Shown here: piece after piece, positions 1 through 59,332 of the stretch
How the letters are laid out: the number at the start of each line of letters is the position of its first letter
How positions within the stretch are numbered: the first letter of the stretch is position 1
DNA from: Scytonema millei VB511283
GTDB lineage: Bacteria > Cyanobacteriota > Cyanobacteriia > Cyanobacteriales > Chroococcidiopsidaceae
Assembly (NCBI RefSeq): GCF_000817735.3
Contig: NZ_JTJC03000013.1
Span: 1 to 59,332, forward strand
Direction of reading: 5' to 3'
Length of the DNA: 59,332 bases
Notes under the pieces: generated by a model
Database searches by the model: none
Told to the model about the DNA's origin: nothing
The model's input: only the letters and a program-made list of their open reading frames with translations
Program-made: the position numbers and the translations under genes

Positions 1-101
1 CAAACCTCCGAGACTTTTATCTACCTTGCCATGATCCGTATCATGGTTAGGCGGCTGGCATAAAATCTCACCCTTCAAAACTTTTCAAACATCCTCTAAA
101 A

Positions 102-359
102 CTCAAACTTGCTTATGAAGATGCTGCACCTGCGGCGTTGATCGGAGCCAGCAATCATTTTGAAGTGGCGATCGCTACGGCGGTGATGTTATTTGGTCTA
201 AATTCTGGCGCTGCTTTGGCTACTGTGGTGGGAGTCTTAATCGAAGTACCAGTCATGCTCATGCTAGTAGAAATTTGTAAGCGTACAGCAGCTTGGTTTC
301 CTCGCGAACCAGAAAAAGCCTCCCTGCGCGATCCGCGTTGTGTCAGTGCTTTCAAGTAA
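102..359 (+). pseudogene. C-terminal remnant of ACR3-type arsenite efflux permease
   Basis: ACR3 permeases export arsenite across the inner membrane. The readable part, beginning around the [19 protein letters not shown] segment, matches the last transmembrane region of ACR3 (hydrophobic stretch with [13 protein letters not shown] and [12 protein letters not shown]) and ends in a short charged tail. Going upstream in the same frame, the match fades within about 10 codons and a stop lies at 48-50, so an intact ~390-residue gene is not present in this frame. The 1-100 segment does not read as permease in any frame I could recognise. It is most likely a truncated or frameshifted acr3 gene, although the window edge hides the rest. 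It sits just upstream of arsC and arsM on the same strand, as expected for an arsenic operon. Confidence 0.6.
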
Positions 360-427
360 GAAAAATTTCGATAGATTCTCTTCCAGTCAACTTATTTTTT
401 TGACTTTTAACTTTTAACTTTTGACTT

Positions 428-841
428 ATGAAAAGAGTCATCTTTGTCTGTAAAAAGAATTCTCGCCGTTCCCAAATGGCAGAGGGTTTTGCACGAAAAC
501 TAGGAATAGGAAAAATTGAAGTTACCAGTGCTGGGTTAGAAGCGAGTCACGTCGATCCGGTGACAGTAGAAGTGATGTCAGAAGTTGGAGTAGACATTAG
601 CCATCAAACTTCAAAATCCTTAAACGAATTTAACCCAGAAAATTACGATGCTGTCATTTCTTTATGTGGTTGTGGTGTTAACTTACCTGAGTCTTGGGTA
701 TTAAGAGAAGACTTTCAGGATTGGCAATTGGAAGATCCAGAGGGACAATCGATAGAAACTTTTCGACAGGTGCGATCGCAAATCAAAGAAAGGGTTGAAT
801 ATCTGATTCAATTTCTAAGCAATGAAAAAGCTAATATTTAA
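428..841 (+). CDS. arsC: Arsenate reductase, low-molecular-weight phosphatase fold (Synechocystis ArsC type)
   Basis: Reduces arsenate to arsenite in the cytoplasm. The 137-residue protein starts with the P-loop VCKKNSRRSQMAEG, placing the nucleophilic cysteine at residue 8 and Arg14-Ser15 after it. The SLCGCGVNLP motif gives Cys80 and Cys82. These three cysteines match the Cys8/Cys80/Cys82 triad known for the glutathione/glutaredoxin-linked cyanobacterial enzyme, and the DWQLEDPEGQS segment is the usual Asp-containing general-acid region. Residue 13, a cysteine in the Synechocystis enzyme as I recall it, is arginine here. The gene lies between the ACR3 remnant and arsM on the same strand, with an AT-rich ACTTTT repeat just before its start. 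Confidence 0.9.
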   Translation: MKRVIFVCKKNSRRSQMAEGFARKLGIGKIEVTSAGLEASHVDPVTVEVMSEVGVDISHQTSKSLNEFNPENYDAVISLCGCGVNLPESWVLREDFQDWQLEDPEGQSIETFRQVRSQIKERVEYLIQFLSNEKANI

Positions 842-884
842 ATAAAATCTACTCAGCTTTCTAACGATTGAGGAAATTACAACT

Positions 885-1688
885 ATGGACGGCAATGCAG
901 TAAAACAAAACGTGAGAACGGCTTACGGTAAGATTGCTCAACAACAAACAGGTTGTGGCTGCGATACTCCTACCGCTGACACAACAGAATTTGCGGTTGC
1001 TTTAGGTTATGCAGAAGCGGAACTCAATATAATTCCAGCCGAGGCGAATTTAGGACTGAGTTGTGGTAATCCTACCGATTTAGCGCAACTCAAGCCAGGT
1101 GAGATTGTTCTCGATTTAGGTTCGGGTGCGGGTTTTGATTGTTTTATTGCTGCGACGAAAGTTGGTGCTACAGGCAAAGCGATCGGTGTAGATATGACAC
1201 CAGAGATGATCGTCAAAGCAACAGAAAACGCTCAAAAATCGAATGTACAAAATGTAGAATTTCGATTGGGAGAAATTGAAAACTTACCCGTAGCAGACGA
1301 GACTGTAGACGTAGTTATTAGTAATTGTGTCATCAATCTATCTCCCGATAAGCCAAAAGTCTTTCAAGAAATTTATCGAGTTTTAAAACCAAATGGCAGA
1401 ATTGCCATTTTCGATACAGCCCTCAAACAGCAACTTTCTGAGTCAGTGCGACAAGATATTGCTGCTTATGTTGGTTGTGTAGCTGGTGCTTTATTAGTAG
1501 ATGAATATCAAAAGATTGTCGAAACTGCTGGATTTCAAAATGTCAAGGTAACAGTCAGACAAGCGTCTTCTTGCTGTGGAGATGCAGAAACAAAAGATCC
1601 AATAGGGCAAGCAATTGTTGCTGCATCAGGTGTTAATGCAGCTTGGCAAAATGATGTTGTCAGCGTCTACGTAGAAGGAGATAAGTAA
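885..1688 (+). CDS. arsM: Arsenite S-adenosylmethionine methyltransferase ArsM
   Basis: Methylates trivalent arsenic using SAM, giving methylated and eventually volatile arsenicals. The 267-residue protein has the SAM motif VLDLGSGAGFD near residues 75-85 and the family's arsenic-binding cysteines at Cys60 (LSCGNP), Cys148 (SNCVINL) and Cys198 (VGCVAG). Extra cysteines are found at the N-terminus (CGC, 24-26) and near the C-terminus (SSCCGD). It follows arsC by 43 bases, so co-transcription is likely. With the adjacent pump apparently broken, methylation may be the main arsenic route left at this locus, though another pump elsewhere cannot be excluded. Confidence 0.93.
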   Translation: MDGNAVKQNVRTAYGKIAQQQTGCGCDTPTADTTEFAVALGYAEAELNIIPAEANLGLSCGNPTDLAQLKPGEIVLDLGSGAGFDCFIAATKVGATGKAIGVDMTPEMIVKATENAQKSNVQNVEFRLGEIENLPVADETVDVVISNCVINLSPDKPKVFQEIYRVLKPNGRIAIFDTALKQQLSESVRQDIAAYVGCVAGALLVDEYQKIVETAGFQNVKVTVRQASSCCGDAETKDPIGQAIVAASGVNAAWQNDVVSVYVEGDK

Positions 1689-1818
1689 TTCAAAAGTCAA
1701 AAGCTAAAAGTTAAAAAATGAGTGTTTCAATAAAAAGGTTTCAGCTAAACCTGCTTTCTATCTTACAGTGAAGAAAATTTCCCCAAGCCCAAGTCTGAAA
1801 TGAGAGGCTGTTTCAGAT

Positions 1819-3162
1819 TTAACTTGTTCTATGGCAGTAGCTAAAAGCGGTATCCGTGCTGAAATTTACTTTTTTGACTTTTGCCTTTTGACTTTTAACT
1901 TTTGTCTTTCTTCGCTGGTGGCGCAATTGCTCTAACCGAATGCGCAAAGCTGAGATTGCTTCCTGAATTGGGACGAGTTGCCAACGCTGCTTCCAGATTC
2001 CTTCTGCTTGTTGACGCTGTTCTACCTTTTCCCAAAGTAAGCCGAAGGTTTGAGATTGAGCTAACTCTGACATTAACCATAGCCAGTTCACACCCAAGGC
2101 ATTTGCTACCAGAGCGATCGCATTGTGGGTTGGTTGGTAGTCATAAAGATAACTCCACCACAGGACTCTCAGCTGATGTCGCCACTCAAATCGAGCTTCT
2201 ACTTCAGCCGCCGACTCTACCAAAAATTGTTGCTGCGATCGCCCCATTTCCACCCATTTGCTCAGTTGGTTCGCCAATCCTACATCTGTGCGTCCTGTAG
2301 TCCGAGCTGATGTGAAGACGCGCACGCGGGTACTGTGACGAAAACGAGCATTAACTCGCAATAGTGCTTGGTAGAACGCCACATCTTCAGGAGTGCGGAC
2401 TGGTTGCATTCCTCCTGCTTGAGCATACATCTCAACTGTGACGGCAAGGCTCGCCCCGTAGTGTTGAAAGTGGCGGGGGATGAGATCGGTTGGATCGGGT
2501 TCTAGATAAGCTTCTAACTCGGCAATCAGAAAGCGGTAGCCGACTTCGCGCAGATGACAAGCTCTTGTATAAGGATCTAAAGCCGTGCGACCTTCACGAT
2601 CTGTAATAATTCGTCCGCCTACAGCGTCAGCACCGTTGGCAATTTCGTCTAAGATAGCAGCGATCCAAGTCGGCGTAACCCGCGAATCTCCATCTGTAGA
2701 GGCAATGACTCGTCTTTTACCACCAATAGAACTCAGACGACGATAAGCTTCATCCATCAAGACTTGACGCACTCGACCGATATAAGCCTCAGCCGCAGGA
2801 AATGTTTTTTCAACTACGTGTAGAACCAGATCGGGATGAGTATTCGCAAAATTGCGGGCGATCGCAGCTGATTCATCACTGCAATTATTTGCCAGCAGAA
2901 CGATCTCATAGCGATTGCGATCGAGCGACTTTCCAGTTAAATCGAGCTGATGGTACAAAGCCAAGAGCGTACTTCCTAAAGTATCGGCTTCATTACGCAC
3001 GGGAACGATAACGCAAACTTCGCACTGGGATAGTGGCAGAGTTGTAACTAAACGCTGATGAAATCGCTCGAATAACCAACTTTGATAGGATGATGCTTCG
3101 CGATCGCGCCAATTCTTTTTGCCATGCCAAAGAACACGCCGAGGCGTGTCAGTCCAATTCAT
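1819..3162 (-). CDS. Family 2 glycosyltransferase
   Basis: A 447-residue GT-A-fold glycosyltransferase, probably cytoplasmic. The N-terminal catalytic core has the nucleotide-binding start CVIVPVRNEADTL at about residue 49. A DxD-like STDGDSR motif lies near residue 155 and a GGRIITDREGR acceptor-side segment follows. The sugar donor and acceptor cannot be told. The last ~30 residues (KTKVKSQKAKVKK onward) are encoded by the AAAAGTCAAAAG intergenic repeat, so the C-terminus appears to have been extended by repeat DNA. It is divergent from the following methyltransferase and diiron-enzyme genes and may share a pathway with them. Start is the ATG at 3162. Confidence 0.8.
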   Translation of the reverse strand: MNWTDTPRRVLWHGKKNWRDREASSYQSWLFERFHQRLVTTLPLSQCEVCVIVPVRNEADTLGSTLLALYHQLDLTGKSLDRNRYEIVLLANNCSDESAAIARNFANTHPDLVLHVVEKTFPAAEAYIGRVRQVLMDEAYRRLSSIGGKRRVIASTDGDSRVTPTWIAAILDEIANGADAVGGRIITDREGRTALDPYTRACHLREVGYRFLIAELEAYLEPDPTDLIPRHFQHYGASLAVTVEMYAQAGGMQPVRTPEDVAFYQALLRVNARFRHSTRVRVFTSARTTGRTDVGLANQLSKWVEMGRSQQQFLVESAAEVEARFEWRHQLRVLWWSYLYDYQPTHNAIALVANALGVNWLWLMSELAQSQTFGLLWEKVEQRQQAEGIWKQRWQLVPIQEAISALRIRLEQLRHQRRKTKVKSQKAKVKKVNFSTDTAFSYCHRTS

Positions 3163-3476
3163 TACGATTTGTAAAACTTTGTTACGTGTTAATTTTGCTA
3201 CTTAAATCAGGAACATGAAATCTGTCCAATGGCTGATTATCGCTATTAAAGTAACTCCTAAATTAGATATGACGTTAAAGTCACGTAGGCTATTCAGTCG
3301 AGATCTGCTTAAAAAATGACGCAAAAGCAGATGAAAACAGAAGATATTGAATATAAAAGCTTTAAGTCCATGTGATATTCAATACATATCTTAATCTATC
3401 CAATTGAGGATGGATAGGATGTTTTTCGTACTGATAAATTGCTAGATAAATGTTTAAAGTAAATTAGGGCGTATCA
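3163..3476. other. Divergent intergenic region (314 bases), AT-rich
   Basis: Separates the minus-strand glycosyltransferase from the plus-strand methyltransferase, so it must hold both promoters. It is AT-rich and has no ORF, tRNA or strong hairpin that I can see. A TATTCAATAC-type repeat of TATTGAATATAAA near 3347 and 3370 is weakly palindromic and could be an operator, but this is not supported further. Confidence 0.4.
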
Positions 3477-4229
3477 ATGGCATTATTGAGGGAAGAGTTA
3501 CCACCCGACCGGAAAACCTCTGAAGAAGAACGCTTTCAAGATGACTATTATTCTTACTTTGAGGCTCCTGAAAATGCTACGCGGTATGCCCCTTCAGTTT
3601 GGTTCCTCAATGAGGCTTTTCAGCAACAATCATTTTCCGTACTAGATTTGGGATGTGGCAACGCAGCTTTGAGTAAATATTTACCAGAGCGTTGTGAATA
3701 TGTTGGAGTCGATCATAGTGAAGCAGCGATCGAACAATGTTTAAGCCTATATCCTAAAAAGCAATTCATTGCCCAAGATTTATCAATATTACTACCGGAA
3801 CTTGCTTCAGACAATAAGAAGTTTGATGCAGTAGTACTAGCTGGGCTACTATTCCACAATGTTGATAAAGAAACTTTAGAGAAAAAAGACGATCGAGACC
3901 TGATTCAATTTTGTTTGAGTCAGTTGACAAGCGAAAAGGGATATTTGGTGATTATTGTGCCTTTTGCCTATGGCAACCATCCATCGCACAATTTGTTTGT
4001 TCGAGCCGAATGGTTGCAAAGGTTAGTAGAAGATATGCTAAGTGCGGCAAAGGCAAAAATTGTCTACGAAAATATCTCTCTCCAAATCGGGTTGGATGAA
4101 AAAGTTCGGCAGCAGAAGCAAACCCCTGACTGGTTTGTGGCAGATAGCAATGCAGATTATGCCAACAATTATGCTGGAACGTATATGGCGGCTTGGACGT
4201 TTATTGCTTCAGCTAATGGTAATGGGTAA
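3477..4229 (+). CDS. Class I SAM-dependent methyltransferase
   Basis: A 250-residue protein with the Rossmann SAM-binding motif VLDLGCGNAALSKYL at residues 55-69, an acidic strand end VGVDHSE at 76-82 and a later DAVVLAGLLFH segment, typical of small-molecule methyltransferases. The acceptor is unknown. It lies 134 bases upstream of a heme-oxygenase-like diiron protein on the same strand and opposite a glycosyltransferase, which suggests a small tailoring pathway. No sign of truncation. Confidence 0.8.
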   Translation: MALLREELPPDRKTSEEERFQDDYYSYFEAPENATRYAPSVWFLNEAFQQQSFSVLDLGCGNAALSKYLPERCEYVGVDHSEAAIEQCLSLYPKKQFIAQDLSILLPELASDNKKFDAVVLAGLLFHNVDKETLEKKDDRDLIQFCLSQLTSEKGYLVIIVPFAYGNHPSHNLFVRAEWLQRLVEDMLSAAKAKIVYENISLQIGLDEKVRQQKQTPDWFVADSNADYANNYAGTYMAAWTFIASANGNG

Positions 4230-4363
4230 TTGCTTATTTCACTACTCTTGTACTGGCGCACAGATGTACGCTCCTACGACTTATTAAATAACCAATGGTA
4301 GATGTATCGTGCAGTAACGATGAGTGAAGATTATTAGAGTTATCTCAAGGATGAAGCAGATAA

Positions 4364-5455
4364 ATGCACAGCGACATCGTAACCTCAAGCGCTGAGCCAA
4401 AGATTACGCCAACGCTAACAGCCACTCAATACTACGAACAGGCACAGCAGTTTATTCAACTGCTAGAAATGGAAGATCTAGATCGAAAGCTGACTGCACA
4501 GCCTCAAATCGCGACTGAGTTTGAAAAAGCGATCGCAACGGCAATTGAGGCGGCTTATTCGCAAGCATCTAGTGATGATGCAGCACATCTGTTTCTCCAG
4601 CGCGTACTTTATCGCATCAATCGGCTAAAACTATTCTGGTATGACGATTTGCGGCGCTATACTAACGAGCGATCGCCCTACTTAAGCAAAATTCGCGATC
4701 GGATTGAGGCAGTTTGGCAGCAGTGGGAATTGAGCCAATTCGATCTCGTTGCATTTCAAGGCATAGATATCAGACAAGCACTACTCGATCGCGTCGCTGT
4801 CGATCTCGAACCACCATTGTCTGACGATGCTCGGTACTTTCGCGATCGCGTCGGTGAAGCAGGCTACCGTCGTCTGTTGGCGATCGCGTCTCTAGATGGA
4901 TTGGTAGAAGCAAGCCAGCTATCCCGCACTCTGGGAGGCGTGGCAAATGAAGTGCATTCGGTGTTGACGCGATTGCTCGTAGAAGAATACGGTGGTGGTC
5001 GTTTGGGACGCAAGCACTCTTCCCACTTTACAACGATGCTTGAAGCAGTGGAAATGCAAACTCAACCAGAGGCATATTTCGATCTCGTGCCTTGGGAGGT
5101 GCTAGCAAGCATCAATCATAGTTTCTTGCTCACCGAGCGCAAGCGTTACTTCCTGCGTTACATTGGTGGGTTGCTTTACGGAGAGCTTTCCGTACCAGCT
5201 GGGTTTCGCAACTACCGAGCTGCTGGCGAACGACTGGGACTATCAGCAAACGCCATGAGTTATTGGGATTTGCATATCAAGGTAGACGAACTACACGGAC
5301 GCTGGATGTTAGATGATGTTGCCTTACCACTCATATCTCAATATCCTCATGATGCCTGGGAAATGGTGTTAGGCTACGACCAGCAAAAGTTTTTGAGCGA
5401 TCGCGCAGGTGCAGCTGTAGCGCGATCGGTACGGGAAGCAGAGCAAATGGGATGA
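4364..5455 (+). CDS. Heme-oxygenase-like diiron protein (iron-containing redox enzyme family)
   Basis: A 363-residue, mainly helical protein resembling the Haem_oxygenas_2 / HDO superfamily. In that family two iron ions are held by Glu and His side chains to activate O2 for N-oxygenation, decarboxylation or C-C cleavage. Candidate ligands are Glu207/Glu208 with His218/His221 (EEYGGGRLGRKH), Glu274 (LLYGEL), and His304, Asp308 and His311 (DLHIKVDELH). The spacing of the last cluster is characteristic. The substrate is unknown. It follows the methyltransferase on the same strand and ends just before a C/G-hairpin repeat. The assignment rests on motif memory rather than a search. Confidence 0.7.
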   Translation: MHSDIVTSSAEPKITPTLTATQYYEQAQQFIQLLEMEDLDRKLTAQPQIATEFEKAIATAIEAAYSQASSDDAAHLFLQRVLYRINRLKLFWYDDLRRYTNERSPYLSKIRDRIEAVWQQWELSQFDLVAFQGIDIRQALLDRVAVDLEPPLSDDARYFRDRVGEAGYRRLLAIASLDGLVEASQLSRTLGGVANEVHSVLTRLLVEEYGGGRLGRKHSSHFTTMLEAVEMQTQPEAYFDLVPWEVLASINHSFLLTERKRYFLRYIGGLLYGELSVPAGFRNYRAAGERLGLSANAMSYWDLHIKVDELHGRWMLDDVALPLISQYPHDAWEMVLGYDQQKFLSDRAGAAVARSVREAEQMG

Positions 5456-5460
5456 TAAAA

Positions 5461-5496
5461 AAGCCCCCCTTTTTAAGGGGGGTTGGGGGGATCTTC
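5461..5496. repeat. Dispersed CCCCCC/GGGGGG hairpin repeat, possible bidirectional terminator
   Basis: GCCCCCCTTTTTAAGGGGGG followed by TTGGGGGGATCTTC forms a strong stem between two convergent genes. The same unit recurs at 29098-29135, 40513-40625 and 54484-54622; the last two copies lie inside NRPS genes. Confidence 0.75.
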
Positions 5497-5509
5497 AAGA
5501 TCTCTGAGA

Positions 5510-6226
5510 TTACAAACAAGTCATCAACCGAGAAAATTCTGTAGATAAATCGACTTTGCAACCACGTTTTTTGGTAAATAAAACACCCGCTAGAAGATAG
5601 ATATTTCCCGAACAAAACGCTCTGTTATCCTTTTGTAGCTCTTGAATTCGGTTTTTAACTTTTTGCTCGGAGCTATAATAGCCAAACTTTAGAGGTGAAA
5701 TCATGAAATTGCTAACAGAGTATCCTTGGGCGATCGCGTAGTTAATTAATCCGACTGGATCGGAATAACTAGAAACCATAACCAGGACATTTTCGTAATT
5801 TAACGTCAAAAGCTTTTGAGTGATGGTAATTCCATCTATACCACCATGTAATAAAGGCTGCAAAAGCTTGTTATCCAGTGCTGGTAGATAAGGTGGGTTT
5901 GAAATCAGATATTTAGCATGTGGTTTAGTAGCATCAAAAAAGCAGCGATTATCTACTTTATACTTGTCACTGAGTTCGTATGCTTCAACCTTTGAATTTG
6001 CCTCTTGACAAGCTAGATTATTTAACTCAAATCCATGTACGATTCCGTTGAACTTTGTTCTTAGTAGTGACTGAATTACAGGACTACCATCGCCAGAACC
6101 AAATTCTGTAATTGATTCTGAATTAGAACAATTTTTTAAAACTAAAGTTTCTATACAATGTGAATAAAAATTAGATTCTTCTGGGCAAAAGAAAATATTT
6201 TGTAAGGGTTGAGGTGAGGTAAGCAT
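5510..6226 (-). CDS. Putative SAM-dependent methyltransferase with NPPY motif
   Basis: A 238-residue protein with a SAM motif TEFGSGDGSPV (residues 40-50) and an NPPYLP motif at 110-115. That motif is typical of methyltransferases acting on amide or ring nitrogens, such as HemK/PrmC-like enzymes and N6-adenine or N5-glutamine methylases. The substrate is not known. AT-richer codon use than the neighbours is visible. It stands alone, convergent with the diiron-protein gene and followed upstream (to the right) by the permease gene on the same strand with a 116-base gap. Confidence 0.65.
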   Translation of the reverse strand: MLTSPQPLQNIFFCPEESNFYSHCIETLVLKNCSNSESITEFGSGDGSPVIQSLLRTKFNGIVHGFELNNLACQEANSKVEAYELSDKYKVDNRCFFDATKPHAKYLISNPPYLPALDNKLLQPLLHGGIDGITITQKLLTLNYENVLVMVSSYSDPVGLINYAIAQGYSVSNFMISPLKFGYYSSEQKVKNRIQELQKDNRAFCSGNIYLLAGVLFTKKRGCKVDLSTEFSRLMTCL

Positions 6227-6342
6227 GTAACTCTATACAAGATGACTATAAAAACAGTAATGTACGAACATTTTTATCAACATCCATCTCAAGAGTTATA
6301 GCTCAACTCGCTAGTTTATTTTTAGAGCGATCTTTTTTAGTA

Positions 6343-7674
6343 TTATTTATCACAATTCTCTAAATCTAGAGGAATAAAATAAAGGGTGAATATTCCTGGG
6401 ATCGCTAGCAAGCAGACCAAAATAAAAAACATGGGATAGCCTAAAACTTGTTGAAGATAGCCGCTGATGAATCCAGGTAGCATCATTCCTAAAGCCATGA
6501 TACCTGTAGAAATAGCAAAATGAGAGGTTTTGTATTCTTCCTTGGCAATATAAATTAAATAAACGCTATAGGCTGCCATTCCCAATCCATAACCAAATTG
6601 TTCTATAGCTACTAATAAATAAACTAATTGAATTGAAGGCTGAGTGTAAGCCATATAAACATAAAATAAATTAGGTAAATTCAGAGCGATCGCCATCCAC
6701 CAAATTATTTTTTTCAGCTCAAATTCAGCAATTAATCCGCCACCAATTATTCCACCTAACACTAAAGCAAAAGTTCCTATAGTTCCGTAAGCTAATCCTA
6801 CATCTGAAGTAGAAAGCCCTAGCCCTCCAACTGCGGTTTCATCCAACAAAAAAGGGGCAGATATTTTCACCAACATTCCCTCACCAAATCTGTAAAGTAG
6901 AATAAAAGCAAGAACTGCCAGAATTTTTGTTTGACTGAAGTAAGACCACACAGCTTGATTGTAAAAGCTAAAAATTGCCTTGACCGATACTTTTTGTTCT
7001 ATATCATTAGTAGGGATAGGTAAAAGAAACCAGTGAAAAATAACGATCGCCGCAAAAATCAAGGCTGAAATGGCGATCGCGATCGTCCAACTTAAAGCAA
7101 TATCTTCCAAATGTATTTCTAATTGTCCTGCTAAAAAGACAACAATTCCAGAAGCGAAAATTGAGGCAAATCTGTAAAATGTCGAGCGAATACCAACAAA
7201 AAATGCTTGTGCATCTCGTTCGAGGGCTAACATGTAAAAACCGTCAGCAGCAATATCGTGGGTAGCTGAAATAAACGCTCCAATTCCTAAAATTATTAGA
7301 GAAAATAAAAAGAAGTTGGAAACTTGAAACGAGTAAGCTAAACTTAATAAACAGAGAGTTATACCCAATTGAGTAGAGATCGTCCACTTTCTTTTCGTGG
7401 CGTAACCATCTACAATTGGTCCCCAAAACATCTTTAATACCCAAGGCAAGTACAAAAAACTCGTCCAAAAAGCAATTTGGGTATTATCTACACCTAATTG
7501 CTTGTAGAAAATTACAGAAACATTGTTAATGATGACGTAAGGAACACCCTCAGCAAAATATAGCGTCGGGACAAACAGCCAAGGGAAAACTCGACTATGA
7601 AAACGGGAGTCGGGAGTCGGTAGGGGCGCACCGCTGTGCGCCCGTACAGGAGAGTCGGGGGAAGAACTTTTCAT
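6343..7674 (-). CDS. AmpG-like major facilitator permease
   Basis: A 443-residue membrane protein with about 12 hydrophobic helices, starting with the AmpG-like segment FVPTLYFAEGVPY and carrying the conserved DGFYMLAL and GATHDIAADG-type signature (ISATHDIAADG). AmpG imports muropeptides for cell-wall recycling; related PAT-family members have other substrates, so transport of muropeptides is only likely. I chose the ATG at 7674 over the TTG at 7686. The first ~20 residues are encoded by a GGGCGCAC palindromic repeat (7623-7643), so the N-terminal tail is repeat-derived. The gene is 27 bases downstream of the Rieske/FAD gene and probably co-transcribed with it. Confidence 0.75.
   Translation of the reverse strand: MKSSSPDSPVRAHSGAPLPTPDSRFHSRVFPWLFVPTLYFAEGVPYVIINNVSVIFYKQLGVDNTQIAFWTSFLYLPWVLKMFWGPIVDGYATKRKWTISTQLGITLCLLSLAYSFQVSNFFLFSLIILGIGAFISATHDIAADGFYMLALERDAQAFFVGIRSTFYRFASIFASGIVVFLAGQLEIHLEDIALSWTIAIAISALIFAAIVIFHWFLLPIPTNDIEQKVSVKAIFSFYNQAVWSYFSQTKILAVLAFILLYRFGEGMLVKISAPFLLDETAVGGLGLSTSDVGLAYGTIGTFALVLGGIIGGGLIAEFELKKIIWWMAIALNLPNLFYVYMAYTQPSIQLVYLLVAIEQFGYGLGMAAYSVYLIYIAKEEYKTSHFAISTGIMALGMMLPGFISGYLQQVLGYPMFFILVCLLAIPGIFTLYFIPLDLENCDK
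7623..7643. repeat. GGCGCAC/GTGCGCC palindrome within the permease 5' end
   Basis: A near-perfect palindrome flanked by TAGG and GTACAGG. Related copies are at 28608-28634, 39340-39367 and 49681-49708. Here it is translated as part of the permease N-terminus. Confidence 0.8.
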
Positions 7675-7701
7675 CCCTATAAGCAAGTCACAAGTTAAAA
7701 G

Positions 7702-9300
7702 TTATAAAGTCAAACCCTGCAATTTCAACATCCCCACTAAATCTACATCGGGACGGCGTAATTCATCTGGCGCAGGCATTCGATCCAAGCGCATTAATTC
7801 TACAATGGCAGCAGCCTCCGTATCCCTTTGACTAGCCGCAGCAGCCAAAACGCGATCGCCTTGGACGTAAAATGCCATAAACTCTCGCTGTTGTAAGTCA
7901 CCCTGAAAAATAATTTCATCCCACTGTTCGGCGTGCCCGACATAACGGAGGGGAAATTGAAATTGCATCGTCCAAAAAATCGGTACGCCACGATACTTTA
8001 CCTGCTGTCCCGCCATATTATACGCAGCAATGCGTCCGTGTTGTGCCGCAACCCGCCAGTGTTCGATTCGCGTGGGTTCTCCCGTTCGCCAATCTGGATA
8101 TCTGGCAATGTCCCCCGCAGCATAAACGCCATCAGCAGCTTGTAAATACTCATTGACTTGGACGCTACCATCTTTTGGGTGTAACTCCAACCCTTGCAAA
8201 AATTCAGTTGCAGGTTGAACGCCAATTCCTACCACTACCAAATCGGCATCCAAGCGATCGCCATTATCTAACACTACAGCTTCAACTTTGCCATTGCCTT
8301 CAATCTGAGTCGCTTTTCTCCCCAGATGGAACTTCACGCCATTTTCTTCATGAACTTGTTGAAATACTTTGCCAATTTCCGCCCCTAGAATCTTCTCAAA
8401 AGGCAACGTAGAGGGGGATACTACCGTCACCTCCAAACCCTGTTGAGTCAATCCAGAAGCGGCTTCCATGCCAATAAAACTAGAACCAATAACCACAGCA
8501 CGTTTAGCATCACCTGCTACCGCTAAAATGCGATCGGTATCGGCAAAGCTACGAACCGTAAAAATATTTTGCAAGTCGCTACCAGGAACGTTGAGTTGGC
8601 GTGGCTTACCACCTGTGGCTAATAGTAAGGCATCATATTGCAGCGGATCGCCACTGGCAAAAGAAATTAACTGACTATTGACATCAACTTGCACCACCTG
8701 TTTGTTCAGCCAAACTTCAATCTGGCAGTCTTGGTAAAATTGAGCCGATCGCAGTGGCATGTCATCTTGAGTTACTTTACCCGTCAAGTAATCTTTACTC
8801 AACCAAGTGCGATCGTATGGTAATCGGTCATCCTGCGTCACCATCACGATCCGTCCCTGATAACCCGCTACTCTTAACGTCTCGGCGGCGTGCGCCCCTG
8901 CTGCCCCTGCGCCTAAGATGACAAACGTGCGTTTATCTTCAGGGTTATACTCAGCCATATTCGGCTGCCTGCGCCCAGCAGCATTTTCTGGAATACTAAC
9001 AATAATGCGATCGCCTTCTATTTTTACTTTATATTTTTGTAGAGAATCCAAGCCTGGAGGTTCTTGCTGTTCGCCTGTCGTCAAATCAAAATAGGCATTG
9101 TGCCAGGGACAAACAACATGGTTTTCGCACAATACCCCTTCTGCTAGCGGTGCTTGGTAATGGGTACAATATGCCCCCAGCGCGTAATACTTATCTGCTA
9201 GACGCACCAGTAACACATCAGTCTCACCCACAGAGACTTGTCGCATTTCCCCATTTTGCAAATCGTTGACACCAGCAACGACAGCTTCCAGCTGCGGCAT
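7702..9300 (-). CDS. Rieske [2Fe-2S] / FAD-dependent pyridine-nucleotide oxidoreductase fusion (AIFL-like)
   Basis: A 532-residue protein with two domains. Residues 1-103 form a Rieske domain with CTH at 45-47 and CPWH at 64-67, which ligate a 2Fe-2S cluster. From about 125 an FAD/NAD-binding reductase follows, with VILGAGAAGAHAAE, an ATGG motif, a second dinucleotide fold AVVIGSSFIGMEAA and the late GVYAAGDIA FAD motif. This layout is that of AIF-like and ferredoxin-reductase-like proteins that pass electrons from NAD(P)H to an acceptor. No partner oxygenase is adjacent, so the acceptor is unknown. It is full length, beginning at the ATG at 9300, upstream of the permease gene in a likely two-gene unit. 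Confidence 0.88.
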   Translation of the reverse strand: MPQLEAVVAGVNDLQNGEMRQVSVGETDVLLVRLADKYYALGAYCTHYQAPLAEGVLCENHVVCPWHNAYFDLTTGEQQEPPGLDSLQKYKVKIEGDRIIVSIPENAAGRRQPNMAEYNPEDKRTFVILGAGAAGAHAAETLRVAGYQGRIVMVTQDDRLPYDRTWLSKDYLTGKVTQDDMPLRSAQFYQDCQIEVWLNKQVVQVDVNSQLISFASGDPLQYDALLLATGGKPRQLNVPGSDLQNIFTVRSFADTDRILAVAGDAKRAVVIGSSFIGMEAASGLTQQGLEVTVVSPSTLPFEKILGAEIGKVFQQVHEENGVKFHLGRKATQIEGNGKVEAVVLDNGDRLDADLVVVGIGVQPATEFLQGLELHPKDGSVQVNEYLQAADGVYAAGDIARYPDWRTGEPTRIEHWRVAAQHGRIAAYNMAGQQVKYRGVPIFWTMQFQFPLRYVGHAEQWDEIIFQGDLQQREFMAFYVQGDRVLAAAASQRDTEAAAIVELMRLDRMPAPDELRRPDVDLVGMLKLQGLTL

Positions 9301-9436
9301 AGTTACACAAAAATAGAATTTAGTCAGATAGGGCGATCGCAGCCCTACTGTAGACTATCGAGCGATCGCCCCACATTTACACCCCCCAAAGGATGAAGTG
9401 GTGCGTGGTGACAGATAACTGATAACTGATAACTTT

Positions 9437-9622
9437 TCACTGATTTTTCCGTGCTTTCCAAGTGCCACCATAGCGGTAAAAAGGGTTATCTTCACTTACA
9501 CTAGCCCAACAACTCTCACACACGAAAACCCACGTTGCCGACTCGTCGTATTGTACGCGAAACAAAATCGGTGCGGGTTGCCCACACCGATCGCAAAGTT
9601 TTGTCCGAAGCTTGCGCCCCAT
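9437..9622 (-). CDS. Small conserved cyanobacterial protein with zinc-ribbon cysteines
   Basis: About 61 residues, with a CDRCG pair near the N-terminus and CESCW further on, so a single zinc-binding ribbon is likely. It ends with a conserved-looking YGGTWKARK tail. The function is unknown. The start could instead be the ATG at 9649, which overlaps the stop of the upstream PIN/TRAM gene as TAATG and would add nine residues; I prefer 9622, where the basic MGRKLRTKLC segment begins. It is almost certainly translated from the PIN/TRAM transcript. Confidence 0.65.
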   Translation of the reverse strand: MGRKLRTKLCDRCGQPAPILFRVQYDESATWVFVCESCWASVSEDNPFYRYGGTWKARKNQ

Positions 9623-9648
9623 ATGCCCCGTTTTACTTCCTATAACCA

Positions 9649-10728
9649 TTAAGCATAAGCTGATGCTTGTGGTTTGGCGAAGATCATTCTTCCTGCTGAG
9701 GTTTGTAAAGCACTCGTTACAACAACGCGCAATTCGCCACCAATATAGCTACTACCATCCTCAACAACTACCATCGTTCCATCCTCTAGGTAGCCTATGC
9801 CTTGACTGGGTTCTTTGCCTTCCTTGAGAATCTTCAAGTCAATATTGTCTCCTGGCAGGTAACTGGGGCGTAGGGACTGTACCAGATCGTTGAGATTCAA
9901 CACGGGGATTTTTTGTAGACTCGCTACCTGAGACAAGTTGTAGTCGTTGGTTAAAAGAGTACCGTTGATCTCTTGCACGAACCGGACTAACTTAGCATCT
10001 ACTGTAGGGACATCTTCGTAGTCAGTCGAATGAATGGCAATGCGTTCTGGATAACTTGCTTGGATGCGGTTGAGGATTTCTAACCCCCTCCTACCCCGCA
10101 ATCGTTTGAGATCCTTTGCCCCGTCTGCTAGTTGCTGCAATTCTTGGATGACGAACTGCGGCACGAGAATTTGTCCTTCTAGAAATCCGGTAGCTAGCAG
10201 CGTTTCGATTCGACCGTCGATAATACAACTCGTATCTAAAACCTTAGTTGCCGCAGGTTTTAGCGTTCCCTCTGCGACTAACATCGTCTCAACTGAATTG
10301 GGATTGATCAGCCTCAAAAATGTCCGTCCGTGGGTGTCAGCCAGATTGATACCTGTAAAAGCGAAAAGGATGCTACCTAAAACCGCGACTAGGGGCTTGA
10401 TAAAGCTAAAATCCTGCGGAATCGGTAGCAGAAAGAGGGGGGCTAGCATTAAGTTGGCGATTAATAGCCCCAGCACCATGCCAATTGCGCGTGTCAATAA
10501 AACGTCAACTGGCATCTCTCGAACTTTGGTTTCGAGACGGCGATAGGTCGTTTGAAAACTCAGTCCAACTCCACCACCGATCATTGCCGCAAAAACAGCG
10601 ATGACTAATCGTAGCGCATCGAGATTGGTAACTTGCCGCTGCACGGTTTCTGGCAACAGCTCTATGCTGTAGAAGCCGATTCCGGCTCCTGCTATGATGA
10701 ATGTAATAATTATGATTGCGTCCAGCAT
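9649..10728 (-). CDS. PIN/TRAM-domain membrane protein (YacL-like)
   Basis: A 359-residue protein. The first ~130 residues hold four hydrophobic segments. From about 162 a PIN nuclease-like domain starts (LDTSCIIDGR with Asp165 and Asp171, then LVPQFVIQELQQLAD and LLTNDYNL), and the end (about 290-350) is a TRAM-like RNA-binding domain (GKEPSQGIGYLEDGTMVVVE). The Bacillus YacL family has the same order. PIN domains cut RNA with Mg2+; the target of this group is not known. The zinc-ribbon gene overlaps its stop codon. Confidence 0.88.
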   Translation of the reverse strand: MLDAIIIITFIIAGAGIGFYSIELLPETVQRQVTNLDALRLVIAVFAAMIGGGVGLSFQTTYRRLETKVREMPVDVLLTRAIGMVLGLLIANLMLAPLFLLPIPQDFSFIKPLVAVLGSILFAFTGINLADTHGRTFLRLINPNSVETMLVAEGTLKPAATKVLDTSCIIDGRIETLLATGFLEGQILVPQFVIQELQQLADGAKDLKRLRGRRGLEILNRIQASYPERIAIHSTDYEDVPTVDAKLVRFVQEINGTLLTNDYNLSQVASLQKIPVLNLNDLVQSLRPSYLPGDNIDLKILKEGKEPSQGIGYLEDGTMVVVEDGSSYIGGELRVVVTSALQTSAGRMIFAKPQASAYA

Positions 10729-11498
10729 TGGTTAAGTCCAATTGAATTGGGGTTATACTCCATTGCTTGGATTCCCCTGTCTGGGTTGGTATGAGAATCA
10801 GCAATTTATCGATACTGGCTCTATGATATAACCTTGAGGTTATGAGGTGCTGTCCGATCGCGACGGTTAATACTACTCTTAACAAGAAGATTGTTAAAAA
10901 ATAGTTTGTTTAGAAGGAGACAGGAAACAGAATGGAGCGAAAACGCAGTTCAGGTCTATTTTTTTCTTTCCCAATATCTGTGGTTCTCTTTCTTTTGGCA
11001 TAATTATTTTTGGATTACCAAGCTTCAAATATATAACTATAGTTTTTAACTTCATTCTTCTATCTCCTTCTCTCCTATTTTCTTTTGTAAACTTTCAATT
11101 GTTCATAAACCAAATTTTATCCTGCTTGAGACAGGAAGCGAAATCAGTTAAGAGTTAATTAAGGCAATGTTTTTGTTAGCAGATCGCATCGAGTTTCCAA
11201 ATCAATTTTCATAAACTTTATTAAACAATCATTGACAAATCTCAAGTTATCGATCCCCACTTTCAGTCTCAAGGGTAATATTACCGAAACTTTAGTTCAG
11301 TCTGAGTAACAGAAATACGAATTCTTAGATATCTCTAAAGACAAGATTCTAGCTGCGATTCGAGTTCTTTTGCCCTAAAAACTATAAAGATTTAGTATAT
11401 AGAGCTACCCATTTTTGGTATGATTTTTACTAGCGAAGCCAAGTAGTAAAGCAAAAAGACACTATCAGAATCAAAAGAATTTATTCATTCCTGTTGTT
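10729..11498. other. Long AT-rich intergenic region (770 bases)
   Basis: Lies between divergent genes and must contain their promoters. A TTAACAA/TTGTTAA inverted repeat sits near 10878-10897. Pyrimidine-rich stretches occur around 10960-11090. I see no tRNA, convincing ORF, or dispersed repeat; the short ORFs here are out-of-frame overlaps with the PIN/TRAM gene. Confidence 0.45.
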
Positions 11499-12824
11499 TT
11501 GCGATCGCCACTTTTTACCGTGACTACCAGATTAAATCTGACTCCACGAAACTTAACTTTAGAATTAGCACATTTAGGGATTCCCAGTGCAGCTTACATA
11601 CATATCCCATTCTGTCGGCGGCGCTGCTACTATTGCGATTTTCCAATTTCCGTTGTGGGGGATCGCTTGCGGGGTGAGACATCTGGCACGATTTCTCAAT
11701 ACGTACAGATTTTGTCTCAAGAGATTGCCGCTACACCAGCTCTAGGAAAACCTTTAGAAACAATTTTTTTTGGTGGTGGTACGCCTTCATTATTATCGAG
11801 CAGTCAGCTAGCGCAAATTATAGAAGAGCTCGAACGTCAATTTGGGATCTCTCCTCAAGCCGAAATTTCAATGGAGATCGATCCAGGTACGTTTACCCTC
11901 GCCCAACTCCAAGAATACATATCGGCTGGGGTAAATCGATTCAGTCTTGGCGTACAAGCATTTCAGCCAGAATTGTTACAAGCTTGCGGGCGATCGCACG
12001 ATCTGAATGACATTTGGCAAGCTGTAGAATTATTTCGTCAGGCTCAAGTACCAAATTTCAGCATCGATCTGATTTCTGGATTACCGCGCCAAACCCTAGA
12101 ACAGTGGCAAGAATCGCTCTTAAAAGCAGTGGCGATCGCACCCAATCATATTTCAATTTACGACTTAACCATTGAGCCTGGAACAGTTTTCGGGCGCTAC
12201 TATCAATCGGGGGCAAGTCCATTGCCTTCAGACGAACTGACAGTGCAAATGTATTGTCTTGCCCAGCAAACTCTGACAAAGGCTGGATACGAACACTACG
12301 AAATTTCCAACTACGCCCAGCCAAACTATCAATGTCATCACAATCGAACTTATTGGGAAAATCGTCCCTACTACGGTTTTGGTATGGGTGCAGCTAGCTA
12401 CACCAATAATCAAAGATTTACCCGTCCCCGTAAAACAAAAGAATACTCTGACTGGGTAGAAGATTTTATCGCTGCTGGAGGAGTGTTAGATTGTCCTCAA
12501 ACTCCACCGGAGGAAGTTTTACTAGACATTTTGATGTTGGGCTTAAGGTTGCAAGAGGGAGTCAGTTTATCTACATTATCTCAATTTGGAGATGACAAAA
12601 TACAACAAATTTGGACTTGCTTGCAACCGTATCAGCATCAGGGCTGGATAGCAATGACAGGGGCGATCGCCCAACCTTTTTATGCAAAAGGCTGGAACAA
12701 AGTTATTGGCAACATGTTTTACGGCGAGAACCTCGTAGGCGATTGGCGATTACGGTTAACCGATCCGCAAGGATTTTTATTTTCCAACGTCGTTTTAGCA
12801 GATTTGTTTGAGAAGTTGGGATGA
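11499..12824 (+). CDS. hemW: HemW-like radical SAM protein (coproporphyrinogen III oxidase-like family)
   Basis: About 441 residues. The radical SAM cluster motif CRRRCYYC follows AAYIHIPF, and the ETIFFGGGTPSLL and GVQAF segments are typical of the HemN/HemW family. HemW proteins bind heme and are thought to act in heme delivery; true oxygen-independent coproporphyrinogen oxidases (HemN) have extra N-terminal features lacking here. The HNRTYWEN segment near residue 285 fits HemW. The start is uncertain: no ATG precedes the core, so the TTG at 11499 or GTG at 11520 must be used. Confidence 0.85.
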   Translation: MRSPLFTVTTRLNLTPRNLTLELAHLGIPSAAYIHIPFCRRRCYYCDFPISVVGDRLRGETSGTISQYVQILSQEIAATPALGKPLETIFFGGGTPSLLSSSQLAQIIEELERQFGISPQAEISMEIDPGTFTLAQLQEYISAGVNRFSLGVQAFQPELLQACGRSHDLNDIWQAVELFRQAQVPNFSIDLISGLPRQTLEQWQESLLKAVAIAPNHISIYDLTIEPGTVFGRYYQSGASPLPSDELTVQMYCLAQQTLTKAGYEHYEISNYAQPNYQCHHNRTYWENRPYYGFGMGAASYTNNQRFTRPRKTKEYSDWVEDFIAAGGVLDCPQTPPEEVLLDILMLGLRLQEGVSLSTLSQFGDDKIQQIWTCLQPYQHQGWIAMTGAIAQPFYAKGWNKVIGNMFYGENLVGDWRLRLTDPQGFLFSNVVLADLFEKLG

Positions 12825-12834
12825 GTTATTGATA

Positions 12835-12956
12835 ATTGGTGGTTGATGGTTGACGGTTGACGGTTGATGGTTGACGGTTGATGGTTGACGGTTGATGGTT
12901 AACAGTTGACGGTTAACTGATAACTGATAACTGATAACTGATAACTGATAACTGAC
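12835..12956. repeat. Tandem low-complexity repeats (GGTTGATGGTTGAC and ACTGATA units)
   Basis: About 75 bases of alternating GTTGACG/GTTGATG heptamers are followed by six tandem copies of ACTGATA. This heptamer class recurs at 9413-9436, 16375-16440, 22929-22965 and 25540-25563. It fills the gap between convergent genes. Confidence 0.85.
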
Positions 12957-13376
12957 TTACCAATCACTCCTTTGCGGCGCGGGGCGACGACTGGGTTTTT
13001 TTTCTGGTAAGACAACACTCACATCTCTAGCCGGACAGCCAACTGCTACAGCTAAGTTGATTTTTTGATTGGCAGCTTCGTTATCTACAAAAATATATGC
13101 CAAGTCAACATTCGCGCCGTTGACTCTCACCTCCCAGAAATCCTGACTGCCTGTCGTTGCCGCTGCTAAATCTTGGATCGCGATTTGGTTGGGAATGCGA
13201 TCGCCACAAGGTTCGCATAACTGATATATAGTTTGACCGACTTGCAATCTAGAAACTGCCGCTAAAGCTTGTTCTTTACTAACGTAAGCGCATTGATCTG
13301 CCCATGCTTCGGTAGCAAATCCCAAACAAACGCACAAAGATACAAAAATTGGATGCGATCGCCACTTTTTTCTCAC
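12957..13376 (-). CDS. Small secreted hypothetical protein
   Basis: A 139-residue protein with a clear signal peptide (basic MRKKWRSHP, then a hydrophobic FVSLCVCLGFATEAWA stretch with cleavage likely after AWA). The mature part has four cysteines (CAYVS, CEPCG, GCPARD) that could form disulfides, and ends in a basic Pro/Arg tail. It probably resides in the periplasm or outside. I do not recognise a family. Confidence 0.65.
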   Translation of the reverse strand: MRKKWRSHPIFVSLCVCLGFATEAWADQCAYVSKEQALAAVSRLQVGQTIYQLCEPCGDRIPNQIAIQDLAAATTGSQDFWEVRVNGANVDLAYIFVDNEAANQKINLAVAVGCPARDVSVVLPEKKPSRRPAPQRSDW

Positions 13377-13717
13377 TGTCTTGCTCTAAATAGAGGTAGC
13401 TTATTTTAACTATTGCGGGGGATTTTTAGAGCGAATTTGGTGTGAAATTACGATATCCTCTCTACCCACAATTGCTGTGAGGTAGACATACAGATGATCC
13501 CGTGGATAGATGGCTCTACACGTTAGTAAGACTTAAATTAGAATCCTAGACTTGTAGTGAACTTTACCAAAAAACAAGCCCAGTTTGGTTGTTCGCATTC
13601 CGTTTTTCATGGTATGTAAAAACTAACCATGCCAAGTATTAATACTTGCGTTGGCTGGAAAATTCATTATTCCATACCACTTTTTTCTATCTTACTACTC
13701 AGCGATCGCAATTAACT
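13377..13717. other. Divergent intergenic region (341 bases)
   Basis: No gene, RNA or strong repeat recognised. It carries the promoters of the secreted protein gene (left) and the glycosyltransferase gene (right). An in-frame upstream extension of the glycosyltransferase ORF to 13646 has no family similarity and is unlikely to be translated. Confidence 0.4.
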
Positions 13718-14788
13718 ATGAAAATTGCTCAAGTTGCGCCTTTGTGGGAGAGAGTACCACCCCTTACCTACGGGGGTACAGAATTAGTCGTGAGTCAGTT
13801 GACTGACGAATTAGTACGTCGCGGTCATGAGGTGACATTATTTGCTTCTGGCGACTCTCAAACTTTGGCTCGCTTAGAAGCAGTATGTCCTCGTGCTATC
13901 CGTTTAGATCCAGAAATTAAAGACTATACAGTCTATGAAATGTTGGAAATCAGTCAAGTTTATGAAAGAGCGGCAGAATTCGATCTGATCCACTCTCACA
14001 TAGGCTTGGCAGTATTGGCAATTGCTTCCCGAGTCAAAACACCAACTATCCACACGCTACACGGTAACTTTACGCCAGAAAATAGCAAACTCTTTCAGCT
14101 ACATCATCAACAACCCTATATCAGCATTAGCAATGCCCAAAGGCAATTAGATCTCAATTATTTGCGAACTGTATATAACGGGATTGATGTCGAAAAGTAT
14201 TCTTTCTTTGCCCAACCCCAAGAACCGCCTTACCTTGCTTTTCTAGGGCGACTGTCACCAGAAAAAGGACCGCATCACGCGATCGCAGTTGCCAAGCAGA
14301 CAGGTTTACCGCTGAAGATTGCAGGCAAAATTGATGCTAGCGATCGCTCCTTTTTTGAACGAGAAATTGCACCACAAGTTGATGGTAAGCAAATTGAATA
14401 TATTGGGGAAGTCAATCGCGCTCAAAAAATCGAATTACTTGGCAATGCATCTGTAACTCTATTTCCGATTACCTGGGACGAACCATTTGGCTTAGTCATG
14501 GTAGAGTCGATGGCAACAGGCACGCCAGTCATCGGTCTGAATAGAGGTTCTGTACCAGAGGTCATTTCTCCTGGGAAGTCTGGATTTATTTGTAACACCA
14601 TTGCAGAAATGGTTGCTACCGTACCGCAAGCTTTAGAACTCAACCGTCAGACTTGCCGAGAATATGTGGAGCAGCACTTTGGGATTGCGCAAATGGTAGA
14701 TGGGTACGAAGCAGCTTATCAAGAATTACTTGCTAACCGCATTGCTCAAAATGGACGCATTCTCTCTCAGAATCTTGCTCTTTCATAA
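13718..14788 (+). CDS. Family 4 glycosyltransferase
   Basis: About 356 residues from the ATG at 13718, where the usual GT4 opening MKIAQVAPLWERVPPLTYGG begins. GT-B fold landmarks follow: the donor-side FLGRLSPEKGPHHAIA, and the EPFGLVMVESMATGTPVIG motif containing the E-x7-E pair. The family transfers sugars from nucleotide donors, in cyanobacteria often for exopolysaccharide or glycolipid. The HSHIGLAVLAIA segment is the N-terminal acceptor lobe. The acceptor is unknown. It is followed 33 bases later by a small zinc-finger gene on the same strand. Confidence 0.88.
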   Translation: MKIAQVAPLWERVPPLTYGGTELVVSQLTDELVRRGHEVTLFASGDSQTLARLEAVCPRAIRLDPEIKDYTVYEMLEISQVYERAAEFDLIHSHIGLAVLAIASRVKTPTIHTLHGNFTPENSKLFQLHHQQPYISISNAQRQLDLNYLRTVYNGIDVEKYSFFAQPQEPPYLAFLGRLSPEKGPHHAIAVAKQTGLPLKIAGKIDASDRSFFEREIAPQVDGKQIEYIGEVNRAQKIELLGNASVTLFPITWDEPFGLVMVESMATGTPVIGLNRGSVPEVISPGKSGFICNTIAEMVATVPQALELNRQTCREYVEQHFGIAQMVDGYEAAYQELLANRIAQNGRILSQNLALS

Positions 14789-14821
14789 AGATTTTTCTTT
14801 TTAATATGGAGATAACCAAGT

Positions 14822-15010
14822 ATGATTAGGAAAATCCAAACTTGTCCGTGTTGCGATAATGCTGTATTGCGACATATTCGACATGGGAAAGTTTACTGGT
14901 TTTGCACTCACTGTCGGCAAGAAATCCCCATTTTGGGGATCGAACGAACTCCCGTAGAGACTAGTATTTCTGAGGCGATCGCCCTCGGTCAACCTTCGGT
15001 CAAAGCATAA
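14822..15010 (+). CDS. Small zinc-ribbon protein
   Basis: 62 residues with CPCC at 8-11 and CTHC at 28-31, spaced as in a short zinc ribbon, and an RHGKVYWFC core. Such small proteins are widespread in cyanobacteria without a known role. It lies just downstream of the GT4 gene and may be co-transcribed. Confidence 0.65.
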   Translation: MIRKIQTCPCCDNAVLRHIRHGKVYWFCTHCRQEIPILGIERTPVETSISEAIALGQPSVKA

Positions 15011-15104
15011 AAAGCCTGGGCGATTAGAAATCGCCGCTATACAAACCAAGTCCGCCTGCGAGGACTGACAGTAAACGTTAATCTCTTAACCCGCGCAGGC
15101 GGGT

Positions 15105-15262
15105 TTTGTACGCGGCTAATGTTGGGCAACCCGTTGCCCAACCGCCCGCTTCTGTGTAGTCGAGCCAGTGCGTTGTGGAGCCAGCGCCGTGCGGGGGTTC
15201 CCCCCGTTGAGGCGACTGGCGTGGGGTTCCCCCCGTTGAAGCAACTGGCGTGCGACTTACAG
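15105..15262. repeat. Degenerate intergenic repeat (GGGGTTCCCCCCGTTGA units)
   Basis: Contains two copies of GGGGTTCCCCCCGTTGA plus GGCGACTGGCGTG-like units, and a GTTGGGCAACCCGTTGCCCAAC palindrome-rich stretch at the start. It lies before the dehydrogenase gene and is read through in its frame without any family similarity, so it is treated as non-coding. Confidence 0.7.
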
Positions 15263-15319
15263 TTGCCAGATGCAATTGACCTGCTACAATCAACCGCAGA
15301 AGTTACAAAGCAAGAAAAA

Positions 15320-16348
15320 ATGCTAGCTGCGGTGCTATATGGTCGAGAAGACTTGCGTTTGGAACAAGTCGCCGAACCTAACCCAGGAACGGGAGAGGTC
15401 ATATTAGAAGTCACAGCAGCAATGACCTGCGGGACAGACCTCAAGGTATGGCGACGGGGCGGACATGCCAAAATGCTCAAACCGCCAACTCTGTTTGGAC
15501 ATGAAGCAGCTGGAAGAATTGTCGCAGTGGGTGCAGAGGTCAAGAATTGGCAAGTGGGCGATCGCGTTGTTGCGAATAATTCCGCTCCATGCATGAAATG
15601 CTTCTTCTGTCAACGGCAAGAATATTCCCTGTGTCTCAACTTAACTTGGAATAACGGTACATTTGCGCAATACCTAAAAATTCCTGCTCCAATTGTCGAA
15701 CATAATCTTTTAGCAATCCCCCCTACCTTAACGGATGAATTAGCAGCGCTAACCGAACCTCTGGCTTGCGTGCTGCACGGAGTCGCTAGGTCGAATGTAA
15801 AAGTAGGCGATCGCGTCGTCGTGTTGGGCGATGGGGCAATTGGGTTGATGTTTGTTGCCGTATTAGCCCAGCAATCGGTACAGGTCATGTTAGTTGGCGG
15901 ACGCGATCGCCGATTGCAAATCGGGGAAAAGTTCGGTGCAGCCCAAACTTACAACTACCGTCAACTAGCAGATCTTCCCGCCGTAGTCAAAGCACACACA
16001 GATGGATGGGGCGCAGATGTCGTTATAGAAGCTACCGGAATCCCCAGCGTTTGGGAAACTGCGATCGCCTGCGCTAGACCTGGGGCGACAGTCAATCTTT
16101 TCGGGGGTTGTCCCAGAGATACCAAAATTACTGTAGATACAGAACAACTGCACTACAGCGAACTTACACTGAAAGGCGTATTTCACAACACGCCAAAACA
16201 CGTCTGCACCGCCTTAGCCTTACTCGCCCGTCAAGAAATTCCCTTCGAGTTACTCATTAGCGATCGCCGTCCGCTACAAGACCTAGAACAAGTATTTCAC
16301 GAGATGCAGCAACGGCAAGTTATCAAAGTTGCAATTTATCCTAAGTGA
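15320..16348 (+). CDS. Zinc-dependent medium-chain alcohol/polyol dehydrogenase
   Basis: 342 residues from the ATG at 15320, where the family opening (MLAAVLYGREDLRLEQV) begins. It has the catalytic-zinc region MTCGTDLKVW and GHEAAGRIVAVG. A structural-zinc cysteine set follows (CMKCFFCQRQEYSLC) and then the nucleotide fold VVVLGDGAIGLM. It oxidises an alcohol or polyol with NAD(P)+. The sorbitol/threonine dehydrogenase subgroup fits best, but the substrate is not known. The longer ORF upstream is repeat DNA. Confidence 0.85.
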   Translation: MLAAVLYGREDLRLEQVAEPNPGTGEVILEVTAAMTCGTDLKVWRRGGHAKMLKPPTLFGHEAAGRIVAVGAEVKNWQVGDRVVANNSAPCMKCFFCQRQEYSLCLNLTWNNGTFAQYLKIPAPIVEHNLLAIPPTLTDELAALTEPLACVLHGVARSNVKVGDRVVVLGDGAIGLMFVAVLAQQSVQVMLVGGRDRRLQIGEKFGAAQTYNYRQLADLPAVVKAHTDGWGADVVIEATGIPSVWETAIACARPGATVNLFGGCPRDTKITVDTEQLHYSELTLKGVFHNTPKHVCTALALLARQEIPFELLISDRRPLQDLEQVFHEMQQRQVIKVAIYPK

Positions 16349-16486
16349 GTCGTGAGCGGCTAGTGGCTGGTGGCTAGTGGCTTGACTCCTTTCTAGTCAC
16401 CAGTCACGAGTCACTAGTCACTGATAACTGACCACTGATTTTGGGCATCCTAAGAAATAGGAATCAAGTTCTTGCGATCGCCTAAA

Positions 16487-17284
16487 ATGTCACTCCCACT
16501 GCTTTTTGCTCAAGCATCAGTTAAACCAAAATCTATAAAAACTCAAACTGTATCGCCTCCACCTGCTGAGTTTCCCGTTCTTTGGGCATCTGCTTCTGGC
16601 GGACTTTTCATATTAATAGTTGGTCTTGCTGTTTTTTGCAAGCTGAAATTCAAGCAGCTAGAAAAAAAAGTGAGAATGGAACAATTCCGCACTCAAGAGA
16701 CACAGAAACAATTAAAGCTAGCTCTAGAAACTATTCGGAGAATTGAGGAAAACCCAGATTTAATTAATTCTCGCGAACTGAATCTTGACTATTTACGAAT
16801 GCGAATGGCGGAAGAGGTGTTCCATTTCGCCATCATCAGTCAAATTAAAGCCAAGATCAAAGATAAAATCTCTCAAGCCCTGCGTCCTGCTAATAACAAT
16901 GCAGGAGTTGTAGGAATTGCTGGTAGTAGTGGTGGAAAGCAAGTTGATGAGATTGTTGAAGTGGAATATGAAACTGGGGTGGCAATTCAAAAAAATAAAT
17001 GCGTTTTATTTCGCGTGCAAATTCGCCTAGCTAAATTACCAATTCAAACGACTTCTGCCACAGTTAAAGATATTATTGATTGTATTGAAACTTATCTCAG
17101 CCCAGCCGAAGACCACGACAATTGGCAACCGACAATTCAAGGAAGATTGGTATATATTCACTGGGATCAAAAAGCAAAACCCACACCTTTACTATTAATG
17201 GAGCAATCTAACGAAGGAGTGAACGTAAGTTTTCGCACCCAGCGATCGACCAAGAGTAAAGATTTATTCACCCATCGAATCTAA
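16487..17284 (+). CDS. Conserved hypothetical protein with one membrane anchor and coiled coil
   Basis: About 265 residues. A hydrophobic helix (around 31-53, ASASGGLFILIVGLAVF) is followed by a predicted coiled coil (KLKFKQLEKKVRMEQ to RIEEN) and then a globular cytoplasmic-looking domain ending in THRI. I recognise it only as a cyanobacterial protein of unknown role. The ATG at 16487 is preferred over the TTG at 16472. It is convergent with dps and separated by a hairpin terminator. Confidence 0.6.
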   Translation: MSLPLLFAQASVKPKSIKTQTVSPPPAEFPVLWASASGGLFILIVGLAVFCKLKFKQLEKKVRMEQFRTQETQKQLKLALETIRRIEENPDLINSRELNLDYLRMRMAEEVFHFAIISQIKAKIKDKISQALRPANNNAGVVGIAGSSGGKQVDEIVEVEYETGVAIQKNKCVLFRVQIRLAKLPIQTTSATVKDIIDCIETYLSPAEDHDNWQPTIQGRLVYIHWDQKAKPTPLLLMEQSNEGVNVSFRTQRSTKSKDLFTHRI

Positions 17285-17348
17285 AAACTGTAGGGTGGGC
17301 AACGCCCACCTTATTTGTATTGCTACGAATTCAATTCGTCCTAACAAA

Positions 17349-17380
17349 AAAGGCAACAGACTATATCTGTTGCCTTTATT
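17349..17380. terminator. Bidirectional rho-independent-type terminator
   Basis: AAAGGCAACAGA at 17349-17360 pairs with TCTGTTGCCTTT at 17366-17377 around a five-base loop, with A-run upstream and T-run downstream. It lies between convergent genes and can serve both. Confidence 0.85.
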
Positions 17381-17406
17381 TACTCACAAACTATGGTTAA
17401 ATTCAA

Positions 17407-17943
17407 CTAACGCATAGCAGGAACTTTATCTAATTCAGACTTCTTACCATCTGCTTGCAGTGCTTCACCTTCGATGAAGGAACGTAGCATCCAAGCCATT
17501 TCTTCGTGACCTTCCATCAAACCAGTCAAGAAGTCAGCCGTACCTTCGTCATGAAACTCTTCAGAACACTTGTCGATATGTTCGCGCAAATTGCGAATAA
17601 TCATTTCGTGATCGTCTACCAACTGAGCTACCATTTCAGTAGCTAAGGGTACATTATCAGCTTGCTCTTGGATAGAAGCGTACTCTACAAAGCCTTTTGC
17701 TGTACCTACAGGAAAGCCACCTAAGGCACGAACTCGCTCAGCGACAGAATCAATGGTTTCGGTTAAGGTTTGATATTGTTCTTCCCACAACTCATGCAGA
17801 GAACGGAACTGGGGACCAACAACATCCCAATGGAATTTTTTAGTTTTGATCAATAGCAAATAGGAGTTTGCTAGATCTTTATTCAACAATTCGATTACGC
17901 CTGTGCGTTGTTCTTCAGATAAACCAATGTTTAGCTTACGCAT
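17407..17943 (-). CDS. dps: Dps-family ferritin-like DNA-protection protein
   Basis: 178 residues. Dps proteins form 12-mers that oxidise and store iron, using H2O2, and protect DNA. The inter-subunit ferroxidase ligands are visible: His38 and His50 in KFHWDVVGPQFRSLHEL, then Asp65 and Glu69 in DSVAERVRALGG. Full length for the family. It is one of two Dps genes here, flanking the HTH/GrpE-like gene, with sulfiredoxin close by. Confidence 0.92.
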   Translation of the reverse strand: MRKLNIGLSEEQRTGVIELLNKDLANSYLLLIKTKKFHWDVVGPQFRSLHELWEEQYQTLTETIDSVAERVRALGGFPVGTAKGFVEYASIQEQADNVPLATEMVAQLVDDHEMIIRNLREHIDKCSEEFHDEGTADFLTGLMEGHEEMAWMLRSFIEGEALQADGKKSELDKVPAMR

Positions 17944-17975
17944 AATGTATTATTGTCTGCTCTCTTACTCCTCTT

Positions 17976-18189
17976 CTAGTGCAACAAATTAACCCCAGTC
18001 TGGGCATCAGCCATAGGGGAGATTATGTAATCGTCCTTCTGGTAAGGCTTTGAGCTAATAACTAGGGAGCAGGGAGTAGGGAGTAGGGAGCAGGGAAAGA
18101 AATGTGGTTTCTGACTTGTGACTTGTGACTTGAATTGTCTCCTTACCTCCCTTGTCTCCCTTGTCCCCTCACTCTTCACTCCTCACTCC
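17976..18189. repeat. Low-complexity intergenic repeats (AGGGAGCAGGGAGT and CTCCCTTGT units)
   Basis: GGGAGTA/GGGAGCA and CTCCCTTGTC/CTCACTC units fill the space between dps and the HTH/GrpE-like gene. The remainder near 17976-18060 shows nothing recognisable apart from the dps promoter side. Confidence 0.7.
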
Positions 18190-18861
18190 TCACATTGGGC
18201 TGACCTTGGCTCGATAGAGCAGCTTATCGCCTTGACGATAGCCTATATAGCGCACGATGACTCTTTCACCTGGCTGGGCGCTGCCCGATAATAGTTGATG
18301 TAGTTGGGGATCGTATTCTACTTCAGCCCCAACAGAGGCGATCGCTTCTACATCCCATTGTTGCAATAACTGCTCGATTGGTTTTACCAATGGTAACAAT
18401 TTGACTGCTGCTAGCTCGGGATTTTCCTTAGCTTTTTGGGCGGCTGTGGGCCATTGCAACAACCACGATTCGATCGCCTGTAAACTAGCTAGTTGAAATT
18501 CTTTTCTAAGTTCCTGTTTTTGTTTGGCTAGTTCTGCTTGCAAGCGTTCGTATTCTCTTTTTAATTCTTTTAATTCGGCAATTGGTGGTGAATTCTCACT
18601 AGGGACTACTTTACCATTAGGCGCGATCGCCGAGAAAGTGGTCATTAGCTCCCACAATGATACTTCTAACGCTTGACTGAGCTTGAATAACACATCTACC
18701 CGCATTTGCTCGATCTCTCCCCGTCGGAGCTTGCGGATTTGCTTTTCCGATACTTTTGCTTGTTGGGAAAGTGCCTTATAACTGGAAACACCCACCCGCT
18801 GCATCATTTGCTGCAACGAATGGGTGTAATCTTGACTTGACGGGAGTTGATGGTAAATCAA
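18190..18861 (-). CDS. HTH domain fused to GrpE-like C-terminus
   Basis: About 223 residues. The N-terminal part (QQMMQRVGVSSYKALSQQAKVSEKQIRKLRRG) is a Cro/C1-like helix-turn-helix. The middle is a long Gln/Glu/Lys-rich coiled coil (ELKELKREYERLQAELAKQK). The end (GERVIVRYIGYRQGDKLLYRAKV) resembles the beta domain of the nucleotide-exchange factor GrpE. It may couple stress sensing to DnaK, but this is inferred from the fold only. The start is uncertain: TTG at 18861 or ATG at 18807. The frame stays open to 19026, but that extension is encoded by a 58-base tandem duplication and is unlikely to be original. Confidence 0.65.
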   Translation of the reverse strand: MIYHQLPSSQDYTHSLQQMMQRVGVSSYKALSQQAKVSEKQIRKLRRGEIEQMRVDVLFKLSQALEVSLWELMTTFSAIAPNGKVVPSENSPPIAELKELKREYERLQAELAKQKQELRKEFQLASLQAIESWLLQWPTAAQKAKENPELAAVKLLPLVKPIEQLLQQWDVEAIASVGAEVEYDPQLHQLLSGSAQPGERVIVRYIGYRQGDKLLYRAKVSPM

Positions 18862-18908
18862 TGTTGAGTGATGAGTAAGCGATCGGCTATCTGCGATTAT
18901 GCCACTCA

Positions 18909-19024
18909 CGACTCCCGTACGGGCGGGTTTAATTACAGAATTATTGACTCTGGTACAGGTCTTTTCCGACTCCCGTACGGGCGGGTTTAATTGCAGAATT
19001 ATTGACTCTGGTACAGGTCTTTTC
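18909..19024. repeat. 58-base tandem duplication
   Basis: Two adjacent copies (18909-18966 and 18967-19024) beginning CGACTCCCGTACGGGCGGG differ by a single A/G change. Each includes half of the GGGCGGGTTT palindromic element, whose matching arm is at 19028-19042. Confidence 0.9.
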
Positions 19025-19045
19025 AAAAAAACCCGCCCCTACGAC

Positions 19046-19612
19046 TTATTTAACAGCAACTGGCTGTTTCATGGCAGCTCCATCTTGTTCTGTAAGCCGT
19101 CCAGTTGGTTGCAAATGTGCTTCTAGGAACCACAACCGCATATCAATTGTACGAGAGACTTCTACGTACATATCGTTGGTATCTGCGTCGTTGACTTCTC
19201 CAGTTTTATCAATCGCTTCTCGTAGGTGCTTGCCATAGATTGCTAAGCGGTCGGCTAAAGCTGCAACGTGATCCTCACCACTGTTGATGTCGTAAGGATA
19301 CTCTGGCAATATCGAAAACTGGGCAGCAGCGCGAGTTGTTCCTACTGCATAGCCACCAAGAGCTGTAATCCTTTCGGCAAACAAATCGATATATCCTTCA
19401 ACTTCCGTAGCAATTTCATCAAATAATTCGTGCAGTTGAAAGAAATCTGTCCCCTTCACATTCCAGTGTGCCTGCTTCAACTGAGTTTTCAAATCGGTGG
19501 TAGCAGCCAGGGTTTGATTAAGTAGCTCTACCACTTGCAAGCGAGTGTCGGTAGGAAGATCGATGCGAGTGGGGTATAAGCGACGTTGATGTTGTTGATA
19601 ATTGGTACTCAT
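19046..19612 (-). CDS. Dps-family ferritin-like protein (second copy)
   Basis: 188 residues, a different subfamily from the other Dps gene. Ferroxidase ligands are His49 and His61 (QAHWNVKGTDFFQLHELFDE) with Asp76 and Glu80 (DLFAERITALGG). The N-terminus is a short basic and polar tail (NYQQHQRRLYPTR) that could contact DNA. It is expected to oxidise iron with H2O2 and to shelter DNA. It is upstream of the HTH/GrpE-like gene on the same strand, and sulfiredoxin lies next to it. Confidence 0.92.
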   Translation of the reverse strand: MSTNYQQHQRRLYPTRIDLPTDTRLQVVELLNQTLAATTDLKTQLKQAHWNVKGTDFFQLHELFDEIATEVEGYIDLFAERITALGGYAVGTTRAAAQFSILPEYPYDINSGEDHVAALADRLAIYGKHLREAIDKTGEVNDADTNDMYVEVSRTIDMRLWFLEAHLQPTGRLTEQDGAAMKQPVAVK

Positions 19613-19746
19613 ATGCCTCTACTCAGTGGTTTACTCGATTTTCTTAGCTTAGAGCGATATTGCTCTAGGATGGTACTTCACAATTCAATTTTTAATCTCT
19701 ATTTCAGAAGCCAAGAGTCAAAATTAACTGGTCACTGGTCACTGTT

Positions 19747-20010
19747 CTATGCCATGTGCATCTTCAGAACTGCACGGGGAGCCTTGCGCACTCTGGCAAG
19801 GATTGTTTCTTTCCCCAAACGCTGACAAGCTTCGTAACGATGGCAGCCAGAGAAACCGTAGTATTGTCCTTCCACTTCCAGTACGTCAATTGGCTCTTGC
19901 TGTCCGATCTCTTGAATTGATTCCATTAATGCTTTAACCTTCTGCTGGTCGTTCTCCCGTGGCAAAGGTCGCCGAATCTGATTCAAGGGAATCTCTTGTA
20001 CTTTTGTCAT
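19747..20010 (-). CDS. srx: Sulfiredoxin
   Basis: 87 residues with the signature FSGCHRYEACQRLG, whose Cys56 is the catalytic cysteine. Sulfiredoxin uses ATP to repair overoxidised (sulfinic) 2-Cys peroxiredoxins. The ParB-like fold is evident in the N-terminal IPLNQIRRPLPR segment. The short length and full motif argue against a ParB DNA-binding protein. The location beside two Dps genes is consistent with peroxide defence. Confidence 0.9.
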   Translation of the reverse strand: MTKVQEIPLNQIRRPLPRENDQQKVKALMESIQEIGQQEPIDVLEVEGQYYGFSGCHRYEACQRLGKETILARVRKAPRAVLKMHMA

Positions 20011-20177
20011 ATCTATCGCTTTGCATCACCTCTTTCTAAATCATACTCGTTATGACTTTATTATGCAACATATATTTGTACTTTCTCTGCAACTCAACTA
20101 AAGAGAGATAAAAGAGATAAATTTGTTGGAGAAACTAGGTTACACATATTAGACATTGCACCTGCACGTTTATACCA

Positions 20178-21935
20178 ATGGAAAGAAATATTTTTAAGTC
20201 AAAAGTCAAAAGTCAAAAGTCAAAAATTAGGAGCCAAGAGTCAGGAGTCATGAGTCATGAGCCAAGAGCCAGAAGTAATTCTTCTCCCTCAGCCTCCTCA
20301 GCTCCCTCAGCTCCCTCAGCTCTCTTCTGCGGCGTACTGACGATCGCCTGCTGGATGGGATTGGCTAGTGCAACTTTGGCAGCAAGGGGTGAAGAGACAC
20401 AACTCAAAGTTGGCGTGGTGCAGCGCTTCGGGGATGAATTGACAGATGAATTGACGCTGCAAGCAACACCAGGCGATCGCCTCCAGCTCAAATTTAACAG
20501 CCCAACTCAAACTCAAAATCAAACTCAAAATCAAACAGTGCGACCGCAGGAAACTCAGCTCAGCGCTAGCAATGTCAAATTAGTAGTGCAGATGCAAACC
20601 TTGGTGACACCCGTATTGCAAGAGCGGGTAGTTCTTAGCACTCATCGTAGTTTTGAGACTGCGGAAGATGCGGCAAAGCAATGGCGTGCTTTAGGGATTG
20701 AGACAGAAATTGCTCAGCCGGAACAATGGCAAGTGTGGGCAAAACGCCAAGTTTATAACACACCGTTCCTGCGGCGAATGTTGCTCAGTAGCGTCCAGCT
20801 TCAAGGTAAGAAAACCGCACATTTAGACAGCCGAATTTTGCAGCAAGTGCCGATTGTGAGTTGGGAAATCAACGGCAATCGTTATAGTAGCGATCGCCTG
20901 GAAGTGAGTACAAATAAAAATTTAATCCAAGTTCGCCAAGGCAAAGAAGATAAATATGGAATTCCCTTTGCCGGAAAACTACAACTGCAACCGAATGCCT
21001 ACGGGACTTATACCTTAGTCAACGATGTACCGCTTGAAACCTATTTACGGGGAGTTGTACCCCACGAAATCGGCAGAAATGTATCTTATGCGGCGATCGA
21101 AGCGCAAACGATTATTGCTCGAACGTATGCCTTACGGAATTTGCGCCGTTTTGCGATCGATGGGTACGAACTGAGCGCCGATACCCATTGTCAAGTTTAT
21201 GTGGGCTTAAAAGATACCGATCCCAATGCAGACCGAGCAATTTTAGCAACTAGAAATAAGGTACTAACTTACAACAACGAGTTAGTTGACGCACTCTATT
21301 CTTCTACAACAGGTGGAGTAACGGCTGTTTTTAGCGATGTTTGGAATGGAGCGGACAAACCATACCTAAAATCTTTGGTAGATTCCGCTTACAGCGTTTG
21401 GAACTTATCGCGTCAGAGTCTTGCTGATGAAAACAACTTTCAACGTTTTATCAACATGCAACGGGGATTTAACGAAGCGGGAACGCGGCTGTTTCGCTGG
21501 CGCAGGGAAAGTAGTATCGAACAGCTTACCCAAGACTTACAAAAATTTTTAACCAAGAATCGGAGTCCGCTAGCTAACTTCAGCCGCATTCAGCAAATAC
21601 AAGTGACGCAGCGATCGCCCGGAGGTAGAATCCTCAAACTCGCCGTACAAACCGATCGCAGTAACATTTTATTAGAAAAAGATGAAATTCGCAGTGCTTT
21701 TTCTTCACCGAGAAGCACTCTATTTTATTTAGAACCCTTATACGACCAAACCAAAGGAGAAAATGCCCTCCAAGGCTATGCTTTTGTCGGTGGTGGCTTA
21801 GGGCATGGAGTTGGTCTCAGCCAAACAGGTGCAAGTGGTTTGGCAAAACAGGGGTGGAAGAGCGATCGCATCCTCAACTTTTACTATCCTGGGACGCAAA
21901 TTAGGGAGTGGGGAGTCGGGAGTCGGGAGTCGTAG
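20178..21935 (+). CDS. SpoIID/LytB-domain protein
   Basis: Up to 585 residues. The C-terminal half carries the SpoIID/LytB (amidase-enhancer) domain with YLRGVVPHEIG, EAQTIIARTYALRN and DTHCQVYVG. In sporulating bacteria this domain cuts glycan strands; in cyanobacteria it is assumed to act on peptidoglycan in the periplasm. A hydrophobic segment (FCGVLTIACWMGLASATLAA) is the probable signal peptide. The ~50 residues before it (SKVKSQKSKIRSQ, PSAPSAPSA) are encoded by the AAAAGTC and CTCCCTCAG repeats. The true start is therefore unsure; ATG at 20250 is possible. The last residues (GVGSRES) run into another repeat. Confidence 0.8.
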   Translation: MERNIFKSKVKSQKSKIRSQESGVMSHEPRARSNSSPSASSAPSAPSALFCGVLTIACWMGLASATLAARGEETQLKVGVVQRFGDELTDELTLQATPGDRLQLKFNSPTQTQNQTQNQTVRPQETQLSASNVKLVVQMQTLVTPVLQERVVLSTHRSFETAEDAAKQWRALGIETEIAQPEQWQVWAKRQVYNTPFLRRMLLSSVQLQGKKTAHLDSRILQQVPIVSWEINGNRYSSDRLEVSTNKNLIQVRQGKEDKYGIPFAGKLQLQPNAYGTYTLVNDVPLETYLRGVVPHEIGRNVSYAAIEAQTIIARTYALRNLRRFAIDGYELSADTHCQVYVGLKDTDPNADRAILATRNKVLTYNNELVDALYSSTTGGVTAVFSDVWNGADKPYLKSLVDSAYSVWNLSRQSLADENNFQRFINMQRGFNEAGTRLFRWRRESSIEQLTQDLQKFLTKNRSPLANFSRIQQIQVTQRSPGGRILKLAVQTDRSNILLEKDEIRSAFSSPRSTLFYLEPLYDQTKGENALQGYAFVGGGLGHGVGLSQTGASGLAKQGWKSDRILNFYYPGTQIREWGVGSRES

Positions 21936-22000
21936 GGGCGGGTTTTTTGAGTTTAGCTGTACTAAAACAAATTAATCTGCGGTTAAACCCGCCCGTACAG
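21931..22000. repeat. GGGCGGGTTT palindromic element (about 70 bases)
   Basis: GTAGGGGCGGGTTTT at the left and AAACCCGCCCGTACAGG at the right enclose an AT-rich centre. The same arms bound elements at 49733-49792, 52087-52155 and the right edge of the window. It overlaps the last codons of the SpoIID gene. Confidence 0.8.
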
Positions 22001-22119
22001 GGGAGTCGGGAGTCGTAGGGGTGAGGAGCGAGGAGCGAGTTTTCTGTTTGTCCTCTTTGTCTCCCTTTTGTCCTCTTTGTCTCCCTTGTCTCCCTTGTCT
22101 TCTCCCGTCTCCTAGATTC

Positions 22120-22419
<300 letters not shown>

Positions 22420-22928
22420 TTAGTTGTCCTCTTTATAGACGGCAGGATAAAATAAGGTATACCTGTCCTCTCAACAAGTTGCCTTTCCGAATTGGCGATC
22501 GCGGCAGGAGGATCGCAGCTCTTTCATCTGAGCGTGGGCGGACAGAACGTTGAGACGAAACGTCCCCTTCCATCACTTTTCAGCAACCATGCGTTGGTCG
22601 CTCCCATACCCTAAGAGATCGCGTTTGCGATCTGAAATTTGGCACGATCGCAACTGCTCCTCGCCAAGGCAAGGAACTCGCTGAATATCCCAAAATCTAA
22701 CTTTGGGATGAGTCAAACAGTACGGGTTACTGCTTAACAGCTTCGCCATGTTTATTTGACCACATCTCTGATACTACGAGAAAAATTCTCGCTTGTAACG
22801 CCGATCCAAGCCTGATTAGTAAAGGAATTTAGTTGTTGCAAACTCATAAGAAATGCTTATAGACAAAGGCAACTCATTCCTAAATATATAAAGCATTTTT
22901 ATAGTTTATATTTTTTTAATAATCAATC
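22420..22928. other. Upstream region of petF with several hairpins
   Basis: About 500 bases without an ORF. Inverted repeats include AGATCGC/GCGATCT at 22616-22633 and TCCCAAA/TTTGGGA at 22689-22710. Much of 22490-22760 is richer in GC than the flanking AT-rich 22780-22928, which could mark a transcribed leader or a small RNA. I do not recognise a known RNA family and found no T-run typical of a terminator. Confidence 0.4.
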
Positions 22929-23140
22929 CTGTATCAGTTATCAGTTATCAGTTACCAGTTATCAGTGAAGAATGGGTGTGGGGTGTAGGAAATTTTGAAT
23001 TTTGAATTTTCTGGCTCCCCCAGCTCCCTCAGCTTCCTCAGCTCCCGATCGCTCCCTCAGCTCCCTCAGCTCCCCCAGCTCCCGATCGCTCCCTCAGCTC
23101 CCTGCTCCCTAACAACTGATAACTGACTCACCACTCACTA
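22929..23140. repeat. Low-complexity intergenic repeats (TTATCAG, CTCCCTCAG, CCCGATCG units)
   Basis: TTATCAG heptamers, a GGGTGTGGGGTGT unit, then many CTCCCTCAG and CTCCCGATCG units. The same units appear at 33144-33365 and inside NRPS genes. Confidence 0.85.
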
Positions 23141-23209
23141 CTGACTAATAAGTGTCAGAAAACGTGTATGTTGATGTTAGGTGAAGTAAAGAAATCGTAA
23201 TGATAGTTC

Positions 23210-24073
23210 ATGGGTAGCATTTGGGAGATAGATTTCTACTCCCGTCCAATCTTGGATGAGAACCAAAAGAAAGTTTGGGAGGTTGTGGTGTGCGAGAGTC
23301 CTTTGGATACGCGCACCGATCCCACTCGCCTGTTTCGGTATGCCCAGTATTGTCCCAGCACCCAAGTGAATTCTGCTTGGTTGCGGACAGCATTACAAGA
23401 GGCAATGGCAAAAGCTGGAACTGCACCTACGAAGTTTCGCTTTTTCCGTCGCCAGATGAATAATATGATTACCAAAGCCTGCAAAGATTTGGGCATTCCA
23501 GCGCAACCAAGTCGCCGCACTCTGGCGCTACTGCAATTGCTAAAAGAACGGATGGATGAAGTTTATCCGCAAGAACCGGGATATCAACCTACACCAAATC
23601 CATCTGTCAAGATGGAATCATCTCCACCACAGCGCTTACCAGATGCGCTAACCGGACAGCAGTGGGCGTTTGTGAATCTGGAAGCAACGGCTTTGGCTGA
23701 TATGCATGAGTGGGAAATTGCTTTTGGAGAGGCCTTTCCTTTACAGATGGTGGGTTTATCACCAGAAACGATAATTCCGGGGCTGTTGATTTTCTCAGAA
23801 AGAGCCTTGCCATTAGCAGGATGGATATCTGGACTCGAATTAGCTTTTGTCAGGGTGGAAACTAGTCCAGTAGCACGATTGCTGCTAGAAACTGGTGCTA
23901 GCGAGAGTTGGATCTTGGCTAATCTGAAGAATCCGCAAACTGTAGCAGAAGCTCAAGCTTTTGTAAGCGCTAAGCAACAAGCCAATGGCGTACATTTTAT
24001 TGCCGTGCAGTCCAATCCACAAACCGAGTCGTTCTCCGGTTTCTGGCTATTACAAGAAGTCTCTATACCGTAA
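23210..24073 (+). CDS. Tab2/Atab2-like RNA-binding protein
   Basis: 287 residues. The opening MGSIWEIDFYSRPILDENQ with KKVWEVVVCES matches the Tab2 family, as does the EWEIAFGEAFPL region. In algae and plants Tab2/ATAB2 binds psaB mRNA and is needed for translation of photosystem I reaction-centre proteins; cyanobacterial members are assumed to have a related role. It is full length, and the ATG at 23210 is the natural start. It is monocistronic, with repeat DNA on both sides. Confidence 0.85.
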   Translation: MGSIWEIDFYSRPILDENQKKVWEVVVCESPLDTRTDPTRLFRYAQYCPSTQVNSAWLRTALQEAMAKAGTAPTKFRFFRRQMNNMITKACKDLGIPAQPSRRTLALLQLLKERMDEVYPQEPGYQPTPNPSVKMESSPPQRLPDALTGQQWAFVNLEATALADMHEWEIAFGEAFPLQMVGLSPETIIPGLLIFSERALPLAGWISGLELAFVRVETSPVARLLLETGASESWILANLKNPQTVAEAQAFVSAKQQANGVHFIAVQSNPQTESFSGFWLLQEVSIP

Positions 24074-24090
24074 TTGATGGGACAAGAAGG

Positions 24091-24231
24091 ATAAAGGGGG
24101 CAAGGGGACAAGGAGACAAGGAAGACAAGGGGGACAAGGAGACAAGGAATTTCCTCGCGCCTCTCGCCTTTTGCCTCTCAACTCTCGCCCCTCTCCCGAC
24201 TCCCGACTCCCGACTCCCGACTCCCTAGAAT
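24091..24231. repeat. Low-complexity repeats (GGGACAAGG, GACTCCC units)
   Basis: Tandem GGACAAGG/GAGACAAGG units are followed by four copies of GACTCCC. The repeat ends right at the start codon of the next gene. Confidence 0.85.
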
Positions 24232-24232
24232 T

Positions 24233-25540
24233 ATGAATTACGAACTACAAAAAGATAACTTAGCAGAACGACTGTTGGAGCTAGCTGCTAAATGTGGGGC
24301 AGAGGCAGCGGAAGTGTATCAGGCGCGATCGCAATCTCGACCTGTCTTTTTTGAAGCTAACCGCCTCAAGCAGCTAGAAAGCGCCCAGACAGAGGGGACG
24401 GCTTTGCGCTTGTGGCGCGATGGTCGTCCAGGGCTAGCAGTTGCTTACGGTTCTGTATCACCTGAGGCGCTAGTCGGTTCAGCCCTTGCTCTCAGCGAAC
24501 TCAACGAACCCGAACCGATTGAACTTGGTAGTCACTCTCAAACGATTTATCCCAATGTAGGGCAACCGATCGCTGTCGAACAGCTGATCGATTGGGGAAA
24601 AGAGGCGATCGCCCAGATCCGCGATGCTTTTCCTGAAGTCATGGTGAGTGCTGAGTGGGATTGTGAAATGGAAACAACCCGCTTGGTTAATTCCCTGGGG
24701 CTAGATTGCCACTACACCGATACGACACTCAGTTGTTACTTATCAGCAGAGTGGGTACGGGGTGATGATTTTTTAAGCGTATCTGACGGACAAACTCAGC
24801 GCGATCGCCTCCAACCAGAAGAAGTCGTCCGACAAATCTTACAACGGCTGGCTTGGGCAAAGGCAAATGTTGCGCCCTCCACAGGGCGTATTCCAGTTTT
24901 ATTTACCTCCAAGGCAGCTGATATGTTGTGGGGAACGGCACAAGCGGCTTTGAATGGTAAGCGAGTCCTAGAAAAAGCTTCCCCTTGGGCAGAACGCCTT
25001 GGTCAGTCCGTGATGGCAAAAGCTTTGACGATATATCAAGACCCAGAAGCAGGACCATTTAGCTGTCCGTTTGACGATGAAGGGACTCCTACCCAACACC
25101 GCGTATTCGTTCAAAATGGAGTTCTACAAAATTTTTATTGCGATCGCGCTACAGGCAGACAGTTGGGTACTGCCACCACCGGAAACGGTTTTCGCCCAGG
25201 CTTAGGTAGCTATCCTACACCTGGGTTATTTAATTTATTAATAGAACCTGGTACGAAATCTTTGTCAGATTTGATTAACTTATTAGACGACGGACTGATT
25301 GTAGATCAAATGTTAGGTGGTGGCGGTAGTATTTCGGGTGATTTTTCAATCAATATCGATCTCGGCTATCGAGTTAAAAACGGTCGAGCGATCGGTCGCG
25401 TCAAGGACACAATGGTTGCAGGCAACATCTATAGCGCTCTCAAACAGCTAGTTGCCCTCGGCAGCGATGCTGATTGGAACGGTTCGTGTTACACTCCATC
25501 TCTAATTTTAGAAGGATTATCAGTGACGGGAAGGGGCTGA
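24233..25540 (+). CDS. pmbA: TldD/PmbA-family protein, PmbA (TldE) type
   Basis: 435 residues. The N-terminal half (LAERLLELAAKCGAEAAEVYQ) and the late GGGGSISGDFSINIDLGYRV motif are typical of the TldD/PmbA (TldD/TldE) pair. That pair forms a heterodimeric metalloprotease that can mature small peptides and antitoxins. I find no HExxxH zinc motif, so this is the non-catalytic PmbA/TldE partner; a TldD gene should lie elsewhere. The start at 24233 is placed immediately after repeat DNA without an obvious Shine-Dalgarno sequence. Confidence 0.82.
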   Translation: MNYELQKDNLAERLLELAAKCGAEAAEVYQARSQSRPVFFEANRLKQLESAQTEGTALRLWRDGRPGLAVAYGSVSPEALVGSALALSELNEPEPIELGSHSQTIYPNVGQPIAVEQLIDWGKEAIAQIRDAFPEVMVSAEWDCEMETTRLVNSLGLDCHYTDTTLSCYLSAEWVRGDDFLSVSDGQTQRDRLQPEEVVRQILQRLAWAKANVAPSTGRIPVLFTSKAADMLWGTAQAALNGKRVLEKASPWAERLGQSVMAKALTIYQDPEAGPFSCPFDDEGTPTQHRVFVQNGVLQNFYCDRATGRQLGTATTGNGFRPGLGSYPTPGLFNLLIEPGTKSLSDLINLLDDGLIVDQMLGGGGSISGDFSINIDLGYRVKNGRAIGRVKDTMVAGNIYSALKQLVALGSDADWNGSCYTPSLILEGLSVTGRG

Positions 25541-25599
25541 CAGTTATCAGTTATCAGTTATCAGGGAGCAGATCGGCTAATATTCACAAATGACCGCTT

Positions 25600-26187
25600 A
25601 TGCGTATCTGTTTTGTTGGCGATTCTTTTGTCAATGGTACGGGAGATCCTGAGTGTCTCGGTTGGACGGGGAGAATTTGTGTTGCTGCCCAGAAACAAGG
25701 GTATGATGTAACTTATTACAATTTAGGGGTTAGAAGAGAAACTAGCGCTGATATTAAAGCGCGGTGGTTGCAGGAAGTTTCTTGCCGCTTAAGCAAAGAC
25801 TACGATGGTAGAATCGTGTTTTCTTTTGGGACAAATGATACGACTATAGAAACTGATAAAACTCGGATAAAATTTGTTGAATCTATAGAAAATGCACGCC
25901 AAATTTTACAGGTAGCTAAACAAAGATTTCCGGTCTTGATGGTAGGAGCGCCTCCCATGCTGGATACAGAACAAAATTCTAGAACTGTTTGTTTGTTGAA
26001 ACAATTCGAGCAAATTTGCTTGACAATAGATATTCCTTATTTAGATATTTTCGCCACTTTACAAAAATCAGATACTTGGTTACAAGAAGTAGCAGATTAT
26101 GACGGCGCTCATCCCCGTGCTGCTGGTTATCAAGAAATTGCTAACTTAGTTCAAAATTGGTCGGGATGGCAGTCTTGGTTGACTTGA
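25600..26187 (+). CDS. SGNH/GDSL-type esterase
   Basis: 195 residues of a flavodoxin-like hydrolase. Block I is FVGDSFVNG with catalytic Ser9, the SFGTND block III is at residues 75-80, and DGAH at 168-171 supplies the Asp/His pair. The oxyanion-hole Gly may be in NLGV (41-44). No signal peptide is seen, so it probably acts in the cytoplasm on an unknown ester. It stands alone between PmbA and the ClC transporter. Confidence 0.85.
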   Translation: MRICFVGDSFVNGTGDPECLGWTGRICVAAQKQGYDVTYYNLGVRRETSADIKARWLQEVSCRLSKDYDGRIVFSFGTNDTTIETDKTRIKFVESIENARQILQVAKQRFPVLMVGAPPMLDTEQNSRTVCLLKQFEQICLTIDIPYLDIFATLQKSDTWLQEVADYDGAHPRAAGYQEIANLVQNWSGWQSWLT

Positions 26188-26354
26188 TGGATTGCCGATC
26201 GCGAAACTATTTAGGTAGCCCTTCAAGATTTTGTCTCAAATTATGACGAATTGTGGCATCCTGTAGCAAATGATGTGTGGGTAATAGATAGCGAGCAATA
26301 CTTACCCTACAGTTACAATTTTCCTAACCTCCTGCCTCTAGACTCTAGCCCCTG

Positions 26355-29048
26355 ATGCCTGTCCTCCGCCAATACTTGCGCCACTGGATGCGTCCCCGCC
26401 GCACCAGCGCGATCGCCGAAGCTTGTTTAATTGGATTAGTTGCCGCTTTGTCTGCGGTATTGCTGAAAGCTGGTTCTGGCTGGTTTGGGGCAATGCGAGT
26501 CCATCAATCTAACCTATTTCCAGCCTGGATTTTGCTGCCATCTTTTGGTCTGACTTTTGGATATTTGTCTGGTTTGCTGGTGGAACGATTAGCCCCAGAA
26601 GCAAGCGGTAGCGGTATTCCTCACGTTAAGGCAGTACTTGCCAACGCTGCGACAGACATATCATGGCGGACTGCTGGTGTCAAGTTACTCGCTTCAACCT
26701 TAGCAATTGGTTCGGGGTTGACCGTAGGTAGGCAAGGACCAACCGTACATATAGGTGCAGCCTTAGCCGCCCAATTTAGCCGCTGGGTTCCCACATCTCC
26801 CGACCACCGCCGCCAGATGATTGCCGCAGGTGCAGGTGCGGGATTAGCTGCTGCTTTTAATGCCCCCATTACGGGGGTTTTGTTTGTGGTTGAAGAATTA
26901 CTCCGCGATTTGTCGAGTTTGACTTTGGGGACGGCGATCCTCGCTTCGTTCATCGGTGCCGTCGTGTCGCGGATTTTAGGTGGTCGCAGCCTAGATTTGA
27001 GTTTGGTATTGACTGCTCACTCAACCTCATTCTCGTTAATTGAACTGCCATTTTTCTTGTTACTGGGGATCTTGGCAGGGTTGCTAGGTTCTCTCTTTCA
27101 TCGTGGCATTATTGCTAGTTTAAAATTTTATCGCCAGTTACACATTAGCTTATCCCTACGGATTGCCTTAGCTGGCTTAATTTCCGGTATGGCGATCGCC
27201 CTTTTACCTCCTACCTTTCGCGATAATAGTGGTTTGAGGGAATTTCTGATTACTGGAGATGCCAGTTTAGAATTAGCTGCGATCGCCTTTGTCGCGCAGT
27301 TTAGCCTCACTTTAGTCGCTTTTGGTTCGGGAGCGCCAGGAGGATTATTCGCCCCGAGTCTGATTATTGGTTCAGCTTTGGGTTATGTGGTTGGTTTGAC
27401 CGAGTTTTATGTTTTAGGGATTGGTTCCCCGGCTACCTATGCCTTAGCAGGGATGGGGGCATTTTTTAGCGTCGTTTCTAAAGTCCCGATTACGGCGATC
27501 GCGATCGTGTTTGAGATGACCACCGATTTTAACTTAGTCTTACCGTTAATGATCGGCTCGGTAACGGCGTACCTAATTGCCGAACGGTTAGCACCTGGAT
27601 CGATCTACGATAAAATCTTGCAACTCAACGGGATTAACTTAGAATCAGCAGCTACACCCAAGGGCTTTCTTGCTGAGTTGACAGCAGAAGACGTGATGCA
27701 ACGCCGAGTAGAAACTTTAGGGGCGCAGATGACGCTGGATGAGGCTGTACAGGCGTTTTCTCGCTCCCACCATCGCGGCTTTCCCGTAGTTGATAATAGT
27801 AAGCTAGTTGGAATTATCACCCAAACCGATTTGGCAAAAACTCGCGATCGCTCCTTACCCGGGAATGCTCCAATTAGCGAGGTGATGACTCCCCAACCCG
27901 TCACCGTCAGTCCTCACGCGACTCTCGCCCATGTATTGTATTTACTCGATCGCTACCAACTCAGCCGCTTACCCGTAGTGGAAAATCGGCGAATGGTGGG
28001 AATTATTACCCGCGCCGATATTATCCGCGTTGAAGCCGACAAACTCAACGGCGAGACAGAACAGACGGGACCGCAGCCAGAACCATCTTACATAGTCTAT
28101 CAAACGCGATCGCCCAGTACTGGACGCGGCAGAATTTTAGTGCCGATCGCTAACCCTCAAACTGCGGAATCGTTGTTGCAAATGGCTGCGGCAATTGCCC
28201 GCGATCGCGATTACGAACTAGAGTGCATTCAAGTTATCCTCGTCTCTCGCCGTAGTTCCCCCGCTGAAACTTCCGTGCAGACTGGGAAAAGCCGCAAGTT
28301 ACTTCGTCAAGCCGAGGTGATAGCGAAAAAGCAAAAAATCCCCGTCCATACTCAAATTCGGGTAGCTCACGACACTGCTCAAGCAATATTAGAGACAATT
28401 AAAGAACAGCACATCGATATTTTGTTGATGGGATGGAAAGGTAACACCATCACCCCTGGGCGAATTTTTGGCAACGTTGTAGACACCCTGATCCGCCAAG
28501 CACCCTGCGATGTCGTATTGGTGAAATTACCGGAAGATAGGCAAGAGGCAAGAGGTGAAAAGCAAGAGGCTTTTTCCCAACTCCCTTCCCCGACTCCCGA
28601 CTCCCTAGTACGGGCGCACAGCAGTGCGCCCCTACCGACTCCCTCATTTAACCGTTGGCTAGTCCCGATGGCAGGTGGTCCCAATGCGAAAGCAGCAATT
28701 AAATTGTTACCTGCGCTAGCTTCTCTAGGAGAAGAACCAGAGATCCAACTGTGTCAGGTGTTTGAATCTAAAGAGGCAAAACCCGATTTAAGCGTATTAC
28801 AACAAGCAATTCGTTATTTAGTTAAATACCGACAATTATCAGGCAAAGTCACCGCAGTACCAGTTGTATCAAGTTCTGTTGCAGATGGTTTAATTAATTT
28901 GGTCAAGACTGAAGATTTTGATGTTGTGGTTTTGGGTGCCAGTCGAGAAGGGATGTTGCAGAATGCGATTAAAGGTAATATTCCGGCTCAAATTGCCAAT
29001 CGCGTCGATAGTACGGTGATTTTGGTGCGCGGTGAAATTGATAAGTAA
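26355..29048 (+). CDS. ClC-family chloride transporter with CBS pair and two universal-stress domains
   Basis: 897 residues. The membrane part (1-430) has the chloride selectivity motifs GSGIP (85-89) and GSGAPGGLFAPS (about 325-336). A pair of CBS domains (about 445-560) follows and may bind adenine nucleotides; two USP-like domains come next (about 595-715 and 765-895). In the GREGP motif the gating glutamate is replaced: the sequence reads GRQGP, with Gln127. The inner proton-path glutamate region EEL (180-182) is kept. The linker around residues 730-765 (GEKQEAF to SAPLPTPSF) is encoded by intergenic repeat DNA including a GGGCGCAC palindrome. Confidence 0.9.
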   Translation: MPVLRQYLRHWMRPRRTSAIAEACLIGLVAALSAVLLKAGSGWFGAMRVHQSNLFPAWILLPSFGLTFGYLSGLLVERLAPEASGSGIPHVKAVLANAATDISWRTAGVKLLASTLAIGSGLTVGRQGPTVHIGAALAAQFSRWVPTSPDHRRQMIAAGAGAGLAAAFNAPITGVLFVVEELLRDLSSLTLGTAILASFIGAVVSRILGGRSLDLSLVLTAHSTSFSLIELPFFLLLGILAGLLGSLFHRGIIASLKFYRQLHISLSLRIALAGLISGMAIALLPPTFRDNSGLREFLITGDASLELAAIAFVAQFSLTLVAFGSGAPGGLFAPSLIIGSALGYVVGLTEFYVLGIGSPATYALAGMGAFFSVVSKVPITAIAIVFEMTTDFNLVLPLMIGSVTAYLIAERLAPGSIYDKILQLNGINLESAATPKGFLAELTAEDVMQRRVETLGAQMTLDEAVQAFSRSHHRGFPVVDNSKLVGIITQTDLAKTRDRSLPGNAPISEVMTPQPVTVSPHATLAHVLYLLDRYQLSRLPVVENRRMVGIITRADIIRVEADKLNGETEQTGPQPEPSYIVYQTRSPSTGRGRILVPIANPQTAESLLQMAAAIARDRDYELECIQVILVSRRSSPAETSVQTGKSRKLLRQAEVIAKKQKIPVHTQIRVAHDTAQAILETIKEQHIDILLMGWKGNTITPGRIFGNVVDTLIRQAPCDVVLVKLPEDRQEARGEKQEAFSQLPSPTPDSLVRAHSSAPLPTPSFNRWLVPMAGGPNAKAAIKLLPALASLGEEPEIQLCQVFESKEAKPDLSVLQQAIRYLVKYRQLSGKVTAVPVVSSSVADGLINLVKTEDFDVVVLGASREGMLQNAIKGNIPAQIANRVDSTVILVRGEIDK
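28608..28634. repeat. GGGCGCAC palindrome inside the ClC gene
   Basis: A GTACGGGCGCACAGCAGTGC... palindrome flanked by GACTCCC units, read in frame as part of the linker between the two USP domains. Confidence 0.85.
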
Positions 29049-29097
29049 TTAGGTTGAATTTACCTTTAGGTTCATTCTTTGTGACTACGCCGGAGAA

Positions 29098-29135
29098 GAT
29101 CCCCCCAACCCCCCTTATTAAGGGGGGCTAAGAGG
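29098..29135. repeat. CCCCCC/GGGGGG hairpin repeat
   Basis: CCCCCCTTATTAAGGGGGG stem shortly after the ClC gene; it may act as its terminator. Confidence 0.7.
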
Positions 29136-29196
29136 GAGCGAATCTATAAGAAAATAAGTAGAATTGGGATTTTCAAATATTCATGTAAAAAGTTGA

Positions 29197-30159
29197 ATGG
29201 CAGGAAATTTTCAACACTTCAAAAAATTTACTCTTTCTCATACTTGGGAGACAACATGGTGTATCGCTTCAATGGCTCTCAGTCCTGATGGAACAATTTT
29301 AGTTTATAGCGAATTTGATGATTGGACTTTTAAAGATTCAGGTTTTGATGTATTTGATTTGACAATAGGACAGCAAGTTTGCTACTTCGATACTGGTAGA
29401 ATTCGTGGTTATGGTAGAAGTTTTGCCCTTAGCCCAAACGGAAGAAAAATTGTTTGGAGAAGCGGTAATACAATTACAGTGGGAGATTTGACGATAGGAA
29501 AGGGAATTCGCACATTTCAAGACAGCGCTGGTTCGATCGCCGTTAGTCCTGACGGAAAAAGTATTATTTGTTTTTCACCCGAAATTGCTAAGATGTTCGA
29601 TGTAGAGACGGGATAAACAATATCTGTTATTACATCTCCTTCAGAAGCAGAAAAGTTTATTACTACTAGCTCAGATGGAAAAATTATTATCAGTCAGTTA
29701 GATAATGCGATCGCCTTGTGGGATTTGCGATCGGGTCAGCAAATTTGCCATTTCACAATTACACTGCGAGATTTAAAAACAGGCAAAGAACTTCGGAGTT
29801 TTAAAGCTCTCACAAAGCCAGTTAAATTCCTAACACTTAGTTCTGATAAGCAGACTCTTATTACTATTAATTCTAACGATACAATTACGCATTGGGACAT
29901 CAAAACGAGAAAAGAAACTCATACTTTTGAATGGCGCTGTAATCTACTGAAGGCTATAAGCACCGACAGCACAATAATGATTACTTCCAGCAAAGATGGA
30001 ATTATTATCAGGGATTTATCTAGTGGAAAGAAACTAAACTTTCTCCCAAAAGATGAGGTAGAGTCTCTAATTATCAGTGCTAACAATCAAACGATCGCCT
30101 ATAATAAATTTCGCGGCGGATATGGCGGTTATTTTGTCAAAGTTTGGCAAGCACTTTAG
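29197..30159 (+). pseudogene. WD40-repeat protein gene interrupted by one stop codon
   Basis: Reads as one frame of about 320 codons with WD40-type repeats (MALSPDGTILVYS, FALSPNGRKIVWRSG, IAVSPDGKSIICFS, SSDGKIIISQLD and others). A TAA stop at 29614-29616 splits it, and the frame continues unchanged to 30159. The context ETG-stop-TI suggests that CAA (Gln) mutated to TAA. The join CHFTITLRDLKTG near 29750 may also mark a small loss of one repeat. It was probably a cytoplasmic scaffold protein. Without reads I cannot exclude a sequencing error or readthrough. Confidence 0.75.
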
Positions 30160-30205
30160 AGGTATTGAGCTGACTTTTATGAAGTAGAATTCTACATCTG
30201 TAAAA

Positions 30206-30463
30206 TCATAAAACTGTAGAATGCTCTGTAGCAGCTAATTCGGATTCGCTTTGATTTAAAGACCAACGAAATTCATAATCTACATGAGCTTGCTGACAAC
30301 TAGCTTCCAGTTGCTTTTGTTGAGCCGCAGCTTTACGTAAAGAAATAATCAATTGTTGCACTTGCTCTGACAACAGAGGATCTTGCCTAACAATAGGTAA
30401 TGTTTGTTGCTCTAATAACTGCAATACGGCTTCGTAGTGAATTGGAGAAGGGAGGGGAATCAT
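30206..30463 (-). CDS. Small conserved cyanobacterial protein (DUF5340-like)
   Basis: 85 residues, helical and Gln-rich (EAVLQLLEQQTLPIVRQDPLLSEQVQQLI). It resembles a small cyanobacterial family that I remember as DUF5340. No function is known. It starts at 30463 within a repeat-flanked gap and is convergent with the WD40 pseudogene. Confidence 0.6.
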   Translation of the reverse strand: MIPLPSPIHYEAVLQLLEQQTLPIVRQDPLLSEQVQQLIISLRKAAAQQKQLEASCQQAHVDYEFRWSLNQSESELAATEHSTVL

Positions 30464-30667
30464 AAGTTAACTTGTAAGTCGTAAGTCGTAAGTCGTAATT
30501 GGGAAGAGCAAGGAAAGGAAAAGTTCTTCTCTTACTTGCCTTATCTTTCCCATTTTCTCCTCACTAATCAAAGGTTAAAAGTTAAAAGTTAAAAGTCAAA
30601 ACTGAGGAGTCAGAATTTATGACCGATCGCTCACTACACCCCACACCCCACACCCTTTCTGCACTAC
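30464..30667. repeat. Low-complexity repeats (GTAAGTC, AAAAGTTA units)
   Basis: Short tandem GTAAGTC and AAAGTTA units and a CCCCACACCCCACACC stretch fill the space between the small protein gene and trpC. Confidence 0.75.
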
Positions 30668-31549
30668 TCACTCTATTAAAGAAGCGATCGCGGTTCCTGG
30701 TTCTGGCTGCTTGACTAAAGACTCGCCAACTAGCACTGCTGCTGCACCTGCTTGGGTGACTACAGCTACATCGGCTGGCGCGTGAATTCCCGACTCGCTG
30801 ACAACTAAAATATCTCGTTGTTTCAATTGTGGCTGACGTGCGGTTAATAGGTGACTAGTTGTTTGCAAATCGACAGAAAAGTTTTCTAGATTGCGATTGT
30901 TAATCCCTACTAAAGTTACGCCATCCAAAGCCAAAACGCGATCGAGTTCTTCTAGAGTATGGACTTCAATTAAAGCGGCTAACTTCAAAGCTTTAGCAAT
31001 TTTGATGAAATATTGTAAATCGCGATCGCTCAGAATTGCAGCAATCAACAACACCGCATCAGCACCCCGTAGCCGTGCTAGATACATTTGGTAAGGATAG
31101 ATAATAAAATCCTTACACAACAAAGGCACATCCACCGCAGCGCGAATCTGTTCTAAGTAATCAAAACTGCCTTGAAAGAACTTGCTATCTGTAAGTACCG
31201 AAATACAACTTGCGCCACCTGCTTGATAAGAAAGCGCGATCGCAACTGGATCGAAATCTTCGCGCAATACGCCTTTACTCGGAGAAGCTTTTTTCACCTC
31301 AGCAATCACAGATGGAGAAGTCTTGCCTTGACGCAAAGCAGCGACAAAATCGCGGCTAGCAGGTAACGAAAGAGCTTGTTTTTGTAACTCTACTAGCGGT
31401 AGTTTCTCCCGCATTCGATCGACTTCAATCTCTTTATGCCACACAATTTCTTCTAAAATATGCTGCGGCTTTGCACCAGGCACTGATACCTGATAACTCA
31501 AATAACTGATATCAATAGACGGATTTGGCGGACGACGGCGGATTTGCAT
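30668..31549 (-). CDS. trpC: Indole-3-glycerol-phosphate synthase
   Basis: 293 residues forming a TIM barrel. It converts CdRP to indole-3-glycerol phosphate in tryptophan synthesis. Motifs: [11 protein letters not shown] at the start, [14 protein letters not shown] with the substrate-binding Lys, [11 protein letters not shown] with the catalytic Lys, and [12 protein letters not shown] and VSESGI further on. The N-terminal ~30 residues ([19 protein letters not shown]) form the extension usual in cyanobacterial TrpC. The gene is 89 bases downstream of lpd on the same strand. Confidence 0.95.
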
Positions 31550-31638
31550 TAGTAGGGAGTAGGGAGTAGGGAGTGGTGACTAGTGGCTAGTGGCTGGTGG
31601 CTAGCCCTCACAAATGACAAATGACAAATGACGAATAA

Positions 31639-33069
31639 CTAAGCATGAACTGCCCGTTTATATGCTTCATCCAAGACTTCAGAAAGGGTAGGATGGGCGT
31701 GAACGAGGAAGGCGAGGGAATGAACTGATTGACGATTGGCGATCGCAGCTGAGGCTTCGTGGATTAAGTCGGAGGCGTGGGAACCGATGATGTGGACTCC
31801 CAAGACTTCCCCTGTATCTTGACGGTAGACGACTTTGGCAATTCCGTCTGCATCGCCGTCTGCTAGCGCCTTGGAGTTGCCTTTAAAGTAAGTTCTGGCG
31901 GTTTTGATGGTAAATCCTTCCGCTTCTCCTAATTCCTTCGCAGCCGTTTCTGTCAACCCAACATAGCTAATTTCGGGGTGGGTGAAGGCAGCGGCGGGAA
32001 TGCTGCGATAATCAATTTGACGCTGGCGATCGCAAATATTTTCGACTGCGACAATTCCTTGCGCGGATGCTGCATGAGCTAACATCATTTTCCCTGTAGC
32101 GTCGCCAATTGCCCACAGGTGAGGTACGGGTTCGCCGCCAGATAACACAGCCATGCTGTCATTGACGGGAATATAACCACGACGATCGAGTTCTGCGCCT
32201 ACAGATTCTAAACCCAAATCCTTTGTAGCGGGAATGCGTCCGGTGGCAACTAAGCAGCCGTCTACTTCCAGCGTATCGACATATTCTTTCGTTTTAAAAT
32301 TTGCCAGTTCGATGACAACTGGAGAACCAGGAATAACTTTCTTGGCGTAAATGCCGACATAAGTTTCAATGTCGCGGGGAGTAATTAAAACTCGTTCGGC
32401 AATTTTAGCAATATCGCGATCGAACCCTGGCATTAATTGGTCTAGGGCTTCAATCATGGTAATTTCGCAGCCTAAAGCTGAGTAAACATCGGAGAATTCT
32501 AAGCCGATGTAGCCGCTACCAATGATGGCTACCCATTGAGGTAAGGATTCTAATTTAACTGCTTGGTCGCTGGTAAATACAGTCTTGCCGTCAATTTCAA
32601 TTCCTGGGGGAACGAAAGGTACGGAACCAGGAGCGAGGATAATATCTTTAGCGGTAATCGTTTTGTCGCCGCTATCGCTAGTCACCGTGACTTTCTGCTG
32701 TCCCGCAACTTTTCCCCTACCGCGAATCGTGTCAACTCCTACACGCTTGAGGCTATTTGTCAAGTCACCTTGCAGCTTACTGACCAAATTTAAAGCATGA
32801 TTGGCGATCGCCTGACGGTCGAACCCAACATTTTCTACCTGAATACCTAGTGCTTTCAAATGGTGTGCATCGCGCAATTCCCGCACTCGTCCCGATGCTG
32901 CCAACAGTGCTTTAGAGGGAATGCAACCGCGATTGACACAGGTTCCGCCCATATCAGCTGCTTCAATAATCGCTGTCTTTAAGCCACAGCTGACGGCATG
33001 TAAGGCAGCTCCATGTCCGCCTACCCCAGCGCCAATAATGACTAAATCGTAATCGAATCCCTGACTCAC
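31639..33069 (-). CDS. lpd: Dihydrolipoyl dehydrogenase
   Basis: 476 residues, the E3 flavoprotein that reoxidises dihydrolipoamide of 2-oxoacid dehydrogenases and glycine cleavage. The FAD fold is [12 protein letters not shown], and the redox disulfide is Cys44/Cys49 in [14 protein letters not shown] second nucleotide fold ([12 protein letters not shown]) follows, and the C-terminal HAHPTLSE provides the active-site His-Glu pair. Full length. Confidence 0.95.
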
Positions 33070-33143
33070 TGAAGTCTCCTCGTGCTTGTTGCTTTTCTTA
33101 TTCTCTGATTGAGATAGGTTTTAGTGCAAGTTTCTCCTGAAGG

Positions 33144-33365
33144 CGGGAGTAGGGAGTAGTGAAGAAAGGGTGTGGGGTGTGGGGTGTGGGGTGTAGGGAA
33201 GTTTTGAATTTTGAATGCGTGAATTTTGAATGCGTGAATTTTGAATGCGTGAATTGTTTTGCTCCCTCAGCTCCCTCAGCTCCCTCAGCCCTCTTCTCTC
33301 CCTCAGCTCCCGATCGCTCCCTCAGCTCCCGATCGCTCCCGATCGCTCCCTCAGTTCTCTTGTCT
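33144..33365. repeat. Low-complexity repeats between lpd and the regulator
   Basis: GGGTGTGGGGTGT, three copies of a GAATTTTGAATGCGT unit, then many CTCCCTCAG and CTCCCGATCG units. No gene is present. The regulator promoter must lie between 33366 and 33519. Confidence 0.85.
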
Positions 33366-33519
33366 GCCTTGTCTTTCTTTAGCCCCTTCTTCGGATTTGC
33401 TTAAGCGATCGGCGAAATGCATAATACTACAATGTCCTATTAAGAATTTTTCTTATTTGTTAGATACCGAGCGTGAGAAATGTCTGTGGCATTTCGAGCA
33501 ACACTGAAACATCTGGGTA

Positions 33520-34554
33520 TTGAGATATTCGGGCATGGGGATAATGGAGTCACTGACTGAAGTAGAATTTGACGAATGGTGTCATGAAACTCTGGTAAAA
33601 GAGGAAACTTACTGCGATCGCCATGGATTCGATGTCATTTCCAGGCGACAACATGGCTTTGGCGAACATTACACTCGATTGGTGGAATTCCACTCTGGAC
33701 TGGAACTAGAAATTTGGGAAGGCAACTTTTACCACGATGAGAGCGTATTGGGGCAACATGATGAGTTGATGCCTTTGGTGTCGAAGTTTTATCTGTCGGG
33801 CAATCATCACGTTCTTACCCCAGGAATTAAAGAGATTTCAGACGATTATGTTGAAAGCGGCGGACAGCATTATCTATTGTATTTACCTGACATCAATGAA
33901 ATCGAACAGTGGTCGGCAGGCGATCGCGTTAAACAGATCCGCATACAATTTCCGCTTGATTGGTTGCAAGTCTATTGCAAAGAGCTAGATTCATTACCAA
34001 TACCACTGCGATCGCTCCTCGATCGACCTAATCCACCGCGATTTCATCGATCGGGTGGAGGTATAACACCTACCATGTTACGGGTATTAAAACAAATTGA
34101 CGATGCTCCATATTCGGGTGCGATCGAACGAATCTATCTTGAAAGCAAAGTTTTAGAATTGCTAGCGTTGCAATTCAATCAGTTGGCAGAAAACGAACGA
34201 GCTATCCATCCTCTCAGTAGTCTCAAACCCGTCGAAATCGATCGCGTTTATCAAGCACGAGATATTTTGATCGGACACCTCGACAATCCCCCATCCCTAC
34301 TAGACTTAGCAAGAATGGTAGGGTTGGGCGATCGCAAGCTCAGACGCGGCTTCCGAGAAATCTTTGGCATTACCGTATTCGGCTACCTGCACGACTATCG
34401 CATGGAACAGGCACGATTGCTACTGTGTGTCAATAAAATGCGGGTAGCAGATGCAGCGCAGACGGTCGGATATTCTCATTGAGAACACTTCATTGCCTCG
34501 TTCAAGCGCAAGTTTGGTATTACCCCTAAAGAATGCCAGATGGGAAAAAAGTAG
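33520..34554 (+). pseudogene. PchR-like AraC-family regulator, truncated by a nonsense codon
   Basis: AraC regulators of this type sense siderophores or iron starvation and activate adjacent receptor genes. The N-terminal sensor part is followed by a DNA-binding domain. Its first HTH is intact (LGDRKLRRGFREIFG); the second is cut at GYSH by a TGA at 34480-34482. The same frame continues to 34554 with EHFIASFKRKFGITPKECQ, the conserved end of the domain, so a single substitution explains the loss. The start is uncertain: ATG at 33535 or 33544. It lies directly upstream of the receptor pseudogene. Confidence 0.82.
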
Positions 34555-34681
34555 TTGCGAATTCTATTCGTCGGATGCTTTGAGGAACTTCAGCTAAGTG
34601 CCGCTTTTGGGATAAAAAATTGCCGTTCTACTGATATGGACATGGGATTCGAGATTCCGTAGGCTAATGCTACGACATTAC

Positions 34682-34696
34682 TGAGAATCATTTTTT
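34682..34696 (+). promoter_or_regulatory. Possible Fur box before the receptor
   Basis: TGAGAATCATTTTTT matches about 11 of 15 positions of the 7-1-7 Fur consensus TGATAATnATTATCA and sits 15 bases before the receptor start. The match was judged by eye in AT-rich DNA, so it is weak. Confidence 0.4.
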
Positions 34697-34711
34697 ATTG
34701 GTGTGAGTGAG

Positions 34712-36950
34712 ATGAAGGCACTGTGTTCCTGTTTATTGGGTTTTCAACTACTTAATTTAAGAGTTTTGGCAACAACTCTGGTATTACTTGTTGCACCGCC
34801 AGCTTTGGCAGAAGCGGTTAACGTCGTCGAATCTAGAGATGATTACCCTCCAGCTTCGCTGTCCCTACAGGGGGGTGCTTTGATGGCACAACAAACTAGC
34901 TCCCAAGTGACTGCGGTGCAACTGCAACAAACAGATAAAGGACTGGAAGTTATTTTAGAAACACCAGATGGAAAGTCATTGCAAGTCTTTCCTAGTAGCT
35001 TTGGCAAAACCTTTGTCGCCAATATTCCCAACGCTCAACTAGCAGAAGGTAAAACTTTTCGCCAGGAAAATCCCAGCTCGGGAATTGCATCTATTGCCGT
35101 GACTCAGCAGGGGACGAATAGTATTCGAGTCACGGTGACGGGAACCAGAGATTTACCCAAGGTGGACGTGGGAAGAGGCGATGCGGCGGGCTTCGCCAAT
35201 GCTCTGTTACCCTAACTCTAACACCTGCGATCGCACCTACAGCACAACAACCCGCACTTACACCACCTACAACTGAAACAGAAACAGCACCAGAATCAAC
35301 ACTGCAAGAAGACAAATTTCCCCCTACACAAGGACAACCCGAACAACCAGTGGTAACGTCACCAGGAGATGAAGAACAAGAAATCGTGGTGACAGGCGAA
35401 CAAGAAGGATATAGCGTTCCAGATGCTTCGACTGCGACTAGAACCGATACCCCCTTGCGCGACATTCCCCAATCGACTCAGGTTGTACCGCGTCAGGTGA
35501 TTGAAGATCGGCAAATTACCAGAATTTCAGATGCAGTACGAAATGTGTCAGGTGTCACCGTCCAAAGAGAGTATGGTGATTATTCAGATGCCTATAACAT
35601 TCGCGGATTTACGACTTATGACACCCTCAGAAATGGGTTTCAAGGATTTTCTACTATCGTTCCATCTAACAATATCGAACGAGTCGAAGTATTAAAGGGA
35701 CCAGCTTCCATCTTGTACGGTCAGTTTGAACCAGGTGGAGTAGTTCACTACATTACCAAACAACCCCTGAGCGAACCCTACTATGCAGCTGAATTTACTG
35801 CTGGCAGTTATGACTATTACAGCCCTTCAATCGATTTTTCTGGTTCATTAACGGGGGATCGAAAGCTTCTATATCGCTTAAATACTGCTTACACTAGTTC
35901 TGACAGTTTTGTTGACTTTGTGGAGCGAGATGTATTTTCGATTTCCCCCACTTTGACCTACAGATTTAGCGATGCCACGACACTAGCATTAAGCTATGAT
36001 TATATTCAATCGGATGGTGTTCATTATGATGGTTTCGCCCCCGATCCGCGATTTTTTCAGGCTCCTATCAATCGATTCACAGGGGAACCTGATGGTAATG
36101 ACGATGAGACAGAAAGACACGAAATTAATTTAACATTCTTACATCGCTTTAACGACAATTTAGAGTTTCGCAGTAATTTCGCTGTCTCAATCGATCGCTC
36201 TAACAACTCTATTTTTCGACCGAGGGGACTTGAGGATGATGGTCGTACTGTAATTCGGTCTTACGAGCGCAATCTTTTTAATGACAATGACATCTACACT
36301 TTGCAAAATAACCTAATTGCAAAATTCAATACAGGAGCGATCGCGCCTCAGCTTTTACTAGGCTTTGATTGGTCAGAGGATACCCAAGAAAATGTGAATT
36401 TGTTTCTTGATGACGGAGAAGTTGCATCGCTCGATTTATTCGATCCTATTTATGGTACGCCAATTCCAACTCAACTCAATGGCACTGACGCTGAGTTTGA
36501 AAGTAGAATAGAAACCCATGCTATTTATCTACAAGACCAATTAACTTTACTACCAAATCTGAAACTCTTAGTCGGTGGCAGATATGATTTTGTTGATAAC
36601 CGCACAATTACTCAATCTTATAGAGGCGAAAATATCCTTTCCACCGACGACATCACTGATGAATCATTTTATGATGAAGCATTTTCACCCCGTATCGGCA
36701 TAGTTTATCAACCCATCGAACCGATTTCGCTTTATGCTAGCTACAGTCGTTCTTTTGCGCCAAATAACGCTCGGACAGCCAGCGGCACACCCATAGAGCA
36801 GATGCATCCATTTTCTACCGCCATGACAACTGGCGGGTAGGACTGAACTTCAAAAATCTATTTGACAAAAAATATTATGAATCCCAAGGTGACTGGATAC
36901 GTTCTGGTGCGCCTTTTACTGTCTTGGGAACGGTTTCAGTAGAGTTTTAA
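34712..36950 (+). pseudogene. TonB-dependent siderophore receptor with frameshift and internal deletion
   Basis: The N-terminus has a signal peptide and an AMIN domain up to about 35215. A frameshift follows there: the next frame continues as LTLTPAIAPTAQQ into the plug (GYSVPDASTATRTDTPLRDIPQ, with the plug motif VLKGPASILYGQ) and the early barrel, ending near 36780. The usual last third of the barrel is missing. The end reappears in a different frame from about 36827 (DNWRVGLNFKNLFDKKYYES...VLGTVSVEF) and stops at 36950. Two independent lesions make it non-functional. It sits behind the broken PchR-like regulator and next to a siderophore-like NRPS operon. Confidence 0.87.
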
Positions 36951-37055
36951 ATCCTTTGGCTTAATCTCAGATGAGATCCTAACCTTTTTAATCCTTCTAT
37001 GAGGAGAGCGATTTTTTTCGGGGGAGATGGACTGGCAATGCGGTAAGATGACCCA

Positions 37056-37204
37056 ATGTCAGATTCTGAGCAACTTGCCATCTACCAACTTCAGATTGTT
37101 ATCCTGGGCATCAGTCCCATGATTTGGCGTAGGGTAAAGATCCGCAGTGACAGCACAATCGCCGATTTGCGTTACATTATCCAGATAGCAATGGGATTGT
37201 ATAC
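37056..37204 (+). pseudogene. N-terminal remnant of a plasmid pRiA4b ORF-3-like protein
   Basis: The segment IYQLQIVILGISPMIWRRVKI followed by STIADLRYIIQIAMG is the conserved opening of the pRiA4b ORF-3 family, which often accompanies mobile elements. After about 50 residues it breaks off into the ISKra4-like sequence, so it is a fragment. Confidence 0.7.
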
Positions 37205-37606
37205 CGCACGTTATTTGGTAAGTTACATCTTAAATGCCATCGACTATTTCACTGCCCGTGCCAAGAACAGCCAACTCGTAGCTTTAACCCATTAGCCGAC
37301 TTACTACCAGAACGCACTTCAACAGAACTATTGTACCTAGAGTCCAAGTTTGGCTCTTTGATGTCTTACGGACTCTGTGTGAAACTATTGCAGGAAGTAC
37401 TAGCAACAGAAGAAGAAATCAACACTACATCGGTACGGAATAACTTACACTCAATTGGTCAACGTTTAGAGGACGAATTGAGTGAAGAAAAAGGAGGAGA
37501 CATCGAAGGTTGTCCAAGAGATTGGCAGGAATTGCCCCGACCTGATTTACCTTTGGTACTGGGAATGGATGTCGGATATGTTCGTTCCTACGACAAAACA
37601 TTTTGA
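37205..37606 (+). mobile_element. ISKra4-family transposase fragment
   Basis: From about 37247 the frame HCPCQEQPTRSFNPLADLLPERTS reads into YLESKFGSLMSYGL, and GDIEGCPRDWQELPRPD and VGYVRSYD follow. These match the N-terminal half of ISKra4-type transposases up to the first catalytic Asp region. The frame ends at a stop at 37606, so the element is inactive. No terminal inverted repeats were recognised. Confidence 0.7.
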
Positions 37607-37664
37607 AAATAAAAAAGTAGAAATTACGCTGACTGACCAAAATTGAGTCGTCTTCACAGCTTTG

Positions 37665-37820
37665 ATGAATGCTAAAAGCTGGCGGAAAGCTGAAGCTGAT
37701 GCCTCAAATTTTAGTGAATGGGGCGGAGCAGATAGTAGTAAACTAGGACAGCATACAGCAGTTTTGAATTCTGATAAAAGATTCTACTGGTGTTTGCAAC
37801 TCATTAGAGAGACAACATAA
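37665..37820 (+). other. Short orphan reading frame, possible gene remnant
   Basis: A 51-residue frame (SWRKAEADASNFSEWGG to LQLIRETT) starting with an ATG. I do not recognise it. It looks like real protein rather than repeat, and it may be the tail of a gene destroyed by the mobile-element debris. Confidence 0.35.
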
Positions 37821-37829
37821 TCTAAAACT

Positions 37830-39215
37830 CTACTGAAGCAACAGACCTAGATTTTGGAGTTCCTCTACACTATCCTTAAAAACCTGCACAATGCGAACTA
37901 TATCTTCATCAGTATGGGCTGCGGATAAGTATCCTCCTCCTCCAGGTAGAAGCAGAACCCCTCTGTCGATTAAGTTATAATTCAACAACATCAGACTCTC
38001 AAACGATGCAGAAATTCCCGAAGTCGCAGGACCGATAATCGAGCTGAAATTTGCCATGCGGAGCGGTACTGCTTTGGTGGCAAAGTAAGCATTCAATTCA
38101 GCAATAAATTGTGACGTGCGGTGAGCTAATTGCTCTTGCAGAGTCGATCCTTGCGACTTGAGATATTGAAGAACAGCTCGTGCAGCCGCGATCGCCAGTG
38201 GATGTTTGCGAAAAGTCCCTGCAAATAATGTCTGATTCGCTTGAGGATAGGAAGCATCTCCATAATTCCACATCCCACCATCGATGCGATCCATGTAAGT
38301 AGCCTTACCAGCGACGGCTCCAATTGGCATCCCGCCACCAACGATTTTTCCATATACGGCTAAATCTGCTGCCACATCAAAAAAAGCCTGAGCGCCACCT
38401 GGATGCAGGCGAAAGCCAGTCACGACTTCATCAAAGATTAACGCTATTCCCGATTCTGCGGTTAATTGCCTTAGTTGGTGGAGAAACATGCGGGGATCTC
38501 GATCTGGTCTTTGTCTTTGGATCGGACTCACTAACACAGCTGCTAATTCTTGGCGACGAGCTGCGATCTCATCGAGCGATCGCGGATGCATAAAATCTAA
38601 AACTAAAATATCCTCGGCAGCACTGGGTGGTATACCTGGATAAATTGGCACTGAATGCAGATTGTCATCTACCGTTTCTGCTTGAACCAGCGTTTGATCG
38701 CTATGACCGTGATAGGAATGTGAAAATATTGCAACTTTGTTGCGACCTGTGACTGTTCGTGCTAAACGGATTGCAGTCATGATTGCTTCTGTGCCTGTAT
38801 TACTAAAGGCGACTCGTTCCATCCGCGTTAGTTCGCAAAATAGCTCTGCCACCTCACCCACAAACTCTAGTTGGGAACCGAGTTGTATGCCTTGCTCTAG
38901 CTGCTCTGTCAGAGCTGCTTGAATAAAGGGAGGATTGTAGCCAAAGAGATTGACTCCTAATCCCATGACGAGATCTATATATTCATTCCCATCGACATCC
39001 CACATTCTGGAACCCGCAGCACGTTTGCTAGCGATTGGATAGGTCATTTCTTTAAAGGGAAAACTGAAATCTTCCGTTCCTCGCTCGTCAGCTAAAAAGG
39101 GGCGATAGGTCTGCGCCAGTTGTTTTGATGTTTTTGTGCGCTCGGTGTAACGCATGATGAATTGCTCCAAATACGTTTGCTGGCGGGACTGGTTCTCTAG
39201 GGCTGTTGTTTTCAT
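37830..39215 (-). CDS. Class III PLP-dependent aminotransferase (free AMT)
   Basis: About 461 residues from the ATG at 39215, with MWDVDGNEYIDLVMG, TGTEAIMTAIRLAR, IFDEVVTGFRLHPGG and the PLP lysine in VYGKIVGGGMPIG. It is closely similar to the AMT domain embedded in the first protein of the operon (shared WNYGDASYPQ and KEMxYPI segments), so it looks like a copy of it. Embedded AMTs convert a beta-keto acyl chain into a beta-amino one. This free enzyme, directly after the reductase-terminated module, could instead aminate the released aldehyde. It is the last gene of the operon. Confidence 0.8.
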   Translation of the reverse strand: MKTTALENQSRQQTYLEQFIMRYTERTKTSKQLAQTYRPFLADERGTEDFSFPFKEMTYPIASKRAAGSRMWDVDGNEYIDLVMGLGVNLFGYNPPFIQAALTEQLEQGIQLGSQLEFVGEVAELFCELTRMERVAFSNTGTEAIMTAIRLARTVTGRNKVAIFSHSYHGHSDQTLVQAETVDDNLHSVPIYPGIPPSAAEDILVLDFMHPRSLDEIAARRQELAAVLVSPIQRQRPDRDPRMFLHQLRQLTAESGIALIFDEVVTGFRLHPGGAQAFFDVAADLAVYGKIVGGGMPIGAVAGKATYMDRIDGGMWNYGDASYPQANQTLFAGTFRKHPLAIAAARAVLQYLKSQGSTLQEQLAHRTSQFIAELNAYFATKAVPLRMANFSSIIGPATSGISASFESLMLLNYNLIDRGVLLLPGGGGYLSAAHTDEDIVRIVQVFKDSVEELQNLGLLLQ

Positions 39216-39339
39216 AGTTTTAATGAAGTTTTTCGAGCAGAAAATGTTTGAAAAGTCATTTGTCAGGTAGGGTGCGTTACACCAACGCATCCCACATTAA
39301 CTTGATAACGGTTTCCAATTGGGTAAAACACGCGATCTG

Positions 39340-39367
39340 TAGGGGCGCACAGCTGTGCGCCCCTACA
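39340..39367. repeat. GGCGCACAGCTGTGCGCC palindrome
   Basis: A perfect palindrome flanked by TAGG and CCTACA in the 156-base gap between the reductase module and the aminotransferase gene. It may fold as a hairpin in the operon transcript. Confidence 0.85.
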
Positions 39368-39371
39368 CATG

Positions 39372-42300
39372 TCACGCACGCAGTCGAGAATTGCTATGAG
39401 GAGCATCGAGAAAACCGCTTTGAATCAGGTAGGAAAAGTAATTATTGAGTAACTGGGGATCTATGGGCGGACACGCAATCGGGATTTCTGCAAGTTCTTC
39501 CACCATGTTTCGCTCGGATGCTGGAGTTGAGCTAGAAGATTCTGTTTCGTCGCGATCGCTAAAAAAAGGTATGAGTGGATACAGGGGATTGTCTGGGGAC
39601 ATTTTTTCGTTAAGTAGCTCTGCTTGAAACTGGTTGTAATCAATTGGTTGAAGTGGATAGCCAAACGATCGCATCCAGTTCGTTAGCTCGAACCAGCGCC
39701 AGGGATGGGGATGACAGAGGTGAAATACGCGATCGCGAGATTTTTCCTGCTGCGATAAATGAACGATCGCTTTGCTGAGATAATCTACAGGAGTCATGTC
39801 TACGGTTGTATCGAGAGCGGGCGCGTATCCCAGTTGGATAATGCCTTTGATCGTTCTGTAGAGGCGATCGTTGGTATTACAGACACCCGTTTTGCTATCC
39901 CCCGAAATTCGTCCTAAGCGGTAAATGCAAGCAGGAATACCTCGGTGGTGGGCAGTTGCAACTAACTTTTCTGCTACCCATTTCGTTTGAGCGTAGCCAA
40001 AAGATGGTATGTGGTGGCGATCGCACTCGTACAGTTCTCGCATATTTCTAGTTTCAGTGCGATCGTTGGCGGACAACACGCTGAGAGTTGAAATGTAGTG
40101 TACTGGCTTAACTTTGGTTAGGCTTGCCAGTCGCAAAACTTCCTGAGTTCCCAGCACGTTAGTTGCTTTAAGGGCAGAGTAGGGATAAACCAAATTAATC
40201 GCCGCGCCATTGTGGTAAATGACATCGATCGCACTTGCCAGCAATTGAAACTGCTTGTCAGCAAGACCTAAAAGTGGTTGCGATAGATCTCCGATAACAG
40301 GGATGATGCGATCGCTCAAAGACTCATGCCAAAGCAAATAGGATGCCAAATTGTTTTGAATCTTCTGTTTGCCCGATTCAAGATTGGCGGCACGTACCAA
40401 GCAATAAATCTCAGCATCGGTCTGCTGTAGTAACTCGTAGAGTAAAAAAGCTCCTAGAAATCCTGTCGCTCCAGTTAAAAAGATTCGATGTGTTTTTTGA
40501 CTGTGGCTAATGAGATCCCCCCAACCCCCCTTGTTAAGGGGGGCTAGAGGGGAAGAACCCCCCTTAACAAGGGGGGCTAGAGGGGAAGAACCCCCCTTGT
40601 TAAGGGGGGCTAGGGGGGATCTTCCAGGTTCTAGTTCTTGTGAACTAATATCATCTGTAGGCTGAAAAGATGTATCAGGACGAATTGCGGCATCGAGTAC
40701 AGCCTCAGCTTTTAAAACGGCAGCAGTTATTTTACTAGCAGCAGGTACTACTTCCGGTAAGTTAGCAGATTTGGATCCTATAGCTTTGAGGGACTGACAA
40801 TAGGCGATGAGCTGGCGCAATATTCCCAAAAAACTGTTTGCCAAATTTTCAATTGTGGCTCGGCGATGAATTGCTTCGCTGTAAGTCCAATCCAGTTGTA
40901 ACTGACCTTCAGCCACAATACCGTTAATATCTAGTAAGTAGGCTCTGCTTCCCTGGGGGCTGCGTCCCGAACCGCAAGACTCGTAAGCTGGGGCAAACAG
41001 AGACGATTGGAAGACTCGATCGGACTGTCCCAGATAGTTAAATTGGATCTCCGCTTGAGATCCTAGTTGCGAGCCACTGAGGTAGCGCAGCACGCCATAA
41101 CCAATCCCGCGATTGGGAATAGCTCGCAGTTGTTGTTTGACTGTTTTTAAGGTATCACCTAGATCGTTCGCTGTGCCTAAGTCCAGCAATACCGGAAAGA
41201 TGGTAGTAAACCAGCCCACAGTGCGCGATAGATCGATATCGTCAAAAATTGCTTCCCTACCGTGTCCCTCTAAATCGATGATGTGTGAGTTTGCGCCCGT
41301 CCACTGTTTCAAAGCTGGCGCTAGTGCTGCCAGCAACACATCACCCATTTGGGTTTGAGCGGCTGCTGGTACTTCCTGCAATAAAGCTTGGGTTTCTTCT
41401 CGACTCAAGGCGATCGCGACAGTACGAGCCTGAGCTACCGTGTTCTCGCCGTCAGGAAAATCGAGCGGTAGGCGAGTTATTTGTTGCCGAGTTACTGCGA
41501 GCCAGTATTCTAGTTCTTGTTGCAGTGCTGGCGATCGCGCGTAATCTGTCAATCGCTCTGCCCAATGTTTGAATGCAGTGGTTTTGGGTGGTAACTGGAT
41601 TGTTTCACCTTGGCTAAGCTGTTGGTAAACAGTCTGGAGGTCTGAGAGTAATATGCGCCACGACACACCATCAACGGCTAAATGGTGAATGACTATCAGC
41701 AAGCGGCTAGGCTGACTAGCACCCAGATCGAAAAAAGCTACCCGTATTAGGGAACCCGATGATAGATCTAGGCTAGCTTGGATTTCGTTAGCAGCAGAGG
41801 CGATCGCTTCCCTTTGCTCTGCGGGTGACAATGCCGACAAATCGATTTGGGTAAACGTCTCTATTCCGTCAAAGTCAGCATTAAACTGCTGCCAGACAGA
41901 CTCTTGGCGAACGAAGCGCAAGCGGAGAGCGTCGTGATACTCAACTATTTTCTGCACTGTCTGTCTCATCAGTGCTGGGTCGATTCGCACTTCCAGCAAA
42001 ACGGATTGATTCCAGTGGTGCGAGTCAGGTAGATTTTGCGCAAAAAATCGCTGTTGAATCGGAGTTAGGGGAACTCGACCCGTCACGATTCCCTGTTCGG
42101 CTGAGATCGCTTGGTGTTTGCCAACTGCTGCTGCTAATTCGGCAATTGTTTGATTTTCAAACAGTTGTTTTGGGGTCAGTTGCAAACCCGCTTGGTTAGC
42201 TTTGGCAACCACCTGCATATTCAAGATAGAATCTCCACCCAGCTCAAAAAAGTTATTGTAGATTCCTACCTGCTCCAATCCGAGAATCTGCTGCCAAATC

Positions 42301-45300
42301 TCAGCCAGCATTTTCTCGACAGTGGTGCGGGGTGCGGCAAACGTGTCTGTTTCCGGTGCGATCGCCTCTGCTGCTGGCAGTGCTTGAAGATCCACTTTAC
42401 CATTGGGTAAAAGCGGCATTGCTTTCAGTTTGACGAAAGCTGACGGAACCATGTACTCGGGCAATTGCTGCTGTAAAAATTCTCGTAATTCGCTAGTTGT
42501 GGGAGCAGACTGTTTTTCCGGTACGATACAGGCAACCAAATGCTTGATGTCCGGTCGATCTTCTCGCGCTACAACTACAGTCTCCCGTATCGCAGGATGT
42601 TGCCTCAGCGCCGCCTCAATTTCCCCTAACTCAATACGGAAACCATGAATTTTGACCTGGCGATCAATCCGTCCCAGAAATTCAATATTTCCATCAGGTA
42701 GGTAACGAGCCAAGTCCCCAGTTTTATAGAGGGGTGTGGGGTGTGGGGTGTGGGGTGTAGGGTGTAGGGATTTTAAATTTCTTTCTCCCTGCACTCCCTG
42801 CTCCCTGCTTTCTGACTCCCGACTCTCCCAAAAAGGATTGGGAATAAATCGTTCTTGCGTCAAATCTGGGCGGTTGAGGTAGCCCCTCGCTACGCCAGCG
42901 CCACCGATGTAGAGTTCACCAGGTACGCCAATGGGTACTGGTTGCAGATTCGGATCGAGTAGATAGATCTGCGTGTTGGCAAGCGGACGACCCAGAGGCA
43001 CAGTCTGAGAAACTTGTTTGGTTTGTTCTGCTGCGATCGCAAAGGTGGTTGCACCTACAGTAGCTTCTGTTGGACCATAGTGGTTAAAGATTTGGCACGT
43101 TGATAATTGCTGAATCTGCTCGATGAGTTGCCAGCTACAAGCTTCGCCACCTAAAATGAGTCGCTGTCGCGGTAAGATTTGTTCTGGGCGAGAAGCTGTG
43201 AGTAAGGCGCTGAGGTGAGAAGGAACGATCTTGAGACAGTCAATAGGATGGCGATGGAAATAGTCTGCTAGTGCCTCTGGGTTGGCAGCACGTTCGGAGG
43301 AAATTACGTGGAGACAGCCACCACTACACAGACAAGGGAAGATTGTCGTGTTGCCTAAGTCGGCGGCAAAGGTGGAAACAGCAGCAAAGCTATTACAGGT
43401 AGAAAAGTCTAGTCTTTGGGCGATCGCGTTTATATAGTTAAGTAGTTGCCGATGCTCAACTGCAACTCCCTTGGGTTTGCCTGTCGAGCCAGAAGTAAAT
43501 AGCACGTAGACTAAATTCTCTGGTTTCACCTCACTGGTGAGATTTTTATCGCTTTCAGTCGCAATGTCGTGCCAATCAGTGTCCAAATAGACGATTTGCG
43601 CCGTGGATTGAGGCAGCGATTCGACGAGATGTTGTTGAGTTAACAGCACCTTGACTTGAGCGTCTTGCAACCGGAAGGCTACGCCATCTTGCGGTAAGCC
43701 AGGATCTAGAGGCAGATATGCGCCACCAGCTTTGAGGATGCCTAAAAGTCCTACGATGAATTCTAGCGATCGCTCGACAAATAGTCCTACTAGTACCTCT
43801 GACGTTACTCCCAATCGCTGGAGGCGATGCGCGAGTTGGTTAGCTTGCTTGTTGAGTTCGGCGTAGGTGAGTTGTCGATCTTCAAAGACAACAGCAATAT
43901 TATTTGGTGTTTGCGTTGCTTGTGCCTCGAAAAGTTGGTGAATGCATCGCTCTTGTGAATAGTCGGTTAGGGTTTGGTTGAATTCAACTAATAATGTGTT
44001 GCGATCGCTTGGACTCAAGATTTCTAGCTGACCAATTTCTGCTTCTGGACAATTGACAGCACTCGCTAACAATGTTTGAAAATGGCTGGATAAGCGTTCG
44101 ATCGCTGCTGTGTCAAATAAAGTTGAATCGTAATGAAATTCTGCGGTCAAAGAGGCATCTTGAAGCAAGCAAGATAGTTTAAGATTGAAGCGATCGCAAC
44201 AGACGTATTGCTGAATGACAGCAAATGCAATTTCATCAGTGTAATATTTCTGCGGCTGTTGCCAAAAATCAAAACAAATTGGAAAAAATGCCAAGCTGGG
44301 ATCGTTTTGTTCTAGCTTTACATTTTCCCAGCTAAAATATTCTTGCCATTGCTCGATTTCTACTGTCGCTTGTTCGACTTGTTTTAAGATTTCCTGAAAT
44401 TGAGAGCGATCGTTTAAATGACAAGATAGCGGTAAATACTTTTCTAGCAATCCTAGCGATCGCTCTAATTCTTCGTATTTACGACCGTCAAAAGCTCGAC
44501 CGAGCGTAATCTTCTCTTGCCTAGTAAAACGCCATAATATAACCAGCCAACAAGTCAATAAGAAATCAGAAATAGAACAATCGTATTTTTGTGCGATTGC
44601 TTCAAGTTGACCTAATAAATCTGAATCAATTTTGAAACTCAGGTACTGCGGTTTAAATTCTGCTTTCTGTTTTAATCTATTTTCAATGGGTAACTTTAAG
44701 CTTAAAGCATTAAATAAGTCTTGCTTGCACCAATATTCTACTCCTACTTTAGTATCTTCTGCTTCAAACAGCTCGTTTTGCCATTCAGAGATATCTACAT
44801 ATTGCGTGAGTTCGTCAGATAATTCTTTGTCGTCCAAACAAGCTATATACAAATGGCTAAGTTCGCGCACAAAATTATCAATAGTTGCACGATCTGCACA
44901 GAGAGATGGAAGGCTAATGAGCAATATATCTTGCCGTGAAGACAAGTTGATTAAAGATATATCTAAAAGCGAGCTTTGTGTTAAATCCAAGGACGTTTTG
45001 AGTCGTTCAATAAAAACCTTTTGAATATTGGCATCTTTACAAATTTCGTATTGAATAGATACTGTACTGCGATCGCCGATAACCTGAAGCGGAATTGTCA
45101 TTCCAGGTAAACAACAAAAATTTGTCCGTAAAATTTCATGTCGGGCAACGACTTTTTGTAAAGCTATCTCTAAAACTTTTATATCTAAATTTCCCTCGAT
45201 TAAGAGAGCAAATTGAGTGCGATAAGTTTGGCGATCGCTTTGCTGTAACAGCCATAAATGCTTTTGTTGCGGGGAAAGTCGATAACCTTCGATGATTTCT

Positions 45301-45314
45301 GGTTGCATTTTCAT
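39372..45314 (-). CDS. NRPS module C*-A(Asp)-PCP-E-R
   Basis: About 1980 residues from the ATG at 45314 (an upstream start at 45359 would overlap the hydroxylase gene). Domains: condensation-like C* (1-440) with LPSLCAD in place of HHxxxDG; adenylation (about 455-940); PCP with LGGDSI (about 1020). The epimerase (about 1080-1505) has HHLAVDGVSW and GWFTTIFPV. Next come a repeat-filled linker and a thioester reductase (about 1605-1945) with TGATGFLG and YAQTKW. A-domain pocket residues D-L-T-K-I-G-H-V-G plus the A10 Lys indicate Asp. R releases the chain as an aldehyde or alcohol. Last module of the assembly line. Confidence 0.9.
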   Translation of the reverse strand: MKMQPEIIEGYRLSPQQKHLWLLQQSDRQTYRTQFALLIEGNLDIKVLEIALQKVVARHEILRTNFCCLPGMTIPLQVIGDRSTVSIQYEICKDANIQKVFIERLKTSLDLTQSSLLDISLINLSSRQDILLISLPSLCADRATIDNFVRELSHLYIACLDDKELSDELTQYVDISEWQNELFEAEDTKVGVEYWCKQDLFNALSLKLPIENRLKQKAEFKPQYLSFKIDSDLLGQLEAIAQKYDCSISDFLLTCWLVILWRFTRQEKITLGRAFDGRKYEELERSLGLLEKYLPLSCHLNDRSQFQEILKQVEQATVEIEQWQEYFSWENVKLEQNDPSLAFFPICFDFWQQPQKYYTDEIAFAVIQQYVCCDRFNLKLSCLLQDASLTAEFHYDSTLFDTAAIERLSSHFQTLLASAVNCPEAEIGQLEILSPSDRNTLLVEFNQTLTDYSQERCIHQLFEAQATQTPNNIAVVFEDRQLTYAELNKQANQLAHRLQRLGVTSEVLVGLFVERSLEFIVGLLGILKAGGAYLPLDPGLPQDGVAFRLQDAQVKVLLTQQHLVESLPQSTAQIVYLDTDWHDIATESDKNLTSEVKPENLVYVLFTSGSTGKPKGVAVEHRQLLNYINAIAQRLDFSTCNSFAAVSTFAADLGNTTIFPCLCSGGCLHVISSERAANPEALADYFHRHPIDCLKIVPSHLSALLTASRPEQILPRQRLILGGEACSWQLIEQIQQLSTCQIFNHYGPTEATVGATTFAIAAEQTKQVSQTVPLGRPLANTQIYLLDPNLQPVPIGVPGELYIGGAGVARGYLNRPDLTQERFIPNPFWESRESESREQGVQGERNLKSLHPTPHTPHPTPLYKTGDLARYLPDGNIEFLGRIDRQVKIHGFRIELGEIEAALRQHPAIRETVVVAREDRPDIKHLVACIVPEKQSAPTTSELREFLQQQLPEYMVPSAFVKLKAMPLLPNGKVDLQALPAAEAIAPETDTFAAPRTTVEKMLAEIWQQILGLEQVGIYNNFFELGGDSILNMQVVAKANQAGLQLTPKQLFENQTIAELAAAVGKHQAISAEQGIVTGRVPLTPIQQRFFAQNLPDSHHWNQSVLLEVRIDPALMRQTVQKIVEYHDALRLRFVRQESVWQQFNADFDGIETFTQIDLSALSPAEQREAIASAANEIQASLDLSSGSLIRVAFFDLGASQPSRLLIVIHHLAVDGVSWRILLSDLQTVYQQLSQGETIQLPPKTTAFKHWAERLTDYARSPALQQELEYWLAVTRQQITRLPLDFPDGENTVAQARTVAIALSREETQALLQEVPAAAQTQMGDVLLAALAPALKQWTGANSHIIDLEGHGREAIFDDIDLSRTVGWFTTIFPVLLDLGTANDLGDTLKTVKQQLRAIPNRGIGYGVLRYLSGSQLGSQAEIQFNYLGQSDRVFQSSLFAPAYESCGSGRSPQGSRAYLLDINGIVAEGQLQLDWTYSEAIHRRATIENLANSFLGILRQLIAYCQSLKAIGSKSANLPEVVPAASKITAAVLKAEAVLDAAIRPDTSFQPTDDISSQELEPGRSPLAPLNKGGSSPLAPLVKGGSSPLAPLNKGGWGDLISHSQKTHRIFLTGATGFLGAFLLYELLQQTDAEIYCLVRAANLESGKQKIQNNLASYLLWHESLSDRIIPVIGDLSQPLLGLADKQFQLLASAIDVIYHNGAAINLVYPYSALKATNVLGTQEVLRLASLTKVKPVHYISTLSVLSANDRTETRNMRELYECDRHHIPSFGYAQTKWVAEKLVATAHHRGIPACIYRLGRISGDSKTGVCNTNDRLYRTIKGIIQLGYAPALDTTVDMTPVDYLSKAIVHLSQQEKSRDRVFHLCHPHPWRWFELTNWMRSFGYPLQPIDYNQFQAELLNEKMSPDNPLYPLIPFFSDRDETESSSSTPASERNMVEELAEIPIACPPIDPQLLNNYFSYLIQSGFLDAPHSNSRLRA
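40513..40625. repeat. Three CCCCCC/GGGGGG hairpin units in the E-R linker
   Basis: Translated as three tandem SPLAPLNKGG-like repeats ending in WGDL. The same unit is intergenic at 5461-5496 and 29098-29135. Confidence 0.9.
42718..42878. repeat. 161-base segment identical to 48458-48618
   Basis: Lies in the last A domain between the FIPNPF and LYKTGD motifs. It includes low-complexity GGGTGTGG and CTCCCTG units coding an insert of about 38 residues. No differences were found by eye over 161 bases, although the sequences beyond both ends diverge. Confidence 0.9.
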
Positions 45315-45324
45315 GCCTCTGTGG

Positions 45325-46365
45325 TTAAATACTGCTACTAAATGGTTCGGACATCCCAACTAAAACTTTGCGAGAACCAACAAATGGCATTCGTCCGTGA
45401 CATGACAACATATTGTCTAATAACAATACATCTCCTGTCTGCCAGGGGAAAATAATTGCTTCTTGTTGATAGATTCCCCGAATCTCCTCCAAAACAGAAT
45501 CTTCAATTGGAGAACCGTCGCCATAATAGGCGTTACGCGGTAATTCTTCTTCTTTAAACCCAGCTAAAAGACCGACTCGAACAGATGGATTTAAGTTTGA
45601 TACGTGAAATAAATGTGCTTGATTAAACCAAACAGTTTCGCCTGTTTTTGGATGGGTGGCGATCGCCTGACAAATTTGTTTAGTTTTGAGCCGATCTTTA
45701 TCCAACCATTCTATCTCAATACCTGCATTGCGGCAGTAATTTTCTACTTCAGATTTGTTTGTAGTTTGAAATACATTTTCCCAAGAAAGATCGAATTCTT
45801 TACGATAATTTCGCACGTACATGACTTGTTTTTGCTGAAACTTTTCTCTAATTTTTGAATCGATTCGATCCAAAACTCGGCGACTGTCAGCAATTGGGGT
45901 TTCTCCTCCCTGTTGAGCGTTCTCAAAGCAATAAAAATAAATTTTCATGCACCAATGACGGGAGTATGACATTTCATTGTGCAGTGGAATAGATTGACTG
46001 GCAGGATATTCAGTTGAAGTGTAGATGTTGCCGCTAACGTGACTGCGCGGTGTAGAACGATAAGTGTAAGGTAATAATTCTCCTGAAGTCACTTGAATGA
46101 ACTGCTCGAAATCGGTAACTCCATTTAATTGAAAGTTGCGAAAAAGTATGCCTCCATGCTTCAGTAAATGTGTGGCGATCGCCTCGCGATTGTGTTTTGC
46201 CCAAGCACACAAATCTAGTCGCTCGTTAGTCGGTTGAATTAGCAAAGGTAAAGGGCGATTTGGCAGTAAATTATCGATCGCGATCGCTCCTGCTTGGGAG
46301 AGGCTAATCGCTTTTCGCCGCAGGTTGCTTAAGTTTTTTAGGCTGGGCTTGGAGATGTCTTTCAT
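45325..46365 (-). CDS. Fe(II)/2-oxoglutarate-dependent hydroxylase (TauD/SyrP type)
   Basis: 346 residues. Iron ligands are the HNE triad start in PLHNEMSYSRHW and the distal His in LSCHGRMPFVGSRK, with the Arg that binds 2-oxoglutarate. Enzymes of this type beta-hydroxylate Asp on a carrier protein, as SyrP does in syringomycin. It lies 10 bases before the last C*-A(Asp)-PCP module and 15 bases after the Ser module, so it is expected to act on that Asp. It resembles the C-terminal hydroxylase domain of the first protein. Confidence 0.9.
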   Translation of the reverse strand: MKDISKPSLKNLSNLRRKAISLSQAGAIAIDNLLPNRPLPLLIQPTNERLDLCAWAKHNREAIATHLLKHGGILFRNFQLNGVTDFEQFIQVTSGELLPYTYRSTPRSHVSGNIYTSTEYPASQSIPLHNEMSYSRHWCMKIYFYCFENAQQGGETPIADSRRVLDRIDSKIREKFQQKQVMYVRNYRKEFDLSWENVFQTTNKSEVENYCRNAGIEIEWLDKDRLKTKQICQAIATHPKTGETVWFNQAHLFHVSNLNPSVRVGLLAGFKEEELPRNAYYGDGSPIEDSVLEEIRGIYQQEAIIFPWQTGDVLLLDNMLSCHGRMPFVGSRKVLVGMSEPFSSSI

Positions 46366-46380
46366 AGTTAAGTTGACTAC

Positions 46381-49300
46381 TTATTGCGTGCCGCGCCTTG
46401 GATGGCGTTGATGCTTTTTGAATTTTTGCAAACTCGCTTTTTCTAGTTCCTTAGCTTTGGCGATCTGTCGTTCGCGATCGCGGTTAGCTAAGATTTGGGC
46501 GATCGCGCTTAACTTCAGATCGGGTTGAGTGACAATCTGGTGCAAAAGTATTTCTAAACGCTCTGCCATTTGGGTAATAGTATTTGACTCAAATAAATCG
46601 ACTCGGTAGCCAAATGAACCGTGTAAACCTGTTGGACTTTCTTCCAATTCCAGCCGCAAGTCATACTTAGTCGTCTGATTGTCAATCTCTAATGGAGTCA
46701 AATGCAGTCCCGATAACTCTGGGGTTGGCATGGGAGCATTTTGGAGAACGAACCACACTTGAAATAGCGGATTGTAACTTGAGTGACGGTCGGGCTGCAA
46801 TTCTTCCAGTAGTTTCTCGAAAGGCACGTCTTGGTAAGTATAGGCTTCTAAGGTACGCTGACGCACGCGACCCAGCAACTCTCGGAAACTGGGATCGTCG
46901 GATAAATCGGTACGCAGTACCAAAGTGTTAATAAAAAATCCAATTAGCTTTTCAACTTCTGGCTGGGTGCGGTTGGCGATCGGCGATCCGACTGAAATAT
47001 CTTCCTGTCCCGTGTAGGAATACAGCAATGTCTTGAATGCCGCTAGCAGAGTCATGAATAAGGTGACTCCTTCGCGCTGACAGAGATTTTGAATTTCTGC
47101 GGTTAAGGCTTTGGGTAGGAGAAAAGATTGTTTTGCACCCCTAAAAGTGCGGACTGGCGATCGCGGTTTATCTAGAGGTAGTTGTGTCAAGGGAGGAGCG
47201 CCGCTAAGTTGCTGCTTCCAGTAATTCAACTGAGTTTCCAACACTTCCCCTTGCAACCAATGGCGCTGCCAAATAGCAAAGTCTGTATATTGGATTGTTA
47301 AGTCGGGTAGAGGCGAGGATTCCCCAGTGGTAAAGGTTTGATAGAGCGCCGCCAGTTCTCGAACGAGTATGCCCATAGACCAAGCATCGGAGACAATATG
47401 ATGCATTGTTAGTAGTAATACGTGTTCTGTATCGTCTACTTGCAGCAGCATCACTCGCAGTAACAGATCTTGAGCCAAGTCGAAGGGACGGTTAGCTTCC
47501 TGGCGAGCTAGTTTTTGCACTTGGGCTTCCCGTGTGGGATGCGATCGCAAATCTACGACTGGCAGAGATAAATTTAAAACTGGATCGATAACTTGGAATC
47601 CTTGTCCGTCAAGTGTGACAAATTTAGTCCGCAAGGCGGCGTGACGCTGTACAATTCGATTTAAACTTTGTTCCAGCGCCGCAACATCGAGCAAGCCTGT
47701 CAAACGTACGGCTGCGGGCAGGTTGTAATACGGATTGTTGGGTTCCAGTTGGCTGAGCAGCCATAGCCGTTGTTGCCCGAAGGACAAGGGTAAATATCCC
47801 TGCTGCGAAACAGGCTCAATTGGTGTTGCTTCCCGTCCTCGTCCGAGCTTCATTGCTATTTCCACTCGCTCGGAAAATTTAGCGATCGTTGGCGACTCAA
47901 ACAAATAACGCAAGGGTAACTCGATCTCAAAAGCAGAACGCACCCGTGCCATGACTTGAGTTGCTAGCAGGGAATGTCCGCCTAACTGAAAGAAGTTGTC
48001 GTGAATACCCACTCGTTCTAACTTCAAGACATCAACCCAAATGGCAGCTAGCAGCTGTTGGACGGGGGTACGAGCAGCAGTATCAGGCTTTAACTCAGCG
48101 CTAGCCGGATCGGGTGCGGGTAGGATTTGCCTGTTAACCTTACCATTGGGCAAGAGCGGTAGTGCTTCTAAAATGACAAAGTGGTTGGGGATCGCGTACT
48201 GGGGCAGTTTCTTTTCTAAAAAGCCGCGCAGTTGAGACGCGATCGCCTGCTGCGAGTGCAACACGACATAAGCAACCAAACGGCGATCGCCTGGTTCGTC
48301 CTCCCGTGCCATAACAACAGTATCTTTTACCTCTGGGTGTTGGCTGAGAACTGCCTCAACTTCTCCTAATTCGATCCGAAAACCCCTAATCTTGACTTGG
48401 TGGTCGATCCGCCCCAGAAACTCAATATTTCCATCTGGTAGATAGCGAGCCAAATCTCCAGTTTTATAGAGGGGTGTGGGGTGTGGGGTGTGGGGTGTAG
48501 GGTGTAGGGATTTTAAATTTCTTTCTCCCTGCACTCCCTGCTCCCTGCTTTCTGACTCCCGACTCTCCCAAAAAGGATTGGGAATAAATCGTTCTTGCGT
48601 CAAATCTGGGCGGTTGAGATAGCCTCGGGCTACGCCAACACCACCAATGTAGAGTTCGCCAGGTACGCCGATGGGTACTGGTTGTAAATGGGGATCGAGG
48701 ATGTAAATCTGTGTGTTGGCAATCGGACGACCGATAGGTACAGTTCTTAAATGGCTATTTTTTTGGCACTGCCAGAATGTCACGTCGATCGCCGCTTCTG
48801 TGGGACCGTACAAATTATGCAATTCGCAATCTAGATGTTGAAAGAATTTTTCTTGCAATCCAAGGCTGAGGGCTTCGCCGCTACAGAAAACTCTCCGCAA
48901 GCGATCGCATCGATCTAAATCGCGATCGAGAAATACTTGCAGCATGGAGGGGACAAAATGCACGGTGGTAATTTGTTCTTGGGCGATGATGTTAACTAAA
49001 TAATCGCGATCGCGATGTCCCCCTGGTTTGGCGATAACCAGACACGCGCCAGTTAACAAAGTCCAGAAAAATTCCCAAACGGAGACATCAAAGCTAAACG
49101 GAGTTTTTTGCAGTACCCGATCTTGACTTGTCAGTTGGTATGCCCGTTGCATCCACAGCAGGCGATTGCAAATGCCCCGATGGGTATTCATTGCCCCTTT
49201 TGGTTTTCCCGTAGAACCAGAAGTATAAATAACATATGCTAGGTTTTCCGACCGGAGATCGCTGACCGGATTCGTTGTTTGCTCTCTAGAAATTTTTTCC

Positions 49301-51321
49301 CACTCAGTATCCAAACAAATAACCTGCGTTTGACGATCGGGTAGCCCAGCGATCTGCTTTTCTTGAGTTAACAGCACTGCGACTTGGGAATCTTGCAGCA
49401 TAAAAGCTAATCGTTCTGGGGGATACTCTGGGTCAAGCGGCACGTAAGCCCCTCCAGCTTTGAGAATTCCCCAGAGTCCGACTACCATTTCTAGCGATCG
49501 CTCCATGCAAATTCCCACCAGTACCTCTGGTTTGACTCCGAGTTGCTGTAGATAGTGGGCGACTGCATTTGCTCGCTGGTTCAACTCTCGGTAGGTTAGA
49601 TGCTCGTTTTCAAAGACTACAGCAATGGCATCAGGGGTTTGCTCAACTTGCGTTTCAAATAAATGATGCAGGCAAGTCGGTAGGGGCGCACAGCTGTGCG
49701 CCCGTACAGAGGAGTTGGGAGTCGTAGGGGCAGGTTTAGCAACAGATTCATGGCTTACGTCAATAAATCTTGGTTCAAAACCTGCCCGTACAGAGGAGTC
49801 GGGAGTTGGTACGGGCGGGTTTCCAAACCCGCCCGTACAGGTATTGTTCCATTCCACCAGGATTTGCTGTCGCTCTGCTGGTGTTAAGAGCGGTAAATCC
49901 CCGATGCTGCGATCGGGATTTTCAATAACGCCTGCTAGCAAGGTTTGGAAATGCCCTAGCATCCTGGCGATCGTGCCGCGATCGAATAGATCGGTATTGT
50001 ATTCTAGACTGCCCGTCAACCCGCGATCGGTTTCCGTCATCCACAAGGTCAAATCAAATCTTGCCGTAGTACTATCCGTTTCCAACAGGTCTAGGGTCAA
50101 ACCTGGGAGTTCCAAAGCTGACATCGGCACGTTGAGCGCAAACATCACTTGAAATAAAGGCGTGTGGCTCAAGGAACGCTCCGGTTGCAATTGCTCTACC
50201 AACTGCTCGAAGGGTAGGTCTTGATGGGCATATGCTCCTAAAGCCACTTGACGCACTCGGCTCAACAGCTCCCGAAAATTGGGAGTACCTGCCATATTGG
50301 TACGCATAACCAAGGTATTCGCAAAGAATCCGATCGCTGCTTCGATTTCGCTCCGATTGCGGTTGGCAATGGGCGAACCTACGAGTAAATCTTCCTGCCC
50401 CGTGTAGCGATAAAGCAGGGTTTTGAATGCCGCTAATAATGTCACGTACAGGGTGACATCTTCCCGCCTGCTCAAATCTTTCAATGCTTCAGTTAAAGCT
50501 AGAGGCAAGGTAAAAGATTGCACTGCTCCTTTAAAAGTCTGAATTGCAGGTCGAGGACGGTCTGTAGGCAATTCCAAAATCGGGGCGCTGCCCTCTAGTT
50601 GCTGTTGCCAGTAAGCGATTTGGGTTGCTAGTACTTCTCCTTGTAACCATTGCCGCTGCCAAACAGCAAAGTCTGCATATTGAATCGATAATTCTGGTAA
50701 GGGTGAGGGTTTGCCGCTAGCAAAAGCTGCGTATAGAGCAGCGAGTTCGCGAATCAGTATGCCGTTAGACCAACCATCAGAGATAATGTGATGGATTGTA
50801 GATAGCAGTATATGCTCGGACTGGTTCAGCCGCAGGAGAGTAAACCGTAACAGTGGAGCTTCTGCTAGGTTAAACGATCGCGTTGCCTCTACTGTCGCAA
50901 GGCGTTGCACTTCAACCTCCCGTTCTGCGGCGGGGAGTTTTTCTAAGTCGATGACTGGCAGTTTCAAAATTAAACTAGGAGCAATGACCTGGACTGGTTG
51001 CCCATCTACCTGATGGAAAGTCGTGCGTAAAACTTCGTGACGGCGCACGATTTCGTTAAAGCTTTGCTCCAAGACTGGTAAATTCAGCGCTCCTACGATT
51101 CGCAGAGCAACAGCTTGGTTGTATAAGGGATTGCCTGGATCGAGGCGATCGAGAAACCACAACCGCTGTTGAGCAAAGGACAAGGGAAAAGTATTGGTAT
51201 CGCGACTTTGGGGCTGAATTTTGACAGACGAGACATTACCGCGTTTCTGCCTCAGCCGTTGCAGTAGTAAATCGCGTTGCTGTGGAGATAGATTAGCAAT
51301 ATTGGCGATCGCGTCACTCAT
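46381..51321 (-). CDS. NRPS module C-A(Ser)-PCP-C
   Basis: 1646 residues. The first C domain has HHIISDG at 177-183. The A domain reads D-V-W-H-F-S-L-I-D plus Lys at its specificity positions (FDVSVWEFF, VHFVPSML, CSGEALS, NLYGPTE, AIDVTF), the classical Ser pocket. The PCP is LGGHSLLATQ and the terminal C domain has HHIVSDAW. The last C should condense the Ser-bearing chain with the following Asp. The start ATG at 51321 overlaps the previous stop as ATGA. In-frame repeats lie between C and A (49681-49840) and inside the A domain (48471-48580). Confidence 0.92.
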   Translation of the reverse strand: MSDAIANIANLSPQQRDLLLQRLRQKRGNVSSVKIQPQSRDTNTFPLSFAQQRLWFLDRLDPGNPLYNQAVALRIVGALNLPVLEQSFNEIVRRHEVLRTTFHQVDGQPVQVIAPSLILKLPVIDLEKLPAAEREVEVQRLATVEATRSFNLAEAPLLRFTLLRLNQSEHILLSTIHHIISDGWSNGILIRELAALYAAFASGKPSPLPELSIQYADFAVWQRQWLQGEVLATQIAYWQQQLEGSAPILELPTDRPRPAIQTFKGAVQSFTLPLALTEALKDLSRREDVTLYVTLLAAFKTLLYRYTGQEDLLVGSPIANRNRSEIEAAIGFFANTLVMRTNMAGTPNFRELLSRVRQVALGAYAHQDLPFEQLVEQLQPERSLSHTPLFQVMFALNVPMSALELPGLTLDLLETDSTTARFDLTLWMTETDRGLTGSLEYNTDLFDRGTIARMLGHFQTLLAGVIENPDRSIGDLPLLTPAERQQILVEWNNTCTGGFGNPPVPTPDSSVRAGFEPRFIDVSHESVAKPAPTTPNSSVRAHSCAPLPTCLHHLFETQVEQTPDAIAVVFENEHLTYRELNQRANAVAHYLQQLGVKPEVLVGICMERSLEMVVGLWGILKAGGAYVPLDPEYPPERLAFMLQDSQVAVLLTQEKQIAGLPDRQTQVICLDTEWEKISREQTTNPVSDLRSENLAYVIYTSGSTGKPKGAMNTHRGICNRLLWMQRAYQLTSQDRVLQKTPFSFDVSVWEFFWTLLTGACLVIAKPGGHRDRDYLVNIIAQEQITTVHFVPSMLQVFLDRDLDRCDRLRRVFCSGEALSLGLQEKFFQHLDCELHNLYGPTEAAIDVTFWQCQKNSHLRTVPIGRPIANTQIYILDPHLQPVPIGVPGELYIGGVGVARGYLNRPDLTQERFIPNPFWESRESESREQGVQGERNLKSLHPTPHTPHPTPLYKTGDLARYLPDGNIEFLGRIDHQVKIRGFRIELGEVEAVLSQHPEVKDTVVMAREDEPGDRRLVAYVVLHSQQAIASQLRGFLEKKLPQYAIPNHFVILEALPLLPNGKVNRQILPAPDPASAELKPDTAARTPVQQLLAAIWVDVLKLERVGIHDNFFQLGGHSLLATQVMARVRSAFEIELPLRYLFESPTIAKFSERVEIAMKLGRGREATPIEPVSQQGYLPLSFGQQRLWLLSQLEPNNPYYNLPAAVRLTGLLDVAALEQSLNRIVQRHAALRTKFVTLDGQGFQVIDPVLNLSLPVVDLRSHPTREAQVQKLARQEANRPFDLAQDLLLRVMLLQVDDTEHVLLLTMHHIVSDAWSMGILVRELAALYQTFTTGESSPLPDLTIQYTDFAIWQRHWLQGEVLETQLNYWKQQLSGAPPLTQLPLDKPRSPVRTFRGAKQSFLLPKALTAEIQNLCQREGVTLFMTLLAAFKTLLYSYTGQEDISVGSPIANRTQPEVEKLIGFFINTLVLRTDLSDDPSFRELLGRVRQRTLEAYTYQDVPFEKLLEELQPDRHSSYNPLFQVWFVLQNAPMPTPELSGLHLTPLEIDNQTTKYDLRLELEESPTGLHGSFGYRVDLFESNTITQMAERLEILLHQIVTQPDLKLSAIAQILANRDRERQIAKAKELEKASLQKFKKHQRHPRRGTQ
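48458..48618. repeat. 161-base segment identical to 42718-42878
   Basis: Same position in the Ser A domain as its twin in the second Asp A domain: between FIPNPF and LYKTGD. The surrounding codons differ between the two genes. Confidence 0.9.
49681..49840. repeat. Three palindromic elements in frame between C and A domains
   Basis: A GGCGCACAGCTGTGCGCC unit, a 60-base GGGCAGGTTT...AAACCTGCCC unit and a GGGCGGGTTT/AAACCCGCCC unit, separated by GGAGTCG-like units. They are translated as part of the inter-domain linker (VRAHSCAPLPT and similar). Confidence 0.9.
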
Positions 51322-54300
51322 TTTCTGCTTCCTTCCCGATCGTTCGACTCTGTTTCGCTGGCAAGTAATGTTTGAATTTCTGCTTCCGAAAGCTGCTCTA
51401 GTTCTGCTAACGTTTGGGCAAGCAATTCGCTGTCAGTCTCTTGGGCTAGTTTTTGGGCAATTTTCACGGCGAGATCGGCTACAGTAGGGGCGGCGAAAAA
51501 ATCGCGCAGGGGTAACTCGATCTCGAAAGCGTCGCGCACGCGAGACACAACTTGAGTTACAAGCAAAGAGTGTCCGCCGAGGTCAAAGAAATTGTCGTTA
51601 ATCCCAATTCGCTCTAGCCGCAACACTTCTGCCCAAATTTCCACCAGAGATTTTTCTACAGGAGTCCGAGGTGCAACAAAAGTATCTGCTAAATCGGGTC
51701 TAGATGCGTCCGGTGCAGGTAGCACTTGCCGATCCACCTTGCCATTGGGAGTCAAAGGTAGTTGCTTCAACAGCACAAAAGCAGATGGCATCATGTACTC
51801 GGGTAGTTTATCTTTCAAAAACAAGCGCAAATCGTTAGTACTTGCAGTGCTTTGACTGGGAACGACGTAAGCAACCAAACGGCGATCGCCCAGCTTATCT
51901 TCTCGAACGATGACAATCGCTTCCCTGACCTGCGGGTGTTGTCTCAGTGCTGCCTCAACTTCTCCTAACTCGATGCGGAAGCCGCGCACCTTGACCTGAT
52001 CGTCCAGCCGTCCTAGAAATTCCAGGTCGCCATCTGGTAGGAAGCGCACTAGATCGCCAGTTTTGTAAAGTCGAGAGTCGGGAGTCGTAGGGGCGGGTTT
52101 AGCAAAAGATTCACGGCTTACGTCAATAAATCTTTGCTCAAAACCCGCCCGTACAGGGGAGTCGGGGAAGAGAGCTGAGGGAGCTGAGGGAGCTGGGGAA
52201 GAAAGAAATTTTGAATTTTGTTCACGAAGTGTAGCGTTAGCGTCTATTTTGACTTTTGAATTTTCCCAAGGGTTGGGAATAAATCGTTCTTGTGTCAAAT
52301 CTGGACGGTTGAGGTAGCCTCGGGCTACGCCAGCACCAGCAATATATAATTCCCCTGGTACGCCAATCGGTACTGGCTGCAATTGCCGATCTAAGACGTA
52401 GACTTGCATATTCGCCAAGGGACGACCTAGCGGAACTGTTGCAGAATCTTGTTGCCTTGTCTCTTTTTGCCTTGTCTCTAAGGGATAGGTCAGCACGCCA
52501 ACAGTTGTTTCTGTGGGTCCATAATGGTTGATAATCCGGCAGGTTGGCGCGTACTGCTGAATTTGCTCGATGAGATTCCAACTCGCAGCCTCACCACCTA
52601 ACACCAGGCATTGACGCGGCAGAATTTTGGCTGGGGAAGGCGATGCTAAAAGCGCTGCTAAGTGTGAAGGGACAATTTTGAGACAGTCGATCGCATGGCG
52701 ATCGCAGTAATCCGCTAAGGCTACGGGATCGGATGCCCGTTGTTGAGAGACAATATGCAGACAGCCACCTTGACACAAAGCGGGAAATATGCATGTATTA
52801 CCTAAGTCAGCAGCAAAGGTAGATACGGTGGCAAAGCTAGCATCAGTTGATAAGTTGAGTTGGGGGGCGATCGCATAAAAATAATTCAGGAGTTGCCGAT
52901 GCTCGATCGCAACACCCTTGGGTTTGCCAGTCGAGCCAGAGGTGTATAGTACGTAGACGAGATTTTCAACTGTTACCTCACTCGTGAGATTCTCATCGCT
53001 ATATCGCGCAATTTCATCCCAATCCGCGTCTAGACAAATTGCCCGTGCTGAGTGGGGTGGTAATGTTTCGACTAGGTGTTGTTGTGTCAAAACGATTGCT
53101 GCTTGCGCATCTTGCAAGCGGAAAGTCAAATTCTCTGCTGGTAATGCTGGATCTAGCGGTAGATATGCGCCGCCAGCTTTGAGGATGCCTAAAAGTCCTA
53201 CCAACGTTAAGAGCGATCGCTCTAGGTAAAGTCCCACCAGCACCTCTGGTTTGACTCCCAACTGCTGTAAGTAACGAGCGAGTTGATTAGCTTCAGCATT
53301 TAATTGAGCATAAGTCAACTGCCGATCTTCAAAAACAACAGCGATTTTGTCAGGCGATCGCTCTACCTGAGCTTCAAATAATTGGTGGATGCATTTGTCA
53401 AGCGAGTAATCTGTCTGTGTTTGGTTTAATAGCAGTAGTTGTTGCCGTTCGCCCTGGCTGAGAATTTGTAACTGAGCGATCGCGATTTCTGGATTTTCGA
53501 TTGCATGGGTTAATAGAGTTTGAAACTGGGCAGCTAAGCGTTGGATAGTATCTACCGAGAAGTAATTAATATCGTAATAAAAGGCCGTACTCAGAGAATT
53601 ATCGCGTTGAGTACAAGTCAGTTTAACTTTAAACTGCTCGATGCAACTATACTGCTTGTCAAGCGAAAACGTTACACCAGCAGTAGAAATTTTCTCCGGT
53701 AATTGCTCGAATTCAAAACCGATCGGGAACGCTAAAGTATTGTTGTTTTCTGTCGTTTTTGGCGTAAAATAATCTTGCCATTCCTCGGCTTGACTGAGAG
53801 TTTTTGCGGCTAATTCTACAACTTCTTGAAAGCGTAAATCTGGGACTAAATTGGTTTCGATCGGTAGCCAGGTAGCAAGTAATCCCATGACTCGATCCAG
53901 TTCTTCATATTCTCGGCGATCGCTAGCCACTCCGATTGTAATTTCCTGTTGGGTGAGTCGCCATAAAAGTGTTTGCCAACACGCCAGCAAGACAATCGCG
54001 ATAGTAGTATCAAATTTACGCGCTAAGTTTTCAATCTGGGTGATACGAGTAAGAGCAATTGCCAATTCAAAACACTCAGGTTGAAATTTTGTTTGTTTTA
54101 AAGGCTTATTTTCAAAAGGGAGTTTTAATTCTAGGGAAGCAACTCGTTCGCGCCAATATGCATTAGCTTCCTCTGCGTCCGTGTCTGCAAGTAACTGATT
54201 TTGCCATGTCGAGAATTGGCAGTATTGTACAACTTCTGCCTCCAATTCCCGACTTTGGAGACAAGCAGAATAGGAATTGCCGATTTCAGCGATTAAATTT

Positions 54301-54890
54301 GCAATTGTCCGAGAATCGGCACACAGGGAAGGTAAACATACGTGCAAAACATGGAGATTTGCCGACAATTTCAGTAAAGACAACCGCAACAGCGAACCTG
54401 ACTCGAAATCAAAACTATGGCGACTTGCTTCTTGAAATAATGCCTCAATTGCGATCGCTTGTGCATCGTGGTTCAGATCGGACGATCCCCCCCAACCCCC
54501 CTTAATAAGGGGGGCTATGTTTCCCTCCTTTTGAAGGGGGGCTAGGGGGGATCTTTCCCAATCCTCCTGGTGAAGAGGAACTATGTTTCCCCCCTTGTGA
54601 AGGGGGGCTAGGGGGGATCTTTGAGGATCGATCGCTTGCCATTCAGGTAAGCAATCATCTACCACAGCCATAACTGGTAACTTCCGACCGGGTAGCCGCC
54701 TAAAAATCGTGCGGAAAATTTCATTTCGATAGATAATGTGTTGTAAAGCTGCTTTTAAAACCTCTGGTTGAAGCGCCCCTTCTATGGAAATAGCACACTC
54801 AGTTATGTAAGCAGGACTATCTTGCTGCAACAACCACAGGCGTTTTTGCTGGGGAGAAAGCTCAAAGCCGCTAATAGTTTCAGTTTGCAT
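51318..54890 (-). CDS. NRPS module C*-A(Asp)-PCP
   Basis: 1190 residues. The N-terminal condensation-like domain has LPSLCAD (186-192) where HHxxxDG should be, and it closely resembles the C* domain of the last module. The A domain (FAADLGNT, CLKIVPSHL, VLGGEAA, NHYGPTE, TVGVLT) gives D-L-T-K-V-G-H-V-G plus Lys, the Asp pocket. The PCP is LGGHSLLVTQ near residue 1100. Residues 91-135 come from the CCCCCC/GGGGGG repeat and about 65 residues before LYKTGD come from other repeats. It overlaps the genes on both sides by 11 and 4 bases. The hydroxylase domain fused to the preceding protein should act here. Confidence 0.92.
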   Translation of the reverse strand: MQTETISGFELSPQQKRLWLLQQDSPAYITECAISIEGALQPEVLKAALQHIIYRNEIFRTIFRRLPGRKLPVMAVVDDCLPEWQAIDPQRSPLAPLHKGGNIVPLHQEDWERSPLAPLQKEGNIAPLIKGGWGGSSDLNHDAQAIAIEALFQEASRHSFDFESGSLLRLSLLKLSANLHVLHVCLPSLCADSRTIANLIAEIGNSYSACLQSRELEAEVVQYCQFSTWQNQLLADTDAEEANAYWRERVASLELKLPFENKPLKQTKFQPECFELAIALTRITQIENLARKFDTTIAIVLLACWQTLLWRLTQQEITIGVASDRREYEELDRVMGLLATWLPIETNLVPDLRFQEVVELAAKTLSQAEEWQDYFTPKTTENNNTLAFPIGFEFEQLPEKISTAGVTFSLDKQYSCIEQFKVKLTCTQRDNSLSTAFYYDINYFSVDTIQRLAAQFQTLLTHAIENPEIAIAQLQILSQGERQQLLLLNQTQTDYSLDKCIHQLFEAQVERSPDKIAVVFEDRQLTYAQLNAEANQLARYLQQLGVKPEVLVGLYLERSLLTLVGLLGILKAGGAYLPLDPALPAENLTFRLQDAQAAIVLTQQHLVETLPPHSARAICLDADWDEIARYSDENLTSEVTVENLVYVLYTSGSTGKPKGVAIEHRQLLNYFYAIAPQLNLSTDASFATVSTFAADLGNTCIFPALCQGGCLHIVSQQRASDPVALADYCDRHAIDCLKIVPSHLAALLASPSPAKILPRQCLVLGGEAASWNLIEQIQQYAPTCRIINHYGPTETTVGVLTYPLETRQKETRQQDSATVPLGRPLANMQVYVLDRQLQPVPIGVPGELYIAGAGVARGYLNRPDLTQERFIPNPWENSKVKIDANATLREQNSKFLSSPAPSAPSALFPDSPVRAGFEQRFIDVSRESFAKPAPTTPDSRLYKTGDLVRFLPDGDLEFLGRLDDQVKVRGFRIELGEVEAALRQHPQVREAIVIVREDKLGDRRLVAYVVPSQSTASTNDLRLFLKDKLPEYMMPSAFVLLKQLPLTPNGKVDRQVLPAPDASRPDLADTFVAPRTPVEKSLVEIWAEVLRLERIGINDNFFDLGGHSLLVTQVVSRVRDAFEIELPLRDFFAAPTVADLAVKIAQKLAQETDSELLAQTLAELEQLSEAEIQTLLASETESNDREGSRK
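52066..52262. repeat. Repeat cluster in the first Asp A domain
   Basis: A GGGCGGGTTT palindromic element (52087-52155), CTGAGGGAG units and an AAAATTCAAAAT unit. They are translated between the FIPNPW and LYKTGD motifs, the same place as in the other two A domains but with different repeat content. Confidence 0.9.
54484..54622. repeat. CCCCCC/GGGGGG hairpin units in the C* domain
   Basis: Three related units coding SPLAPLHKGG, SPLAPLQKEG and APLIKGGWGG. They interrupt the N-terminal lobe of C* at residues 91-135; the C* domain of the last module has no such insert. Confidence 0.9.
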
Positions 54891-57800
54891 AAGCTGTCTC
54901 CTTATTGTCGATATCAGCGCGATGAATCATTTCTCCCATTGCCACCACAATTTTGCGCGAACCTATATAGGGATTGCGTCCGTGAGCAGCCAAAATGTTA
55001 TCTAGCATCAATACATCTCCTTGCTGCCAGGGGAAACTAATTTCAGCCGCTTTGTAAACTGCCAAAATTTCTTCTATGACCGATGCTTCAATTGGAGAGC
55101 GATCGCCATAGTAAACCTGACGGGGAAAGTTTTCCGCTCCAAATACAGACATTAACGATTCCCTCACATCCGCTTGTAAGTAAGATGGATGGTGCAACTG
55201 GATTTGGTTGAAAAACACCGTCTCACCCGTTTGGGGATGGTTGATGACTGCCGGACGTACCTGACAAGTTCTCAAACTACCATCGGGCTTCCACTCCACG
55301 CTCATCCCTGCTTTACGGCAGTATGCTTCTACTGCTGCGCGATCGTTTGTGTGAAAGAAATCTTGCCAACTCACATCCAAGTTGTCAGTGAAGTTGCGAA
55401 CGTACATTAACTGCTTTTGAGCAAATTTTTGGCGTAGTTTTGGATCGAGCAGCTGATAAATTTTTCTGGAATCAACGATCGGTGTTTCTCCCCCTTGCGC
55501 GGCTGGCTGCATACAGAAAAACCAGATTTTTTGGGGATAACAGTGTAGGTGAGAACTTTCATTGTGAAACAAGATTGCTTGCTCGGATGGATAGGGGGTA
55601 GAGCCGTAAACTTTGCCGGAAACGCCTTCACGCGGTAAATCGCCATACTCGCCGAATAACCCCGGACAGATGGCTTCAGCAAAACTTTCAAATTCAGAGG
55701 CAGAGGCAATCTTGAAATTACGGAAGAGGATCGCACCGTGATGCAATAACTTAGTTTCGATAAATTGCCGATCGCTCTTTGCCCAATCAAGGCGATCGAA
55801 ATCATCCACGGTTGGAGTAATAACTAAAGGTAATGTTGCCCCAGGTTGTAAAAAATCGGTGGCGATCGCTCTATTTTCTGACAAATCCACAATTTTCGGT
55901 TGGACTGCCATAAACTTTTGCCGCTTGGCTGCTTTCTGCTGGCTCTTTTTCTCAGCTTGTCGTGCGATTTCAGCCTGAGTCTGCATTTCTAAACTGTCGA
56001 TCCGAGCTTCCGGCTGTGCCACAATGCTCTGAAGTAGCGTTTCAAAATGCTTTGACATCCGGTCGATCGTCGTGGCATCGAAAAGATCGGTGTTGTACTG
56101 CCATTTCCCAACGATTCCCCGTTCTTTTTCCTCCACAAATAGCACTAAATCGAATTTAGCCGTGCCGTTGTCAATGTCGATCGGACTCAGAGTTAGTCCT
56201 GGCAACTCCAAAGCTGGCATTGTCGGCACGTTGTCCATCACTAGCAACACCTGGCAGAGAGGCGGACGGCTGCGATCGCGACATCGCAATGCATCCACCA
56301 GTCGTTCAAAGGGTAAGTCTTGGTGGGCATAAGCCCCTAAAGCTACCTCGCGCACTCGCCACAGCAATTCTTGAAAACCAGGATTACCAGATAAATCGAT
56401 ACGTAAGGCAAGGAGGTTGACAAAAAAACCAATTAACCCTTCTGTTTCCGGTTGGTTGCGGTTCGCGACATCCGTACCCACAACGATGTCATCTTGCTGG
56501 GTGTAGCGATGCAGCAGCGTCACAAAGGCTGCTAGTAAAGCAATGAATAAAGTGCAATTTGCCTGATGGCTTAAATTTCGCAGTGCTTGATGCAGGTTGG
56601 CTGGCAGCTCAAAAGATTGGTTAGCACCGCGAAAAGTTTGGAACTGCGATCGCGGTCTATCTGTCGGTAGCTGCAACACGGATAAATTACCACCTAGCTG
56701 CTGTCGCCAGTACGATAACTGAGTTTCTAGTACCTCCCCTTGCAATTGCTGGCGCTGCCAAGCAGCAAAGTCGGCATACTGGATCGGTAGTTCTGGTAAG
56801 GGTGAAGGTTTACCAGCAATGAAGGCTGCATACAACGCTGCCAGTTCGCTAAAAAATATACCCGTTGACCAAGCATCGGTGACAATGTGATGCATCGTGC
56901 AGAGCAATACATATTCTGTCTCATCTAGCTGTAGCAGCGTGCATCGTAGTAGGGGGTTTTGCGTCAAGTCAAAAGGCTGCTGGGCTTGCTCGGTTGCCAG
57001 TTGCAGGGCAGTTGTTTCTCGTTCGACTTTTGGCAAATGTTGCAAATCCACAACTGGGATCGTCAAGTGGAGGTGAGGGGCTATGACCTGGACTGGTTGC
57101 CCTGCAACTGTAGTAAAGGTGGTACGTAAAACTTCGTGTCGTCGAATAATTTCATTGAAACTCTGTTCCAGTGCGGCTACGTTCAGTTCTCCGGCAATGC
57201 GGAGGGCGATTGGTTCGTTGTAACCAAAGTTGTTTGGGTCGAGGCGATCGAGGAACCACAATCTTTGCTGGGCAAACGATAGCGGTAAATGCTCGTGGCG
57301 AGAAACAGGTACGATCTGGCGATCGCAGGGTAAAAAGCCTCCTGCTTGCATTTCTACTATGCTTTCCTTCACGGCAGCGATCGCTTGCTCGATCTCTGCA
57401 TCGGTGTGAGCAGTCGATAAAAAACAAGTGCGTCCTTCCCAGATGTAAATTCCTTTTTCTAAGAGGTGATAGAAAAACAAATTCATCCAAGTGAGGTTGG
57501 GCGGATAAATAAACCGAAACAGGGAACCGAAATGGACAACCTGAATTGGTAATTGCTTTTGATCGAAGAAATCATTGAGCGTTGCCGCTAACTTTGCAGT
57601 TTTTGTCCCTAATTCTGCCTGTAGTTGCGCTCCACTTTGCTTGATGTGATTAAGGACTGCCCAGACACCAGCCACGACTAAAGGATTTTTGAAAAAGGTT
57701 CCGGCGAAATAAGTCGTTTCCACTTGCGGATAGGAGGCATCTCCATAATTCCAAAAGCCGCCATCCAAGACATCCATCAATGCAGCTTTGCCAGCAACTA

Positions 57801-59235
57801 CCCCAACTGGTAATCCAGAACCAAGCGCCTTTCCATACGTGGACAGGTCTGCTTGAATTCCCCATAATGCTTGAATACCACCAGGATGCATTCGGAAGCC
57901 AGTAATCACCTCATCAAAAATGAGTACGGTTCCCGTTTCTTGAGTCAGCTGCCTTAATTCGTAAAGATATTCTTGAGGTTGAAAATCGGGGTTGCGGCTT
58001 TGTACGGGTTCGACTAGCACAGCCGCCAAGTCTTGAGCGTGGGTTTTCAACAGTTGGAGAGATTCGGGACTGCCATATTCGAGTACCATCACCTTATCCG
58101 TCATGTGCTGCGGAATGCCTGGAGCAATCGGCACGGTACGCAAACCGTTTGCCGTTGGGACTCCCGTGACCAAAACCTCATCTAAATTGCCGTGATACGA
58201 ACCCGCAAACACCGCAATTTTAGAGCGTCCTGTCGCGGTACGGGCGATCCGAATTGCTGCCATCACCGCTTCTGTACCGTCGTTACAAAAAGTTGCTCTT
58301 TCTTGACTCGTCAACTGGCAAAATAACTGAGTCACCTCACCCGTAAGACGTGACTGCGGACCATTTTGCATCCCTTGCTGGATCTGTGCTTGAATCGCCT
58401 CCATGACAAAAGGTGGTGAATGACCGAATAGCAACGGACCAAACCCCATTGACAAGTCGATGTATTCGTTACCATCAACATCCCAAATTCTCGCTCCAGC
58501 AGCACGCTGGACGTGAATTGGGTACAACATCTCTTTTACGGGGAGACGAAACCCTGTAATCGCTCTGGGATTAGCCAAGTAAGGACGAGCAGCTTGCGTC
58601 AGTCTTTTCGATTCTGGGGTACGCTTGACAACTCGCGCAATTAATGTATCTAAATGCCGTTGCTGGTGAGAGCTTAAACCCGTATCCCCCGGTTGGGAAC
58701 TCATAACTGGTTTGCGTTTACTTGTTGGCGCGATCGCCTGCTTAGCCTGACTCAGATCGGATAAAGCGCGATCGCTGGCAGTCTCAGTTGATCTACGCAG
58801 GACTTCTAGCTGTTTAGACATGATTTGCAACTGCCGTGCAATCAGTTTGGCGATCGCCGGAGAGTTGTTAGAACTTTGTGCAGCAGCTATTTCTCGCACT
58901 GGTACAGACATCGCTTCTACAGGCATCGCTTCGGGAAGAGGAGAAGTTGCTAATTTTTGCTCCTCCAATGGCATCTGTTGAACTATATATGCAGCTAATG
59001 CCTCAAGTGTTGACAACTCTCCCATCAATAAGCGAAAAGGAATCTCAATTCCAAAACGATCTCGAACAGAACGACTGAATTGAGTCAATAACAGAGATTC
59101 CAAACCCAATTCAAGGAAATTGCTATGAATATCTATTGCCTGAGATTCTATACCCAGCCAACCGCTCAAAATCTCTTTGAGCGATGAAACGACTTTATCA
59201 AACCGTGAATTATCTGAAGAATTAAGCATGAGCAA
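54880..59235 (-). CDS. ACP-AMT-C-TauD fusion (start of the operon within the window)
   Basis: 1451 residues. An acyl carrier domain (phosphopantetheine Ser47 in LGLESLLL) is followed by a PLP aminotransferase (about 195-620, IFDEVITGFR and TYGKALGSG). A condensation domain (about 642-1075, HHIVTDAW) comes next, then a TauD/SyrP-type hydroxylase (about 1130-1445, LFHNESSHLH and AAHGRNPYIGSRK). ACP-AMT pairs normally turn a beta-keto acyl chain into a beta-amino acyl chain, as in mycosubtilin. C then joins it to the first Asp, and TauD should hydroxylate that Asp on the next protein. A beta-keto chain must come from genes beyond the right edge. Confidence 0.9.
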   Translation of the reverse strand: MLMLNSSDNSRFDKVVSSLKEILSGWLGIESQAIDIHSNFLELGLESLLLTQFSRSVRDRFGIEIPFRLLMGELSTLEALAAYIVQQMPLEEQKLATSPLPEAMPVEAMSVPVREIAAAQSSNNSPAIAKLIARQLQIMSKQLEVLRRSTETASDRALSDLSQAKQAIAPTSKRKPVMSSQPGDTGLSSHQQRHLDTLIARVVKRTPESKRLTQAARPYLANPRAITGFRLPVKEMLYPIHVQRAAGARIWDVDGNEYIDLSMGFGPLLFGHSPPFVMEAIQAQIQQGMQNGPQSRLTGEVTQLFCQLTSQERATFCNDGTEAVMAAIRIARTATGRSKIAVFAGSYHGNLDEVLVTGVPTANGLRTVPIAPGIPQHMTDKVMVLEYGSPESLQLLKTHAQDLAAVLVEPVQSRNPDFQPQEYLYELRQLTQETGTVLIFDEVITGFRMHPGGIQALWGIQADLSTYGKALGSGLPVGVVAGKAALMDVLDGGFWNYGDASYPQVETTYFAGTFFKNPLVVAGVWAVLNHIKQSGAQLQAELGTKTAKLAATLNDFFDQKQLPIQVVHFGSLFRFIYPPNLTWMNLFFYHLLEKGIYIWEGRTCFLSTAHTDAEIEQAIAAVKESIVEMQAGGFLPCDRQIVPVSRHEHLPLSFAQQRLWFLDRLDPNNFGYNEPIALRIAGELNVAALEQSFNEIIRRHEVLRTTFTTVAGQPVQVIAPHLHLTIPVVDLQHLPKVERETTALQLATEQAQQPFDLTQNPLLRCTLLQLDETEYVLLCTMHHIVTDAWSTGIFFSELAALYAAFIAGKPSPLPELPIQYADFAAWQRQQLQGEVLETQLSYWRQQLGGNLSVLQLPTDRPRSQFQTFRGANQSFELPANLHQALRNLSHQANCTLFIALLAAFVTLLHRYTQQDDIVVGTDVANRNQPETEGLIGFFVNLLALRIDLSGNPGFQELLWRVREVALGAYAHQDLPFERLVDALRCRDRSRPPLCQVLLVMDNVPTMPALELPGLTLSPIDIDNGTAKFDLVLFVEEKERGIVGKWQYNTDLFDATTIDRMSKHFETLLQSIVAQPEARIDSLEMQTQAEIARQAEKKSQQKAAKRQKFMAVQPKIVDLSENRAIATDFLQPGATLPLVITPTVDDFDRLDWAKSDRQFIETKLLHHGAILFRNFKIASASEFESFAEAICPGLFGEYGDLPREGVSGKVYGSTPYPSEQAILFHNESSHLHCYPQKIWFFCMQPAAQGGETPIVDSRKIYQLLDPKLRQKFAQKQLMYVRNFTDNLDVSWQDFFHTNDRAAVEAYCRKAGMSVEWKPDGSLRTCQVRPAVINHPQTGETVFFNQIQLHHPSYLQADVRESLMSVFGAENFPRQVYYGDRSPIEASVIEEILAVYKAAEISFPWQQGDVLMLDNILAAHGRNPYIGSRKIVVAMGEMIHRADIDNKETAYAN

Positions 59236-59332
59236 GTCAAAAGTTAAAAGTCAAAAGTCAAAAGTCAAAAATCGTCGGGGCGGGTTCACCCGCAATCTTT
59301 GTCGAAGTCATAGTTTTTTGGTAAACCCGCCC
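59236..59332. repeat. AAAAGTC repeats and GGGCGGGTT palindromic element at the window edge
   Basis: Tandem AAAAGTC units followed by a GGGGCGGGTT...AAACCCGCCC element. The promoter or the preceding gene of the operon lies beyond the edge. Confidence 0.75.

Follow-up and report, generated by a model that had tools for sequence, protein, structure and literature searches.

We describe an operon of six open genes that is probably the rear part, the 3' 21.5 kb, of an assembly line for an iron-scavenging molecule with two hydroxylated aspartates. The stretch of DNA analysed (the window) is one whole contig of 59,332 bases, and the operon runs up to the contig end. Our overall explanation, which we hold with fairly good confidence, is that the window carries the 3' part of a siderophore line, presumably salicylate-started as in a same-genus relative, with split Asp modules and release by a terminal reductase (TD) and a free aminotransferase (AMT), the front of which has been truncated or was lost in assembly or binning. 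Domain content, substrate pockets, motifs and synteny are established directly, as is the lack of the searched front genes in the assembly. Read alone, the window is easily misread as a short lipopeptide operon.

Gene content and the split Asp modules

The operon (37830-59229, minus strand) combines Asp/Ser/Asp pockets with two TauD hydroxylases, two aminotransferases and a terminal reductase. The features are as follows.

59248..59332, no strand assigned: dispersed repeat ending the contig, just upstream of P1
54880..59229, minus strand: P1, ACP (T) - AMT - C - TauD (AMT ~57436-58524, C ~55969-57294, TauD ~54940-55797)
51318..54890, minus strand: P2, interface-type domain - A (Asp, DLTKVGHVG) - T; HHxxxD absent, LPSLCAD in its place
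46381..51321, minus strand: P3, C - A (Ser, DVWHFSLID) - T - C (last C ~46498-47802)
45325..46365, minus strand: free-standing TauD, putatively an aspartate beta-hydroxylase; groups with the free cyanochelin B hydroxylase in the tree (80/91)
39372..45314, minus strand: P4, interface-type domain - A (Asp, DLTKIGHVG) - T - E - TD (thioester reductase)
37830..39290, minus strand: free class III aminotransferase, mycosubtilin-AMT-like; proposed substrate, the aldehyde from TD

The ACP-AMT start, the E and TD domains at the end and the free AMT were all found where the initial annotation had placed them. P4 likely starts at the ATG at 45314 (the open reading frame list gives a TTG at 45359), and P1 begins after an intergenic stretch. 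The six frames are 346-1980 aa long and the dN/dS of the window genes against same-genus orthologues is 0.07-0.20 (P4 compared as two pieces); the operon is therefore not a product of chance. The operon may well continue beyond the window, since the 59,332-base contig breaks off just upstream of P1. All 85 bases of the terminal repeat are covered at 99-100% by two other places, and the last 133 bases of the contig give 51 partial matches in total, the query counted. The terminal 40-mer at 59332 is matched by no other contig end of the genome and recurs inside contigs C5 and C3. A scan of genome contigs showed one locus.

The three A domains had been read by eye as Asp, Ser and Asp, and the pockets read from the alignment are the same codes minus the last Lys, our script covering nine positions of the earlier ten-letter codes. 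A check of the first and third A domains for pockets other than Asp left the Asp reading in place. In the cyanochelin B cluster (Leptolyngbya NIES-3755, AP017310), this script reads DLTKIGHVG, DVWHFSLID and DLTKIGHVG for the beta-OH-Asp, Ser and beta-OH-Asp modules, so that the window pockets are identical to these or one letter off.

Interface domains of nonribosomal peptide synthetases reportedly go back to Reitz 2019; the domain is also named in PMC12230676. We counted domain orders in 34 stretches, selected through homology to P1 or to the free AMT: 28 from matches to these two proteins, three segments from two named plasmid records, the window, and one stretch each from two other genomes of the genus (G386 and G387). 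The order C-TauD-I, where I stands for the interface-type domain, is found at 54 of the 56 TauD places. Correspondingly, 54 of 57 I domains follow a TauD; of the other three, two (both in G387) follow a C domain and one opens its stretch. Of 55 A domains that follow an I, 48 carry an Asp-like code, against 1 of 122 elsewhere (A matches shorter than 330 residues left out), and the seven exceptions after I comprise six DSALIAEVW and one DATKVGEVG. The HHxxxD motif is retained in 161/168 C and 35/36 E domains compared with 3/56 I domains (matches longer than 300 residues). On this evidence the "C" domains that open both Asp modules read as degenerate, interface-type domains, with the predicted true C domain preceding each hydroxylase; they belong to the C family, lack the catalytic HHxxxD and are paired with a beta-hydroxylase, as judged by motif and gene context. 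The result is a simple rule for reading such clusters: C / TauD / interface-A-T.

Each of the two Asp modules in the window thus has its own TauD hydroxylase, fused for the first and free for the second, and the earlier assignment of a TauD/SyrP-type enzyme ahead of each Asp module agrees with the HxE and distal HGR motifs present in both. Identity to the corresponding cyanochelin B hydroxylases is 62% for the fused and 56% for the free enzyme. In the tree, the clade uniting the free TauD with the free one of NIES-3755 (80/91) falls below the star of the tool, and the fused TauD has no firm place, its nearest rows by path being fused ones; the three proteobacterial outgroup rows (three of four fetched loci) are not firmly set apart (65/99). 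A separation of the window enzymes from known beta-Asp hydroxylases, for which we checked, was not seen.

L-Ser is expected in the product because the Ser module of P3 has no E domain. The last domain of P3 was considered as an epimerase and ruled out, since it has HHIVSDA and is nearest to C domains that follow T; its sequence points to a condensation domain belonging to the following Asp module. All three C domains of the window resemble C-after-T domains (median identity 54-58%, n=114) as opposed to C-after-E domains (27-28%, n=31), in a comparison of C domains longer than 330 residues with the window and G386 rows left out.

The front of the line

The same genes as in the window are found in G386 at 91-97% protein identity (96% for the P1 orthologue), collinear with window positions 37780-59257. 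Beyond the collinear part, G386 continues with KS-AT, KS-AT-KR-T, C-A-T, KS-AT-T, Cy-A-MT-T and KAS III-PP, and further on with a salicylate synthase (TIGR03494, 352.5 bits against a cut-off of 325.15), a benzoate-type ligase, a PPTase, a TEII, FecCD and a TonB receptor; this front part includes a Cys-type heterocyclising module and three KS-AT proteins. The G386 copy may itself not be fully working: its P4 frame is interrupted and ~1.1 kb lie between P1 and P2.

The initial annotation had proposed a lipopeptide with an AMT-loaded acyl chain, and neither part found support. No FAAL and no modular KS were found in the window's genome, which is rated 99.95% complete. In four relatives and in G386 a KS-AT protein precedes the ACP-AMT protein, and the full cluster of G386 has a salicylate start. 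Lipid starts nevertheless occur in the genus: its third genome, G387, carries its own FAAL-start beta-OH-Asp cluster. These observations bear on whether the window could hold a complete, short cyanochelin-type operon, in which an acyl chain would be supplied in trans and beta-aminated on P1, and the tripeptide released as an alcohol or aldehyde. The cyanochelin core and related hydroxylases, the open and constrained frames, the intergenic stretch ahead of P1 and the G387 cluster are consistent with such an operon, but the lack of FAAL and modular KS in so complete a genome, the mid-operon position of the G386 orthologue behind KS-AT and a salicylate starter, and the dispersed repeat at the contig end make it very improbable. 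We expect the product class to be a salicyl-thiazoline/polyketide/beta-OH-Asp hybrid, as predicted from the G386 genes, and not a lipopeptide.

For the PKS, ligase and heterocyclising genes of the front, and for the G386 receptor, the matches in the window's genome include no orthologue; the best fetched matches reach 29% for the ligase and 52% for the Cy module. AMP-ligase and KS-like matches near the end of contig C2 were considered as a starter set and rejected as beta-oxidation genes. Nor does the TonB receptor next to the operon count as an original cluster member: it is broken, with the AMIN part, the plug/barrel part and the C-terminus in three frames and a stretch missing, and both G386 and G387 have its locus at a different place. 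In this strain a 601-bp repeated element stands at the junction of the operon with this AraC/TonB locus, which in G386 is ~0.57 Mb from the cluster. The operon could accordingly be a truncated, translocated relic that makes no product in this strain, a reading to which we give somewhat less than an even chance. The missing front genes, the displaced flank synteny, the junction element and the broken receptor point that way, as does the expectation that a G386-type front should assemble, because 91% of its 100-base words are unique within it. On the other side stand the six long open frames and low dN/dS, although the latter mostly stems from the period preceding any recent truncation; the same picture would arise if a contig had dropped out during assembly or binning, and three small contigs of this genome (2.0-2.9 kb) have N at their ends. 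Within the salicylate-started line that we favour, the window's strain would thus have either a truncated line (a relic or one with a changed product) or a front, with its receptor, that was lost in assembly or binning.

Predicted reductive release and the free aminotransferase

Epimerisation of the last residue and reductive release had both been proposed, and P4 bears them out with an E domain and a TD at its end. The free AMT would most likely aminate the TD-released aldehyde, capping the product with an amine, because a free AMT of this type stands directly after TD in 19/19 cases (free AMTs of at least 55% identity). These are all 17 free-standing frames among the 44 listed matches plus two from another search; six AMT matches of 23-26% identity (G078, G334, G203, G167, G251 and G278) are excluded. 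Among 24 TD genes (one of 25 TD matches, at 23%, was set aside), five have no AMT after them. The 59.7-kb stretch of G203, where a free AMT also adjoins TD, showed no KS.

Mycosubtilin synthase is a lipopeptide antibiotic line with an AMT fused behind a PKS module, and we take the ACP-AMT-C logic of P1 to be that of mycosubtilin synthase A. The closest solved relative of the free AMT is likewise the mycosubtilin synthase A AMT (PDB 6kfm, E 1.8e-128), the free AMT is 48% identical to the fused AMT of the window, and free AMTs have one origin in 10% of bootstrap trees, so a single clade is not established. The free enzyme could on these grounds be another beta-ketoacyl aminotransferase that works in trans, with a PKS intermediate and not the TD aldehyde as its substrate. 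We consider this unlikely: the adjacency to TD is constant, even in the fetched G203 cluster, and in the AMT tree (13 of 27 listed fused rows plus G386) a branch (85/97) separates the 14 fused AMTs from the free ones. If the free AMT does aminate the aldehyde, gene order alone predicts amine-ended products in many cyanobacterial clusters.

Proposed product and known metallophores

We infer from the domain content every chemical step that follows, together with docking by the interface-type domain, amination and metal binding. In the G386 cluster, salicylate and a probably methylated thiazoline made from Cys would begin the chain, followed by PKS/NRPS extension. Upstream KS-AT proteins would pass a beta-ketoacyl chain to the ACP-AMT of P1, which would make the beta-amine; the C domain of P1 would join this beta-amino chain to Asp, P1 thereby bridging the missing polyketide front and the first beta-OH-Asp module. 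The interface-type domain would dock the hydroxylase on the Asp-loaded carrier, where Asp would be beta-hydroxylated. The chain would then read beta-amino acyl, L-beta-OH-Asp, L-Ser, D-beta-OH-Asp, the last by action of the E domain. TD would release a peptide aldehyde, which the free AMT would turn into a C-terminal primary amine by MxcL logic. The hydroxyphenyl-thiazoline and the two beta-OH-Asp would be expected to serve as Fe(III) ligand, because the G386 chain has a salicylate/thiazoline start.

The release logic resembles that of myxochelin B (MxcG/MxcL; PMC9611931), where reductive release gives an aldehyde that MxcL converts to an amine; the likeness is one of pathway logic, and myxochelin B is a catecholate on lysine with no beta-OH-Asp.

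The domain order had been put forward as new, which did not hold. Ser between two beta-OH-Asp, with a fused and then a free hydroxylase, is the arrangement of cyanochelin B, whose core is beta-OH-Asp, Ser, beta-OH-Asp according to PMC12628792. The two clusters share the fused hydroxylase, I-A(Asp)-T, the Ser module, the free hydroxylase, I-A(Asp)-T-E and a terminal TD. Unlike the window, the cyanochelin B cluster (NIES-3755 plasmid AP017310) has a FAAL-ACP-KS-AT start and an E before the next C in its Ser module (read across the record start), and its fetched stretches gave no AMT match; D-Ser in the product and an extra Gly-TD module giving ethanolamine are further differences (PMC12628792). 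E-TD with a free AMT recurs in G062, the tail of whose cluster (C-TauD, I-A-T, C-A-T-C, TauD, I-A-T-E-TD, free AMT at 68%) is like that of the window; it differs in its FAAL start, the lack of an in-chain AMT, an E after the first beta-OH-Asp module and a middle pocket DVEDIGSIG in place of the Ser pocket. The operon is therefore a further variant of an already known beta-OH-Asp siderophore type, with a core that is already that of cyanochelin B. Among the matches listed (two candidates scored per genome), the ACP-AMT-C-TauD fusion is the only feature with no counterpart outside the genus.

Cyanochelin A, or cyanochelins in general, are classed as catecholate (PMC12210259), as phenolate (PMC11877528) or as beta-hydroxy aspartate lipopeptides (PMC9025534); the combination of salicylate with beta-OH-Asp would be less new if cyanochelin A carries a phenolate. 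Among the papers listed for cyanobacterial TD-plus-aminotransferase release or for salicylate plus beta-OH-Asp siderophores, judged by title and start of abstract, fatuamide was the one match. We give an even chance to the following picture: a group of cyanobacterial TD-ended lines, including lines for beta-OH-Asp siderophores, has a dedicated stand-alone transaminase that yields a C-terminal amine, and in the window's genus this ending is combined with a salicyl-thiazoline head, a beta-amino acid within the chain and two beta-OH-Asp, so that the product is an undescribed photoreactive, hexadentate, amine-ended siderophore.

The assembly line joins two published metallophore types, cyanochelin and fatuamide. 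As in G386, the fatuamide cluster (Leptolyngbya sp.) has, in PMC11877528, a TEII, a PPTase, a benzoate-type ligase, a salicylate synthase and a KAS III, a heterocyclising A-Cys start, KS-AT-KR-T modules and a C-A-T-C protein followed by TauD. Its main-text Table 2 has no AMT and no TD among the genes given there, later genes being in the supplement. Unlike the G386-type product, fatuamide A ends before the beta-OH-Asp part; traces of a longer "fatuamide B" with a predicted beta-OH-Asp are reported in the same source. The C / TauD / interface-A-T rule offers an alternative reading for the "terminating" C domain and TauD of that cluster.

Operon layout and predicted peptide core

Six co-directional genes occupy 37830-59229 of the window, and their dN/dS values against G386, another genome of the genus, range from 0.07 to 0.20. 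The four NRPS-type proteins (P1 to P4, in chain order) and two stand-alone genes are:

minus strand, P1: ACP-aminotransferase (AMT)-C-TauD (aspartate beta-hydroxylase family)
minus strand, P2: degenerate C-family domain (I)-A-T
minus strand, P3: C-A-T-C
minus strand, free TauD: stand-alone gene
minus strand, P4: degenerate C-family domain (I)-A-T-E-TD (terminal thioester reductase)
minus strand, free class III aminotransferase: stand-alone gene

Pocket codes taken from one alignment of 177 A domains read DLTKVGHVG, DVWHFSLID and DLTKIGHVG, and the same script returns DLTKIGHVG, DVWHFSLID and DLTKIGHVG for the modules of cyanochelin B (Leptolyngbya sp. NIES-3755), whose structure was established by NMR and MS (PMC12628792, in part). 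Because each code equals that of a structurally known module or differs from it by one letter, the prediction of Asp, Ser and Asp as substrates, made in the initial annotation, is well founded. The order was also proposed there to be new, which it is not: beta-OH-Asp, Ser, beta-OH-Asp is the known core of cyanochelin B.

An Asp-like code is carried by 48 of 55 A domains that follow an I domain, compared with 1 of 122 elsewhere. Six A domains after TauD-interface (G030, G376, G078, G334, G382 and G308) carry no Asp code and instead read DSALIAEVW, which we take to be a His-like code; these are possible beta-OH-His modules, and five of their six TauD proteins form a clade of their own (100/100).

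The same A-domain loop of P2, P3 and P4, between YLNRPDLTQERF and LYKTGDL, contains low-complexity inserts in frame, the insert of P3 being that of P4, and SPLAPL-type repeats occur in P2 and ahead of TD in P4. These are dispersed repeats that NRPS genes apparently tolerate.

Module order, hydroxylases and predicted stereochemistry

Across 34 cluster stretches the order C, TauD, I is found at 54 of 56 TauD places, the two exceptions being one that ends a fetched stretch and the distant TauD of G078. The motif HHxxxD is present in 161/168 C, 35/36 E and 3/56 I domains. Both window I domains read LPSLCAD in place of HHxxxD and are 37% alike, compared with 55-60% among the three true C domains. 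The original account of interface domains is reportedly a 2019 paper. The I domains fit the interface domains which antiSMASH 8 annotates alongside siderophore hydroxylases (PMC12230676, in part). Because of the C, TauD, I order, the final domain of P3 is read as the condensation domain for the third module. The C-A-T-C protein FatQ and the TauD FatR of the fatuamide cluster (Leptolyngbya sp.) fit the same order (PMC11877528, in part), and the "terminating" second C of FatQ, since it precedes FatR, may serve not in release but as the C of a beta-OH-Asp module.

Both window hydroxylases have HxE and a distal HGR motif, and identity to the cyanochelin B hydroxylases is 62% (fused) and 56% (free). 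In a tree of 59 TauD proteins, where the separation of three proteobacterial outgroup rows from the other TauD is not firm, the free enzyme and its free counterpart from cyanochelin B fall in one clade (80/91); the fused one has no firm position but by path lies nearest to rows of fused enzymes.

The C domains of the window are like C-after-T (median 54-58%, n=114, with single values from 22 to 68%) and unlike C-after-E (27-28%, n=31). As P3 has no E domain, L-Ser is expected at the middle residue; cyanochelin B, in contrast, has D-Ser. Epimerisation of the last residue, proposed earlier, agrees with an E domain carrying HHLAVDG in P4, because of which this residue should have D configuration. 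By the rule that fused hydroxylases give 3S and free ones 3R (PMC12628792, in part), the product would contain L-threo and then D-threo beta-OH-Asp.

Probable reductive release and the free aminotransferase

The best solved relative of the free aminotransferase is the AMT of mycosubtilin synthase. Among 386 cyanobacterial genomes, 17 of 44 AMT matches (E 1e-110 or better) are free-standing, the window's included, and with two more from the genus the free AMT directly follows a TD gene in 19 of 19 cases. No AMT follows 5 of 24 TD genes, including that of cyanochelin B, a compound known to end in the alcohol ethanolamine (PMC12628792, in part). The 59.7 kb fetched for the carrier G203 showed no KS, and therefore no beta-keto substrate is at hand there. 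A branch (85/97) sets the fourteen fused AMTs apart from the free AMTs; a common clade of the latter is not established, and the position of the G203 AMT is not firm. Most likely, the free AMT aminates the TD aldehyde, as MxcL does in the myxochelin B pathway (PMC9611931, in part).

The front of the cluster and the contig junction

The window is the entire contig C13 (59332 bases) of a 5.97 Mb genome in 17 contigs; therefore, it shows nothing upstream of P1. The final 85 bases also occur at two other places with 99-100% identity, and parts of the window's last 133 bases have 51 matches, query counted in.

The genus was sampled by three genomes, the window's, G386 and G387. G386 is collinear with window 37780-59257 (DNA identity of long pieces 93-97%), but the reading frame of its P4 orthologue on contig C1 is broken at about index 70312-70426 in the joined stretch, either biologically or by sequencing error. 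Upstream follow KS-AT, KS-AT-KR-T, C-A-T, KS-AT-T, Cy-A-MT-T, KAS III-PP, a salicylate synthase that passes its curated score threshold, a benzoate-type ligase, PPTase, TEII, FecCD and a TonB receptor. The Cy code, DLYNIGIIW, is similar to DLYNLSLIW, which is read from the Cys module behind the methylthiazoline of cyanochelin B (PMC12628792, in part), and the fatuamide starter set equals this front gene kind by gene kind (PMC11877528, in part). G387 has no ACP-AMT-C-TauD fusion of the P1 type; its beta-OH-Asp cluster begins with a FAAL and includes TD and a free AMT.

Neither FAAL nor modular KS was found in the window's own genome. Among its inventoried hits there is no orthologue of the G386 benzoate-type ligase (best 29%) or Cy module (best 52%), and none of its six TonB loci is closely orthologous to the G386 receptor (best 46%). 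Either the front was lost by rearrangement in the strain, or assembly or binning dropped a contig; because 91% of the 100-base words in the front part of G386 occur there only once, real loss is favoured, though not proven.

Core, hydroxylases, reductive end and salicylate start are each already known singly. In the literature searched, available in part and with the 2021 cyanochelin paper outside the comparison, we found neither the TD-AMT pairing across cyanobacteria nor a combination in which a salicylate start and an in-chain beta-amine go with two beta-OH-Asp flanking L-Ser, an E-TD end and a dedicated aminotransferase. Sources differ on the class of cyanochelin A, lipopeptide (PMC9025534) versus phenolate (PMC11877528) or catecholate (PMC12210259), each source in part.

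Past the operon, the AraC and TonB genes of the window flank match a G386 locus ~0.57 Mb from the G386 cluster. Flank and junction hold:

33520-37003, plus strand: AraC-type regulator and TonB receptor
37002-37602: 601-bp element, repeated at contig C2:849005-849605 with 99.7-100% identity

The element sits exactly at the junction, with the broken receptor on one side and the siderophore genes on the other. The regulator frame stops early (HTH covering 58/80 positions), and the receptor is broken into three frames with one stretch absent. The same receptor is open in G387 (locus L223, 889 aa) and contains a 420-aa ORF in G386 (L221), a look-alike of which also occurs in the G386 cluster, behind its free AMT. 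Two ferritin-like genes (minus strand, 17407-17943 and 19046-19612) lie on the same contig ~18-20 kb from the operon.
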